Shown here: in pieces, positions 1 to 64,000 of the stretch
Layout of the letters: the number at the start of each line of letters is the position of its first letter
Numbering within the stretch: position 1 is the stretch's first letter
DNA from: Capitulum mitella
Lineage: Eukaryota; Arthropoda; Thecostraca; Pollicipedomorpha; Pollicipedidae
Direction: 5' to 3'
Assembly: GCA_030062745.1 (NCBI GenBank)
Contig: CP099846.1
Coordinates: 2,790,001 to 2,854,000, forward strand
Length of the DNA: 64,000 bases
Translations under genes and position numbers: made by a program
Notes under the pieces: generated by a model
What the model saw: the letters and a program-made list of their open reading frames with translations, nothing else
Told to the model about the DNA's origin: nothing
Database searches by the model: none

Positions 1-2152
1 TTTACTACAGTTCTGACAAGGTGTCTCCCGGCGCACGAGGATTTTAGATTCCTTGACGACGTTGACAGATGCAGTGAGGTCTGGTACATACGCTCATGGT
101 TCCCGTTTCACAGCGTAAAACGAGCCTTCTTTCACGAGCGAGGTGTGCGCCGGCAAGTTCTGACTTGGAAGAGTCAGCTCCGATACGAGTTTCCTGGACT
201 TCAAAAGGTTACACAAATATTCCGTGTGCTTCCCCATTCCATTACATTCCGAATTCTTATGTGCGATGACGGAAGAAGACAGAATATTTTGTTACCAAAA
301 TCTGTTACTGAAGCACTAAAACGACCTGATGGTGAAAGCTCGAAGGTTCGTAGGTTCGGCGGACTTCCGCAAGTTTCTAATGTGGTGATCGAGGAGATAC
401 TTGTCTGCAGTGTACAGATTTTATCAAACCATGCAAAGACCATCCAATAAACATAATAAGAAACACTGGGGCCCTATCGATATCTTTAACCCTCACCAGT
501 ACAGGAGACGAGGCTGGTGCAACTCCCCCTTGAGTTTTTTCCCGAACAGAGGAATAGCTATCATTGACTTTGATCGTTCACACTTTTTTCGTAGCTAATT
601 TTCAAATCGTTTCGCTTAATCCATAGCAATTTGAGGCCAGTGCCTTGGAAGGTCGCTATCATTCTTTTCTCGGAGCGTTTCATGTAGAAATCTTGATATG
701 GCGACGGCCTTAACGGCACAGCAAATGTTGTACAGATTTTGGGATTCTCAGTTTTGCTCAGTCTGGTGCATGGATGTCACCAATGATATCATTGACCTCT
801 GCAAGTGAGTACTTACTTGGGTCAACGTCATCTTAGGTCAAAATCATAAGATTACGTTTCAGGTCTTTTTGACCTTTTATGACCTCAAAGGCGTCATTAA
901 GCATTCGAAAAGGCATGGTAACAGAAGTTTCAGCCCACCTTTCTTCATCGTCAGAAATCATTCTGGCCCTTCAAGAGCGCTATCGTAGGCCATTTTTCAT
1001 ATATGATCCAGCGGAAACCAGAATCCACTGAAGTGACGTCCTTTGAGGTCGCCTGTGAGGTCACTGTGGAGCTTATCAGGATCAGAATGGACAACATTGT
1101 GTGACTAGCGGAACAACACGCTCGTTTGTGTTTCACCGCTTTATCAAATCACGTTTGGAAATGGTTGCGGTAATCGTATCCTGAGCATTGTCGAAACAAA
1201 GGTTAAGCTCAAATTTATTGGGAGTTTCAATATCGAACAAGCGCATATTCGTCTGAAGCTATGTGATTTGCTATCCATCATTTAAAACAGTAGCAAACAT
1301 TCGCCATCTATAGGTATTGTAATGCGCTCGGCATGTAGCATGAATTTTTATCCTAAGACGCACGAACGGCGAGGTTTTGACTGGACTGTTACGAAACTGC
1401 ATAATTAGTTCAGGCCGCTGTAAACAAATTAATGCATTCAGATCCGGTTTCGACCCCTTGGTGATGCGGAAAATCGGGGCAGGCCGCGCCGACTCGGCGG
1501 CGGGCGGCCCTTGAGCTCGGGTGACCAGATGGGCGAGCGGTGGGGCGCCGTCCGTGCCCCGACTTACGGGAAGCATGGAGAGGCGCCCAGTTATAAGCGC
1601 TTAGCGATTCTGCGCCGATCCACTTTTTGTTCAGTTTGTATGTGCGTCATTATAAATGAAAACATCGATCAACCAACCCATGAATCATGGAACTGCGGGT
1701 AATGAACTAATATCATAGTTCCGATCTGCAAGAAGCAGCAAGGGAAGGTTTTCTGTATCTGCCTATTTAAGGTGGATTTTCCATTGAGTGGCCAGTGCAG
1801 GAATGCCCGTATCTTCGAACCAGTCTGTGATGCAAAAACAACGTCACGCGAATCCCGCGAAAAACAAAATTTCACAGTTGGGTCCGAATCGTCTGGCTGC
1901 ATTAGTTCTAGTCAGCGGTTCTAGGGGCTTCATGTGGGTTCTGATCTCTAGCTGCCTGCAGTCAAATTCATGGGCGACAATGACGAGTACACCAGGAGCG
2001 GACGTCCCATTTCAAGTCGAGCCCGCCGATGACGGCTTCAACAAGGTGTTCAGCCCCGGCGTATTCAGCGTCCAGGAGTTCAAACGAGGACAATAAGTAA
2101 CGAAGAAGATGGGATGGACACAATCATGATGTCTTTGTTTATCTGTTGCATT
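1..2152. other. Unrecognised leading segment
   Basis: I recognise no gene here. Open frames are short (about 100 codons or less) and resemble no family I know. A GC-rich patch lies near 1,460-1,600 in otherwise AT-rich sequence and could be exonic or promoter DNA, but nothing decides this. The segment has no counterpart elsewhere in the window. Confidence 0.5.
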
Positions 2153-2156
2153 TTAA

Positions 2157-3370
2157 CCCTATTCCCGGCAAGGGGGGGGCTGAATCCGCCCCCCTCGGGT
2201 TTTTTGCTTGCCAATTCCAGGCTTTTTGACGCAGCTTCACGAAACTTGGTGAATTTTCCTAACTATTCTCTCTACGCGCTGTGACAAAATTTCAAAATTC
2301 TGTTCTCCTTAGGGGCGGAGCCAGGCAACGTTTTTGGGAGGCATCTCAGGCCATGTTGGCCATGTTGAGGGGAAAAAGGAAAATGTCTGCCAAAAAAAAA
2401 CGTTTTTGACAGGGAACTGAAAACTTCAAACAGATGAATAGCTAAATAGTTGGGCAATGTGCAGATACTAATTTTGTTTATCTGAGGTCACTTTACAAAG
2501 GTCAGGTCAAGGCCAAAAGTCAAAATTTGTTTTCTTTCAATACTTTTTGCGCTGTTTCTTTCAAATGCCAAGCCCGGTATACATATGACGTAGAAAGGTG
2601 CCCTCTACTTGTGTATCAAGTTTCAGCTTGATATCAGGTCGGGTCACGGAGCTATGACCTAAAATGTCAGTGCGTCTACCCTATATCGCAATAGCCATAA
2701 AATGAATTTTTTGAAATAGAGTGAATTCAAATGATTGAAAATGTTTACAAATAATATTTAATGAACACGAGATCATTCCAAGTGACTCCAAGGTCACTGG
2801 AGGTCATTTAAGGTCAAAGGTCACAAGTTTGATCTGAAGAACGTGTGGCCATGACAGTTCCCCTTTTTTGATGTCCCTGGCACGGCCTGTGCTAACATTA
2901 TACAAAAATTGTGATGCGATTTGTACTTCTTTAGCATAACATGACTAGCGGAAGCCAAAAAAGTGTTTTTGCCTTTGTTGTTCATTCATTTGTTAAAAAA
3001 ACTAATTGTCCTATTTTTGAAACCCTGTGAACGCCCGTGCATTTTCTCAAAATTTAAGATGTGTGTACCAATGGTAAAAGTCCTATACATAATCTCTCGA
3101 TTCATGCCAGTTTCATTGAAATCGGTCCATGAACAACGGCATTATAATATGTCGAAAAACACCCCTGATGTTGACATTTTTGCCCCCTATATCCATACCT
3201 TTCAAAATTTAGAAAATTTCTTTAAAAAAATGTAGTATACGTCATGGCCAATCGATTACCATTTGTTGCGATGAAATTGAATGTGTAGTTGTCGAGCTAT
3301 CGGGGGGCCGAATCCGCGTCCCCCCCCCCGCCGAGAATCGACCATACCGTCTAGCCTTCCGGGAATAGGG
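2157..3370 (+). mobile_element. R1: TTAA-flanked non-autonomous element, R family
   Basis: This is a 1,214-bp element of the most abundant family in the window. It starts CCCTATTCCCGGCAAGG directly after TTAA (2,153-2,156) and ends CCGGGAATAGGG before TGAA, a decayed TTAA. The ends form an inverted repeat, CCCTATTCCCGG. Just inside each end is a G-run/C-run hairpin around GAATCC. No open frame of note is present, so it must have been moved by an enzyme from elsewhere. TTAA duplications and CCC-starting ends point to the piggyBac superfamily, which is an inference because no R copy carries a transposase. Inside is an array of AGGTCA half-sites. Confidence 0.8.
2811..2823 (+). promoter_or_regulatory. 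Perfect DR1 nuclear-receptor motif inside R1
   Basis: The sequence AGGTCAAAGGTCA is two AGGTCA half-sites in direct repeat with one spacer base, the consensus for RXR/HNF4-type receptors. Two more AGGTCA half-sites lie just upstream. Whether any receptor binds is unknown. Confidence 0.5.
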
Positions 3371-3374
3371 TGAA

Positions 3375-3864
3375 TGGTCCGTGTTGTACCTGAAAATATA
3401 TATTTAGTACCCACGCCGCCGCTGTGTTATTTTTAGAATATATGATCTAATTTTACAAGCAAGGTGAAGCAAATTTGTGAATCGCAGACGCAAGATGCTG
3501 ATGTCAGGACGCATTCGATCATTTAAGCTCGATTTATACCATAGCAGTACATAAAATTATCCAGTCTGGAAGGTAACAAACATTTCCTCCCTCTTACTTG
3601 CGTGGTTCCTGCCTGTGCCTCTGATGTGCGCTGTAACCAGACTTGCGTTTGATTCCGCTTGACCGGAATCAATTTCAATCCCATACCAAAGGATATTGTT
3701 CAGAATCCAAATCTGATTCCAACGAATACTTCAAAAACAACTAAGCCGCTAAATTATGCATATGGATGTGAACAATAACTCATATATATCTATATACATC
3801 TACATATATATATATATGTATATGTTGCAATTATGTCCCTCTCTTCAAGCATTCACTGGGAACG
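3375..3864. other. Unrecognised spacer with short TA repeat
   Basis: No gene is seen between R1 and S1. A short imperfect TA/CATA tract lies at about 3,780-3,825. Nothing else is recognisable. Confidence 0.5.
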
Positions 3865-3868
3865 TTAA

Positions 3869-5075
3869 CCCGTCCCCGACTGGGGGGGGGCAGTTGACTG
3901 CCCCCCCTGAGGTTTTTCTGGGATTGCGAAAAACACAGAGTCACAAAACTTTGTGTACTTTTTGCTTCATCAATTTTACATCTCATGTCAAAATTTTGAC
4001 CTCAAGTCAGGTCAGGTGCCTGACCTAGGTCAGGTCAAACAGACCTATGTCAAAAAAAGTTTAGCGCCCTCTGACTTTTTCGCAAAACAAGATATCTCAA
4101 TAATACTTTCGGGGATTAGTGATCGTGATAAATGCAACAAATCTGCTATCTCAGATTTTTCGGAATTTTCCGAGTCATTGACCTAACGTCAAGCCCATTT
4201 TTCAGACATCTCGTCGTTTTTTCGGATATTGACGGAATATTTCATAACATTTTTAGTGTGGAGTGAAGCAGACATCTAGTTGCCGTCATTTGGCAAAATA
4301 CCAATGACTTCCAGCCATTGACCTGAGGTGAGGTCACGAAGAATTGTAGTGAGCCGAAATGTACCACCGTCAAAATCGGCGATGAGTTACTCAGAATGGG
4401 TAGAAAATGGCAGAACTAGCTTGCACAGACGTAGCTAGTACCAGGAACCTCAAAAAGTTAGAAAAATTGCATATTTTGAAAATAAATAGGCTGTCGCGAA
4501 TAAACCTCCGCTTATGTGTAGATTTCTAACTAATCAATTTTTCCAAAATTTAAGCATGACAAATCATCACAAGAACCACTAAGATCTATAAAATATACAT
4601 GGATAGGCTTTTTGCGCGAAAATAAAGGAACGCTATAATTAGTTCCCGTCAGTTTGTTACTGCATACGGCAGAAGTGCACACCTACAGCTGCCGCGAGAA
4701 ATGGCGTGTCTTTAACTCAACGTTTCGGCGTATATATTGAACAAATCTGGAAAATTAGACGTATATCGGCCTCCGCGGACCTTTACTTGTGCGCTGGTGC
4801 CTTTAGCTGTGCGTTTTTAGTCACAGGCCTTGAGATTCAGTCCATTTCTCAGTCTCATGGACTCGGCTATGAGAAGACATATATATAGGGCGTAAATTGC
4901 TTACATATTATCTAAAACTAAAAATGAGGTCAGTTTCGAGCTCTACTCGTCACAAGCTTTCCAACAGGATGTGTATTTTTATCGTGCGACCAACTGTTCG
5001 TGAGTTAGAGGGGGCGGCCAACTGCCCCCCCCTTCAGTCGCCCATGTTCGAAACGGACCGACGGTCGTGCGCGGG
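3869..5075 (+). mobile_element. S1: TTAA-flanked non-autonomous element, S family
   Basis: This 1,207-bp element is bounded by TTAA (3,865-3,868 and 5,076-5,079), with CCCG at the left end and CGGG at the right. A near-perfect G-run/C-run hairpin (stem GGGGGGCAGT, TG loop) lies about 20 bp in from the left end. A similar GGGGGCGGCC...CTGCCCCCC structure lies near the right end. The interior contains TGACCT/AGGTCA motifs, including TGACCTAGGTCA at 4,021-4,032. No transposase is present. The interior differs from the R family, so S is a separate lineage with the same target preference. S1 is the best-preserved full-length copy in the forward orientation. Confidence 0.8.
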
Positions 5076-5079
5076 TTAA

Positions 5080-6269
5080 ATATTGACAGTCATACATTTT
5101 CCCACAAAGTACCACCGTTAAAATACTGGTCAAAATAAATGCGAAATGATACCGTTTTTAGAACTGCAATCACAGGCGCAGCCAAGGGGCAGGGCCTAGT
5201 TCCCCTTAGGCCCGCTTTTTTGCGAAAGCCATTACACGTCGCCTTCCTGGCAGGCGGTTTTCGTACGATTTTAGTTCACATTTAGCGCCGGGTCCCCCTT
5301 AAGAAAATCCTGGTTGCGCCCATGGTTGCAGTCAATGTTTCATGGCAAATTTTGCGGCTTATTGAGTTATTTGCCTTGAGTGTGGCATTTTGTCTACATT
5401 TATATTTTCGTGCAAAATTATACATTGTTCCACTGAATGATGTTCTGCCATGAACCCATTCTGAGAACATATTTTTGGGCTTTCAGACAGTCATCTTCTG
5501 ATGACGGGTATCAAGAAAAGAAACAACATAAAACAATCTTTGCATCAGTGGATTTAAGGCAGGTGGAAAATTATTCCGTCATCATGTAAACAGGAACTGA
5601 AATACTGGGGCGGGGGCTTTGCAGCAACCTTTGCTAAGCAAAGGTTTCTATCCGAAATCCACCTGTCAAGAGCATTCGGCTAAAAAACTGCCGTGATATC
5701 TCGAGTGAGTTTGGATCTTGTGGTCGGCGACGTTTGCGCTATCAGAACGGACGGAAATCCATGGCCCTGTGCACGAAAAAGCCTCCGTAGCACGGAGAAG
5801 CCGTTGGGCGTCCCTGTCACCACGTCACCGAAGCAGTGGTTGTGCCCGTTTCGGCGACATCCCTAGACGCGACGACATGTGCGCTGGCGCTCAGCACGCG
5901 GACAGATGTGTGCGACGGTACGTCATCACGCTGTGCCAACCGCGGACCATCGCAGTCGCCCCGCACGTCATTGGACAAAACCTATCCGGTTTACAGGGAC
6001 CCAGCCCGATCGACGTGAAGTTTGTCCTCAATGACGAGGCTAAGAGTCTCGTTTACACGAATCCAGGCCCGTCAAGGCGGAGTTTGTCCGCAGTGACGAG
6101 GCTAATAAGGCAATGGAAGTGACAAAGTTCGGGTAAAGTGCGCAGGTCGGAAACCGGATGTCAGGAAGGAAACACGATGTCGTGTCGGCCACGTCTGTTG
6201 AATCTCACAGAACCAAAAACTCGACTTACCCGCCCTGCCTGGAGAGGGTTAAATCGCTGTTAAGTTAGG
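5080..6269. other. Unrecognised spacer with a dispersed repeat
   Basis: No recognisable gene. The longest open frame (134 codons, about 5,718-6,122) resembles no family I know. Part of it, about 5,870-5,975, is repeated in diverged form near 7,735-7,835, so it is more likely repeat DNA than a gene. Confidence 0.4.
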
Positions 6270-6273
6270 TTAA

Positions 6274-7461
6274 ATTGATCGCCCCCACCTTAGGTTTTTC
6301 TAGGATTGCGAGAGAACCAACAAACGCAGCGTCACGAACCTTCAGGTGCCTTTTGCATGGTCATTTTTACACCTTGTGTCAAAGTTTTCACCTCAGGTCA
6401 AGTCAGATGTCTGACCAAGGTCAGGTCAAACGGACCTATGTCCAAAAAAGTTAAGCTCCCTGTAACTTTTCCGGAAAACAAGATATTACAATCATACTTT
6501 TAAGGATTAGAGAACATGATCAGATACAATAAATCAGCTATCTCAGATCTTTCGGGATTTCCTGAGGCCATTAATCTAAGGCCAAGTACATTTTTAAGAC
6601 ATGCCGTTTTTCGGAAATTGGCGGAATTTTTCATAACATTTTTAGTGTGGAGTGATGCAAACATATAGTAACTGTCAATGGGCAAAGTATCAATGACTTC
6701 CGGCCATTGACTTGAGATCAGGTCACGAATGACTGTTTTTGGGCCAAAATATACTAGCGTCAAAATCAGCGATGAATTACTCAGAACGGATAGAAAATGG
6801 CAGAACTGGTTTGCACAGACACAAGTAATACCAAGAACTTCGAAAAATAAAAAAAATTATGTTGTGGAAATAAAAAGGTTCTCGCGAAGAACACCCCGCC
6901 AATTGTGTAGATTGGTAACTAGCAAGGTTTTCCAAAATGTAAGCATGTGAAACCATCACAAGAACCACTAAGAACAATAAAATTTACATGGATAGGCTTA
7001 TGTTGCGAAAATAACGGAACACTGAAATTAGTTCCCTTTAATTTCTTACTACGTACGGTTGCGGCGCCCGCCGACAACCGGCGTGAAAATTGCCGTGTCT
7101 TTAACTCAACGCTTCGGCGTATGTATTGAACAAATCTGAAAAATTAGACATGCATCGGAATCTGCGAACCTTTACTTGTGCGCTGGTGCGTTTACTGACG
7201 CGTTATTAGTCACAGGCCTTGAGATTCAGGCCGTTTCTCGGTCTCATGCAGTTGGCTATGAGAAAACATATATAGGGCGTAAATTGCTTACATATTATCT
7301 AAAACTAAAAATGAAGACCAGTTTCGAGCTCCAATTGTCGCGGGCTTTCCAATGGTGTACTTAGTTTTATCGTCCGACTAACCGTTCGTGAGGTTAGAGA
7401 GGGGCGGTGAACCGACCCCCCAGTCAGGCGTGATCGCCGCCGAGCCACGGCCGGGCTCGGG
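6274..7461 (+). mobile_element. S2: diverged S-family TTAA element
   Basis: This copy has the same internal order as S1, including GGTTTTTCTAGGATTGCG near the left, the AGGTCA region and the CGTAAATTGCTTACATATTATC stretch near the right. The left end is decayed: the G-run hairpin is lost and the TTAA at 6,270-6,273 is the best boundary. The right end CGGG abuts an intact TTAA (7,462-7,465). It is one of the older copies, judging by its divergence. Confidence 0.7.
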
Positions 7462-7465
7462 TTAA

Positions 7466-8427
7466 TCATCAATTACTACGACCTGAGAGAGGTCAGCGAG
7501 GATGGACGGACCGATTCCGGTCTGACGCAGACCTGACGAATCATGGCAAGGAGAGACAGCTATCTTGTTCCGACAAACTCATTCTCCTCACCTTTAAGAG
7601 GGCTGACCTGCCTACTGAGGTTCCTGTCGGGTACGTTAGGGTGAAAGACTTGTCACACCCAAATCAATACGTTGTTGCCAGTGCCAGCGGTGCGGGGACA
7701 GCAAATCCTACGGCACGAACCCAGGTGTGTGAAGTAGGCGTGCTAGCGCTCAACACGCCACAGCTGTGTGCGACGGTATGTCATCACGCTGTGCCAATTG
7801 CGGACCATCGCTGTCACCCCATACGTCATTTGACCTGTCCCGATTCCTTTGTACAGACACCTCTTCCATTTCCACGAGGAAAAAGAGACTGCGTTCATCA
7901 AATGCCCGCGAAAGGTCGCTTCCGATAGATCATGAACATTCCCGACAGCCATCCGAAATGCCGTCGTCCTGGAGTCCCGGCGTCCCTGCACCCGCTGCAT
8001 CCGTGATCCCCCGGCGCGGCCAGGGACAGCAGCAGATGGCCTGCGGTCGGGGAGGAGGGGTCGGGGTTCCGGTTTTTCTCCGGCGCTGGGCTGTCGCAGG
8101 GAAGAGTTTCAAACGCTCCGCGAAAAGAGCTTGAAAACACTGGACATTTTAACATAAGTCGCAGGCATGAGCGACGGAGCGCATAACGATGCTGTTATGA
8201 TTGTACCGAACTCTGACTCGCTTCAGGCTCGATTATGCCTGTTTTGTGTGCGACTCCGCATGTGACTCCAGCAAGTCTCCTTGACATGCCTATGCCGTGC
8301 GTCTTGATACTGGTGGTGAGGCCATTGTGTGGTCATTTCAGAATCGCGCCGTTCGTTTAGATATCGGTCTTGTAAGCTAATATTTAGCAACACTCTGATT
8401 TCATTGGCTGAGATTTATGGCGATTAG
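7466..8427. other. Unrecognised spacer
   Basis: No recognisable gene. It contains the second copy of the dispersed repeat noted near 5,870-5,975, here at about 7,735-7,835. A GC-rich stretch lies at about 7,965-8,110. Overlapping short frames on both strands in that GC-rich part do not look like a real protein. Confidence 0.4.
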
Positions 8428-9205
8428 CCCGCCCCCGACTGGGGGAGGCAGTTGGCCGCCCCCCCGCGAGGTTTTTCTGGGATTGCGAAAGAAAGAACGA
8501 ACACAGAGCCACGAAACTTTTTGCATCTTTTGCTTAATTATTTTTACACCTTGTGTCAAAGTTTTGCCCTAGGTCAGGTCCAATGCCTGACCTAGGTCAG
8601 GTTAAACGGACCTATGTCCAAAAAAGTTTAGCATCCTCTAACTTTTTTGCAAAACAAGATATCACAATAATACTTTCAGGGATTAGTGATCTTGATAGAT
8701 GCAACAAATTTGCTATCTCAGATTTCCGGAATTTTCCGGGTCATTGACCTGAGGTCAAGCCCATTTTTAAGACATGTCGTTTTTCGGATATTGAGGGAAT
8801 ATTTCGTACATTATTTTTAGTGTGGAGTGAGGCAAAAACTAGTTACCGTCATTAGGAAAAGTATCAATGGCTTCCAGCAATTGACCTAAAGTCAGGTCAC
8901 AAACAACTGTTGTGAGCCAAAATGTACCACCGTCAAAATCAGCGACGAATTACTCAGAATCGGTAGGAAATGGCAGAGCTGGCTTGCAAAGACGTAAGTA
9001 ATATCAGGAGCTTCAAAAAGTTTGAAAAAACTGCATGTTTCGGAAATAAACAGGCTCTCACGAATAAAGCTCCGCCAGTTGTGTAGGTTGGTAACTAATG
9101 AATTCAAAAAAACATGAAAACCATCACAAGAACCACTATGATCAATGCAATTTGCATGAATAGGCCGTTTTCGCAAAAATAAAGGAACGCTAAAATTAGT
9201 TCCCG
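8428..9205 (+). mobile_element. S3: S-family element interrupted by S4
   Basis: It starts CCCGCCCCCGACTGG after TTAG, a decayed TTAA, with the left hairpin in place and a TGACCTAGGTCA palindrome at 8,588-8,599. It runs colinear with S1 until TTAGTTCCCGTTAA, where S4 begins. Other S copies keep a TTAA at this same internal position. The right third of S3 is missing after S4. Confidence 0.75.
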
Positions 9206-9209
9206 TTAA

Positions 9210-9785
9210 CCCGCGCACGACCATCGGTCGGTTACGATCATGCCCGACTGGGGGGGGGGGCAGTTGGCCGCCCCCCTCTAACTCACGAACGGTTGGTCGT
9301 ACGATAGAAATAAGAACATCGTTAGAAAGCTTTTGACGAAAAGCTCGTCAAAAGCTCGAAAGAATGGGCTCATTTTTAGTTGTAGATAATAGGTAAGCAA
9401 TTTACGTCCTATATATGTTTTCTCATAGCCGACTGCATGAGACCGAGAAATGGCCTGAATCTCAAGGGCTGTGACCATTATGACTTAACGCATAGGTAAA
9501 GGCACCAGCGCGCAACTAAAGGTCCTCAAATGCCGATACACATTTAATTTCTCATATCTGTGCAATATATACGCCGAAACGTTGGAGTTAAAGAAGCGGC
9601 AATTTTCGCCGCCGGCTGTCGGCGTGCGCCGTAGCCGTACGTAGTAAGAAATTGACGGGAAGTACTTTTAGCGTTCCTTTATTTTCGCAAAAAAAGGCTA
9701 TTCATTGTAAATCTTCTGGATCTTAGTGGCTCTTGTGATGGCTTTTCACGCTTAATTTTTTAAAAAAAATCATTAGCTAGCTCAT
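9210..9785 (-). mobile_element. S4: inverted, truncated S element nested in S3
   Basis: It begins CCCGCGCACGACC directly after the internal TTAA of S3 (9,206-9,209), which is the S right-hand end seen in reverse. It reads through the G-run hairpin and the GGCGTATATATTGC region and fades out near 9,785 without reaching a left-hand end. The far end and its TTAA are lost, along with the rest of S3. This implies insertion into S3 followed by deletion. Confidence 0.65.
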
Positions 9786-10192
9786 GCACTGCCAGAACAC
9801 TGTTAATCATTTACTGTAATAGCCCCTGTTTCTTCATTTACCTGGTGTGTTTTCACGATTTACATTTATGTCATGAAATGCCCCTCAGCTTTTACGAATT
9901 TCAGGGAATGTCTTCCTGATTTCATCAAAACAAATGTTCCTTGACAAATCTCTTTCCAAGGGGGATCAAAACTCAGCGATCTACGTCACTATGGTCACAG
10001 GGGTGCCTGTAAGTAACCGCCGGCTTGTTAAATGTCCATCCACCGTCTCGCATCCGACTGGTTTGCTTTTGCCAGTCGATTTATAACGCAAACTGTGTGC
10101 ATTATGTCTGCATAATCCAGGCGTTTTTTTTTTTACGTCCGCGATAATTGTCATTTTCAGAGGGATTGATAAGACCAAAACGTTCGATCCGT
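9786..10192. other. Unrecognised spacer
   Basis: AT-rich sequence with short poly-A and poly-T tracts. I see no gene or repeat I can name. Confidence 0.5.
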
Positions 10193-10687
10193 TTACTTAT
10201 TAACACATGGAGACGACAGGTGGCAGCGCAAAGAGCACGTCACTTTGGCCTTGCAGCAGAGACAGCGCTTCGTGTCGCACGGTTTTTCGTTGGGACGACA
10301 TGAACTCTTCATTGCACCCTGTCCATTGAACATGGACTCCTCGCGAAAAGCCTCCCCAAGGCTGGTTGCCCTATCTTTATCTGCCACTTTTTTGCCGTGG
10401 CTCAGGGTGCCAGCGCTTTCGTTGGGCGACGACCTCGGGAACCATCCTTTAATCGTCCGGGCCGCCGTACGCAGCTGACAACCCCCGTTTTTTCGGCCGA
10501 TTATCACGGTGCAAATGCTGGTTGGATCCAGAGGCCCGCGTTCTACCTTTGGCATAGCCATGACGACAGGCGTGTCCACCGGGAGCTCTGGCATGAGGGG
10601 TCGGTTCGCTGGCGCATCTTTCGCACATTTTAGCTGCCCCTCGTAAAGAGCCTGCATGTCGCGCTGCATACCAATCTCGGCTATCAT
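10193..10687 (-). pseudogene. C-terminal part of a KRBA2-like integrase protein
   Basis: This 164-codon open stretch reads like the region that follows the integrase core in proteins annotated as KRAB-A-domain-containing protein 2-like in invertebrates. Three things support this. There is a segment ending PKVERGPLDPTSI, then a beta-rich stretch with TIKGWFPRSS, then SLGEAF followed by GQGAMKSSC. Last comes a cysteine cluster, C-x7-C-x5-C-x-CC-x4-C-x3-C-H-x5-C-x-N-K, resembling the TKRC...CHxSxxC...NK zinc cluster of that family. The upstream sequence on the same strand (about 10,690-10,990) is broken by stops, and no integrase core follows in frame. I read it as a remnant of a domesticated-type or Ginger-like mobile element. 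The family assignment is from memory. Confidence 0.55.
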
Positions 10688-10689
10688 AT

Positions 10690-11219
10690 CAGCCGAAGCA
10701 GCACCTGGACCTCACAGTCTTCTTGGCCTTTTACAGCTCCCTCCAAATCTCCAGGGCACCAGAAGCCCCCTCTACCTCATCATCACTGCTGCTCCATTTC
10801 GGCTGCGTCTGTATCGCCGGCACCAGAGGCGTCCTGGACATTTCCAACATCCCGCACCATTTCAGCTGTCTGCATATGGCGTGCACCAGCATCACCAGCG
10901 ACTGCGGCAGGTCTCTGTTCCAGGTATTTGAGCTCCTTCTCAGTTGCAGTGAACCTCTGCAGACCAGCTGGCAGGCCCAAGTTTACCTAGACCGACGCGA
11001 GGACCGCAGCCAAAGAGGACGCGAATAAGGCGATCGACCAGTCACGTACGGGGTAGGTTCGGGTTCTTTCTTCGCTGAAACAGACAGCAAGTGCAGACGT
11101 TGATTTTAACCTAGACATGCACAAACTGGGCTAAAGGCCTCAGGGGAATTTGGGGAACAGAAAACATGTTGAGAGGACAGGAGAGCGGAAAGAAAAGAAA
11201 GAAAGAGAGGGGTGAGAGA

Positions 11220-11224
<5 letters not shown>
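10690..11224. other. Broken upstream sequence of the integrase remnant
   Basis: Short minus-strand frames run to about 10,990 and end in stops. They could be the decayed N-terminal side of the preceding remnant, but I see no diagnostic motif. The rest, up to the AG repeat, is unrecognised. Confidence 0.3.

Positions 11225-11306
<82 letters not shown>
11225..11306 (+). repeat. (AG)n microsatellite
   Basis: About 41 uninterrupted AG units, flanked by AG-rich impure sequence. The Ser-Leu and Glu-Arg repeat frames across it are artefacts. Confidence 0.98.
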
Positions 11307-11309
<3 letters not shown>

Positions 11310-11330
11310 ACGAGAGACAGATGGGGAAAA

Positions 11331-11634
11331 ATGGAGTGATTGGGGATCGGTGTACTTGGTCTTTATCAATATGTATCTTACAAGAACCTATAACAAAACA
11401 ACAGAAAGCCTTAGCCAGGTCTGAGCTACCGCCGGCAAAAATAAGACGTGTTCTAGTTGACGAGAAATGCAGAACGACAACATGCAATTCACGTTTACTG
11501 CAACAGACAGGGAGCCGTTTAAGGAGGGACGCGATGCAGTCTTAGTCATTTTTTGCTTGTTTTTTTACAGAATTCTGTACAGATTGGGATTTCCCATTTC
11601 TGCACAGAAATGGGAAAAACGAAACATTTAGCTG
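11331..11634. other. Unrecognised spacer with a palindrome
   Basis: No gene seen. At 11,590-11,617 a perfect inverted repeat has 13-base arms, TTTCCCATTTCTG and its complement, around a CA loop. Confidence 0.5.
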
Positions 11635-11638
11635 CTAA

Positions 11639-12394
11639 CCATGCTCCCGGTAAGGTGGGAGAAGGAAGGGGAGCTGAATCCCTCCCCTCGGATTTTTTAC
11701 TTCCCAATTCCAAGATTTCTGAAGCAGCCTCACGAAACGTGGTCAGTTCCCCTACCAATTTGTTCTAGGTCCTGCAGCTAAATTTTGCAATTCTTTTTCT
11801 TTGCTCAGGGGCGGAGCCAGGCAACGTTTTTGGGAGGCATCTCAGGCCAGTTCAAGCCATGCTGAAGGTAAAAGAAAAATATCTGCCAAAAATAGCATTT
11901 TCAAGATACAACATGACACTCTATATGGGTGTACAGGGAAGAAGTCATGCAAGCAAACGAATATAATTTTGTTAATCTGAATTCACTTGGCAAGTTCAGG
12001 TCAAGGTCAAAAGTCAAAATTTGGTTTTATAGTAATAATTTTGGCGCTGCTTTTCGGATGCCAAACCCAGAATATATATGACGTGGAGGGGTGTCCTCTC
12101 CTTGTATAACAAGTTCCAGGTTGATATAAGGTCGGGTCACGGTGCCATGGCCTAAAATGTCAATGCGCAAAACCCGATATCACGACGGCCGTTAAATGGG
12201 GTTTTAGTACAGTAAATTCAAATGATTGGAAACGTTTTCAAACAATATGAAATGCACTCGAAGTCAATCTATGTTACCCTAAGGTCAATGAAGGCCATTT
12301 AGGGCCAGGGGTCGTAAGCTGACCTGCTGAAAGCGTGACCATTACAGTTCCCCTTTTTCATGTCCCTGGCACCGCCTATGCACAATGTAGAAAC
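11639..12394 (+). mobile_element. R2a: left-hand part of an R element, first half of an inverted pair
   Basis: It starts after CTAA, a decayed TTAA, with a degraded CCCTATTCCCGG end and G/C hairpin. It then follows the R family through the GTCCCTGGCACCGCCTATG region. It belongs to the same subgroup as R5: both share GGCGCTGCTTTTC and AGGGGTCGTAAGCTGACC. At about 12,391-12,395 it switches abruptly to the reverse complement of an R element, so its right-hand third is absent. Confidence 0.75.
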
Positions 12395-13369
12395 TCCGTT
12401 GTTTATTGACCGATCTCAATGAAACTGGCACGAATCGAGAGGTTATGGATAGGGCTTTTACCATGGGTCCGCAAATCTGAAATTTTGAGAAAATTCATGG
12501 GCGTTCACAGGGTTTCAAAAATAGAAGGATTAGTTTTCTAACAACTGAATAAACAAAAGAGGCAAACACCCTTTTTTGGCTTCTGCTAGTCATGTTATAC
12601 TAAAGAAGTACAAATCGCATCACAATGTTTGTATAATGTTATCATAGGCGGTGCCAGGGACATGAAAAAGGGCAACTGTCATGGTCACACGTTTCTCAGA
12701 TCAACTTGTGACCTTTGACCTTAAATGACCTCCAGTGACCTTGGGGTCACTTGGAATGATCTCGTGTGCACTCAAAATTATCTGTGAAGGTTTTCAATCA
12801 TTTGAATTCACCCTATTTCAAAAATTTCATTTTATGGCTATTACGATATAGGGTACGCCCACTGACATTTTAGGTCATGGCTCCGTGACCCGACCTGATA
12901 TCAAGCTGAAACTTGGTACACAAGTAGAAGGTACACTTCTACGTTATATATATTCTGGGTTTGGTATTTGAAAAAACGGCGCCGAAATTATGGCGAAAAA
13001 ATAAATTTTGACCTTTGACTTTGACCTGACCTTGTAATATGACCTCAGATAAGCAAAATTGCATCTGCACATTGCTCAACCATCTAGCTGTACATCCATA
13101 TAAAGTTTTAAGTTCTGTCCTTAAAACTCTGTTTTTGGCAGACATTTTCATTTTACCCTGAACATGGCCAAAAATGGCATGAGATGTCTCCCAAAAACGT
13201 TGCCTGGCTCCGCCCCTGAGCAAAATAGCATTTTGAAATTTTGTCACAGCACGTAGAAAGAATAGCTAGGAAAAGTGACCAAGTTTCGTGAAGCTGCGTT
13301 AAAAATCCTGGAATTGGCAAGCAAAAAACCCGAGTGGGGGCGGACTCCGCCCCCCTGCCGGGAATAGGG
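12395..13369 (-). mobile_element. R2b: inverted R element, second half of the pair
   Basis: On the minus strand it runs from a clean left-type end (CCCTATTCCCGGCAGG, read from 13,369) back to about 12,395, where it lacks the last 300 or so bases of the family. Its TTAA (13,370-13,373) abuts duplication unit 1 exactly. It carries a perfect DR1 motif at 12,709-12,721 on the minus strand. With R2a it forms one 1.73-kb structure with left-type ends on both sides. Confidence 0.8.
12709..12721 (-). promoter_or_regulatory. Perfect DR1 motif inside R2b
   Basis: TGACCTTTGACCT is the complement of AGGTCAAAGGTCA. It lies at the position equivalent to that in R1, R3, R4, R6 and R7. Confidence 0.45.
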
Positions 13370-13373
13370 TTAA

Positions 13374-13594
13374 TCACTCCTGCCACAAAGTGTCCGTCGT
13401 TCTCTGATTGCAGGACTCTCAGAGAACCCACCTACAGAAATATTTTCAACAACTCGGAGGCAACTTTTCGGGCCCTCGTGGTATGTAGCGGGCGCAAAAA
13501 GAGGAATTTTGAGGCATGATCCTGGTAGTTGAAGAGCATTTGAAGTCACCATCACTAGCACTTTGCACGTCGCTTGAATCAACCTGACCTCTGC
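13374..13594 (-). pseudogene. Integrase core fragment cut by R2
   Basis: The minus strand reads GSLRVLQSENDGHFVAGVI and is then cut at the TTAA joining R2. The matching unit 2 copy continues into the rest of the integrase core. A frameshift separates the upstream part. The catalytic LQSDNG motif is altered to LQSEND here. It is a decayed remnant of the KRBA2-like or Ginger-like integrase, certainly non-functional. Confidence 0.6.
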
Positions 13595-13599
13595 TGTGG

Positions 13600-14452
13600 G
13601 GTCATTCGAGATGTAATTGGCTTCACCGCCAGTCCTTTATTCCCAGTCGCAGCCTTTGACTGACAAAAGCAGCAGTATTTGTCGAACACGCTCATTGCTG
13701 GCCTAGGTATGATACGCTTTTTTGGATGTCATGGAGCATTTTACCTCTGCCTCCGTAACCTGTTTTTCTATAGTGATCTTAAACAGTGTCGTGGAAGCTT
13801 TCGTAAGCAGCCATGTACTAAATTTCTTCCTTATTGTCCATGCATGTGGTCTGAGACCCTCCAATATTTTCCGTTAATTTTACAGGGAGATGAGTAATAA
13901 TGACAAAAAAAACAGCCGCAGTAGATAAGAGATCGGCAAAAAGAAAAGAATAAAGTCTTAAACGATGTATTAATTTTTAAGTCTTAGACTCTGCATCCGC
14001 CACTGCTCCAAAAACTGCTTTCAAGCATGTCTTGAAACTAACAAAAGACCAAAAAGTTTTATTAGAGCAAAAGCAGGAACGTAGCCAAGGCGGTCTACGT
14101 TAGATATATAGCGATTGCGCAGGGATATGGAAATGATCATACACATATTGCCAAAACAAAAACTGTATGAATTCCTGATGATAAAATATAACGTTAACTG
14201 CGTAAGACTGTTGCCTTTTCTCATAAATTTTACCAGCTGGCAGTACCATATGACAAAATTTGGAAATTCGATATTCAGCCTCCCCCTCTGAGAAAAATTT
14301 TGGCAGTGTGCCTGAGTCAAAGTACGTGCGTGCAGCACGGTATGCCAGAAGATGCAAATCAGCCGTCCACCTCCTTTGTGCTCCCCTGAAGACGTTACTG
14401 GCGTTTTGGCACTGGTGAATAAATGAAGTTGGTTCAGATCGCAAGCTTTCGT
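13600..14452. other. Unrecognised duplicated segment
   Basis: Matches about 34,100-34,933. Minus-strand frames of around 100 codons occur in both copies, but I recognise no motif. Confidence 0.45.
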
Positions 14453-14456
14453 TTCA

Positions 14457-15793
14457 CCTTATTCCCTGCTGGGGTAGGGCGCATTCTGCCCCTCCCTCCG
14501 GTTTTTCGCTCGCAATTTCCGGACTTTTGGAAACTGCCGAACGAAACTTGGCAACATTTTGTAAACATCTTTTGGACATATTGCGCCAAATTTCAAAAAT
14601 TTGCCTTTTGAGAGGCAGTTCCAGAACACGGTTTCTGGAGATCGCGCATTTTGACGTGGTCATGTGCTGTTTTGATGCCATTTATAATGTCACAAACAGG
14701 TCAAATGATTGAAATATTTGCGGCTGGCACATTTTCAAATTTTTTTTTTTGAAAGTGCTGATCAGTGGTGGATCCAGGGACATGTAAACCATGGTATGAG
14801 TTTTTTTTTTTACTTGTAAAAACTTATGGATAAAACAAAGCTAAGTTATGATATAGACATCTGCATCTTAATTTGCGCATATAATTCACGTATATTTATA
14901 TACTGCAAGGGGCGTATATCGGTTTTAGAGTGCATATTTCGTCTAATGACGTGTTCAGTGGGCCAAACATGTGTGACTGGTGTTGTAAGCCCCACGTGTA
15001 CTACGATCACATGCCATTCATTTCAGCGAAAACAAAAACCAGACCCGGTATCAGGATAAAGTCAAAGGGGCATTTTATTTCCTCTGATTGCTGAGAAATT
15101 TTTATTCGACCTAGAGAGTAAAACACAGCTATCACCATATACATCTTGGCCAGTCTGTTTTCGGTACATGGAGCCGCCTACGAAGATCTGTGATATGTGT
15201 ATATAATATGGCATGTGACGCAAATAGCAATGTTTTCCAAACAAAAATAAGCTCACCAGACTCAAAATATGTTTGGGAATTGATTAACATTTCCCAAAAC
15301 GTGTGTCACTTTTTATGTGCCCTGGACACGCCTATGAATTTTGACTGACCTTTTTCTAACATATGTGATAGACCTGTCAGTTTTCAGTAGAATGACACGA
15401 AGTAGAACAATGTCAGTCGTAAAATGTGGTAAGAAAGCTTATATAGGTAAACCCCCCATTCATATCTTCATTTTGACCCTTATCATTTTTTCCTAAATTT
15501 TTAATACTTCTTTTTGGAAATGTTTATATCGCTACAGGTTGTTAACACCGATTTTCCGCTGCAAAATCGGACCAACGGTTTTCGAAATCACAGGAGGGAG
15601 GGGGGAGGGGGCGGGGGCAGAATTTCAGCACGGAATCGTACCTAACGGGCAGGGGCACGGAACAAGGTTAAGCCCTGTTTCGTCGAAATCGGTTTTGTAA
15701 ACCGGGAGATCTTGGGGAAGGGGTGGGGGGAGAGGCGGGCGAATCGCACACCCCGCATAGACTTGAAACAAAATCTACCGCATGAAAATAAAG
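14457..15793 (+). mobile_element. Q1: TTAA-type element, Q family
   Basis: A 1,337-bp element distantly related to R. It starts CCTTATTCCCTGCTGGGG after TTCA (decayed TTAA) and continues GGTTTTTCGCTCGCAATTTCC and AACGAAACTTGGCAA, which parallel the R left arm. It ends AAAATAAAG before TTAA (15,794-15,797), and the unit 2 copy keeps AAAATAAGG, giving an inverted repeat CCTTATT. A G-rich stretch at about 15,590-15,625 could form a quadruplex. No coding capacity is seen. The interior otherwise differs from R and S. Confidence 0.6.
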
Positions 15794-15797
15794 TTAA

Positions 15798-18112
15798 GGG
15801 ACAAAAACGTTAAGAAACTCCACTGTGGTCTTTTACCTCCTGGATATGACACGTGCTGTTTGCTTTTGCTCGTGCGTGATCTTACACGATTGCATGTTCA
15901 GTTTCCTGGGAGGTGATGTCCACTTCGAGCCTTTCTGACCCTGGGCTGCCGATACAGCTTGTTGGAAAAAAACACTGTTTTGACCAAGACTGACATTATT
16001 TTTACGAGCCGGCCTCAGGTCTCAGGCCGATGCGTTGGCCTCAGACCATTGCGATAGTGTTCCAGTTAGTTTATTTGAGTATGAGCTTGGCCAATCAGCA
16101 AGTGATAATTTGCCTGCCGAAAATTGATTTAGGATGTGCAGCCCTACGAAAAGATGAACTGGGACAGAACCGCAATAATATGCGATTACTGTTTGCATTG
16201 TTACTGAGCACAAAATCAGTGGCTGCACATCTGGGCAACTTCCATTTTAAAAAGTTCACGGCCTCTACATGATACTGAAGTGGAACCGATAAGAGGTTCG
16301 TGAATGGGTGCATGATCCCCTTCCAGGCGGCGTGACACACGAACCGTGGGCCGGAGGCGTGTGGTTCTCGGTACAAACGAAAGCCAGTTCATTGTGCTAC
16401 ACCATAGCGCTTTTCACAACACGACACACAACACGCTGTGGTCTCTGATCACCAGCAATACACTGAGTCCTGGAAAACGCCCACAGAAACGGCCTTTTCG
16501 CATTCCATCACATTGTGCGTGGTATGTACCGCATGCACTGTAGGATAGTGTGCACAATACGATTGCTTGTCACATGAGACCACTTTTTGATCAAAAAGTG
16601 GCAGAACCCGTCCGTAACACAAAATGCCGAAATATTGTTGCCTGACCGGACCTGGAAAATAAGACTTTGACCTAACGCCAAACTGGGTGACGTTAGATCC
16701 AGAACGTCCCAAGAAATTCACTTTTCTTTGTCCCGAGACTATCTCATTTAGGAAAGTAACTGCTTAGGGACCCCCAGGTGCGTTCTGGGATGGAGCAATC
16801 GCAGTGCGGCCGAGGTTTCATGGAGTATAAAGTGATGATCCGTCATGCATGAAGACTAGCATTTATCCCTGTTCAAAGTGTTTGCCTTGCCATCTCGCGT
16901 ACCCCGCACAGTCCCAGATTAAAAGTGGCAATGATCATTATTATACAAATTCGACTCACGCGCTTCTATAATGCATTTACTCTGCACCTTCCGCATAGAT
17001 CACACTAGTAAAATGCTACGAGGTGGTGGTATTGGGGTTACGCTCATCAATACAAGCGAAGGGACAGCTTTTTCTCAGCAGATAAGTTCCACACACACCG
17101 ACCATCTTACCCTCTTCGCGTGCGCAGGCTTGTGCTACTTTTCGGCCCCAGGCCCCTAGAGTCTTTCGAGACTTCTCCAGAATATTCTCGTCTTTGGCCA
17201 ATCGCGCCACTTCCTTCCAGGACTGTGGGCAACACAATAAGCATGACCTGATGACTTCAAGACCGTCCTTCGGACAGCTGTTTCTAGAAGGCTCACCTTG
17301 GAAAGTACCGTCGGTATACTGCAGCAGAAATGATCCGATTTAACTGATATTGGATGCTCTCCCAAAGTAAACAAGTACCCGGACGCCAAGAAAATTGGCC
17401 GTGGAACTATAATAAGCACTGCTTACTCGCTTACCACACAACTCGAAACAAATCACCTGATTCAGCTGAACAGGAAAAGAGTAAGGATATCAATAAACGC
17501 CCATGGATTTACAAACAAAACATAAGGAGTAGGATTACAAAAGTGATGTCATCAGAACTGCTGAATGCAGAGAGCACTCTGCGGATGCTATGGGATTAGC
17601 TTCAACAATGCACTTACCAGCAAACCATTTGATGCTTTCCCCAGCCACCACGGATGGTGCAACCGTCTCTGGCGACAAGCAATTAGGGTGAATTGTCGTG
17701 TGCCTGAACATTACGGTCACAAACACTATTCACAAAGCGCAGTGCCCAGCACACCAAAGCAGATTTCAGTAACCAATGCATTTATTACAATACCCATTGG
17801 AATCATGTTTCTTCAGTGTCTAGTTGTACTTGGCTGTTGTATGATTTCACCTGTAACTGTCCCTATTCCCTACATGAGGCACCAAAAGATGCAAAAAATA
17901 AGTGAGTAAGTAGGCTGTTATTGGGTACGGTAGACTGTTACCTACCTCCCTTCGGTAAATATCAGACTGCCATCACAACTTGACCAAAAAAATTACCAAT
18001 CATCTAACCTTGGTAAGTAAATACCAAACCTGCGCCACGTGACGGCGCGCGAGGCGAACCGCACCTGTCAGTCATGGGGAGAAAATAATCACATTGAACT
18101 AACTTGAATCAC
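15798..18112. other. Unrecognised duplicated segment
   Basis: Matches 36,266-38,578 closely. Many short frames occur on both strands (to about 114 codons at 17,565-17,909) but none has a recognisable motif, so I call no gene. At 16,580-16,601 there is a perfect 22-base palindrome (half-site CCACTTTTTGA) that is conserved in unit 2. Confidence 0.45.
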
Positions 18113-20543
18113 TTAACACGATTCACAACATGAACGGAAAAACGCTGCATGCCATCTTAGCGCTCCAACTCGGCTCCACGCCCGTAATTCCACAGCGAAG
18201 CAGCAGAAATGCAATTGCGCTCAGTACGCGTCTTCCGCGTGCTACAAATTTGACGCGAAATGGCTGCCGTTGTTTTTCAAGTTTTCGTCGAAAAGGGACG
18301 AAATCCGTTCAGGTGAGACCATGTCGTGTTCGTGAAGTGCATTACGCCTGTAATTATTCTCCCGCTATTAGACGTAGATACATGTCAGTATCGTAACCCA
18401 AACTCAGTGTAAATTAGAGTAAATTTGTCGGTATGGTTCAGCGGAACAACATTGGTTAAACATCCGGCCTTTTTAATGTCACTTAGTATTTATAAAGCCA
18501 TTTATAGGACTCCATTGAACAAAAATCACGTAGATTTAGTCAGCTCATGCTTAAATGAGAAACAGTCCGTCTCATTTAATGCGCCTTCGGCTTGGTTCGC
18601 GCATTTTATAGGTATTTGAAACCTCATTGTTCTTAGTTTTTTATTGTGTGGAGTCTACGTAACGACTGACCGTGTTATTCCTATGGGCTTAATGGGCTTA
18701 AAACCCCTTTTGAAGCGCGCAGCACGCTCCAACAACGCGCCGCGACGGGACAAAAGTTAGCCGATGCATTAGTTGAGCGCAAGACCTTTCGAATGGTGCG
18801 CGGCACGTGCCGATCCATCAGAATGTTTGGGCCCTGGACAGCAGTATGGCAGACAGGCAGACAGAGGGGACAAACAGACAAACGGCTAATGGATAGACAG
18901 GCAGACCTGCAGATAAAGAAAAAGACACGTTGTTGTAATAGTGTACAGATGTGCTAAAAAGACATCAACTGAAATAAGGCCGTTTTCCCTGAAATATCCT
19001 CTTTACACATGGATCAATCCTTCTTTTGGCATGTGTTGAGGCGCATAGCCAGCTAGGTCCAAGCATCTAGGCATAAGTTCGCTCCCGACCTCATGCGCAT
19101 ATCTACACAAAAAATCCTGGTTGAGTTCCAAAAAAGTACAAAATCACATTACGGTATAGCATAACCCTAGAAAACGCAGACCAAAACTTCGCAGTGCCAT
19201 TGCACAAGTCAGAAGTCATCTTCTGAATCTGCTAAGATTCTACCAATACTGCAGTTTGTTATGAAACAATGGACTCAGTGTTGGGCAATGATACGTGGCT
19301 TACGACAAATTAGCCTGAGAACTTTATGTACTGATGCCTACTTGTCACATGCTATTTATTGCGACGGGACAATATTATTCGAGCATCGTAACGAACAGAA
19401 CTACAGACTCTATATACCATGCGGAAATTTACGCATGAAATATATTGAAAACGACAAAGCTTCTCCAGTGGTGTAAACTATAGTTTCTAGCCGAGTTTTT
19501 GGGTCCTGAGAGCCACGTATTAATTCACACAAAACGTTTTTTACGTCATTTTCTGTTATCTTGGTGCCACTGGAAACGCAAGCGAAAGTGGACTCCGATT
19601 TACAAAGGGCCTGGAGGACAGACCTAATGAAATGTTCACTAATCATTTCCTAAATCACACTTTTACGGCTGAGCCAGTTTCCATTTATAGAGTTTCTTTA
19701 ATTTTGGTTGTTGGTATTCCGCAATAGCTTTTTCCGTGAGAAAGACAGCAAATAAAGGGTGTGAAACCTTCTTTGGGCAATTTCATAGAGCCCACTGTTG
19801 CGGCTGCAGCAACAGCGCAGAGGTTAAAAAGCAGTTTGGGTGCTGACAACGGATTGCTTAATGTTATGATTTCGAACTGATACAAAAATGTTTACGTATC
19901 AGTGACCAGCTCCCATGTTAAAGTGAAGGAGAACATCATGCCATTTCGGAAACAGTCCTGTGTCAAAAACCGACCCAATATGTTATTAAATTTCTAAGAA
20001 AGAAGCTAAAACAAGGCTGAGGTCTAGAAAAACGGCTTGCAATGTTTAATGAGGGAAATGAATAAATGATGGGGAGTTCAGTCAGCTGACATTTATATAT
20101 CAGTTTCACATATCCGGAAATCGTTGATGAGGAACCATAGTAAACAGCGAAATACGGCGAAAGATTCCGTTTAGAAAAAGTGGAATCTAAATCCAAATCA
20201 AGATTCCAAAAAAATGCTGAAAATCCATATTTTACAAATTACAGATCTGTTTCTCTCATATTCCCAGGACGTGTTAGCGATATGGAGGCTTACCACTGGA
20301 GATGCTCATCAACAAAGAGCACGCTGCTTTTCTGGTTACAATACTCTTCAATAAAGTAGCTACCGCGAAAGCACAAATTGTGTCGCCACATCTTAGCTGG
20401 CCAGATGAGTTATGGTGAATGAAAGCTTTACAGAAGATAATTAAGCCGTGACTTCAGAACGTTTTAATTAGCCGTTTTCGCAATAATGAAATTCTGAACG
20501 TGACTAAGTACTGCCTGGCATTCTGCGTATCTCAGCCAACAGC
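18113..20543. other. Upstream segment of the cytokine gene, present in all three units
   Basis: No gene recognised. A GACAGGCAGA-type simple repeat lies at about 18,845-18,910. Short frames differ in stops between units (for example the 71-codon frame at 19,261 is interrupted in unit 2), arguing against coding. The TTAA at 18,113-18,116 is uninterrupted here and in unit 2 but is the exact left edge of unit 3. Confidence 0.5.
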
Positions 20544-20999
20544 ATGATATGCTTTAACAACCGCGTGCTCATTTTCTGTCCCCGACAACAGCATATCACA
20601 GCTATGTGTGAAAAATTTCCTCACCTGCGTAGTTCAAGTGCGGAAGAGCATATCTGCGTCACTGTTCACAAAATCAACACGCTTGACAATGGGCTATCGC
20701 ATACTGGAGGGTGGCACCTCCGTTTAGATACCCGTCAATTGTCGGTGAGTGGGTTTCGGCGAATAGCGGCCCGCCAGGGCAAGGTCTCGTCATCAGCAAG
20801 GGCCATTTGGAGTGGCGAAGACGGTGGCCTATCTGACCAGGATTCATGAACGGAAACGGCAGTCGGTAGCGTGAGCCGCGCCGTCCGGCGGCCGGCCGCC
20901 AGGAGGCGGGGCCTGCACCGGACACGCGGCCGCGGCCACCTCTGCGACGCCTGAAATGCTCGGTGGTTCCCTGCCAAGTGCGCGCCGCCGTGACGGCCG
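20544..20999 (+). promoter_or_regulatory. GC-rich upstream region of cytokine copy 1
   Basis: GC content rises steeply from about 20,700 toward the TATA box, unlike the AT-rich DNA further up. Compared with units 2 and 3, about 43 bases (41,232-41,274 in unit 2) are missing after 20,764. No transcription-factor site is assigned. Confidence 0.45.
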
Positions 21000-21006
21000 T
21001 ATAAAA
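21000..21006 (+). promoter_or_regulatory. TATA box of cytokine copy 1
   Basis: TATAAAA lies 56 bases before the ATG in a GC-rich context (GACGGCCG before it), at a plausible distance from a start site near 21,030. The same motif occurs at the same place in units 2 and 3. Confidence 0.75.
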
Positions 21007-21061
21007 CTTCTGGCCGGCCCGCGGCCAGCAGACAGCACCTGTGGTCTGTCCCGAGTGCGCC

Positions 21062-21625
21062 ATGTTGGCCCTGTCGTCGACGGCCAGGCGTCTGCTGCTT
21101 CTGATGGCCGCAGTCCTTGCGCTGTCCAGGGCCGGGGTGGCCGGAAGCTGCGACCACCTGCGAGGCGACATCATTGCCTACATCCACTGCATCACCAAAC
21201 CTACAACAGGAGGAGACGTGCCGGCTCAGCCCAGACGGTCCAGGCGCGCCTCAGCAGAGGTCAGTGAGTTGCAGTGCGCGTCCAACAGCAGCAGCAGCCA
21301 GCTGTCTCTTCGCGCCGTCTGCCCGTTCACTATGGAGTCACGTCAGTTCGGCGACATAGAGCCGGTGCACATGCAGGTGGCCGTCTGTCTGTGTGACAGC
21401 GCCACCTCCTGCGGCCGTGGCATGGAGTGCACACCCCTCAAGACAAATGTCACCTACACGCTGGCCGGCCGGCTCACCACCGACTTGGTGACGGTAGCGT
21501 GCGTGTGCGCCGCACCCTACAGCGGCCGCCAGACAGCCGGCCACCGGGAGCCGGCCGTCTGGGAGCGTGTTCACCGACGGCGGCGGCACCACCAACCTCA
21601 CCCTCACCACGGCCGACTGGATTGA
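21062..21625 (+). CDS. IL-17-like secreted cytokine, copy 1
   Basis: A 187-residue protein, probably a secreted signalling ligand. Residues 1-28 are a signal peptide with a leucine-rich core (LLLLMAAVLAL) and small residues before Cys30. A convertase site R-S-R-R falls at 59-62. The core at 72-152 has eight cysteines (72, 87, 109, 111, 117, 123, 147, 149). The pattern LRAVCP...VAVCLC...C...C-T-P...VTVACVCAAP matches the invertebrate interleukin-17 layout (CP, A-x-C-x-C, C-x-P, VACTC). N-glycosylation sequons are at 75 and 129. A basic, His-rich tail ends at 187. The ATG at 21,062 was chosen because it begins the signal peptide 56 bases after the TATA box. Unlike copies 2 and 3 it has Leu70 (Trp there) and Ser29. 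IL-17s normally bind transmembrane IL-17 receptors. A different cystine-knot ligand is the main alternative. Confidence 0.75.
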   Translation: MLALSSTARRLLLLMAAVLALSRAGVAGSCDHLRGDIIAYIHCITKPTTGGDVPAQPRRSRRASAEVSELQCASNSSSSQLSLRAVCPFTMESRQFGDIEPVHMQVAVCLCDSATSCGRGMECTPLKTNVTYTLAGRLTTDLVTVACVCAAPYSGRQTAGHREPAVWERVHRRRRHHQPHPHHGRLD

Positions 21626-21703
21626 TGACGGTCCACCCGCCCCGCCGCAGAGTTGGCTGCAGCTTGCCCGACGCCCGGCGCAGAGAACAGGCACCGCTCG
21701 CAA

Positions 21704-21709
21704 AATAAA
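21704..21709 (+). terminator. Candidate polyadenylation signal, copy 1
   Basis: AATAAA lies 78 bases after the stop codon and is conserved in all three units. Confidence 0.5.
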
Positions 21710-22644
21710 CGGCGAACTGGTCGCTATTTCTGGTGCGGGCGTCTGCGCTCCGTTGTTTCCGACGAGGACACGAATTGTGGTTATGCTGCTTTATATTTTT
21801 CTGACTGTCCAGGTATGAACTATGTGAAATGGATTGAAGGTGCCCGTCCATGCATCTTGCTACTCCAAATTGTGTATCCACTGTGGGTGCCCACCTCACG
21901 TCAAAGTCACAAAACTCCGTCGGCGTTCAGTCAATACTGGAAGTGCCCAAGCACCCACAAAAATTGAAAAACTGCACCCATGTTTTGTACATTGTGGCCT
22001 ACGGACCGCGTACCTGTGCTCATGCGGATATGACAATGTGGGCTCGAAGAACACCGTTTTGGGGTGGTGGCGGAAAGCCGGTGCCGAGATCTCATTTGTT
22101 GCTCCTGCTTTGTAGTGCGCTTGTTGGTTTTCAGCACGGGGATGGTTTTGCTCATGCCTCAGTTGCGACTGGTGTATGAAAGCAATGCCTTTTACTGAAA
22201 CATCCCGAATATCCGGGTCCCGTAGATATGCTTTTTTAAAGATAGCTAGTTTTCGACTACCGTCGCAAAACCAGGGTCGTCGATTTCTGTAAATAATTGG
22301 GAGGGGGGGGGGCAGCCGAGAACCCGATAGCCTAAGGTCCTCCAAATCTGGGTTTTTTGATGGATTTGTCCTACTTTGGTTTGAATAATGGAACTTTATA
22401 ATTTATAAGTTTTTTGTTACCATTTATCAAAGGAAAAAATGCATGTACCCCCATATATATATGTATATATATAGTTCCAGCTTTTGTTGGATACTTCTTT
22501 TTGCAATAAATATTCTTCTGCCGTTCGTATTTTGTTTATGACATTCTTCACTTACGCATCTCCTTCCGGAAGTGCACAGCTCCGATGGCAGCATTAGCGG
22601 CGTCTGTAAGCTTGTTCACGTTACCAGGTCGTCGGCGAATACAG
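21710..22644. other. Downstream segment, unrecognised
   Basis: Short frames on both strands are shared by the three units but are broken differently in each, for example by the loss of about 10 bases near 21,871-21,880 in units 2 and 3. I call no gene. AT-rich sequence with a short TA tract at about 22,449-22,472 precedes the Penelope-like element. Confidence 0.4.
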
Positions 22645-23814
22645 ACCTGCCTATGGATACGGCTACGTCAAAACTCACAAATCAGGACACCCTTTGAGAC
22701 CGATAATATCTCAGATCCCTATGCCGAGATACCAACTCGCCAAGAAACTTAACCTCCTAGCGCCCTACATGCTCTCCGAGCATTGCCTGTTGTCCAGTGA
22801 TGAGTTCCTACCCATCATAAGGAACCACCAACCTTCTGGACTTCTGGTGTCTCTGAATATAGAGAGTCTCTTTACAAACGTGTCTGTAAAAGAGACCATA
22901 GAGCTCATCCTCACGTCAGTGTATGACCACCCTACCATGCCTCCACTCAAGGTACCCAAAAACATATTGGAAGATCTTTTCAAGACATGCACGACCGAAG
23001 CAGCCTTCCGTGGGTCCAACGGCATGTTGTACCGCCAAATCGATGGCATAGCCATGGGGTCACTGCTGGGGTGCCATTGTTGAAATTCGGGATGAAGAAC
23101 ACCTGAAAGTCTTTCAAGCAGCCATGGAACAGGGGTCATGCCTGCGCTTCACAACCGAGCTCAGCATGAACAACAACATGGCCTTTCTGGACTTTGATAT
23201 TCCACAAGAAAATGGAACACTGAAGACCAAGGTGTACCACAATCCCACAGATCTTTTCCGATACATGAATGAAGCAAGTGAGTGCCCTCAGCGATACCGG
23301 AGCAGTGTCATCCGCTCGTTCATCCGTAGAACTCTCAAGTACTATTCCGACTGGACCTCCACGCACCAAGAACTGCAGCTCTGCAAGCGGATTCTCATCA
23401 GCAACGGCTACACCAACACCGAGGTAGACTTGGAAGTCAAAAACCAGATCTCTCAGCATCAACACCGCCATCAAAGACAAGAGCAGCACCACGGCGTAAC
23501 TCTCTACTACAAAAATCAAATGTCACCATCCCACACGACGCGAGAGTGCCACATGACACCATCCTACACGACGCCGTATCATTACTACCGATGTCCACTG
23601 CACCGAGTCCATCACCAAGCTTAGCCTGAGCGTCTGTTACCGAAACGCCGAGGTGGGCGGTCTCATCCTGAGAAACATCTCTGAAGAATCGAACCATCTG
23701 AGAAGTACCAGTGTAGTTTACCAGTTCCCACGTCCATACGAAGACTGACAGCTTCGTCGTGCTGGAGACTACATTGGTATGGCAACCACTACCCTGTGAC
23801 GTCGCCTCACGATG
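22645..23814 (+). pseudogene. Dead Penelope-like retroelement, copy 1
   Basis: Fragments read as a Penelope-like reverse transcriptase followed by a GIY-YIG endonuclease. RT motifs in order are YGYVKTHKSGHPLRPIISQI, LVSLNIESLFTNV, AAFRGSNGMLYRQIDGIAMG and SLLG. Then comes a jump straight to EEHLKVFQAAMEQG, LRFTTELSMNNNMAFLDF, YHNPTDLFRYMN and SECPQRYRSSVIRSFIRR. The nuclease end reads TSVVYQFPRPYED, then DYIGMATTTL after a stop. Two catalytic losses are visible. Motif A, normally D-[VI]-E-S-L-F-T-N, has Asn for Asp. The expected Y-x-D-D segment after MGS-x-LG is deleted, with a frameshift. The same defects occur in units 2 and 3, so it died before the duplications. Confidence 0.75.
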
Positions 23815-24317
23815 CCGGCTCTGGACGCGCAGCCAACATATGTTCCAAATACACCAACAGCTAACCCGCGAGGATCTGACGCCGAGCACCAAGATACTCA
23901 GATAAGTCAGTGAAAAAAGAAGACTTTCTGTCACTACAGCCCCCTTCAATCTGTGCCAGGCGATGGCGACATGAACACGAGCAGCTGTGCCATAGTTTGA
24001 ACATTGCCATCCTAATAGCTTGCCCCGTTAGTAGTGTAACTGATGAAATACCTTGTGCGTGACAGTGTTTTAACTGTGACTTTATGCCATATTTTTATAT
24101 TTGTATTCTAATTCAGACAGATACATGACGAAAAACGGTACTTTTGAAAATGGACCAGGCAGATCCGAAACAATGAAGAAGTCAAAAGGACTAGCTGTGA
24201 ATATTGGAGAACTAATATTTTCTTTATCACAGACAAGAAAAAAACATAATACGGGACATCGGGCCGGCAAGAAGGAAGCTTGTAAAGGTGCGTTACGTCA
24301 CTGTGTTCCAGAAGACT

Positions 24318-24320
<3 letters not shown>

Positions 24321-24368
<48 letters not shown>

Positions 24369-24395
24369 GTATGTACGTAAGATATATGTAAGTAC

Positions 24396-24435
<40 letters not shown>
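24321..24435 (+). repeat. (TA)n microsatellite, unit 1
   Basis: Two long TA tracts separated by a short GTACGTAAG-containing spacer. The tract structure differs in each of the three units. Confidence 0.97.
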
Positions 24436-24437
<2 letters not shown>

Positions 24438-24639
24438 TGCACTGGACATACAGCTGGATATCTGACATTATACGGCATCCATTCTCCGGCCGGTTATTCC
24501 TGCAGCCCGGCAGGATAGTGCCTGACATTTAGCCTTCCCTCGGTGTACGATCGAGACCTTGTTCTAATATCTGCGTATAAAACCGTTTGAGGAGCAATTG
24601 CCTTTGTTATATTAGATTGTCGATGTTGCCGTCGGTCGT

Positions 24640-24930
24640 GCAGCGCCCCGTCCGTGGGGCGGCGAAGCCCCGGCCGGCCGGTCCGACCGGCCTGCGCTGG
24701 CGGTCCGGCACGTCTCGCCAGACCCAGCCGGCCATCTATGTTTGCGCAGCCTTTGTTCCGCGTCGGGCCGCGACGCCCCGGCCGGCCGGCCGGCCGCCCA
24801 GCGACGGCGGTTTCGCGCGTCTCGCCGGACCCGGCCGGCCACTTCTAACTGCTTTTACCGTTTGTTCTGTCCCCAAAATACGTCTCCCTTTTATCTCGTG
24901 ACCTCTTTCGCTCGTACTATATAAGTTTAT
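24640..24930 (+). promoter_or_regulatory. GC-rich block with TATA motif, function unknown
   Basis: About 200 bases dominated by CCGGCCGGCC motifs (24,640-24,845) are followed by AT-richer DNA and TATATAAG near 24,918. The layout resembles a promoter or a retroelement LTR, but no convincing reading frame follows. A 35-codon frame starting near 24,931 is broken in unit 2. Conserved at the same place in units 2 and 3. Confidence 0.3.
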
Positions 24931-25251
24931 CATGAACACGTCCTCGTTCTCTTCCTGTCTGGCGCTCAAACTGTTCCGGACGTCTCTTCAATACAGAAAT
25001 TCATTATCAGTGATGGCGTGCGGCAGTGCAGCGATGTGAAGTGACATATAGCAAAAAATAGTAGTCCGCCAGCCTCGGGAGATTCCTTTTACCCTCTTCC
25101 TGGCCTCCTGAATGGGAGGTCTCCTTGCTGGCTGAACTGCCACTCTAGAGATTAGGCCAATCCTATCCCAGAGCGCCTGAACTGGAGCGTTCCTTGTGCT
25201 CTTCAATCTGGAGCTCCTGCCTCACCTATACCAGCTTGAATTTGCTCGTTC

Positions 25252-25417
25252 TTCCTTTCATGCTGCTGAATTGTAACATTCTCGGTTAGGACCCGTATGC
25301 CATCTTGAATTGGATGGTTATCCTCTTATGCTGCTGGATTGTAGCATTCTCAGTTAGGATCGTATACCATCTTGCATTGAATGGTTTTCCTTTCATGCTG
25401 CTGAATTGTAGCATTCT
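25252..25417 (+). repeat. 67-bp minisatellite, unit 1
   Basis: About two and a half tandem copies of a 67-base unit built around CATGCTGCTGAATTGTAGCA and GCCATCTTGAATTGGATGG. Present at the same position in units 2 and 3. Confidence 0.85.
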
Positions 25418-25958
25418 GGGCCTGCTTACCCTGGATTTTCCCACCTAATCCTCCTTACTTTTCTCATGAGCCGAGCGTAGCCCATTTAAGTGTCGCGGAC
25501 CTCTAGTGTCGATAAAACATACAGTGCACGTCAGAGCCTTTAGACGGACGCTAGGCAGTCAGCGATAGTCGATGTAGCTGACAGTTCCAAGATCTGTCTG
25601 CAGCACTACTTTTTCTTCTCAGTTCGGGAGGGTTGAGACATTTTTGCAAGGATGGAACTCAAGCTCAGAGCTGTAAAATAATATGCAACATGTGCTAAGC
25701 AGCCCATTTTGTAGTGTCTTATATTTCTATTCTCCAAACATTTTTATCTTTCTCAAATACTCTGATACAAATACATGAAGGGGCAATATCCTTCAGGAGA
25801 CGTCTATAAGAAATCGTTCAGGATGTTTGTCATTGATAAGCTGTCAATATTCTCATAGTTATCAAGCCAGTGATTTCAATTCTACGAAGGCTCTATCATT
25901 GCATTCTTAGTATTCTGAAGCCTTTGCTCGCAGTGAGAAATTGTTAGCTCAGCTATGA
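25418..25958. other. Unrecognised duplicated segment
   Basis: No gene seen. Shared by all three units and ends at the TTAA of the S element. Confidence 0.5.
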
Positions 25959-25962
25959 TTAA

Positions 25963-27033
25963 CCCACGAGGCACGATCGTCGGTCGGCTACGATCACGCT
26001 CGACTAGGGGCGGGGCGGTTGACCGCCCCCCCCCCCTCTAAATGACGAACGGTTCGTCGCACGATAAACATAAGAGCATCGTTGGAAAGCTTGTGACGAG
26101 GAGACCTCGAAACTGGTCTCATTTTCAGTTCTAGGTAATATGCAAGCGATTCACGTCCCATATATATTTTCTCATGGCCGACTGCATGAGACCGAGAAAC
26201 GGCCTGAATCTTAAGGGCTGTGACTAATAACGCATAGGGAAAGGCACCACCGCACAAGTAAAGGTTCGTACATGCCGATACACATCTAATTTCTCTGATT
26301 TGTTCAATATATACGACGAAACGTTGAACCAAAGACACGACAATTTTCACGCTGGCTATTGGCGGGCGCCGCTACAGAACACAGTAACAAATTAACGGGA
26401 ACTAATTTCAAGGTTCCTTCATTTTTGCTTCATAAGCCTGTCTATTTAAATTTTATCAATCTTAGTGGTTTTTGTGAGGGTTTCTCATGCCTAAATTTTG
26501 GAAAAATTCGTCAGTTACCAATGTACACAATTGGCGGGGCTTTACTCGCGAGAGAGTGTTTATTTCGAAGATATGTATTTTTTTAACTTTTTGAGGTTCT
26601 TGGTGTGCATTACTTACGTCTATGCAAGCCAGTTCTTCCATTTTCTACCAATTTTGAGGAATTCATCGCTGATATTCAAGGTGGTATCTTAGCTGTGATA
26701 TCTTTGACTTATATATAATTTTGGCTGTGATATCTTGTTTTGCGAAAGGTTACAGGGCGCTGAACTTTTTTGGACATAGGTCCGTTTGACCTGACCTAAG
26801 ACCAAAGTTTCTTTAAAGTTAAGACAAAGTTAAGACCACCTCAGGTCAAGTGAAATGTCTGACCTAGGTCAGACATCTGACTTGGCCTGAAGTGAAAATT
26901 TTGAAACAAGGTGTACAAATGATAAACCAAAAGGTACACGAGGTTTTGAGGCTCTGTGTTTGATCGTCCTCTCGCAATCCTAGAAATACCTCAGGGGGCG
27001 GTCAACTGCCCCCCCCCCCTAGTCAGGGGCCGG
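25963..27033 (-). mobile_element. S5: S-family TTAA element, unit 1
   Basis: About 1,071 bp, inverted relative to S1. It starts CCCACGAGGCACGATCG after TTAA (25,959-25,962) and ends in the C-run/G-run hairpin and GGGGCCGG before TAAT, a decayed TTAA. A perfect 22-base palindrome centred on CCTAGG (26,855-26,876) contains TGACCT and AGGTCA back to back. It occupies the same place as S6 and S7, so it inserted before the duplications. Confidence 0.8.
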
Positions 27034-27037
27034 TAAT

Positions 27038-27410
27038 TGCAATGAGGCCTATGGAAGCCTCACAATAAGTGTAGGCACTAGGGGAGTGATTCACAACCTA
27101 TTAATATTTTTGCCTTCAGTATTTTCCATTGTTTCAGATTTTTCTTTCCTTTTTCAGTTCAGTCTTTTCCGCTTCATTTCTCAGTAAAACAGATGAAAAT
27201 TGACAAGCAGAATGCCCTGTCTCCGGCCGAAATTCCAGCACCCCTATCCGGTATATCCGGTATCCGGCCGGATCACAAAAATCCCAGCCTGGTGTATTGT
27301 TAATTGATACCAGGAGTATGTGAGCCTGGCCATCTTCCAGTCTTATGTACAAGTTTATGAGGTATTATATGGACCATCTGACCAGATTTTTTTGCATCAC
27401 GCACAGGCCT
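27038..27410. other. Short spacer with CCGGTATCCGG motifs
   Basis: No gene. Nested CCGGTAT/CCGGATC motifs lie at about 27,243-27,275, followed by CACAAAAATCCC. A reverse version of this cluster lies near 29,710-29,800. The last bases, GCATCACGCACAGGCCTTTAA, form the shared left flank of R3, R6 and R7. Confidence 0.5.
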
Positions 27411-27414
27411 TTAA

Positions 27415-28628
27415 CCCTATTCCCGGCAGGGGGGGCGCAATCCGCCCCCCCTTGTGTTTTTTGGTTGCCAATTCCAGGACTTTTAACGCAGCTTCACGAA
27501 ACATGGTGAATTTTCCTAGCTATTCTTTCTACGTGCTGTGACAAAATTTCAAAATTCCCTTTTGCTCAGGGGCGGAGACAGGTAACATTTTTGGGAGGCA
27601 CCTCAGGCGATTTTTGGCCATGTTCAGGGTAAAATAAAAATGTCTGCCAAAAACAGTGTTTTAAAGCTAGAACTTAAAACTTTGCATGGATGTGTAGCTA
27701 AATGGTTGGTCAATGTGCAGATGTAATTTTGTTTATCTGAGGTCATTTTACAAGGTCAGGTCAAGGTCAAAAAGTCAAAATTAGTTTTTTCCCTATAATT
27801 TCGGCGTCGTTTTTCCAAATGCCAAACTCCGAATATATGTGATGTAGAAGGATACCTTCTACTTGTGTACGAAGCTTCAGCTTGATATCAGGTCGGGTCA
27901 CGGAGCCATGACATAAAATGTCACTGCGCGTACCCTATATCGCAATAGCCATAAAATGGAATTTTTGAAATAGAGCAAATTCAAATGGTTGAAAACGTTT
28001 ACAGATAATATTAAATGTACACGAGATCATTCTAAGTGAGCCCAAGGTCACTGGAGGTCATTTTAGGTCAAAGGTCACAAGTTGGTCTGAGAAACGTGTG
28101 ACTGTGACAGTTGCCCCTTTTTCATGTCCCTGGCACCGCCTATGCTAACATTATACAAACATTGTAATGCAATTTGTACTTCTTTAGTATAACATGACTA
28201 GCAGAAGCCAAAAAGGGTGTTTGCCTCTTTTCTTCATTCAGTTGTTAGAAAACTAATCATCCTATTTTTGAAACCCTGTGAACGCGCATGATTTTTTTTT
28301 TAAATTTCAGATTTGCGGAGCCACGATAAAAGCCCTATTCATAATATCTCGATTCATGCCAGTTTCATCGAAATCGGTCCATAAACAACGGAGTTATAAG
28401 AAGTCGAAAAGCACCTCCCATTTTGACATTTTTTCCCCTCTGCATCTACAAATTTCAAAATTTTGAATATTTCTTTCTTTAAAAATGTAGTTAACGTCAC
28501 GGCAAATCGATTGCCGTTTGTTGCGATGAAATCGGACGAGTAGTTCTCGAGATCTCGGGGGGGGGGGCCGAATCCGCCCCCCCCCCTGCCGGGAATCGAC
28601 CATACCGTCTAGCCCTCTGGGAATAGGG
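27415..28628 (+). mobile_element. R3: R-family TTAA element, end of unit 1 core
   Basis: A full-length 1,214-bp R element with TTAA on both sides (27,411-27,414; 28,629-28,632). Hairpins near both ends and a perfect DR1 motif at 28,065-28,077 are present, with TCAAGGTCA at 27,761-27,769. Its left flank equals those of R6 and R7, but its right flank (TTAAGGGAACTGAGC) is unique in the window. Confidence 0.85.
28065..28077 (+). promoter_or_regulatory. Perfect DR1 motif inside R3
   Basis: AGGTCAAAGGTCA, preceded by two further AGGTCA half-sites. Confidence 0.45.
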
Positions 28629-28632
28629 TTAA

Positions 28633-30711
28633 GGGAACTGAGCACACATCTGAAAACCACTCTGTCTCATTTGCTTTGCTTAGTCGCAATTATTTTTCAG
28701 AGCCATTACTGTGAACGTACCTGTAGTACATAAACTGCAAAAGCAAGCCATCCAGACAGATGCCTAAACAAATGAGGGTTATCAAAGTCCCAGGTCCCAG
28801 TCCCAGTCCCAAGAGCATGCAACTAGCATTGTTATTTCAAGAGCAATGTCTTGAGACTGTCGTACGCTTGAGTTTCTAGCTGTGAGAACGCATCAGGTAG
28901 ATGCTATGCGACTTTGGCTACACTAGCAATGCGCTTATTTCACGCAATTAGTAGCGCTATGTCAAGGGCGGATCCAGAATGCCCTTTTGAGATGGCAACG
29001 CCAATTTAGGAGGAGGGGGTGTAAATTCTTTATGAACAGTAAAACAAGTGACCACGGAAGTTCGGTTTGCCTGGCAATATTTAATAAAATGTAACAAATA
29101 CTTCATAAAATCCAACAAAACATATCTGAGACATGTAACAGACGGGAGACTCAGTGCGGTGCAGCACCGGCATATGCGTGATGTATTTAGTTTTTTTCAA
29201 AAAAACTGGGCGTATAGCATATTCCAGTTCATTTAGTTACACATTGAAATGACGGCTTTCAGGATTCGACTGCGGTTTTTTAGATTCAAATTCCAATCTT
29301 CATGGTTTGAACCCTCGTCATCAGGATTCGAGGATTCTGACGATTCGAGTCTGGTCGAGTCTACTCGAATCTTACGAATCCGAATCCTCAGCTCTGGTTT
29401 CCATGTTCGTTGTAGTTCCTCTGCATTTACATATGTTATTTCCGTGTTGCACAATTTAACCTCATCATAACCCTCATAACCTTTATCACCAAAATAATAT
29501 TCTGGGCTTCATGAAGTAAAGAAGTCAACGTCCAAGCAGGAAGATCACTCCAAGGGGGAGGGGAGAGATTGACATTTGAGAACGTTTTGTCCTCGATTTA
29601 AATTGAGCAGAACAGATTTTCGTACACTCTCGTCGCACGCGTAATAATAACGAAGTCAGCACAATGTCTGACCAGTTCCCCCGTACTACATTCATGACTA
29701 GGGATACACCGGATCGGGATTTTTGTGATTCTGCCGAGTACCGAATATGTAGCATCGGCGTACCGGATATCCGACCGGATATCCGGCCGGACACCGAATA
29801 CTATGCTTCCCTATTTACTGTTTACTATTTTTATTGATAAATGGAACGAGAAAGACTAAATTGAGAAAAAGAGTTCTGAAAACTCTAAAATATCAAATAA
29901 AATGCCAACAGCGTGAATCATTCGCACTAGTACCTACACATACCATGAAGTTTCCATAAGTTTCGTTGTAAATAAATAAATAAGTAGATAAATAACACAA
30001 TTATCATGGTAGACCTCACCATCTCTCACTGCATTCAGAGACATGGGTGTAACCACGGTTCAGAAATTAGGGGTAGAGGCAAGCGGCTGCAATCCACCAA
30101 AAATATGTAGGGGAGGGTAGGGTTGAAATCACCTTTTTCGGTCGTTGCATTATAACGTGCGGTTGAAATTTCGTTTTTGGATTTCAGAGTTCAAGAAATT
30201 GTGTCGCCAATGAGAAGTATCTATCTGCTACTTTAAAAATTAGGAAGAAAAATCACCACTTCTGAAAAACTACGTGAGGCATGCCCCCTCAACCCCTCCT
30301 CCGGAGATAACACCCATGGCAAAGGGTCCAGAATACGTAGAATGTCGTAAGAGCGCCTTGGAAAAATCAGAATACCTGGTTTGATACGAATTCTGTATGA
30401 ATACTAAGGTATGTATCTTTAAATGTGTTATCCCTTAATGTATGTGTATCAAAGGATTTGAGGAAGAAAAAAATGTCTGGAAAATAGAAAGATATTACAT
30501 TTCAAAATGGGCTGCTGAGTAGGTTGTGGATGGAAAGAACTTGACATATAAAAGTGATAGGAAGTCGTGCAAGCCCGTAAAAATATTTGACATGCACAAA
30601 AAATAGCAATGAAAACATATCTACCATCCCTACCGAACAAATAAATGTCCCTGTAGATGAAGTACAGTAGCGCCAGCTATAACGCTCTTTCCAAACGGGC
30701 AATTTTGCGCC
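28633..30711. other. Segment present only in unit 1
   Basis: No recognisable gene. It holds CCCAGT-type triplets at about 28,795-28,815 and a GATTCGA/GAATCCG-rich imperfect repeat at 29,260-29,400. A CCGGATATCCGG cluster lies at about 29,755-29,800, and a short TAAA repeat near 29,972-29,997. In unit 3 the corresponding stretch is missing and R7 sits in its place. Confidence 0.6.
30042..30318. mobile_element. Possible small inverted-repeat element
   Basis: CATGGGTGT at 30,042 faces ACACCCATG at 30,310-30,318, enclosing 277 bases with no coding capacity. No clear target duplication is visible, so this may be chance. Confidence 0.2.
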
Positions 30712-31053
30712 TTAAGACTCGGCTTTGCCGTGGCAAACAATCGATAATCGCGTGCGATTTGAATGACACTTTCCGAGTGCGACGGTGCAGTCTGAAGTTG
30801 CGTGACGTGGAGTATGGCAGCGAAAGACAATCAAACGTGGGTGTCTGCCACCTTCCATGCTCAAAATGCTTATTTTTCGTATGAGCACGATGTGATTTGC
30901 CACTACAGGCTTCCAACCATAGCACACAACAGCAGGCCCAAGTGTACGGAAAACGTGGGCGCGACGACGACTTATTTTTTTGTCATCTCGCTTATGCAAA
31001 GACGGGGGAGAGCAGAGGGTTAGGTTTGACTCCAGAGGTGGCAGTAGCATATT
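30712..31053. other. Segment repeated in unit 3
   Basis: Matches 62,145-62,484. Here the TTAA at 30,712-30,715 is uninterrupted (GCGCCTTAAGACTCGG). In unit 3 the same TTAA is the right boundary of R7. No gene recognised. Confidence 0.7.
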
Positions 31054-31056
31054 TAA

Positions 31057-32271
31057 GCTTATTCCCCGCAGGTGGGGCTGAATCTGTCCCTCCTCGGGTT
31101 TTTTGCTTGCCAATTCCAGGATTTTTAACCCAGGTTCACGAAACTTGGTCACTTTTCCCAGCCATTCTTTCTACGCGCCGTGACAAAATTTCAAAATTCT
31201 ATTTTGTTCAGGGGCGGAACCAGACACGTTTTTGGGAGGCACCTCACGCCATTTTTGGCCTTGTTGATGGTAAAAGAAAAATGTTTGCGAAAACAGCGTT
31301 TTTAAGATAGAACTTATAACTTTATATGGCTGTTTAGCCAAATAGGCGGGCAATGTGCAGATGTAATTTTATTCATCTGAGGTCACTTTAAAAGGTCAGG
31401 TCAAGTTCAAGAGTCAATTTTTTAAATAATTTCGGCGCCGTTTTTTTCAAATGCCAAACCCGGAATACGTATGAGGTATAAGGGTGCCCTCTAGTTGTGT
31501 ATCAAGTTTCAGCTTGATATCAGGTCTGGTCACGGAGCTATGACCTAAAATGTCAGTTCGCCTATGCTATATCGCAATAGCCATAAAATTAAATTTTTGA
31601 AATAGAGTGAATTCAAATGATTGAAAACGTTTACAGACAATATTAAATGAACACGAGATCATTCCAAGTGACCCCAAGGTCACTTAAGGGAACTCATTTA
31701 AGGTCAAAGGTCACAAATTGATCTGAAGAACCTGTGACCATGACAGTTTCTCCTTTTTCATGTCCCTGGCACCACCCTATGCTAACATTATAAAAACACT
31801 GTGATGCTATTTGTACTTCTTTAGCATAACATGACTAGCAGAAGCCAAAAAAGTGTTTTTGCCTCTTTTGTTCATTCATTTGTTAGAAAACTAATCCTTC
31901 TATTTTTGAAACCCTGTGAAGGCACGTAAATTTTCTCAAAATTTCAGATTTATGTACCCATGGTAAAAGCCCTATCCATATTCTCTCGATTCATGCCAGT
32001 TCCATTGAAATCGGTCGAAAAACAACGGAGTTATAACAGGTCGGAAAATACCCCTGATTTTGACATTTTTGGCCCCCCCCTCCTGTATCCATATATTTTA
32101 GAATTGTGAGAATTTCTTTTTATAAAATGCAGTTCACGTCATGGGAAATCGATTGCCGTTTGTTGCGATGAAATCGGACAGGTAGTTCTCGAAGATCTCA
32201 GGGGGGGGGGGGTCGAATCCGCCCGCCCCTGCCGGGAATCGACCATACCGTCTAGCCCTCCGGGAACAGTG
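31057..32271 (+). mobile_element. R4: R-family TTAA element
   Basis: A full-length copy starting after TTAA (31,053-31,056) and ending CCGGGAACAGTG before TTCA, a decayed TTAA. Perfect DR1 at 31,701-31,713. Its left flank equals that of R8, so the two are the same ancestral insertion. It abuts R5 directly. Confidence 0.8.
31701..31713 (+). promoter_or_regulatory. Perfect DR1 motif inside R4
   Basis: AGGTCAAAGGTCA at the family's usual position. Confidence 0.45.
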
Positions 32272-32275
32272 TTCA

Positions 32276-33467
32276 CCCAATTCTCGGCAGGGGAGGGGCT
32301 GAATCCGCACCCCCCGGATTTTTTGTTTGCCAATCCCAGGGTTTTTGATGCAGTTTCACAAAACTTGGTGACTTTTCCTAGCCATTCTTTTCACGTGACG
32401 TGACGAAACTTCGAACATTCTATTTTGTCCAGGGACGGAGCCAGGCAACGTTTTTGGGAGAAACCTTAGACCATTTTTGACACTGTTGAGGGTAAAAGGA
32501 AAATGTCTGCCAACAACAGCGTTTTTGAAATACGACTTAAAACATTATATGGAATGTACAGCAAAATAGTTGGGCAGCGTGCAGATATAATTCTGTTCAT
32601 CTGAGGTCACTTTACAACGTCAGGTCAAGGTGAAAAGTCAAAATTTGGTTTTATAGTAATAATTTTGGCGCTGCTTTTCAGATGCCAAACCCAGAATATA
32701 TATGACGTGGAGGGGTGCCCTCTCCTTGTATAACAAGTTTCAGGTTGATATAAGGTCGGGTCACGGTGCCATGGCCTAAAATGTCAATGCGCGAAACCCG
32801 ATATCACGACGGCCGTTAAATGGGGTTTTAGAAGTACAGCAAATTCAAATGATTGGAAACGTTTTCAAACAATATGAAATGCACTCGAATCTGTGTTACC
32901 CTAAGGTCAGTGAAGGTCATTTAGGGCCAGGGGTCGTAAGCTGACCTGCTGAAAATGTGACCATTACAGTTCCCCTTTTTCATGTCCCTGGCACCGCCTA
33001 TGCACAATGTAGAAACGATGTAATGCGATTTGCACTTGTTCAGCATAACATGACTAAGAAAAACGAAAAAAAATGTTTCCCTATTTAGTTTCGAAAAGGT
33101 AATCGTACAATTTTCGAAACCCTGTGAACGCCCATGAATTTTGTCAGAATTTGATATGTGTAAACCAACAGTAAACGTTCCATCCACAACCTTCTCGATT
33201 CAAGCTAATTTCATTAAAATCAGCTCATTAACAGTAGAGCTATGACAAGTCCAAAAACATCCCCCATTTTGGCTTTTTGCCTCCTGTATGCACAACCTTC
33301 AAGATTCTGAATGCTTCTTTTTATCAAAATGCATTTCACGTCGCGGCAAATTGATTGCCGTTTGTTCCAACGAAATCGGAGGTGCAGTTCTCGAGATCTC
33401 GAGGGCCGAAACCGCCCCCACCCCTGCCGGCAATTGGCTATACCGTCTAGCCCTCCGGGGAATAAGG
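32276..33467 (+). mobile_element. R5: R-family TTAA element, R2a subgroup
   Basis: Starts CCCAATTCTCGGCAGGGG immediately after the TTCA that ends R4, and ends GGGGAATAAGG before TTAA (33,468-33,471). It shares subgroup features with R2a and has no intact DR1 (AGGGCCAGGGGTCG there). Its partner in unit 3 is R9. It forms the boundary between units 1 and 2. Confidence 0.8.
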
Positions 33468-33471
33468 TTAA

Positions 33472-33730
33472 CACAGGGCACGTGCCCTTTCTGTGTACGC
33501 TCCTGGGTACATCGTTAATCGAATGGATTATCGATGTAGTTTAGGTTACAGATTATAGAGCACTCCTGGCTATAAATATATAGCCATGAGTAATAATATA
33601 AACAGGAGCAATATACATAAATAGATAATCAGAACGATAAGAAGTTTTTATGAGCGATAAAATACCAGGTGTTGATATGAAAGGATTCTCAAGACGATAG
33701 CACCTGCACAAAGTAACAACCAACTGACCA
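33472..33730. other. Short unique linker
   Basis: No gene. A small hairpin around TGGCTATAAATATATAGCCA lies at about 33,568-33,587. Confidence 0.5.
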
Positions 33731-34100
33731 TCAGGTGGACTGTCGGCCGCTCATGCAGGTCTTGAGCATGTTTCCAACGTCTTGACTGGCACGCTCAGCG
33801 CTGCCCTGGCTCTTCGGATGTCTGGTTCTTCCATGGAGTATCTGGCACTCTGGCCATAGTAGCGCCAGGTCTTTAATCACTTCTGCCACAAAGTCTCTGC
33901 CGTTGTCTGATTGCAGGACTCTCAGAGAACCCACCAACAGGAATATTTTCAACAACTCCGTGGCAACTTTTCGGGCTCTCTTGGTATGTAGCGGGCGCAA
34001 AAAGAGGAATTTTGAGGCATGATCCTGGTAGCTGAGGAGCATTTGGAGTCACCATCACTGGCACTTTGCACGTCGCTTGAATCAACCTGACCTCTGCTGT
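33731..34100 (-). pseudogene. KRBA2-like/Ginger-like integrase core fragment
   Basis: The minus strand carries an rve-type integrase core. It reads YQDHASKFLFLRPLHTKRA, then LRVLQSDNGRDFVAEVIKDL with the second catalytic Asp, then WPECQILHGRTRHPKSQGS-AERASQD with the catalytic Glu. The first catalytic region (VD...SDVQSASDGD) lies just upstream on the same strand in another frame (about 34,050-34,090), so the gene is frameshifted. It ends near 33,731 without the downstream C-terminal cysteine cluster, a piece of which survives at 10,193-10,687. Non-functional remnant. Confidence 0.7.
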
Positions 34101-34933
34101 GGGGTCCTTCGAGATGTAATTGGCTTCAACACCAGTCCTTTATTTCCAATCGCATCCTTTGACTAACAAAAGCAGCAATATTTGTCGAACACGCTCATTG
34201 CTGGCCTAGGTATGATAAGCTTTTTTGGATGGCATGGAGCATTTTACCCCTGCCTCCGTGACCTGTTTTTCTATAGTGGTCTTAAACAGTGTCGTGGAAG
34301 CTTTCGTAAGCAGCCGTGTACCAAATTCCTTCCTTATTGTGCATGCATGTGGTCTTAGACCCTCCAGTATTTTCCGTTGATTTTACAGGGAGATGAGTAA
34401 AGTAGATTAGAGATTGCCAGAAAGTAAAGAATAAAGTCTTAAACGATGTATTAATTTTTAAGTATTAGACTCTGCATCCGCCACTGCTCCAAAAACTGCT
34501 TTCAAGCATGTCTTGAAACTAACAAAAGACCAAAAAGTTTTATTAGAGCAAAAGCAGGAACGTAGCCAAGGCGGTCTACGTTAGATATATAGCGATTGCG
34601 CAGGAATATGGAAATGATCATACACATATTGCCAAAACAAAAATTGCATGAATGCCTGATGATAAAATATAAGGTTCACTGCATAAGATTGTTGCCTTTT
34701 CTCATAAATTTCACCAACTGGCAGTGCCATATGACAAAATTTGGAAATTCGATATCCAGCCTCCCCCTCTGAGAAAAATTTTGGCAATGTGCCTGAGTCA
34801 AAGTACGTGCGTGCAGCGCGGTATGCCAGAAGATGTAAATCAGCCGTCCACCTCCTTTGTGCTCCCCTGAAGACGTTACTGGCGTTTTGGCACTGGTGAA
34901 TAAATGAAGTTGGTTCAGATCGCAAGCTTTCGT
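34101..34933. other. Unrecognised duplicated segment
   Basis: Counterpart of 13,600-14,452. Nothing recognised. Confidence 0.45.
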
Positions 34934-34937
34934 TTCA

Positions 34938-36261
34938 TCTTATTCCCTGCTGGGGTAGGGCGCATTCTGCCCCTCCCCTCCGGTTTTTCGCTCGCAATTT
35001 CCGGACTTTTGGAAACTGTCGAACGAAACTTGGCAAATTTTTGTAAACATGTTTTGGAAATATTGCGCCAAATTTCAAAAATTTGCCTTTTCGAGAGGCA
35101 GTTCCAGAACACGCTTGCTGGGGATCGCGCACTTCGACGTGGTCATGTGCTGTTTTGATGCCATTTATAATGTCACAAACAGGTCAAATGATTGAAATAT
35201 TTGCGGCTGGCACATTTTCAAGTTTTTTTTTTGAAAGTGCTGATCAATGGTGGATCCAGGGGCATGTAAACCATGGTATGAGTTTTTTTTTTACTTGTAA
35301 AAACTTATGAATAAAACAAAGCTAAGTTATGATATAGACATCTGCATCTTAATTTGCGCATATAGTTCACGTACACTTATATACTGCAAGGGGCGTATAT
35401 CGGTTTTAGAGTGCATATTTCGTCTAATGACGTGTTCAGTGGGCCAAACATGTGTGACTGGTGTTGTAAGCCCCACGTGTACTACGATCAAATGCCATTC
35501 ATTTCAGCGAAAAGAAAAACTAGAGCCGGTATCAGGATAAAGTCAAAAGGGCATTTTATTTCCTCTGATTGCTGAGAAATTTTTACTCGACCTAGGGAGT
35601 AAAACACAGCTATCACCATATACATCTTGGCCAGTCTGTTTTCGGTACATGGATCCGCCTACGAGGATCTGTGATATGTGTATATAATACGGCATGTGAC
35701 GCAAATAGCAATGTTTTTCAAACAAAAATAAGCTCACCAGACTCAAAATATGTTCGGGAATTAATTAACATTTCCCAAAACGTGTGTCCCTTTTTATGTG
35801 CCCTGGACACGCCTATGAATTTTGACTGACCTTTTTCTAACATATGTGATAGACCTGTCAGTTTTCAGTAGAATGACACGAAGTAGAACAATGTCAGTCG
35901 TAAAATGTGGTAAGAAAACTGGTATAGGTAAACCCTCCATTCATATCTTCATTTTGACCCTTATCCTTCTTTCCTAAATTTTTAATACTTCTTTTTGGAA
36001 ATGTTTATATCGCTACAGGTTATTAAACGGTTTTCGAAATCACAGGACCAACGGCTTTCGAAATCACAGGAGGGAAGGGGGGGGGCAGAATTTCAGCACG
36101 GAATCGTACGTAATGGGCAGGAGCACGGACCAAGGTTAAGCCTTGTTTTGTCGTAATCGGTTTTGTAAACCGGGAGATCTTGGGGAAGGGCTGGGGGGAG
36201 AGGCGGGCGAATCGCACACCCCGCATAGACTTGAAACAAAATCTACCGCATGAAAATAAGG
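34938..36261 (+). mobile_element. Q2: Q-family TTAA element, unit 2
   Basis: Counterpart of Q1, 1,324 bp. Starts TCTTATTCCCTGCTGGGG after TTCA and ends AAAATAAGG before TTAA (36,262-36,265). Small internal deletions relative to Q1 lie near 36,020-36,080. Confidence 0.6.
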
Positions 36262-36265
36262 TTAA

Positions 36266-38578
36266 GGGACAAAAACGCTAAGAAACTCCACTGTGGTCTT
36301 TTACCTCCTGGATATGACACGTGCTGTTTGCTTTTGCTCGTGCATGATCTTACACGATTGCATGTTCAGTTTCCTGGGGCGTGATATCCACTTCGAGCCT
36401 TTCTTACCCTGGGCTGCCGATACAGCTTGTTGGAAAAAACACTGTTTTGACCAAGACTGATATTTTTTTTACGAGCCGGCCTCAGGTCTCAGGACAATGC
36501 ATTGGCCTCAGACCATTGAGATAGTGTTCCAGTTAGTTTATTTGAGTGTGAGCTTAGCCAATCAGCAAGTGATAATTTGCCTGCGGAAAATTGGTTTAGG
36601 ATGTGCAGCCGTACAAAAACATGAACTGGGATAGAACCACAATAATATACGATTACTGTTTGCATTGTTATTGAGCACAAAATCAGTGGCTGCACATCTG
36701 GGCAACTTCCATTTTAAAAAGTTCACGGCCTCTACATGATACTGAAGTGGAACCGATAAGAGGTTCGTGAATGGGTGCATGATCCCCTTCCAGGCGGCGT
36801 GACACACGAACCGTGGGCCGGAGGCGTGTGGTTCTCGGTACAAACGAAAGCCAGTTCATTGTGCTACACCATAGCGCTTTTCACAACACGACACACAACA
36901 CGCTGTGGTCTCTGATCACCAGCAATACACTGAGTCCTGGAAAACGCCCACAGAAACGGCCTTTTCGCATTCCATCACATTGCGCGTGGTATGTACCGCA
37001 TGCACTGTAAGATAGTGTGCACAATACGATTGCTTGTCACATGAGACCACTTTTTGATCAAAAAGTGGCAGAACCCGTCCGTAACACAAAATGCCGAAAT
37101 ATTGTTGCCTGACCGGACCTGGAAAATAAGACTTTGACCTAACGCCAAACTGGGTGACGTTAGATCCAGAACGTCCCAAGAAATTCACTTTTCTTTGTCC
37201 CGAGACTATCTCATTTAGGAAAGTAACTGCTTAGGGACCCCGAGGTGCGTTCTGGGATGGAGCAATCGCAGTGCGGCCGAGGTTTCATGGAGTATAAAGT
37301 GACGATCCGTCATGCATGAAGACTAGCATTTATCCCTGTTCAAAGCGTTTGCCTTGCCATCTCGCGTACCCCGCACAGTCCCAGATTAAAAGTGGCAATG
37401 ATCATTATTATACAAATTCGACTCACGCGCTTCTATAATGCATTTACTCTGCACCTTCCGCATAGATCACACTAGTAAAATGCTACGAGGTGGTGGTATT
37501 GGGGTTACGCTCATCAATACAAGCGAAGGGACAGCTTTTTCTCAGCAGATAAGTTCCACACACACCGACCATCTTACCCTCTTCGCATGCGCAGGCTTGT
37601 GCTACTTTTCGGCCCCAGGCCCCTAGAGTCTTTCGAGACTTCTCCAGAATATTCTCGTCTTTGGCCAATCGCGCCACTTCCTTCCAGGACTGTGGACAAC
37701 ACAATAAGCATGACTTGATGACTTCAAGACCGTCCTTGGGACAATTGTTTCTAGAAGGCCCACCTTGGAAAGTACCGTCGGTATACTGCAGCAGAAATGA
37801 TCCGATTTAAGTGATATTGGATGCTCTCCCAAAGTAAACAAGTACCCGGACGCCAAGAAAATTGGCCGTGGAACTATAATAAGCACTGCTTACTCGCTTA
37901 CCACACAACTCGAAACAAATCACCTGATTCAGCTGAACAGGAAAAGAGTAAGGATATCAATAAACGCCCATGGATTTACAAACAAAACATAAGGAGTAGG
38001 ATTACAAAAGTGATGTCATCAGAACTGCTGAATGCAGAGAGCACTCTGCGGATGTTATGGGATTAGGTTCAACAATGCACTTACCAGCAAACCATTTGAT
38101 ACTTTCCCCAGCCACCACAGATGGTGCAACCGTCTCTGGCGACAAGCAATTAGGGTGAATTGTCGTGTGCCTGAACATTACGGTCACAAACACTATTCAC
38201 AAAGCGCAGTGCCCAGCACACCAAAGCAGATTTCAGTAACCAATGCATTTATTACAATACCCATTGGAATCATGTTTCTTCAGTGTCTAGTTGTACTTGG
38301 CTGTTGCATGATTTCACCTGTAACTGTTCCTATTCCCTACATGAGGCACAAAAAGATGCAAAAAATAAGTGAGTGAGTAGGCTGTTATTGGGTAGGTAGA
38401 CTGCTACCTACCTCCCTTCGGTAAATATCAGATTGCCAGCATAACTTGACGAAAATAATTACCAGTCATCTAACCTTGGTAAGTAAATACCAAACCTGCG
38501 CCACGTGACGGCGCGCGAGGCGAACCGCACCTGTCAGTCATGGGCAGAAAATAATCACATTGAACTAACTTGAATCAC
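36266..38578. other. Unrecognised duplicated segment
   Basis: Counterpart of 15,798-18,112, with the 22-base palindrome at 37,047-37,068 conserved. No gene called. Confidence 0.45.
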
Positions 38579-41010
38579 TTAACACGATTCACAACATGAA
38601 CGGAAAAACGCTGCATGCCATCTTAGCGCTCCAACTCGGCTCCACGCCCGTAATTCCACAGCGAAGCAGCAGAAATGCAATTGCGCTCAGTACGCGTCTT
38701 CCGCGTGCTACGAATTTGACGCGAAATGGCTGCCGTTGTGTTTCAAGTTTATGTCGAAAAGGGACGAAATCCGTTCAGGTGAGACCATGTCGTGTTCGTG
38801 AAATGCATTACGCCTGTACTGATTCTCCCGGTATTAGACGTAGATACATGTCAGTATCGTAACCCAAACTCAGTGTAAATTAGAGTAAATTTGTCGGTAT
38901 GGTTCAGCGGAACAACATTGGTTAAACATCCGGCCTTTTTAATGTCACTTAGTATTTATGAAGTCATTTATAGGACTCCATTGAACAAAAATCACGTAGA
39001 TTTAGTCAGCTCATGCTTAAATGAGAAACAGTCCGTCTCATTTAATGCGCCTTCGGCTTGGTTCGCACATTTTATAGGTATTTGAAACCTCATTGTTCTT
39101 AGTTTTTTATTGTGTGGAGTCTACGTAACGACTGACCGTGTTATTCCTATGGGCTTAATGGGCTTAAAACCCCTTTTGAAGCGCGCAGCACGCTCCAACA
39201 ACGCGCCGCGACGGGACAAAAGTTAGCCGATGCATTAGTTGAGCGCAAGACCTTTCGAATGGTGCGCGGCACGTGCCAATCCATCAGAATGTTTGGGCCC
39301 TGGACAGCAGTATGGCAGACAGGCAGACAGAGGGGACAAACAGACAAACGGCTAATGGATAGACAGGCAGACCTGCAGATAACGAAAAAGACACGTTGTT
39401 GTAATAGTATACAGATGTGCTAAAAAGACATCAACTGAAATAAGGCCGTTTTCCCTGAAATATCCTCTTTACACATGGATCAATCCTTCTTTTGGCATGT
39501 GTTGAGGCGCATAGCCAGCTAGGTCCAAGCATCTAGGCATAAGTTCGCTCCCGACATCATGCGCATATCTACACAAAAAATCCTAGTTGAGTTCCAAAAA
39601 AGTACAAAATCACATTACGGTATAGCATAACCCTAGAGAACGCAGACCAAAACTTCGCAGTGCCATTGCACAAGTCAGAAGTCATCTTCTGAATCTGCTA
39701 AGATTCTACCAATATTGCAGTTTGTTATGAAACAATGGACTCAGTGTTGGGCAATGATACGTGGCTTACGACAAATTAGCCTGAGAACTTTATGTACTGA
39801 TGCCTACTTGTCACATGCTATTTATTGCGACGGGACAATATTATTCGAGCATCGTAACGAACAGAACTAGAGACTCTATATACCATGCGGAAATTTACGC
39901 ATGAAATATATTGAAAACGACAAAGCTTCTCCAGTGGTGTAAACTATAGTTTCTAGCCGAGTTTTTGGGTCCTGAGAGCCACGTATTAATTCACACAAAA
40001 CGTTTTTTACGTCATTTTCTGTTACCTTGGTGCCACTGGAAACGCAAGCGAAAGTGGACTCCGATTTACAAAGGGCCTGGAAGACAGACCTAATGAAATG
40101 TTCACCAATCATTTCCTAAATCACACTTTTACGGCTGAGCCAGTTTCCATTTATAAAGTTTCTTTAATTTTGGTTGTTGGTATTCCGCAATAGCTTTTTC
40201 CGTGAGAAAGACAGCAAATAAAGGGTGTGAAACCTTCTTTGGGCAATTTCATAGAGCCCACTGTTGCGGCTGCAGCAACAGCGCAGAGGTTAAAAAGCAG
40301 TTTGGGTGCTGACAACGGATTGCTTAATGTTATGATTTCGGACTGATACAAAAATGTTTACGTATCAGTGACCAGCTCCCATGTTAAAGTGAAGGAGAAC
40401 ATCATGCCATTTCGGAAACAGTCCTGTGTCAAAAACCGACCCAATATGTTATTAAATTTCTGAGAAAGAAGCTAAAACAAGGCTGAGGTCTAGAAAAACG
40501 GCTTGCAATGTTTAATGAGGGAAATGAATAAATGATGGGGAGTTCAGTCAGCTGACATTTATATATCAGTTTCACATATCCGGAAATGGTTGATGAGGAA
40601 CCATAGTAAACAGCGAAATACGGCGAAAGATTCCGTTTAGAAAAAGTGGAATCTAAATCCAAATCAAGATTCCAAAAAAATGCTGAAAATCCATCTTTTA
40701 CAAATTACAGATCTGTTTCTCTCATATTCCCAGGACGTGTTAGCGATATGGAGGCTTACCACTGGAGATGCTCATCAACAAAGAGCACGCTGTTTTTCTG
40801 GTTACAATACTCTTCAATATAGTAGCTACCGCGAAAGCACAAATTGTGTCGCCACATCTTAGCTGGCCAGATGAGTTATGGTGAATGAAAGCTTTACAGA
40901 AGATAATTAAGCCGTGACTTCAGAACGTTTTAATTAGCCGTTTTCGCAATAATGAAATTCTGAACGTGACTAAGTACTGCCTGGCATTCTGCGTATCTCA
41001 GCCAACAGCA
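38579..41010. other. Upstream segment of cytokine copy 2
   Basis: Counterpart of 18,113-20,543. The TTAA at 38,579-38,582 is uninterrupted. No gene recognised. Confidence 0.5.
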
Positions 41011-41507
41011 TGATATGCTTTAACAACCGCGTGCTCATTTTCTGTCCCCGACAACAGCATATCATAGCTATGTGTGAAAATTTTCCTCAGCTGCGTAGTT
41101 CAAGTGCGGAAGAGCATATCTGCGTCACTGTTCACAAAATCAACACGCTTGACAATGGGCTATCGCATACTGGAGGGTGGCACCTCCGTTTAGATACCCG
41201 ACAATCGCCGGTGAGTGGGGTTCGGCGAATATTCGGCGGTCATCGGGGGATATGGCGGTTTCCGGACGGCCAGAGCGGCCGGCCAGAGCAAGGTCTCGTC
41301 ACCAGCAAGGGCCATCTGGCGTGGCGAAGACGGTGGCCTATCTGGCCAGGATTCATGAACGGAAACGGCAGTCGGTAGCGTGAGCCGCGCCGTCCGGCGG
41401 CCGGCCGCCAGGAGGCGGGGCCTGCACCGGACACGCGGCCGCGGCCGCCTCCGCGACGCCTGAAATGCTCGTTGGTTCCCTGCAAGTGCGCGCCGCCGTG
41501 ACGGCCG

Positions 41508-41515
41508 TATAAAAA
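41508..41515 (+). promoter_or_regulatory. TATA box of cytokine copy 2
   Basis: TATAAAAA lies 54 bases before the ATG in the same GC-rich context as copy 1. The upstream 41,232-41,274 stretch missing from copy 1 is present. Confidence 0.75.
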
Positions 41516-41569
41516 TTCTGGCCGGCCCGGGGCCAGCAGACAGCACCTGTGGTCCGTCCCGAGTGCGCC

Positions 41570-42133
41570 ATGTTGGCCCTGTCGTCGACGGCCAGGAGTC
41601 TGCTGCTTCTGATGGGCGCAGTCCTTGCGCTGTCCAGGGCCGGGGTGGCCGGACGCTGCGGCCACCTGCGAGGCGACATCATTGCCTACATCCACTGCAT
41701 CACCAAACCTACAACAGGAGGAGACGTGCCGGCTCAGCCCAGACGGTCCAGGCGCGCCTCAGCAGAGGTCAGTGAGTGGCAGTGCGCGTTCAACAGCAGC
41801 AGCAGCCAGCTGTCTCTGCGCGCCGTCTGCCCGTTCACTATGGAGTCACGTCAGTTCGGCGACATAGAGCCGGTGCACATGCAGGTGGCCGTCTGTCTGT
41901 GTGACAGCGCCACCTCCTGCGGCCGTGGCATGGAGTGCACACCCCTCAAGATAAATGTCACCTATACGCTGGCCGGCCGGCTCACCACCGACTTGGTGAC
42001 GGTGGCCTGCGTGTGCGCCGCACCCTACAGCGGCCGTCAGACAGCCGGCCATCGGGAGCTGGCCGTCTGGGACCGTGTTCACCGGCGGCGGCGGCACCAC
42101 CAGCCTGACCCCCACCACGGCCGACTGGACTGA
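41570..42133 (+). CDS. IL-17-like secreted cytokine, copy 2
   Basis: A 187-residue paralogue of copy 1 with all core cysteines, the R-S-R-R site (59-62), both sequons and the basic tail. By reading the two coding sequences side by side I count 10 amino-acid changes from copy 1: R10S, A16G, S29R, D31G, L70W, S74F, T128I, P164L, E168D, H180D. There are 10 synonymous changes. Only two replacements (74 and 128) fall in the cysteine core. The tail from residue 150 has seven of nine differences at third codon positions, which supports it being translated. Trp70 just before the first core cysteine is shared with copy 3. Start chosen as for copy 1. Confidence 0.75.
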   Translation: MLALSSTARSLLLLMGAVLALSRAGVAGRCGHLRGDIIAYIHCITKPTTGGDVPAQPRRSRRASAEVSEWQCAFNSSSSQLSLRAVCPFTMESRQFGDIEPVHMQVAVCLCDSATSCGRGMECTPLKINVTYTLAGRLTTDLVTVACVCAAPYSGRQTAGHRELAVWDRVHRRRRHHQPDPHHGRLD

Positions 42134-42211
42134 TGACGGTCCACCCGCCCCGCCGCAGAGTTGGCTGCAGCTTGCCCGACGCCCGGCGCAGAGAACAGGC
42201 ACCGCTCGCAA

Positions 42212-42217
42212 AATAAA
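42212..42217 (+). terminator. Candidate polyadenylation signal, copy 2
   Basis: AATAAA 78 bases after the stop codon. Confidence 0.5.
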
Positions 42218-43140
42218 CGGCGAACTGGTCGCTTTTCCTGGTACAGGCGTCTGCGCTCAGTTGTTTCCGACGAGGACACGAATTGTGGTTATGCTGGTCT
42301 ATATTTTTCTGACTGTCCAGGTATGAACTATGTGAAAAGGATTGAAGGTGCCCGTCCATGCATCTTGCTACTCCAAATTGTTGTGGGTGCCCACCTCATG
42401 TCAGAGTCACAAAACTCCGTCGGCGTTCAGTCAATACTGGAAGTGCTCAAGCACCCACAAAAATTAAAAAACTGCACCCATGTTTTGTACATTGTGGCCC
42501 ACGGACCGCGTACCTGTACTCATGCCGTTATGACAACGTGGGCTCGAAGAACACCGTTTGGGGGGTACGGAAAGCCGGTGCCGAGATCTCATTTGTTGCT
42601 CCTGCTTTCTGGTGCGCTTGATGGTTTTCAGCACGGGAAGGTTTTGCTCATGCCTCAGTTGCGACTGGTGTATGAAAGCAATACTTTTTACTGAAACATC
42701 CCGAATATCCGGGTCCTGTAGATATGCTTTTTTAAGGATAGCTAGTTTTCGACCACTTTCGCAAAGCCAGGGTCGTCGATTCCCGTAAATAACTGGCCGG
42801 GGGTGGAGGGGGCGAGCCGAGGACCCGATAGCCTAAGGTTCTCCAAATGTGGGTTTTTTAATGGATTTGTCCTACTTTGGTTTGAATAATGGGACTTTAT
42901 AATTTATATGTCTTTTGTTACTATTTATCTAACGAAAAATTGCATATACCCCCATATATACATGTATATATATAGTTCCAGGTTTTGTTGGATAATTCGT
43001 TTTGAAATAAATATTTTTCTGCCGTTCGTATTTTGTTTATGACATTCTTCACTTACGCATCTCCTTCTGGAAGTGTACAGCTCCGATGGCAGCATTAGCG
43101 GCGTCTATAAGCTTGTTCACGTTACCCGGTCGTCGGCGAA
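42218..43140. other. Downstream segment, unrecognised
   Basis: Counterpart of 21,710-22,644. No gene called. Frames differ from unit 1 because of small deletions. Confidence 0.4.
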
Positions 43141-43144
43141 TACA

Positions 43145-44319
43145 GAACTGGTTATGGATACGGCTACGTCAAAACTCGCAAATCAGGACACCCTTTGAGA
43201 CCGATAATATCTCAGATCCCTATGCCGAGATACCAACTCGCCAAGAAACTTCACAACCTCCTAGCGCCCTACATGCTCTCCGAGCATTGCCTGTTGTCCA
43301 ATGATGAGTTCCTACCCATCATAAGAAACCACCAACCTTCTGGACTTCTGGTGTCTCTGAATATAGAGAGTCTCTTTACAAACGTGTCTGTAAAAGAGAC
43401 CGTCGAGCTCATCCTCACGTCAGTGTATGACCACCCTACCATGCCTCCACTCAAGGTACTCAAAAACATATTGGAAGGTCTTTTCAAGACATGCACGACC
43501 GAAGCAGCCTTCCGTGGGTCCAACGGCAAGTTGTACCGCCTGATCGATGGCATAGCCATGGGGTCACTGCTGGGGTGCCATTGTTGAAATTCGGGATGAA
43601 GAACACCTGAAAGTCCTTCAAGCAGCCATGGAACAGGGGTCATGCCTGCGCTTCACCACCGAGCTCAGCATGAACAATCACATGGCCTTCTTGGACTTTG
43701 ATATTCCATGAGAAAATGGAAAACTAAAGACCAAGGTGTACCACAATCCCACAAATCTTTTCCGATGCATGAATGGAGCAAGTGAGTGCCCTCAGCGAAC
43801 CCGAGCAGTGTCATCCGCTCGTTCATCCGTAGGACTCTCAAGTACTGTTCCGACTGGACCTCCACGCACGAAGAACTGCAGCCCTGCAAGCGGATTCTCA
43901 TCAGCAACGGCTACACCAACACCGAGGTAGACTTGGAAGTCAAAAACCAGATCTCTCAGCATCAACACCGCCATCAAAGACAAGAGCAGTACCACGGCGT
44001 AACTCTCTACTACAAAAATCAAATGTCACCATCCCACACGACGCGAGAGTGCCACACGACACCATCCCACCCGACGCCGTATCATCACTACCGATGTCCA
44101 CTGCACCGAGTTCATCGCCAAGTTTAGCCTGAGCGTCTGTTACCGAAACGCCGAGGTGGGCGGTCTCATCATGAGAAACATCTCTGAAGACTCGAACCCT
44201 CTGAGAAGTACCAGTGTAGTTTACCAGTTCCCACGTCCATACGAAAACTGACAGCTTCGTCGTACTGGAGACTACATTGGTATGGCAACCACGACCCTGT
44301 CACGTCGCCTCACGATGCC
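43145..44319 (+). pseudogene. Dead Penelope-like retroelement, copy 2
   Basis: Same RT and nuclease fragments as in unit 1, with the same Asp-to-Asn change in motif A (SLNIESLF) and the same loss of the Y-x-D-D region after GSLLG. It has an extra TGA at 43,709-43,711 where unit 1 has CAA and unit 3 has TAA. The nuclease end reads TSVVYQFPRPYEN followed by a stop, then DYIGMATTTL. Confidence 0.75.
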
Positions 44320-44872
44320 GCCTCTGGACGTGCAGCCAACATATGTTCCAAACACACCAACAGCTAACCCGCGAGGATCTGACGCCGAGCACCAAGATAC
44401 TCAGATAAGTCAGTGAAAAAAGAAGACTTCCTGTCACTAAAGCCCTCTTCACGCGCGAGAAGCAGCTTGCTCTCAACAAGTAACTTCGCTCATGCTTCAC
44501 TTTGGAACTGTGCCAGGCGACGGCGACATGAACACGAGCAGCTGTGCCATAGTGTGAGCATTGCCATCCTAATAGCTTGCCCCGTTCGTAGTGTAACTGT
44601 TGAAATGCCTTCTGCATGACAGTGTTTTAACTGTGACTTCATGCTTTTTTATATTTGTATTCTAATTCAGACAGAGACATGACAAAAAATGGTACTTGTG
44701 AAAATGGACCAGGTAGATCCGAAACAATGAAGAAGTCAAAAGGAGTTGCTATGAATATTGGAGAACTAACATTTTCTTTATCACAGACAAAAAAAAACAT
44801 AATAGGGGACATCGGGCAGGCAAGAAGGAAGCTTATAAAAGTGCGTTACGTCATTGCGTTCCAGAAGACTTG

Positions 44873-44939
44873 CATATATATATATGTATACCTATATATA
44901 TATATATATATCTATATATATATATATATATTTATATAT
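44873..44939 (+). repeat. (TA)n microsatellite, unit 2
   Basis: Shorter and more interrupted (GTATACC, TC interruptions) than its unit 1 and 3 counterparts. Confidence 0.95.
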
Positions 44940-45109
44940 CGTGCACTAGACATACAGCTGGATATCTGACATTATACGGTATCCATTCTCCGACCGGTTA
45001 TTCCTGCAGTTCGGCAGGATAATGCCTGACATTTAGCCTTCCCCCGGTGTACGATCGAAACCATGTTCTAATATCTGCGTATAATACCGTTTCAGGAGCA
45101 ATTGCCCGT

Positions 45110-45395
45110 CGGTCGTGCAGCGCCCCATCCGAGGGGCGGCGGAGCCCCGGACAGCCGGTCCGACCGGCTTGCGCTGGCGATCCGGCACGTCTCGCCAGAC
45201 CCGGCCGGCCATCTATGTTTGCGCAGCCTTTGTTCCGCGTGGGGCCGCGACGCCCCGGCCGGCCAGCCGGCCGCCGTGCGCCGGCGGTTTCGCGCGTCTC
45301 GTCGGACCCGGCGGGCCATCTCTATTGGCTTTTACCGTTTGTTCTGTCCCCAAAATACGTATCCCCTTTATCTCGTGACCTCTTTCGCTCGCACT
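45110..45395 (+). promoter_or_regulatory. GC-rich block, unit 2
   Basis: Counterpart of 24,640-24,930. The GC-rich part is shorter and the downstream TATA motif reads CACTATATGAA here, so the TATA element is degraded in this unit. Confidence 0.3.
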
Positions 45396-45726
45396 ATATG
45401 AACTTATCGTAAACATGTCCTCACTCTCTTCCTGTCTGGCGCTCAAACTGTTCGGACGTCTCTTCAATACAGAAATTCGTTGTCAGTGATGGCGTGCGGC
45501 AGTGCAGCGATGTGAAGTGACATATAGCAAAAAATAGTAGTCCACGAGGCTCGGGAGTTTCCTTTTACCCTCTTCTTGGCCTCCTGAATGGGAGGTCTCC
45601 TTGCTGGCTGAATTGCCAGTCTAGAGATTAGGTCAATCCTATCCCAGAGCGCCTGAATTGGAGCGTTCCTTGTGCTCTTGAATTGGAGCTCCTGCCTCAC
45701 CTATACAAGCTTGAATTTGCTGGTTT

Positions 45727-45892
45727 TTCCTTTCATGCTGCTGCATTGTAACATTCTCGGTTAGGACCCGTGTGCCATCTTGAATTGGATGGTTATCCTC
45801 TTATGCTGCTGGATTGTAGCATTCTCAGTTAGGACCGTATACATTCTTGCATTGGATGGTTTTCCTTTCATGCTGCTGAACTGTAGCATTCT
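45727..45892 (+). repeat. 67-bp minisatellite, unit 2
   Basis: Counterpart of 25,252-25,417, with the same number of repeats. Confidence 0.85.
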
Positions 45893-46437
45893 GCGCCTGC
45901 TTACCCTGAATTTTCCCACCTAATCCTCCTTGCTTTTCTCCTGAGCCGAGCGTAGCCCATTTAAGTGTCGCGGACCTCTAGTGTCGATAAAACATACAGT
46001 GCACGTCAGAGCCTTTAGACGGACGCTAGGCGGTCAGCGATAGTCGATGTAGCTGACAGTTCCAAGATCTGTCTGCAGCACTACTTTTTCTTCTCAGTTC
46101 GGGAGGGTTGAGACATTTTTGCAAGAACGGAACTGAAGCTCAGAGCTGTGAAATAATACGCAACATGTGCTAAGCAGCCCATTTTGTAGTGACTTATATT
46201 TCTATTCTCCAAATATTTTTATCTTTCTCAAATACTCTGATACAAATACATGAAGGGGCAATATACTTCAGGAGGCATCCATAGGAAATCGTTCAGGATG
46301 TTTGTCATTGATAAGCTATCAATATTCTCATAGTTAGCAAGCCAGCGATTTCAATTCTACGAAGGCTCTATCATGGCATTCTGCGTATTCTGAAGCCTTT
46401 GCCTGCAGTGAGAAATTGTTAGCTCAGCTATCATTAA

Positions 46438-47500
46438 CCCACGAGGTACGATCGTCGGTCGGGTACGATCACGCTCGACTAGGGGTGGGGCGGTTGACCG
46501 CCCCCCCCCTCTAACTCACTAACGGTTCGTTGCACGATAAAAATAAGAGCATCGTTGGAAAGCTTGTGACGAGGAGACCTAGAAACTGGTCTCATTTTTA
46601 GTTCTAGGTAATATGCAAGCGATTCACGTCCCATATGTATTTTCTCATGGCCGACTGCATGAGACCGAGAAACGGCCTGAATCTTAAGGGCTGTGACTAA
46701 TAACGCATAGGTAAAGGCACCAGCGCACAAGTAAAGGTTCGTACATGCCGATACACATCTAATTTCTCTGATTTGTTCAATATATACGACGAAACGTTGA
46801 ATTAAAGACACGACAATTTTCACGCCGGCTATTGGCGGGCGCCGCTGGAGAACACAGTAACAAATTAACGGAGCTAATTTCAAGGTTCCTTTATTTTTGC
46901 TTCATAAGCCTATCTATTTAAATTTTACCAATCTTAGTGGTTTTTGTGATGGTTTCTCATGCCTAAATTTTGGAAAAATTCGTTTGTTACCAATCTACAC
47001 AATTGGCGGGGCTTTACTCGCGAGAGCCTGTTTATTTTGAAGATATGTATTTTTTAACTTTTTGAGGTTCTTGGTGTGCATTACTTACGTCTATGCAAGC
47101 CAGTTCTTCCATTTTCTACCAATTCTGAGCAATTCATCGCTGATATTCAAGGTGGTATCTTAGCTGTGATATCTTTGCCTTATATATAATTTTGGCTGTG
47201 ATATCTTGTTTTGCGAAAGGTTAAGGGCGCTGAACTTTTTTGGACATAGGTCCGTTTGACCTGACCTAAGATCAAAGTTCCTTTAAAGTCAAGACAAAGT
47301 TAAGACCACCTCAGGTCAAGTGGAATGTCTGACGTAGGTCAGACATCTGACTTGACCTGAAGTGAAAATTTTGAAACAAAGTGTACAAATGATAAAGCAA
47401 AAGGTACTCGAGGTTTTTAGGCTCTGTGTTTGTTCGTTCTCTCGCAATCCTAGAAATACCTCAGGGGACGGTCAACTGCCCCCCCCTAGTCGGGGGCCGG
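46438..47500 (-). mobile_element. S6: S-family TTAA element, unit 2
   Basis: Counterpart of S5, about 1,063 bp, after TTAA (46,434-46,437). The CCTAGG-centred palindrome has one mismatch here (GACGTAGGTC). The C-run is shorter than in S5. Confidence 0.8.
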
Positions 47501-47881
47501 TAATTGCAATGAGGCCTATGGAAGCCTCACAATAAGTGTAAGCACTAGGGGAGTGATTCACAACCTATTAATATTTTTGCCTTCATTATTTTCCATTGTT
47601 TCGGATTTCTCTTTCCTTTTTCAGTTCAGTCTTTTTCGCTTCATTTCTCAGTAAAACAGATGAAAATTGACAAGCAGAATGCCCTGTCTCCGGCCGGAAT
47701 TCCAGCACCCCTATCCGGTATATCCGGTATCCGGCCGGATCACAAAAATCCCAGCCTGGTGTATTGTTAATTGATACCAGGAGTATGTGAGCCTGGCCAT
47801 CTTCCAGTCTTATGTACAAGTTTATGAGGTATTATATGGACCATCTCACCAGATTTTTTTGCATCACGCAGAGGCCTTTAA

Positions 47882-49086
47882 CCCTATTCCCGGCAGGGGG
47901 GGCGGAATGCGCCCCCCCCCTCGGGTTTTTGCTTGCCAATTCCAGGCTTTTTAACGCAGCGTGACGAAACTTGGTGACTTTTCCTAGCTATTCTTTCTAC
48001 GTGCTGTGACAAAATTTCAAAATTCCGTTTTGCTCAGGGGCGGAGCCAGGTAACGTTTTTTGGAGGCACCTCAGGCGATTTTTGGCCATGTTCAGGGTAA
48101 AAGGAAAATGTCTGCCAAAAACAGAGTTTTAAAGCTAAAACTTAAAACTTTATATGGATGTATAGCTAAATAGTTGGTCAATGTGCAGATGTAATTCTGT
48201 TTATCTGAGGTCATTTTAGAAGGTTAGGTCAAGGTCAAAAGTCAAAACTAGTTTTTTCGCTGTAATTTCTGCGCCATTTTGTCATATGCCAAACCCGGAA
48301 CATATGTGACGTAGAATGGGTGCCCTCTACTTGTGTACCAAGTTTCAGTCTGATATCAGGTCGGGTCACGGAGCTATGACCTAAAATCTCAATGCGCGTA
48401 CCCTATATCGCAATAGCCATAAAATGAAATTTTTGAAATAGAGTGAATTCAAATGATTGAAAACGTTTACAGATTATATTAAGTGCACACGAGATCATTC
48501 CAAGTGAGCCCAAGGTCACTGGGGGTCATTTAAGGTCAAAGGTCACAAGTTGATCTGAGAAACGTGTGACCGTGACAGTTCCCCCTTTTTCATGTCCCTG
48601 GCACCGCCTATGCTAACATTATACAAACATTGTAATGCGATTTGTACTTCTTTAGTATAACATGACTAGCAGAAGCCAAAAAAGGTGTTTGCCTGTTTCG
48701 TTCATTCAGTTGTTAGAAAACTAATCCTCCTATTTTTGAAACCCTGTGAACGCCCATGAATTTTCTCAAAATTTCAAATTTGTGGACCCACGGTAAAAGC
48801 CCTATCTACAATCTCTCGATTGATGCCAGTTTCATGGAAATCGGTCCATAAACGACGGAGTTATAAGAGGTCCAAAAATACCCCCCAATTTTTATATTTT
48901 TCCCCCTGTATCCACAAATTTCGAAATTTTGAGATTTTTTTTAAAAAGTATAGTTCACGTGACGGCAAATCGATTGCCGTTTGTTGCGATAAATATCGGA
49001 CAAGTAGTTCTCGAGATTTCAGGGGGGGGCCGAATCCACCCTCCTGCCGGGAATCGACCATACCGTCTAGCCCTCCGGGAATAGGG
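47882..49086 (+). mobile_element. R6: R element at the unit 2/unit 3 junction
   Basis: A full-length 1,205-bp R element with TTAA on both sides (47,878-47,881; 49,087-49,090) and a perfect DR1 at 48,533-48,545. Its left flank (GCATCACGCAGAGGCCTTTAA) is that of R3 and R7. Its right flank (TTAACACGATTCACAAC) is internal unit sequence that at 18,113 and 38,579 continues without any element. It is therefore the exact join that creates the third unit. Confidence 0.85.
48533..48545 (+). promoter_or_regulatory. Perfect DR1 motif inside R6
   Basis: AGGTCAAAGGTCA at the family's usual position. Confidence 0.45.
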
Positions 49087-49090
49087 TTAA

Positions 49091-50828
49091 CACGATTCAC
49101 AACATGAACGGAAAACACTGCATGCAATCTTACTGTTTTCACTCGGCTCCACGCCCGTAATTCCACAGCGAAGCAGCAGAAATGCAATTGCGCGCAGTAC
49201 GCGTCTTCCGCGTGCTACAAATTTGACGCGAAATGGCTGTCGTTGTGTTTCAAGTTTTCGTCGAAAAGGAACGAAATACGTTCAGGTGAGACCATGTCGT
49301 GTTCGTGAAGTGCATTACACCTGTAGTAATTCTCCCGCTATTAGACGTAGATACATGTCAGTATCGTAATCCAAACTCAGTGTAAATTAGAGTAAATTTG
49401 TCGGTAAGGTTCAGCGGAACAACATTGGTTAAACATCCGACCTTTTTAAAGTCATTTATGGTTTATGAAGTCATTTATAGGATTCCATTGAACAGCAATC
49501 ACGTAGATTTAGTCAGCTCATGCTTAAATGAGAAACAGTCCGTCTCATTTAATGCGCCTTGGGCGTGGTTTGAGCATTTTATAGGCATTTGAAACCTCAT
49601 TGCTCTTAGTTTTTCTTGTGTGCAGTCTACGTAACGACTGACCGTGTTATTCCTATGGGCTTAATGGGCTTAAAACCCGTCTTGAAGCGCGCAGCACACT
49701 CCAACAACGCGCCGCGACGGGACGAAAGTTAGCAGATGCACTAGTTGAGCGCGAGACCTTTCGAACGGTGCGCGGCACGTGCCGATCCATCAGAATGTTT
49801 GGGCCCTGGACAGCAGTATGGCAGACAGGCAGACAGATGGGATAAACAGACAAACGGCTAATGGATAGACAGGCAGACCTGCAGATAAAGAAAAAGACAC
49901 GTTGTTGTAATAGTATACAGATGTGCTAAAAAGACATCAACTGAAATAAGGCCCTTATCCCTGAAATATCCTCTTTGCACATGGATCAGTCCTTCTTTTG
50001 GCATGTGTTGAGGCGCATAGCCAGCTAGGTCCAAGCATCTAGGCATAAGTTCGCTCCCGACCTCATGCGCATATCTACACAAAAAATCCTAGTTAAATTC
50101 CAAAAAAGTACAAAACCACATTACGATATAGCAAAACCCTAGAAAAGGCAGACCAAAACTTCGCAATGCCATTGCACAAGCCAGAAGCCATCTTCTCAGT
50201 CTGCTAAGATTCTACCAATACTGCAGTCTGTTATGAAACAATGGACTCAGTGTTGGGCAATGACACGTGGTTTACGACAAATTAGCCTGAGAACTTTATG
50301 TACTGATGCCTACTTGTCACATGCTATTTATTGCGACGGGACAATATTATTCGAGCATCGTAACGAACAGAACTAGAGACTCTATATACCATACAGAAAT
50401 TTACGCATGAAATATATTGAAAACGACAAAGCTTCTCACGTGGTATAAACTATAGTTTCTAGCCGAGTTTTTGGGTCCTGAGAGCCACGTGTTAATTCGC
50501 ACAAAACGTTTTTTACGTCATTTTCTGTTACCTTGGTGCCACTGGAAACGCAAGCGAAAGTGGACTCCGATTTACAAAGGGCCTGGAAGACAGACCTAAT
50601 GAAATGTTCACCAATCACTTCCTAAAGCACACTTTTACGGCTGAACCAGTTTCCATTTATAAAGTTTCTTTAATTTTGGTTGTTGGTATTCCGCAATAGC
50701 TTTTTTCGTGAAAAGACAGCAAATAAAGGGTATGAAACCTTCTTTGGGCAATTTCATAGGACCCACTGTTGCGGCTGCAGCAACAGCCCAGAGGTTAAAA
50801 AGCAGTTTGGGTGCTGACAACGAATTGC
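49091..50828. other. Upstream segment of unit 3, first part
   Basis: Counterpart of 18,117-19,861. No gene recognised. Ends at the TTAA (50,829-50,832) used by the piggyBac insertion. Confidence 0.5.
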
Positions 50829-50832
50829 TTAA

Positions 50833-50847
50833 CCCATTAACACCCAG
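50833..50847 (+). repeat. piggyBac left terminal inverted repeat
   Basis: CCCATTAACACCCAG, matching the other end with one mismatch. Confidence 0.9.
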
Positions 50848-51475
50848 GCCCACTTCCAGCCCTCAAAGTTGTGTTATTTTTTAAGCACACCGACTTTATG
50901 TGCCAACTAAGATTTCCTGAACGTTTGAAACGCGTACCTTTTTTGAATTTCGAGTTATGGCAGGGGACAGAAATGACCCGCTGGGCGTTTGGGACATGCC
51001 AGCGCTGCCGGTGCGGCGTGTCCGTCCACACACCGGGCGGCCGGCCGGTCGGCATTATCCGCAGCGATCCCCGGTTGTCTGTCTGATAATTCGCGTAATA
51101 CCATTTTTACGTTATGTAATTTCGCTGTCTAACCCCGAAGGTTGAAGTTTTTTGTTTCTGACAATATCATAACTCAATAACTCGGTATTCACGGACAAGG
51201 TTTACGTTCAAATCTGATACGTCAATGCACCACACCACGCACTAGTTTTGGCTCGTTATTTCGGTTCTGCACTATTACAAGATCGATGGCTTTACTTACA
51301 ACGTATAATTCCGAGAGCACTACAATGTTCCTGGCACCGTTTTTACTTTCCGCACTCATCGTGCTTGTTCACACTGTGCACATACATTGCGCCTTAGTGA
51401 GCGCGACTTACGTCGGCACACTCGCACGTTTATTTGCTGTGGAAGGGAGAGAAGCATTTGGGACACAGCGCCACT

Positions 51476-52788
51476 TTAGACTGTGCGGAATGGATGAGGT
51501 TGGGGCACGTCCACCTTCTTGCGTTTTTTCCTGTCAAAGCGCTGAACGGCTGACAAGGGCTGTACACTGTCGTAGTTTGACATTATATTCACGGCCTTGT
51601 TATCAAACCAACGGACTGCCAGCACTGCCGACTTCTCGTCGAACCGGGAGTCGTGCGCGCCCCGTCCTTCTTTCTTCAGCTCTTTTTGCGTCCTTAGGGG
51701 ACACTTCTCCATCCTGTTCTCCCGAACAGTGCCGGTGGCTCGTAGGCCTCTGTCCTTCAGATCCGACAAAAGGGAACGAGAGGTGAATAAGTTGTCAAAG
51801 AAAAGGCAGTGGCTGTTGGGATCCTGTATGCCGCTGGTCATGTCCAGCACTACTCTGGTTCCCAGCGGCTTGTCTTGCAGCGCCGGGCGAGTTTCCTTGT
51901 TGCAGTACAAGTCGAACTTGTAGCAGTACCCTCCACTGCTGCACATAGCCCACAGTTTATACCCAAAACGAATGGGTTTGCCCTGGATAAACTGTTTCAG
52001 TCCATGGTGGCCATAATATCGGACCATCATCTCATCGACGGCCAGCTTCTCCTCATGAATACCGAATTTCGCGAAAGTTTTGTTCAGCATGGTGATGAGC
52101 GGCCGGATTTTGAAGGCGCGGTCCGTGTCGTTTGCCTGTCGACAGTTGTTGTCCTGCATGTACTGTGCAGGTACCGCTTCAGTTTGAGGTAGCGGTTCCG
52201 TGCCATGGCTTGGCGGATGATCTTGTTGCTCTCTAGATCACTAGCCTCTGACCAGTACATGCGCTCGCTCGGCATCGTGACAAATCCAGAGAAGATTAGG
52301 ATTCCAATGAACGCGCGCAACTCGCTGGTGTCCAGAGTGAACAGCGGGTCGTTTTTGATGTCCAGCGCGTACCGGAGCGTCTCCCGCTGGATGTGCCCCA
52401 GGATCTCCTCGCTGAACAGTTCCTCAAACAGCTGCACAGGTGAGTGGTCACACAGCTGGTCCGCGATGCAGGCACGGGTGCGAGCAGCCCCATCTTGCAT
52501 CTTCTCCCAGTTCGGGTACGTCGCTTCTGTCGACCTCCAGACCAGTGCAGCCTTGTCCTGACGTCTCCTTTTCTGGGTGCTTTCCACGGGCGCTTCTTCG
52601 TCTTCCTCTTTTTCTTCCACTTCCTCAGCCGTGTGAACTTCTATTGTGCCAGGTACGTCGGTGACCACTGCAATCCCAGTGAGGCTGTCATCTATCTCGT
52701 CTTCGTCGCTGAGGTCGTTGTCAGGTGGTATGTTTACTATATCCTTTTGGCCTTCTTCGTTATCAACTTCGTTCAGGATCATGTCCAC
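51476..52788 (-). pseudogene. Broken piggyBac (PGBD-like) transposase
   Basis: Two overlapping frames together give most of a PGBD transposase. The first (from about 52,782) has an acidic N-terminal region, NWEKMQDGA, and RAFIGILIFSGF and MYWSEASD of the dimerisation and RNase H-like core. After YLKLKRYLH a frameshift near 52,160 moves reading to the frame starting QDNNCRQANDTDRAF. That frame has the first catalytic Asp in LAVDEMMVRYYG (codon 52,034-52,036) and the second in LFFDNLFTS (51,794-51,796). It ends at VDVPQPHPFRTV with a stop. The third catalytic Asp region and the C-terminal cysteine-rich domain of the family are absent in the remaining 640 bases. An in-frame TGA also lies upstream of the first ATG. 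The element cannot move itself. Confidence 0.85.
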
Positions 52789-53352
52789 GGCCTCTTTGGC
52801 CGAAAAAACACTTCATTTCTTGGCATCCCGGGTCACTCTGGGATCAAACGCCGCTGATCCACAATAGAATGTCTCTGCTCACAAACACATACAGCCACCG
52901 TACCGCTCGCTACCCTCGCACTACCGACTGCGTGTTTTCGGTCACGCCTCTCCCCTCCTGTCCGGCCGCCTTGCCACATGTGCGAAACGCCCAGCGGGTC
53001 GTTTTTGTCCCTTCTATATTTAGCGCCATATCATAAGTTAGCGGTCAGGTCAGTTCAATATCTTTCGATGGCTTCATGCTCCCACGTGTTTTGGCTTCTC
53101 GCGCAACACAGATATTCATGTCAGTTCTACACATATCATTACCAGCAATAAGATATGGCCGGCTCCTTCTAAACGCTGCAAACATCGCTGAATTAACTGC
53201 TGCTAATTTCGTTCCCCGATGTTCTGAGAACTCGTTTCCGGGTGAACATGTCTGTCAAGACTTTGGACCTTCCGTCCCCACCTCCACAGCTGATCTTGGT
53301 TCACAGGCCCCGCGTACACAGGCGTTCAAAGCGAGGGGACAAAAATGACCCG

Positions 53353-53367
53353 CTGGGCGTTAATGGG
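53353..53367 (-). repeat. piggyBac right terminal inverted repeat
   Basis: On the minus strand CCCATTAACGCCCAG, directly followed outside by TTAA. Confidence 0.9.
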
Positions 53368-53371
53368 TTAA

Positions 53372-54582
53372 TGTAATGATTTCGGACTGATACAAAAATG
53401 TTTACGTATCAGTGACCAGTTTCCATGTCAAAGTGAAGGAGAACATCATGCCATTTCGGAAAAAGTCCTGTGTCAAATACCGACCCAATATGTTATTAAA
53501 TTTCTGAGAAAGAAGCCAAAACAAGGCTGAGATCTAGAAAAACGGCTTGCAATGTTTAGTGAGGGAAATGAATAAATGATGGGGAGTTAAATCAGCTGAC
53601 ATTTATATATCAGTTTCACATATCCGGAAAACATTGATGAGGAACCATAGTAACGAGCGAAATACGGCGAAAGATTCCGTTTAGAAAAAAATGAAATGCA
53701 AATCCAAATCAAGATTTCGAAAAAAGGCTGAAAATCCATATTTTACAAATCACAGATCTGTTTCTCTCATATTCCCAAGACGTGTTAGCGATACGGAGGC
53801 TTACCACTGGAGATGCTCATCAACAAAGAACACGCTGCTTTTCTGGTTACAGTATTCTTCAATATAGTAGCTACCGCGAAAGCACAAATTGCATTTGCAT
53901 AAAAGCACATATTGTATAAACAAATTTGGCCTCCTCTTAGCTGTCCAAATGAGTCACGGACAATGAAAGCTTTACAGAAGATAATTAACCAGTGACTTCA
54001 GAATGTTTTAATTAGCCGTTTTCGCAATAATGAAATTCTGAACGTGACTAAGTACTGCCTGACATTCTATGGTTCTCAGCCAACAGCATGATATCATGCT
54101 TTAACAACCGCGTACTCATTTTGTCCCCAACAACAGCATATCATATCTATGTGTGAAACATTTCCTCAGCTGCGTAGTTCATGTGCGGAAGAGCATATCT
54201 GCGTCACTGTTCACAAAATCAACACGCTTGACAATGGGCTATCGTATACTGGAGGGTGGCACCTCCGTTTAGAAACCCGTCAATTGTCGGTGAGTGGGGT
54301 TCGGCGAATATTCGGCATCGGGGGATATGGCGGTTTCCGGACGGCAAGAGCGGCCGGCCAGAGCAAGGTCTCGTCACCAGCAAGGGCCATCTGGCGTGGC
54401 GAAGACGGTGGCCTATCTGGCCAGGATTCATGAACGGAAACGGCAGTCGGTAGCGTGACCCGCGCCGTCCGGCGGAAGGCCGCCAGTAGGCGGGGCCTGC
54501 ACCGGACACGCGGCCGCGGCCGCCTCCGCGACGCCTGAAATGCTCGGTGGTTCCCTCCAAGTGCGCGCCGCCGTGACGGCCG
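53372..54582. other. Upstream segment of unit 3, second part
   Basis: Counterpart of 19,862-20,999 with the usual GC rise toward the TATA box. An insertion of about 30 bases near 53,890-53,920 is absent from units 1 and 2. No gene recognised. Confidence 0.5.
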
Positions 54583-54590
54583 TATAAAAA
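54583..54590 (+). promoter_or_regulatory. TATA box of cytokine copy 3
   Basis: TATAAAAA 54 bases before the ATG. Promoter otherwise like unit 2, with a few bases missing near 54,316. Confidence 0.75.
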
Positions 54591-54644
54591 TTCTGGCCGG
54601 CCCGCGGCCAGCAGACAGCACCTGTGGTCCGTCCCGAGTGCGCC

Positions 54645-55208
54645 ATGTTGGCCCTGTCGTCGACGGCCAGGCGTCTGCTGCTCCTGATGGTCGCAGTCCT
54701 TGCGCTGTCCAGGGCCGGGGTGGCCGGACGCTGCGACCACCTGCGAGGCGACATCATTGCCTACATTCACTGCATCACCAAACCTACAACAGGAGGAGAC
54801 GTGCCGGCTCAGCCCAGACGGTCCAGGCGCGCCTCAGCAGAGGTCAGTGAGTGGCAGTGCGCGTCCAACAGCAGCAGCAGCCAGCTGTCTCTGCGCGCCG
54901 TCTGCCCGTTCACTATGGAGTCACGTCAGTTCGGCAACATAGAGCCGGTGCACATGCAGGTGGCCGTCTGTCTGTGTGACAGCGCCACCTCCTGCGGCCG
55001 TGGCATGGAGTGCACACCCCTCAAGACAAATGTCACCTATACGCTGGCCGGCCGGCTCACCACCGACTCGGTGACGGTGGCGTGCGTGTGCGCCGCACCC
55101 TACAGCGGCCGCCAGACAGCCGGCCATCGGGAGCTGGCCGTCTGGGACCGTGTTCACCGGCGGCGGCGGCACCACCAACCTCACCCCCACCACGGCCGAC
55201 TGGACTGA
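54645..55208 (+). CDS. IL-17-like secreted cytokine, copy 3
   Basis: A 187-residue paralogue with all core cysteines, the R-S-R-R site and both sequons. It differs from copy 1 at seven residues (A16V, S29R, L70W, D98N, L142S, P164L, E168D) with nine synonymous differences. It differs from copy 2 at eight residues. L142S lies just before the VTVAC strand and D98N in the loop after CPF. It shares Arg29, Trp70, Leu164 and Asp168 with copy 2, so copy 1 may hold the derived states at those positions. The nearest unusual neighbour is the piggyBac insertion, whose right end is about 1.2 kb upstream of the TATA box, so distal control could differ from the other copies. Confidence 0.75.
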   Translation: MLALSSTARRLLLLMVAVLALSRAGVAGRCDHLRGDIIAYIHCITKPTTGGDVPAQPRRSRRASAEVSEWQCASNSSSSQLSLRAVCPFTMESRQFGNIEPVHMQVAVCLCDSATSCGRGMECTPLKTNVTYTLAGRLTTDSVTVACVCAAPYSGRQTAGHRELAVWDRVHRRRRHHQPHPHHGRLD

Positions 55209-55286
55209 TGACGGTCCACTCGCCCCGCCGCAGAGTTGGCTGCAGCTCGCCCGACGCTCGGCGCAGAGAACACGCACCGCTCGCAA

Positions 55287-55292
55287 AATAAA
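55287..55292 (+). terminator. Candidate polyadenylation signal, copy 3
   Basis: AATAAA 78 bases after the stop codon. Confidence 0.5.
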
Positions 55293-56217
55293 CGGCGAAC
55301 TGGTCGCTGTTCCTGGTACAGACGTCTGCGCTCAGTTGTTTCCGACGAGAACACGAATTGTGGTTATGCTGGTCTATATTTTTCTCACTGTCCAGGTATG
55401 AACTATGTGAAATCGATTGAAGGTGCCCGTCCATGCATCTTGCTACTCCAAATTGTTGTGGGTGCTCACCTCATGTCAAAGTCACAAAACTCCGTCGGCG
55501 TTCAGTCAATACTGGAAGTGCTCAAGCACCCACAAAAATTAAAAAAACTGCACCCATGTTTTGTACATTGTGGCCCACGGACTGCGTACCTTTGCTCATG
55601 CCGTTATGACAACGTGGGCTCGAAGAACACCGTTTGGGGGGTACGGAAAGCCGGTGCCGAGATCTCATTTGTTGCTCCTGCTTTCTAGTGCGCTTGTTGC
55701 TTTTCAGCATGGGGATGATTTTGCTAATGCCTCAGTTGCGACTGGTGTATGAAAGCAATGCCTTTTACTGAAACATCCCGAATATCCGGATCCTGTAGAC
55801 ATGCTTTTTTAAGGACAACTTGTTTTCGACCACTGTCGCATAGCCAGGGTCGTCGATTCCCGTAAATAACTGGCCGGGGGGGGGGGAGCCGAGGACCCGA
55901 TGGCCTAAGGTCCTCCAAATGTGGGTTTTTTAATTGATGTGTCCTACTTTGGTTTGAATAATGGGACTTTATGATTTATATGTCTTTTGTTACTCTTTAT
56001 CTAACGAAAAATTGCATATACCCCCATATATACATGTATATATATAGTGCCAGCTTTTGTTGGATAATTCGTTTTGAAATAAATATTTTTCTGCCGTTCG
56101 TATTTTGTTTATGACATTCTTGACTTACGCATCTCCTTCTGGAAGCGCACAGCTCCGATGGCAGCATTAGCGGCGTCTGTAAGCTTGTTCACGTTACCAG
56201 GTCGTCGGCGAATACAG
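55293..56217. other. Downstream segment, unrecognised
   Basis: Counterpart of 21,710-22,644. No gene called. A G-run near 55,876 and short TA tract near 56,025-56,046. Confidence 0.4.
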
Positions 56218-57389
56218 ACCTGACTATGGATACGGCTACGTCAAAACTCACAAATCAGGACACCCTTTGAGACCGATAATATCTCAGATCCCTATGCCGA
56301 GATACCAACTCGCCAAGAAACTTAACAACCTCCTAGCGCCCTACATGCTCTCCGAGCATTGCCTGTTGTCCAATGATGAGTTCCTACCCATCATAAGAAA
56401 CCACCAACCTTCTGGACTTCTGGTGTCTCTGAATGTAGAGAGTCTTCTTACAAACGTGTCTGCAAAAGAGACCATCGAGCTCACCCTCACGTCAGTGTAT
56501 GACCACCCTACCATGCCTCCACTCAAGGTACCCAAAAACATATTGGAAGATCTTTTCAAGACATGCACGACCGAAGCAGCCTTCCGTGGGTCCAACGGCA
56601 AGTTGTACCGCCAAATGGATGGCATAGCCATGGGGTCACTGCTGGGGTGCCATTGTTGAAATTCGGGATGAAGAACACCTGAAAGTCCTTCAAGCAGCCA
56701 TGGAACAGGGGTCATGCCTGCGCTTCACCACCGAGCTCAGCATGAACAACAACATGGCCTTCTTGGACTTTGATATTCCATAAGAAAATGGAAAACTGAA
56801 GACCAAGGTGTACCACAATCACACAAATCTTTTCCGATGCATGAATGGAGCAAGTGAGTGCCCTCAGCGAACCGGAGCAGTGTCATCCGCTCGTTTATCC
56901 GTAGGACTCTCAAGTACTGTTCCGACTGGACCTCCACGCACGAAGAACTGCAGCCCTGCAAGCGGATTCTCATCAGCAACGGCTACACCAACACCGAGGT
57001 AGACTTGGAAGTCAAAAACCAGATCTCTCAGCATCAACACCGCCATCAAAGACAAGAGCAGCACCACGGCGTAACTCTCTACTACAAAAATCAAATGTCA
57101 CCATCCCACACGACGCGAGAGTGCCACATGACACCATCCTACACGACGCCGTATCATCACTACCGATTTTACTGCACCGAGTCCATCGCCAAGCTTAGCC
57201 TGAGCGTCTGTTACCGAAACGCCGAGGTGGGTGGTCTCATCATGAGAAACATCTCTGAAGAATCGAACCCTCTGAGAAGTACCAGTGTAGTTTACCAGTT
57301 CCCATGTCCATACGAAGACTGACAGCTTCGTCGTACTGAGACTACATTGGTATGGCAACCACGACCCTGTCACGTCGCCTCACGATGCC
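56218..57389 (+). pseudogene. Dead Penelope-like retroelement, copy 3
   Basis: Same fragments and same two catalytic losses as units 1 and 2 (SLNVESLLTNV; no Y-x-D-D). TAA at 56,781-56,783 interrupts the thumb region. This copy preserves the nuclease entry best: SVVYQFPCPYED, with the Cys that is Arg in units 1 and 2, followed by a stop and, after a one-base loss, YIGMATTTLSRRLT. Confidence 0.75.
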
Positions 57390-57886
57390 GCCTTTGGACG
57401 TGCAGCCAACATATGTTCCAAATACACCAACAGCTAAGCCGCGAGGATCTGACGCCGAGCACCAAGATACTCAGATAAGTCAGTGAAAAAAGAAGACTTC
57501 CTGTCACTAAAGCCCTCTTCAAGCTGTGCCAAGCGATGGCGACATGAACACGAGCAGGTGTGCCATAGTGTGAACATTGCCATCCTAATAGCTTGCCCCG
57601 TTAGTAGTGTAACTGTTGAAATGCCTTCTGCATGACAGTGTTTTAACTGTGACTTCATGCTTTTTTATATTTGTATTCTAATTCAGACAGATACATGACG
57701 AAAAATGGTACTTTTGAAAATGGACCAGGCAGATCCGAAACAATGAAGAAGTCAAAAGGAGTTGCTATGAATATTGGAGAACTAATATTTTCTTTATCAC
57801 AGACAAAAAAAAACATAATAGGGGACATCGGGCAGGAAAGAAGGAAGCTTATAAAAGTGCGTTACGTCACTGTGTTCCAGAAGACT

Positions 57887-57889
<3 letters not shown>

Positions 57890-57925
<36 letters not shown>

Positions 57926-57945
57926 GTAAGATATATGTCAGTACG

Positions 57946-57976
<31 letters not shown>

Positions 57977-57984
57977 ATATATAT
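57890..57984 (+). repeat. (TA)n microsatellite, unit 3
   Basis: Two TA tracts around a GTACGTAAG-containing spacer, as in unit 1 but shorter. Confidence 0.97.
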
Positions 57985-58189
57985 CGTGCACTGGACATAC
58001 AGCTGGATATCTGACATTATACGGTATCCATTCTCCGACCGGTTATTCCTGCAGTTCGGCAGGATAATGCCTGGCATTTAGCCTTCCTCCGGTGTACGAT
58101 CGAGACCTTGTTCTAATATCTGCGTATAATACCGTTTCAGTAGCAATTACCCTTGTTATATTAGATTGTCGATGTTGCCGTCGGTCCTG

Positions 58190-58480
58190 CAGCGCCCCGC
58201 CCGTGGGGCGGCGAAGCTCCGGCCGGCCGGTCCGACTGGTCTGCGCTGGCGGTCCGGCACGTCTCGCCAGACCCAGCCGGCCATCTATGTTTGCGCAGCC
58301 TTTGTTCTGCGTGGGGCCGCGACGCCCCGGCCGGCCGGCCGGCAGCCCAGCGCCGGCGGTTTCGCGCGTCTCGCCGGACCCGGCCGGCCACTTCTAACTG
58401 CTTTTACCGTTTGTTCTGTCCCCAAAATACGTCTCCCCTTTATCTCGTGACCTCTTTCGCTCGTACTATATAAGCTTATC
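58190..58480 (+). promoter_or_regulatory. GC-rich block with TATA motif, unit 3
   Basis: Counterpart of 24,640-24,930 with the TATATAAG motif intact near 58,467. Function unknown. Confidence 0.3.
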
Positions 58481-58799
58481 ATGAACACGTCCTCGTTCTC
58501 TTCCTGTCTGGCGCTCAAACTGTTCCGGACGTCTCTTCAATACAGAAATTCATTATCAGTGATGGCGTGCGGCAGTGCAGCGATGTGAAGTGACATATAG
58601 CAAAAAATAGTAGTCCGCCAGCCTCGGGAGATTCCTTTTACCCTCTTCCTGGCCTCCTGAATGGGAGGTCTCCTTGCTGGCTGAACTGCCACTCTAGAGA
58701 TTAGGCCAATCCTGTCCCAGAGCGCCTGAACTGGAGCGTTCCTTGTGCTCTTGAATTGGAGCTCCTGCCTCACCTATACCAGCTTGAATTTGCTCGTTC

Positions 58800-58963
58800 T
58801 TCCTTTCATGCTGCTGAATTGTAACATTCTCGGTTAGGACCCGTATGCCATCTTGAATTGGATGGTTATCCTCTTATGCTGCTGGATTGTAGCATTCTCA
58901 GTTAAAACCGTATACCATCTTGCATTGGATGGTTTTCCTTTCATGCTGCTGAATTGTAGCATT
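58800..58963 (+). repeat. 67-bp minisatellite, unit 3
   Basis: Counterpart of 25,252-25,417. Confidence 0.85.
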
Positions 58964-59504
58964 CTGCGCCTGCTTACCCTGGATTTTCCCACCTAATCCT
59001 CCTTACTTTTCTCCTGAGCCGAGCGTAGCCCATTTAAGTGTCACGGACCTCTAGTGTCGATAAAACATACAGTGCACGCCAGAGCCTTTAGACGGACGCT
59101 AGGCGGTCAGCGATAGTGGATGTAGCTGACAGTTCCAAGATCTGTCTGCAGCACTACTTTTTCTTCTCAGTTCGGGAGGGTTGAGACATTTTTGCAAGGA
59201 TGAAACTCAAGCTCAGAGCTGTAAAATAATATGGAACATGTGCTAAGTAGCCCATTTTGTAGTGTCTTATATTTCTATTCTCCAAACACTTTTATCTTCC
59301 TCAAATACTGTGATAGAAATACATGAAGAGCAATATACTTCAGGAGACGTCCATAAGAAATCGTTCAGGATGTTTGCCATTGCTATCAATATTCTCATAG
59401 TTATCAAGCCAGTGATTTCAATTCTACGAAGGCTCTATCATGGCATTCTGCGTATTCTGAAGCCTTTGCTCGCAGTGTAAAATTGTTAGCTCAGCTATGA
59501 TTAA

Positions 59505-60559
59505 CCCACGAGGCACGATCGTCAGTCGGCTACGATCACGCTCGACTAGGGGTGGGGCGGTTGACCGCCCTTCTCTAACTCAGGGTTCGTTGCACGATAA
59601 AAATTAGAGCATCGTTGGAAAGCTTGTGACGAGGAGACCTCGAAACTGGTCTCATTTTTAGTTCTAGGTAATATGCAAACGATTCACGTCCCATATATAT
59701 TTTCTCATGGCCGACTGCATGAGACCGAGAAACGGCCTGAATCTTAAGGGCTGTGACTAATAACGCATAGGTAAAGGCACCAGCGCACAAGTAAAGGTTC
59801 ATACATGCCGATACACATCTAATTTCTCTGATTTGTCTAATATATACGACGAAACGTTGAGTTAAAGACACGACAATTTTCACGCCGGCTATTGGCGGGC
59901 GCCGCTGGAGAACACAGTAACAAATTAACGGAGCTAATTTCAAGGTTCCTTTATTTTTGCTTCATAAGCCTATCTATTTAAATTTTATCAATCTTAGTGG
60001 TTTTTGTGATGGTTTCTCATGCCTGAATTTTGGAAAAATTCGTTTGTTACCAATCTACACAATTGGCGGGGCTTTACTCGCGAGAGCCTGTTTATTTCGA
60101 AGATATGTATTTTTTAACTTTTTGAGGTTCTTGGTGTGCATTACTTACGTCTATGCAAGCCAGTTCTTCCATTTTCTACCAATTCTGAGCAATTCATCGC
60201 TGATATTCAAGGTGGTATCTTGGCTGTGATATCTTTGGCTTATATATAATTTTAGCTGTGATATCTTGTTTTGCGAAAGGTTAAGGGCGCTGAACTTTTT
60301 TGGACATAGGTCCGTTTGACCTGACCTAAGACCAAAGTTTCTTTAAAGTTAAGACAAAGTTAAGACCACCTCAGGTCAAGTGAAATGTCTGACCTAGGTC
60401 AGACATCTGACTTGACCTGAAGTGAAAACTTTGAAACAAGGTGTACAAATGATAAAGCAAAAGGTACTCGAGGTTTTGAGGCTCTGTGTTTGTTCGTTCT
60501 CTCGCAATCCTAGAAATACCTCAGGGGGCGATCAACTGTCCCCCGTAGTCGGGGGCCGG
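59505..60559 (-). mobile_element. S7: S-family TTAA element, unit 3
   Basis: Counterpart of S5 and S6, after TTAA (59,501-59,504). The terminal C-runs are much shortened, so both hairpins are eroded. The CCTAGG-centred 22-base palindrome is perfect (60,385-60,406). Confidence 0.8.
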
Positions 60560-60940
60560 TAATTGCAATGAGGCCTATGGAGGCCTCACAATAAGTGTAG
60601 GCACTAGAGGAGTGATTCACAACCTATTAATATTTTTGCCTTCAGTATTTTCCATTGTTTCAGATTTTTCTTTCCTTTTTCAGTTCAGTCTTTTTCGCTT
60701 CATTTCTCAGTAAAACAGATGAAAATTGACAAGCAGAATGCCCTGTCTCCGGCCGGAATTCCAGCACCCCTATCTGGTATATCCGGTATCCGGCCGGAGC
60801 ACAAAAATCCCAGCCTGGTGTATTGTTAATTGATACCAGGAGTATGTGAGCCTGGCCATCTTCCAGTCCTATGTACAAGTTTATGGGGTATTATATGGAC
60901 CATCTCACCAGATTTTTTTGCATCACGCACAAGCCTTTAA

Positions 60941-62144
60941 CGCTATTCCCGGCAGGGGAGGCGGAATCCGCCCCCCCTCGGGTTTTTTGCTTGCCAATTT
61001 CAGACTTTTTAACGCAGCTTTACGAAATTTGGTGACTTTTCCTAGCTATTCGTTCTACGTGCTGTGACAAAAGTTCAAAATTCCATTTTGCTCAGGGGCG
61101 GAGCCAGGCAACGTTTTTGGGAGGCACCTCATGCCATTTTTGGCTATCTTCAGGGTAAAATGAAAATGTCTGCCAAAAACAGAGTTTTAAAGCTAGAACT
61201 TAAAATTTCATATGAATGTATAGCTAAATAGCTGGTCAATGTGCAGATGTAATTTTGTTTATCTGAGGTCATTTTACAAGGTCAGGTCAAGGTCAAAAGT
61301 CAAATTTTGTTTTTTTGCAATAATTTCGGTGCCGTTTTTTCAAATGCCAAACTCGGAGTATGTATGACGTAGAAGAGTGCCTTCTACTTGTGTACCAAGT
61401 TTCAGCTTGATATTAGGTCGGGTCACGGAGCTATAACCTAAAATGTCAGGGCGCATACCCTATATCGCAATAGCCATAAAATTAAATTTTTGAAATAGAG
61501 TGAATTCAAATGATTGAAAACGTTTACAGATAATATTAAATGCACACGAGATCATTCCAAGTGAGCCCAAGGTCACTGGAGGCCATTTAAGGTCAAAGGT
61601 CACAAGTTGATCTGAGAAACGTGTGACCATGACAGTTCCCCGTTTTTCACGTCCCTGGCACCACGTATGCTAACATTATACAAACATTGTAATGCGATTT
61701 GTACGTCTTTAGTATGACATGACTAGCAGAAGCCAAAAAGGGTCTTTGCCTCTTTCGTTCATTCAGTTGTTAGAAAACTAATCCTACTATTTTTGATACC
61801 CTGTGAACGCCCATGAATTTTCTAAACATTTCAGATATGCGGACCCATGGTAAAAGCCCTATCCATAATCTCTTGATTCATGCCAGTTTCATTGAAATCG
61901 GTCGATAAACAACGGAGTCATAAGAAGCCAAAAAGTACCCCCATTTTGACATTTTTGCCCCCCTGCATCCACAAATTTCAAAATTTTGAAAAATTGTTTT
62001 GATAAAAATGTAGTTCACGTGCCGTCAAATCCATTGCCGTTTGTTGCGATGAAATCGGACAAGTAGTTCTCGAGATCTCAGGGGGGGCCGAATCCGCCCC
62101 CCTGCCGGGAATCGACCATACCGTCTAGCCCTCCGGGAATAGGG
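60941..62144 (+). mobile_element. R7: R element with a third right flank
   Basis: A full-length 1,204-bp element with TTAA on both sides (60,937-60,940; 62,145-62,148) and perfect DR1 at 61,590-61,602. The left flank equals those of R3 and R6. The right flank (TTAAGATTCGGCTTTGCC) equals the uninterrupted site at 30,712. The 2.1 kb that lies between in unit 1 (28,633-30,711) is missing here. Confidence 0.85.
61590..61602 (+). promoter_or_regulatory. Perfect DR1 motif inside R7
   Basis: AGGTCAAAGGTCA at the family's usual position. Confidence 0.45.
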
Positions 62145-62148
62145 TTAA

Positions 62149-62483
62149 GATTCGGCTTTGCCGTGGCATACAATCGATAATCGCGTGCGATTTGAATGAC
62201 ACTTTCCGATTGCGACGGTGCAGTCTGAAGTTGCGTGACGTGGAGTATGGCAGCGAAAGACAGTCGAAGGTGGATGTCTGCCACCTTCCATGCTCAAAAT
62301 ACTTATTTTTCGTATGAGCACGATGTGATTTGCCACTACGGGCTTCCAACCATAGCACACAATAGCATGCCAAAGTGTACGGAAAACGTGGGCGCGACGA
62401 CGATTTGTTTTTTCTCATCTCGCTTCTGAAAAACAGGGGAGAGCAGAGGGTTCGGTTTGACTCCAGAGGTGACGATAGCATAT
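62149..62483. other. Segment matching 30,716-31,052
   Basis: Unrecognised sequence between R7 and R8. No gene. Confidence 0.6.
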
Positions 62484-62487
62484 TTAA

Positions 62488-63696
62488 CCTTATTCCCGGC
62501 AGGTGGGAGCTGAATCCGCTTCCTCGGGTTTCTTGCTTGCCAATTCTAGGCTTCTTAACGCAGTGTCACGAAACTTGGTCACTTTCTCTAGCCGGTCTCT
62601 CTATGCGCCGTGACAAAATTTCAAAATTCTATTTTGTTCAGGGGCGGAGCCACGCACGTTTTTGGGAGGCACCTCACGTCATTTTTGGCCTTGTTAAGGG
62701 TAAAAGAAAAATGACTGCGAAAACAGAGTTTTTAAGGTAGAACTTAAAACTTTATATGGCTGTATAGCTAAATAGGTGGGCAATGTGTAGATATAATTTT
62801 GTTCATCTGAGGTCATTTTAGAAGGTCAAGTCAAGGTCAAAAGTCAAAATTTGTCTTTTTTTAATAATTTCGGCGCCATTTTTTCAAATGCCAAACCCGG
62901 AATATGTATGACGTAGAACGGTGCCCTCTACTTGTGTACCAAGTTTCAGCTCGATATCAAGTCGGGTCACGGAGCTATGACCCAAAATGTCAGTGTGCGT
63001 ACCCTATATCGCAATAGCCATAAAATGGAATTTTTGAAAGAGTGAATTTAAATGATTGAAAACGTTTACAGATAATATTAAATGTACACAAGATCATTCC
63101 AGGTCACCCCAAGGTCACTGGATGTCATTTAAAGTCAAAGGTCACAAGTTGATCTGAAGAACGTGTGTCCGTGACAGTTTTTCCTTTTTCAAGTCCCTGG
63201 CACCGCCTATGCTAACATTATACAAACATTGTGGTGCGATTTGTATTTCTTAAGCATAACATGACTAGCAGAAGCCAAAAAAGTGTTTTTGCCGCTTTTG
63301 TTCATTCAGTGGTTAGAAAACTAATCCTCCTATTTTTGAATCCCTGTGAACGCCCGTGAATTTTCTCAAAATTTCAGATTTATGTACCCATGGTAAAAGC
63401 CCTATCCATAATCTCTCGATTCATGCCAGTTTCATTGAAATCGGTCGATAAACAACGGTGTTATAAGAATTTCAAAAATAACCCTGATTTTGACATTTTT
63501 GCACCCCTCCTGTATCCACAGATTTCAAAATTGCGAGAATTTCTTTTTATCAAAATGCAGTTCACGTCATGGTAAATCGATTGCCGTTTGTTGCGATGAA
63601 ATCGGACGAGTAGTTCTCGAGATCTCAGGGGGGGGGGCCGAATCCGCCAGCCCCTACCGGGAATCGACCATACCGTCTAGCCCTCCGGGAATGGTG
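62488..63696 (+). mobile_element. R8: R-family TTAA element, counterpart of R4
   Basis: 1,209 bp, with TTAA at 62,484-62,487 and 63,697-63,700. The DR1 here has one mismatch (AAGTCAAAGGTCA at 63,132-63,144). Abuts R9. Confidence 0.8.
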
Positions 63697-63700
63697 TTAA

Positions 63701-64000
63701 CCCTATTTTCGGCAGGGGAGAGGCTGAATTCGCACCCCCAGATTTTTTGTTTGCGAATCCCAGGGCTTTTGATGCAGCTTTACAAAACTTGGTGACTTTT
63801 CCTAGCTATTCTTTTAACGTGACGTGACAAAATTTCAAAATTCTGTTTTGTTCTGGGGCGGAGCCAGGCAACGTTTTTGGGAGCAACCTTAGACCATTTT
63901 TGGCACTGTTCAGGGTAAAAAGGAAAATGTCTGCCAACAACAGCGTTTTTAAAATGCAACTTAAAACATTATATGGATGTACAGTAAAATAGTTGGGCAA
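63701..64000 (+). mobile_element. R9: R element cut by the window end, counterpart of R5
   Basis: Starts CCCTATTTTCGGCAGGGG directly after the TTAA ending R8 and follows R5. The rest is beyond the window. Confidence 0.8.

Follow-up and report, generated by a model that had tools for sequence, protein, structure and literature searches.

A stretch of 64,000 nucleotides of the Capitulum mitella genome (contig CP099846.1, positions 2,790,001 to 2,854,000 of the forward strand; hereafter the window) holds a direct tandem array with copies of a small transposon, here called R, at its joins, and the question it raises is whether these joins were made by aberrant transposition of R or by recombination between its copies. 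An earlier note on this sequence named alternative transposition and unequal crossing-over as the two candidates, which is the right pair, and described the geometry correctly. Its slight preference for the first was not supported. Crossing-over is shown at R5, the copy that joins repeats 1 and 2, and for R6 and R7 it is the preferable reading. From comparison of the sequences, it is likely that the array acquired its joints by unequal crossovers among R copies and was then trimmed.

R is only 1.2 kb long, with CCCTATTCCCGG starting each end on both sides in the consensus. Across 14 genome copies, TTAA was found at 26 of 28 ends, with one CTAA and one TAAA. It is very abundant, with 8,945 candidates in a first look at the genome (the best 40 being scored), and it resembles piggyBac-type nonautonomous elements in having TTAA at both ends and a high copy number. 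R combines the TTAA target duplication and inverted ends by which the piggyBac superfamily is recognised, and it is presumed to be a nonautonomous, MITE-like element of piggyBac type; the superfamily placement is putative because TTAA is also the target of Kolobok elements.

The layout of the array was established mainly by self-BLAST of the window and windowed identities, and all features named are on the forward strand unless stated. The left boundary is R2a (11635..12394), recognised by its match to R5 and truncated after about element position 745. It is followed by R2b (12392..13373, reverse strand), an inverted truncated R delimited by self-BLAST and junction sequence, whose left end sits on the TTAA where unit 1 begins. 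The unit 1 body (13370..27410) contains an internal site, i, at TTAA 18113-18116, and self-BLAST aligned unit 1 with 33873-49090 at 94.2% identity, R included. Next comes R3 (27411..28632) at a site called e, then a segment (28633..30711) that is missing behind R7 and for which self-BLAST of the window gave no alignment reaching 150 bp. The right-end segment (30712..31052) starts from site t (TTAA 30712-30715) and is 93.5% identical to 62145-62483. It leads to R4 (31053..32275), which by position and windowed identities was co-duplicated with R8, the two serving as the control pair. R5 (32272..33471) joins repeats 1 and 2, and the start of repeat 2 (33472..33872) is absent from repeat 1. Part of this start belongs to an integrase-like open frame (33734-34048, reverse strand) that spans TTAA 33873, with an rve match of E=0.0055, below Pfam's cut-off. 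The unit 2 body (33873..47877), in which site i is empty (TTAA 38579-38582), is followed by R6 (47878..49090), unit 3 (49087..60936, from the internal TTAA i by self-BLAST and junction sequence), R7 (60937..62148), a second copy of the segment from t (62145..62483), and R8 (62484..63700), placed by its flanks and windowed identities. The right boundary is R9 (63697..64000), which the sequence beyond the window extends to 64883. Unit 3 contains a 2.5-kb piggyBac-type insertion, and a PF13843 transposase present in this unit lies inside an element whose ends differ from those of R. Each unit also carries an open frame weakly resembling interleukin-17.

The true duplication join is R5, which the earlier note overlooked. 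R2a and R9 form the left and right boundaries in the same orientation, with R5 between the repeats, and R5 is a mosaic of the two, its first 348 bp being R9-like and the following 392 R2a-like. Maximum chi-square analysis (190 sites, 122.3, 0/500 permutations) placed the crossover between element positions 348 and 354 (32619-32625 in the window); 84 of the 97 informative sites to the left are R9-like, and 87 of 93 to the right are R2a-like. Positions 1-348 are nearest to R9, at 90.8% against 83.9% for the next of the other 71 R copies compared. For positions 354-745, R2a is the sole close relative among the best 40 genome matches scored (95%, the rest at most 82%), while 103 of 348 sites differ over the left 350 bp of R2a. 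The divergence is 8.9% for R5-R9 and 2.8% for R5-R2a, which would imply differing ages for a single event and counts against this reading. Because R5 is R9-like on the left and R2a-like on the right with a single internal switch, it is a product of unequal crossing-over, and the flanking of the array by R2a and R9, with R5 joining the repeats, is the arrangement expected of ectopic (non-allelic) homologous recombination.

R3, R6 and R7 are full-length and TTAA-bounded, and share a left flank, as had been noted, ending in CAGGCCT, GAGGCCT and CAAGCCT, respectively, before the TTAA; these flanks differ by 3.5-4.2% across roughly 1.49 kb. It was confirmed that the right flank of R3 is unique in the window, that the right flank of R6 begins exactly at the TTAA equivalent to 18113/38579, and that the right flank of R7 begins exactly at the TTAA equivalent to 30712, leaving out 28633-30711 (2,079 bp). 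The alignments of 18113-19861 with 49087-50832 and of 30712-32576 with 62145-63999 start at the TTAA bases, and since they are kilobases long chance is no issue. Sites i and t are uninterrupted elsewhere, as claimed, in window units and in outside copies. For site i this holds in units 1 and 2 as well as each of the four outside matches listed; for site t it holds in unit 1 and also in five listed outside matches that extend to it, another 33 listed matches spanning roughly the first 125 bases of the query and no more. Among the matches listed for this one assembly, no R was found at site i or t. The empty site of R3 occurs at no fewer than seven other places, where the two flanks are separated by 4-17 bp and no R, and among the matches listed (best 40 scored) the right flank of R3 continues the left flank genome-wide. 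R3 is therefore an ordinary insertion, flanked by native sequence left and right, and R6 and R7, with the left flank of e and the right flanks of i and t, are derived joins. The description of the three copies as marking duplication joins is imprecise, as R6 and R7 may equally represent two deletions in an existing 20.5-kb array.

R6 and R7 look mosaic, though less cleanly than R5; sequence comparison favours an R3-related part of about 360 bp followed by a part that behaves like unrelated copies. Identity-by-descent scores left and right of position 360 were +12.0 and -32.3 for R3-R6, +3.0 and -32.9 for R3-R7, and +4.9 and -38.6 for R6-R7, against background averages of -21.4 and -34.3 (1,431 pairs, of which only 21 exceeded +3 on the left). 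These scores replaced a first likelihood score that treated private changes unevenly. The best switch points of these comparisons were 384, 369 and 340, with wide intervals. At family-variable sites, the trio mismatched at 32 of 201 on the left (P=0.041 among 24,804 random trios) and at 91 of 396 on the right (P=0.67; random trios 21.7%), and the model-free contrast between the two sides gave P=0.026. A quick tree also grouped the left parts as a single clade (SH-aLRT 79.6). On the right, R4-R8 mismatched at 16 of 130, with R4 and R8 at 18% against their own subfamily, and the right halves of R3/R6/R7 each exceeded the R4-R8 mismatch (one-sided Fisher p 0.009, 0.020 and 0.028). Rare states shared by R4 and R8 numbered 23 at first, a count inflated by a missing subfamily; with four subfamily copies added there were 14 at a limit of at most one other copy and 17 at a limit of two.

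To the earlier note R3, R6 and R7 looked by eye like one lineage along their whole length, and the markers given do not demonstrate this: the right marker, CCACAAATTTC, is the family consensus, R3 reading CTACAAATTTC, and among 37 other copies the C in AAGCTAG (position 257) is present in 17. The mosaicism named there as pointing to recombination, in which R6 and R7 take their right halves from different R lineages, largely appears to be present, although there are contrary signals. On the left, the highest mismatch among the three pairs is within the usual range (P=0.087), and unanimity counts against 37 background copies vary with the chosen cut, the right part looking shared at 250 or 300 (P 0.014, 0.022) and the left at 340-380 (P 0.004-0.009). 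Neither R3 nor R7 was among the best 40 matches of the R6 left third. Two further comparisons were set aside. Raw divergence was dropped as a lineage test: R3/R6/R7 differ by about 10% against about 4% in the flank, but R4-R8, co-duplicated by position, are likewise 9.8% apart, so that R may simply diverge faster. Nearest-neighbour rank was also rejected, with R3 and R7 outside the best 40 for the R6 right half and the control R4 outside the best 40 of R8.

The main competing explanation is alternative transposition of the hybrid-element or reversed-ends type, in which the element at e would retain its left flank and its right end, after pairing with an end of a neighbouring R or on a sister chromatid, would enter TTAA i or t. 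On this account R6 and R7 would each be a copy of the entire e element. The new joints fall exactly on TTAA, at 49087 and 62145, as this predicts, yet a crossover with an inserted R would leave such a joint just as readily. In a maize reversed-ends case, too, one flank is shared and the other is new (PMC3744419). R3 and R6 share four rare right states (630, 914, 1024 and 1069), a level of three or more being reached by 0.26% of background pairs (n=1,540), and state 630 is common to all three copies. The 10% divergence in R4-R8 is compatible with one co-duplicated lineage, and for the right part an AU test did not reject an R3+R6+R7 clade; the constrained tree there even had the better score, owing to a poor quick search, and quick trees and AU tests are uninformative for this part. 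Against this stand the right two thirds of R3/R6/R7, which mismatch like unrelated copies at about twice the R4-R8 level, and the right scores of -32 to -39, where simulated same-lineage pairs never fell below +8 (600 simulations). An internal crossover such as that of R5 is unattainable by end transposition. Alternative transposition is thus considered unlikely.

Independent entries of R into site e of each unit after unit duplication, with later loss of the right flanks, are less probable still. Another copy of the old repeat in which R3 sits does have R at the exact same TTAA, in opposite orientation, and in all three pairs of R3/R6/R7 it is at the left end of R, not at 360, that divergence steps up, from about 4% to some 10%. 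However, the left parts score as related, all three copies have a single orientation, and the right flanks still demand additional events. Gene conversion, by which the right part of an R3-lineage R6 and R7 was overwritten from other R copies, would suit the alternating R3-R6 signals on the right and the low linkage among variable sites in the family sample (r2 averaging 0.05-0.10, depending on the distance class), but it needs separate conversions that spare the left part plus transposition for the joints, and is very improbable. Weakest of all is misjoining across 90%-identical copies of the abundant R, which would mimic mosaic elements with swapped flanks, since the window is without N, contigs are chromosome-scale, unit segments differ by 1.3-5.1% and so are not collapsed copies, and R is merely 1.2 kb.

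Under the favoured reading of ectopic recombination, the right-boundary R (R9 lineage) crossed over with the left-boundary R (R2a lineage) near position 350, as R5 shows, giving the 20.5-kb tandem repeat with mosaic R5 at its join. R copies that entered the last repeat later, at i and t, would then have recombined with the R at e, leaving R6 and R7 as mosaics, with losses of about 9.9 kb (as suggested by the layout of unit 1) and 2.1 kb. For R6, the alternative is that the 9.3-kb i-to-e segment was duplicated reciprocally. Joints exactly at TTAA do not call for a transposase during the rearrangement, since they would be the ordinary ends left by the insertion of partner elements that are now lost. 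By our own estimate, it is unremarkable for a single repeat to have gained extra R copies at i and t, since R is dense in the 124 kb examined.

The closest parallel is inversion 2z3 of Drosophila buzzatii, where chimeric copies of Galileo with exchanged target sites lie at the breakpoints, informative sites bracket the crossover, and the authors excluded hybrid-element insertion by the test that is applied here (PMC2775673). The present locus shares the chimeric copies, swapped target sites and bracketed crossover, but it is a direct tandem array with deletions rather than an inversion, its element is a TTAA element where Galileo belongs to the P superfamily, and a single locus still contains the parents of one event (R9, R2a) along with its product (R5). 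The reversed-ends transposition of Ac/Ds and hAT elements in maize likewise yields a second element with one shared and one new flank, but here R5 is an internal mosaic and R6 and R7 look mosaic; genomic element pairs in maize are 95-96% alike and retain 8-bp target-site evidence (PMC3744419), whereas the fixed TTAA of R allows no such test. Among the papers listed from a limited literature collection on TTAA or MITE elements with duplication or recombination, no title or abstract opening concerned this locus. The process is of a kind already known, not a new mode of transposition, and its preservation is unusually good.

Transposon-joined tandem duplications are often assigned to homologous recombination or aberrant transposition without proof. 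At this locus both parents and the recombinant are retained and the crossover is placed to 6 bp, so that the origin of the repeat is directly readable, and it is evident that an exact TTAA joint alone is no evidence for a transposition event. Arrays can be built, and probably pruned, by a single family of dispersed elements. The crossover in R5 (348-354) and the R6/R7 switches (384, 369, 340) all lie near position 350, where R has an AGGTCA-like repeat tract, and on this ground an internal hot spot of recurring crossovers might be proposed, a doubtful idea at present; linkage across the sampled R family shows no break at this position. If such a hot spot were real, an abundant transposon family would steer where the genome duplicates and deletes.

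The array comprises three units (13370–28632, 33873–49090 and 49087–62148) whose compared segments are 94.9–98.7% alike, and the unit and join coordinates in the earlier note proved correct. The window corresponds to C8:2790001–2854000 in a genome of 477 Mb in 16 contigs, and flanking sequence was examined as well, 20 kb on its left side and 40 kb on its right. The repeated R is a noncoding TTAA element of 1.2 kb, the consensus of which reads TTAACCCTATTCCCGG at both ends, a feature shared with piggyBac-type elements, and we infer its superfamily to be piggyBac-type. A genome search with R3 (27411–28632) gave 8,945 first-look candidates, and the best 40 scored contained 39 full-length matches besides R3 itself, with 89–91% identity. 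Two sibling copies, on contigs C2 and C7, were only 1.4% (left part) and 3.2% (right part) apart, scoring far closer than the remaining pairs of the sample, and possibly represent a recent hop.

The joins at R6 and R7 were rightly placed in the earlier note, while that at R5 (32272–33471) had been overlooked. R5 differs from R9, the R copy at the array's end (63697–64883), at 31 of 347 positions over its first 350 bases and at 93 of 392 thereafter, with the reverse seen against R2a, the truncated R at the left boundary (11635–12394; 103/348, then 11/392). Among 190 informative sites, 84 of 97 on the left were R9-like and 87 of 93 on the right R2a-like, with the switch lying between positions 348 and 354, a result reached by none of 500 permutations. 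The nearest to the left part among 71 other R copies was R9, and over positions 354–745 the sole close relative among the best 40 scored genome matches was R2a (95%, the runner-up being 82%). R5 and its parents stand at the positions that an unequal crossover predicts. Its halves imply unequal ages, 8.9% on the R9 side and 2.8% on the R2a side, for which conversion between units is a likely cause, since units 1 and 2 are mostly 97–99% alike over 16370–20358 (one short window being 95.9%) and 92–97% alike in most other windows; this stretch looks like a conversion tract.

R6 (47878–49090) connects the left flank of R3, at the TTAA designated site e, to an internal TTAA (site i, equivalent to 18113 and 38579), and R7 (60937–62148) connects the same flank to the TTAA at 30712 (site t). 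The earlier note had slightly preferred alternative transposition and proposed aligning the R copies to seek a crossover in R6 and R7; this alignment favours a switch near position 360, with contrary signals remaining. R3, R6 and R7 were set against 54 other copies, comprising genome copies picked by likeness to R3 (34 of its 39 matches) or to the right half of R6 (18 of 30 loci, the remaining 12 being R6, R11 or copies already taken with R3), plus R11 and R12; the partial or other-type copies R0, R2a, R2b, R5, R9 and R13 were excluded. The common-descent likelihood score was positive left of 360 for all three R3/R6/R7 pairs and strongly negative beyond, where it matched that of unrelated pairs. 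The co-duplicated control pair R4–R8 scored +14.4 (left) and +39.5 (right). As this control belongs to a different subfamily, same-lineage pairs were simulated at equal divergence, with a minimum right-hand score of +8 in 600 simulations, a somewhat optimistic figure as hypermutable low-frequency sites were not modelled. Model-free counts agreed in direction with modest P values. The best switch points were 384, 369 and 340, with wide intervals (215–396, 148–380 and 148–372, respectively).

Other signals count against a switch in R6 and R7. R3 and R6 have four rare right-hand states in common, the state at 630 is confined to R3, R6 and R7 among the 66 rows with a base there, and trees did not reject these three as one clade. 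A left score above 3 was also found in 21 of 1,431 background pairs, so that of a lone pair is unconvincing; three positive pairs adjoining one shared flank weigh more than a single pair. The largest left mismatch within the trio was not unusual (P = 0.087), the outcome of a coarser count moves with the chosen cut, and the divergence step sits at the R border and not at 360. Because of these signals, the reading of R6 and R7 as mosaic products of crossing-over is graded as favoured and not as shown.

A crossover between direct R copies would duplicate or delete the intervening DNA and leave one R with one flank from each parent. Both flanks would begin at TTAA because each parent is a normal insertion, and such exact joints would require no act of a transposase. 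R6 and R7 would require R copies at i and t within the last repeat; their present-day lack is expected, as crossing-over consumes them. R6 could have arisen either by loss of ~9.9 kb from an array of three repeats or by duplication of 9.3 kb, and unit 3 is equidistant from units 1 and 2. Ancestral states of the three sites were taken from outside copies, each list being the best 40 scored candidates. Site i was uninterrupted in four other copies and site t in the five other copies reaching it, among the matches listed. The flanks of e form part of an old repeat; in at least seven other places its left and right parts are separated by 4–17 bp without R, and R3 is thus an ordinary insertion. Another copy of this repeat (C3:186190–187470) carries an independent R insertion, oppositely oriented, at precisely the TTAA of site e, which may therefore be a hot spot.

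At the left end of the array, 11635–13373 (R2a and the inverted, truncated R2b) has two R left ends at its outer edges and a fold mid-way, and appears to have arisen through deletion between a pair of opposed R copies, trimming the left end of unit 1. This would also have cut an integrase-like frame that remains open in unit 2 (33734–34048, minus strand). Unit 3 carries a 2.5-kb insertion (50833–53367) with TTAA at either side and ends unlike those of R, its site being empty in units 1 and 2; two overlapping reverse-strand frames within it match PF13843 (E 5.3e-40 and 1.6e-19), the piggyBac-type transposase domain. A frame in each unit (22610–23083, 43111–43587 and 56183–56659, plus strand) looks like a Penelope-type reverse transcriptase, although neither of the two copies tested matched any Pfam profile at E ≤ 5. 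Each unit also has one open frame (21005–21625, 41513–42133 and 54588–55208, plus strand) with an interleukin-17-like stretch (PF06083, E 0.09–0.29, below Pfam's cut-off), covering profile positions 2–80 of 81 in all three. Judged from these frames, an IL-17-like gene may have been raised to three copies by the array.

The closest case found for alternative transposition is reversed-ends transposition in maize (PMC3744419). For crossing-over, the closest precedent found is Galileo of Drosophila, for which the same argument is used (PMC2775673), and the locus is a further example of an already known process.
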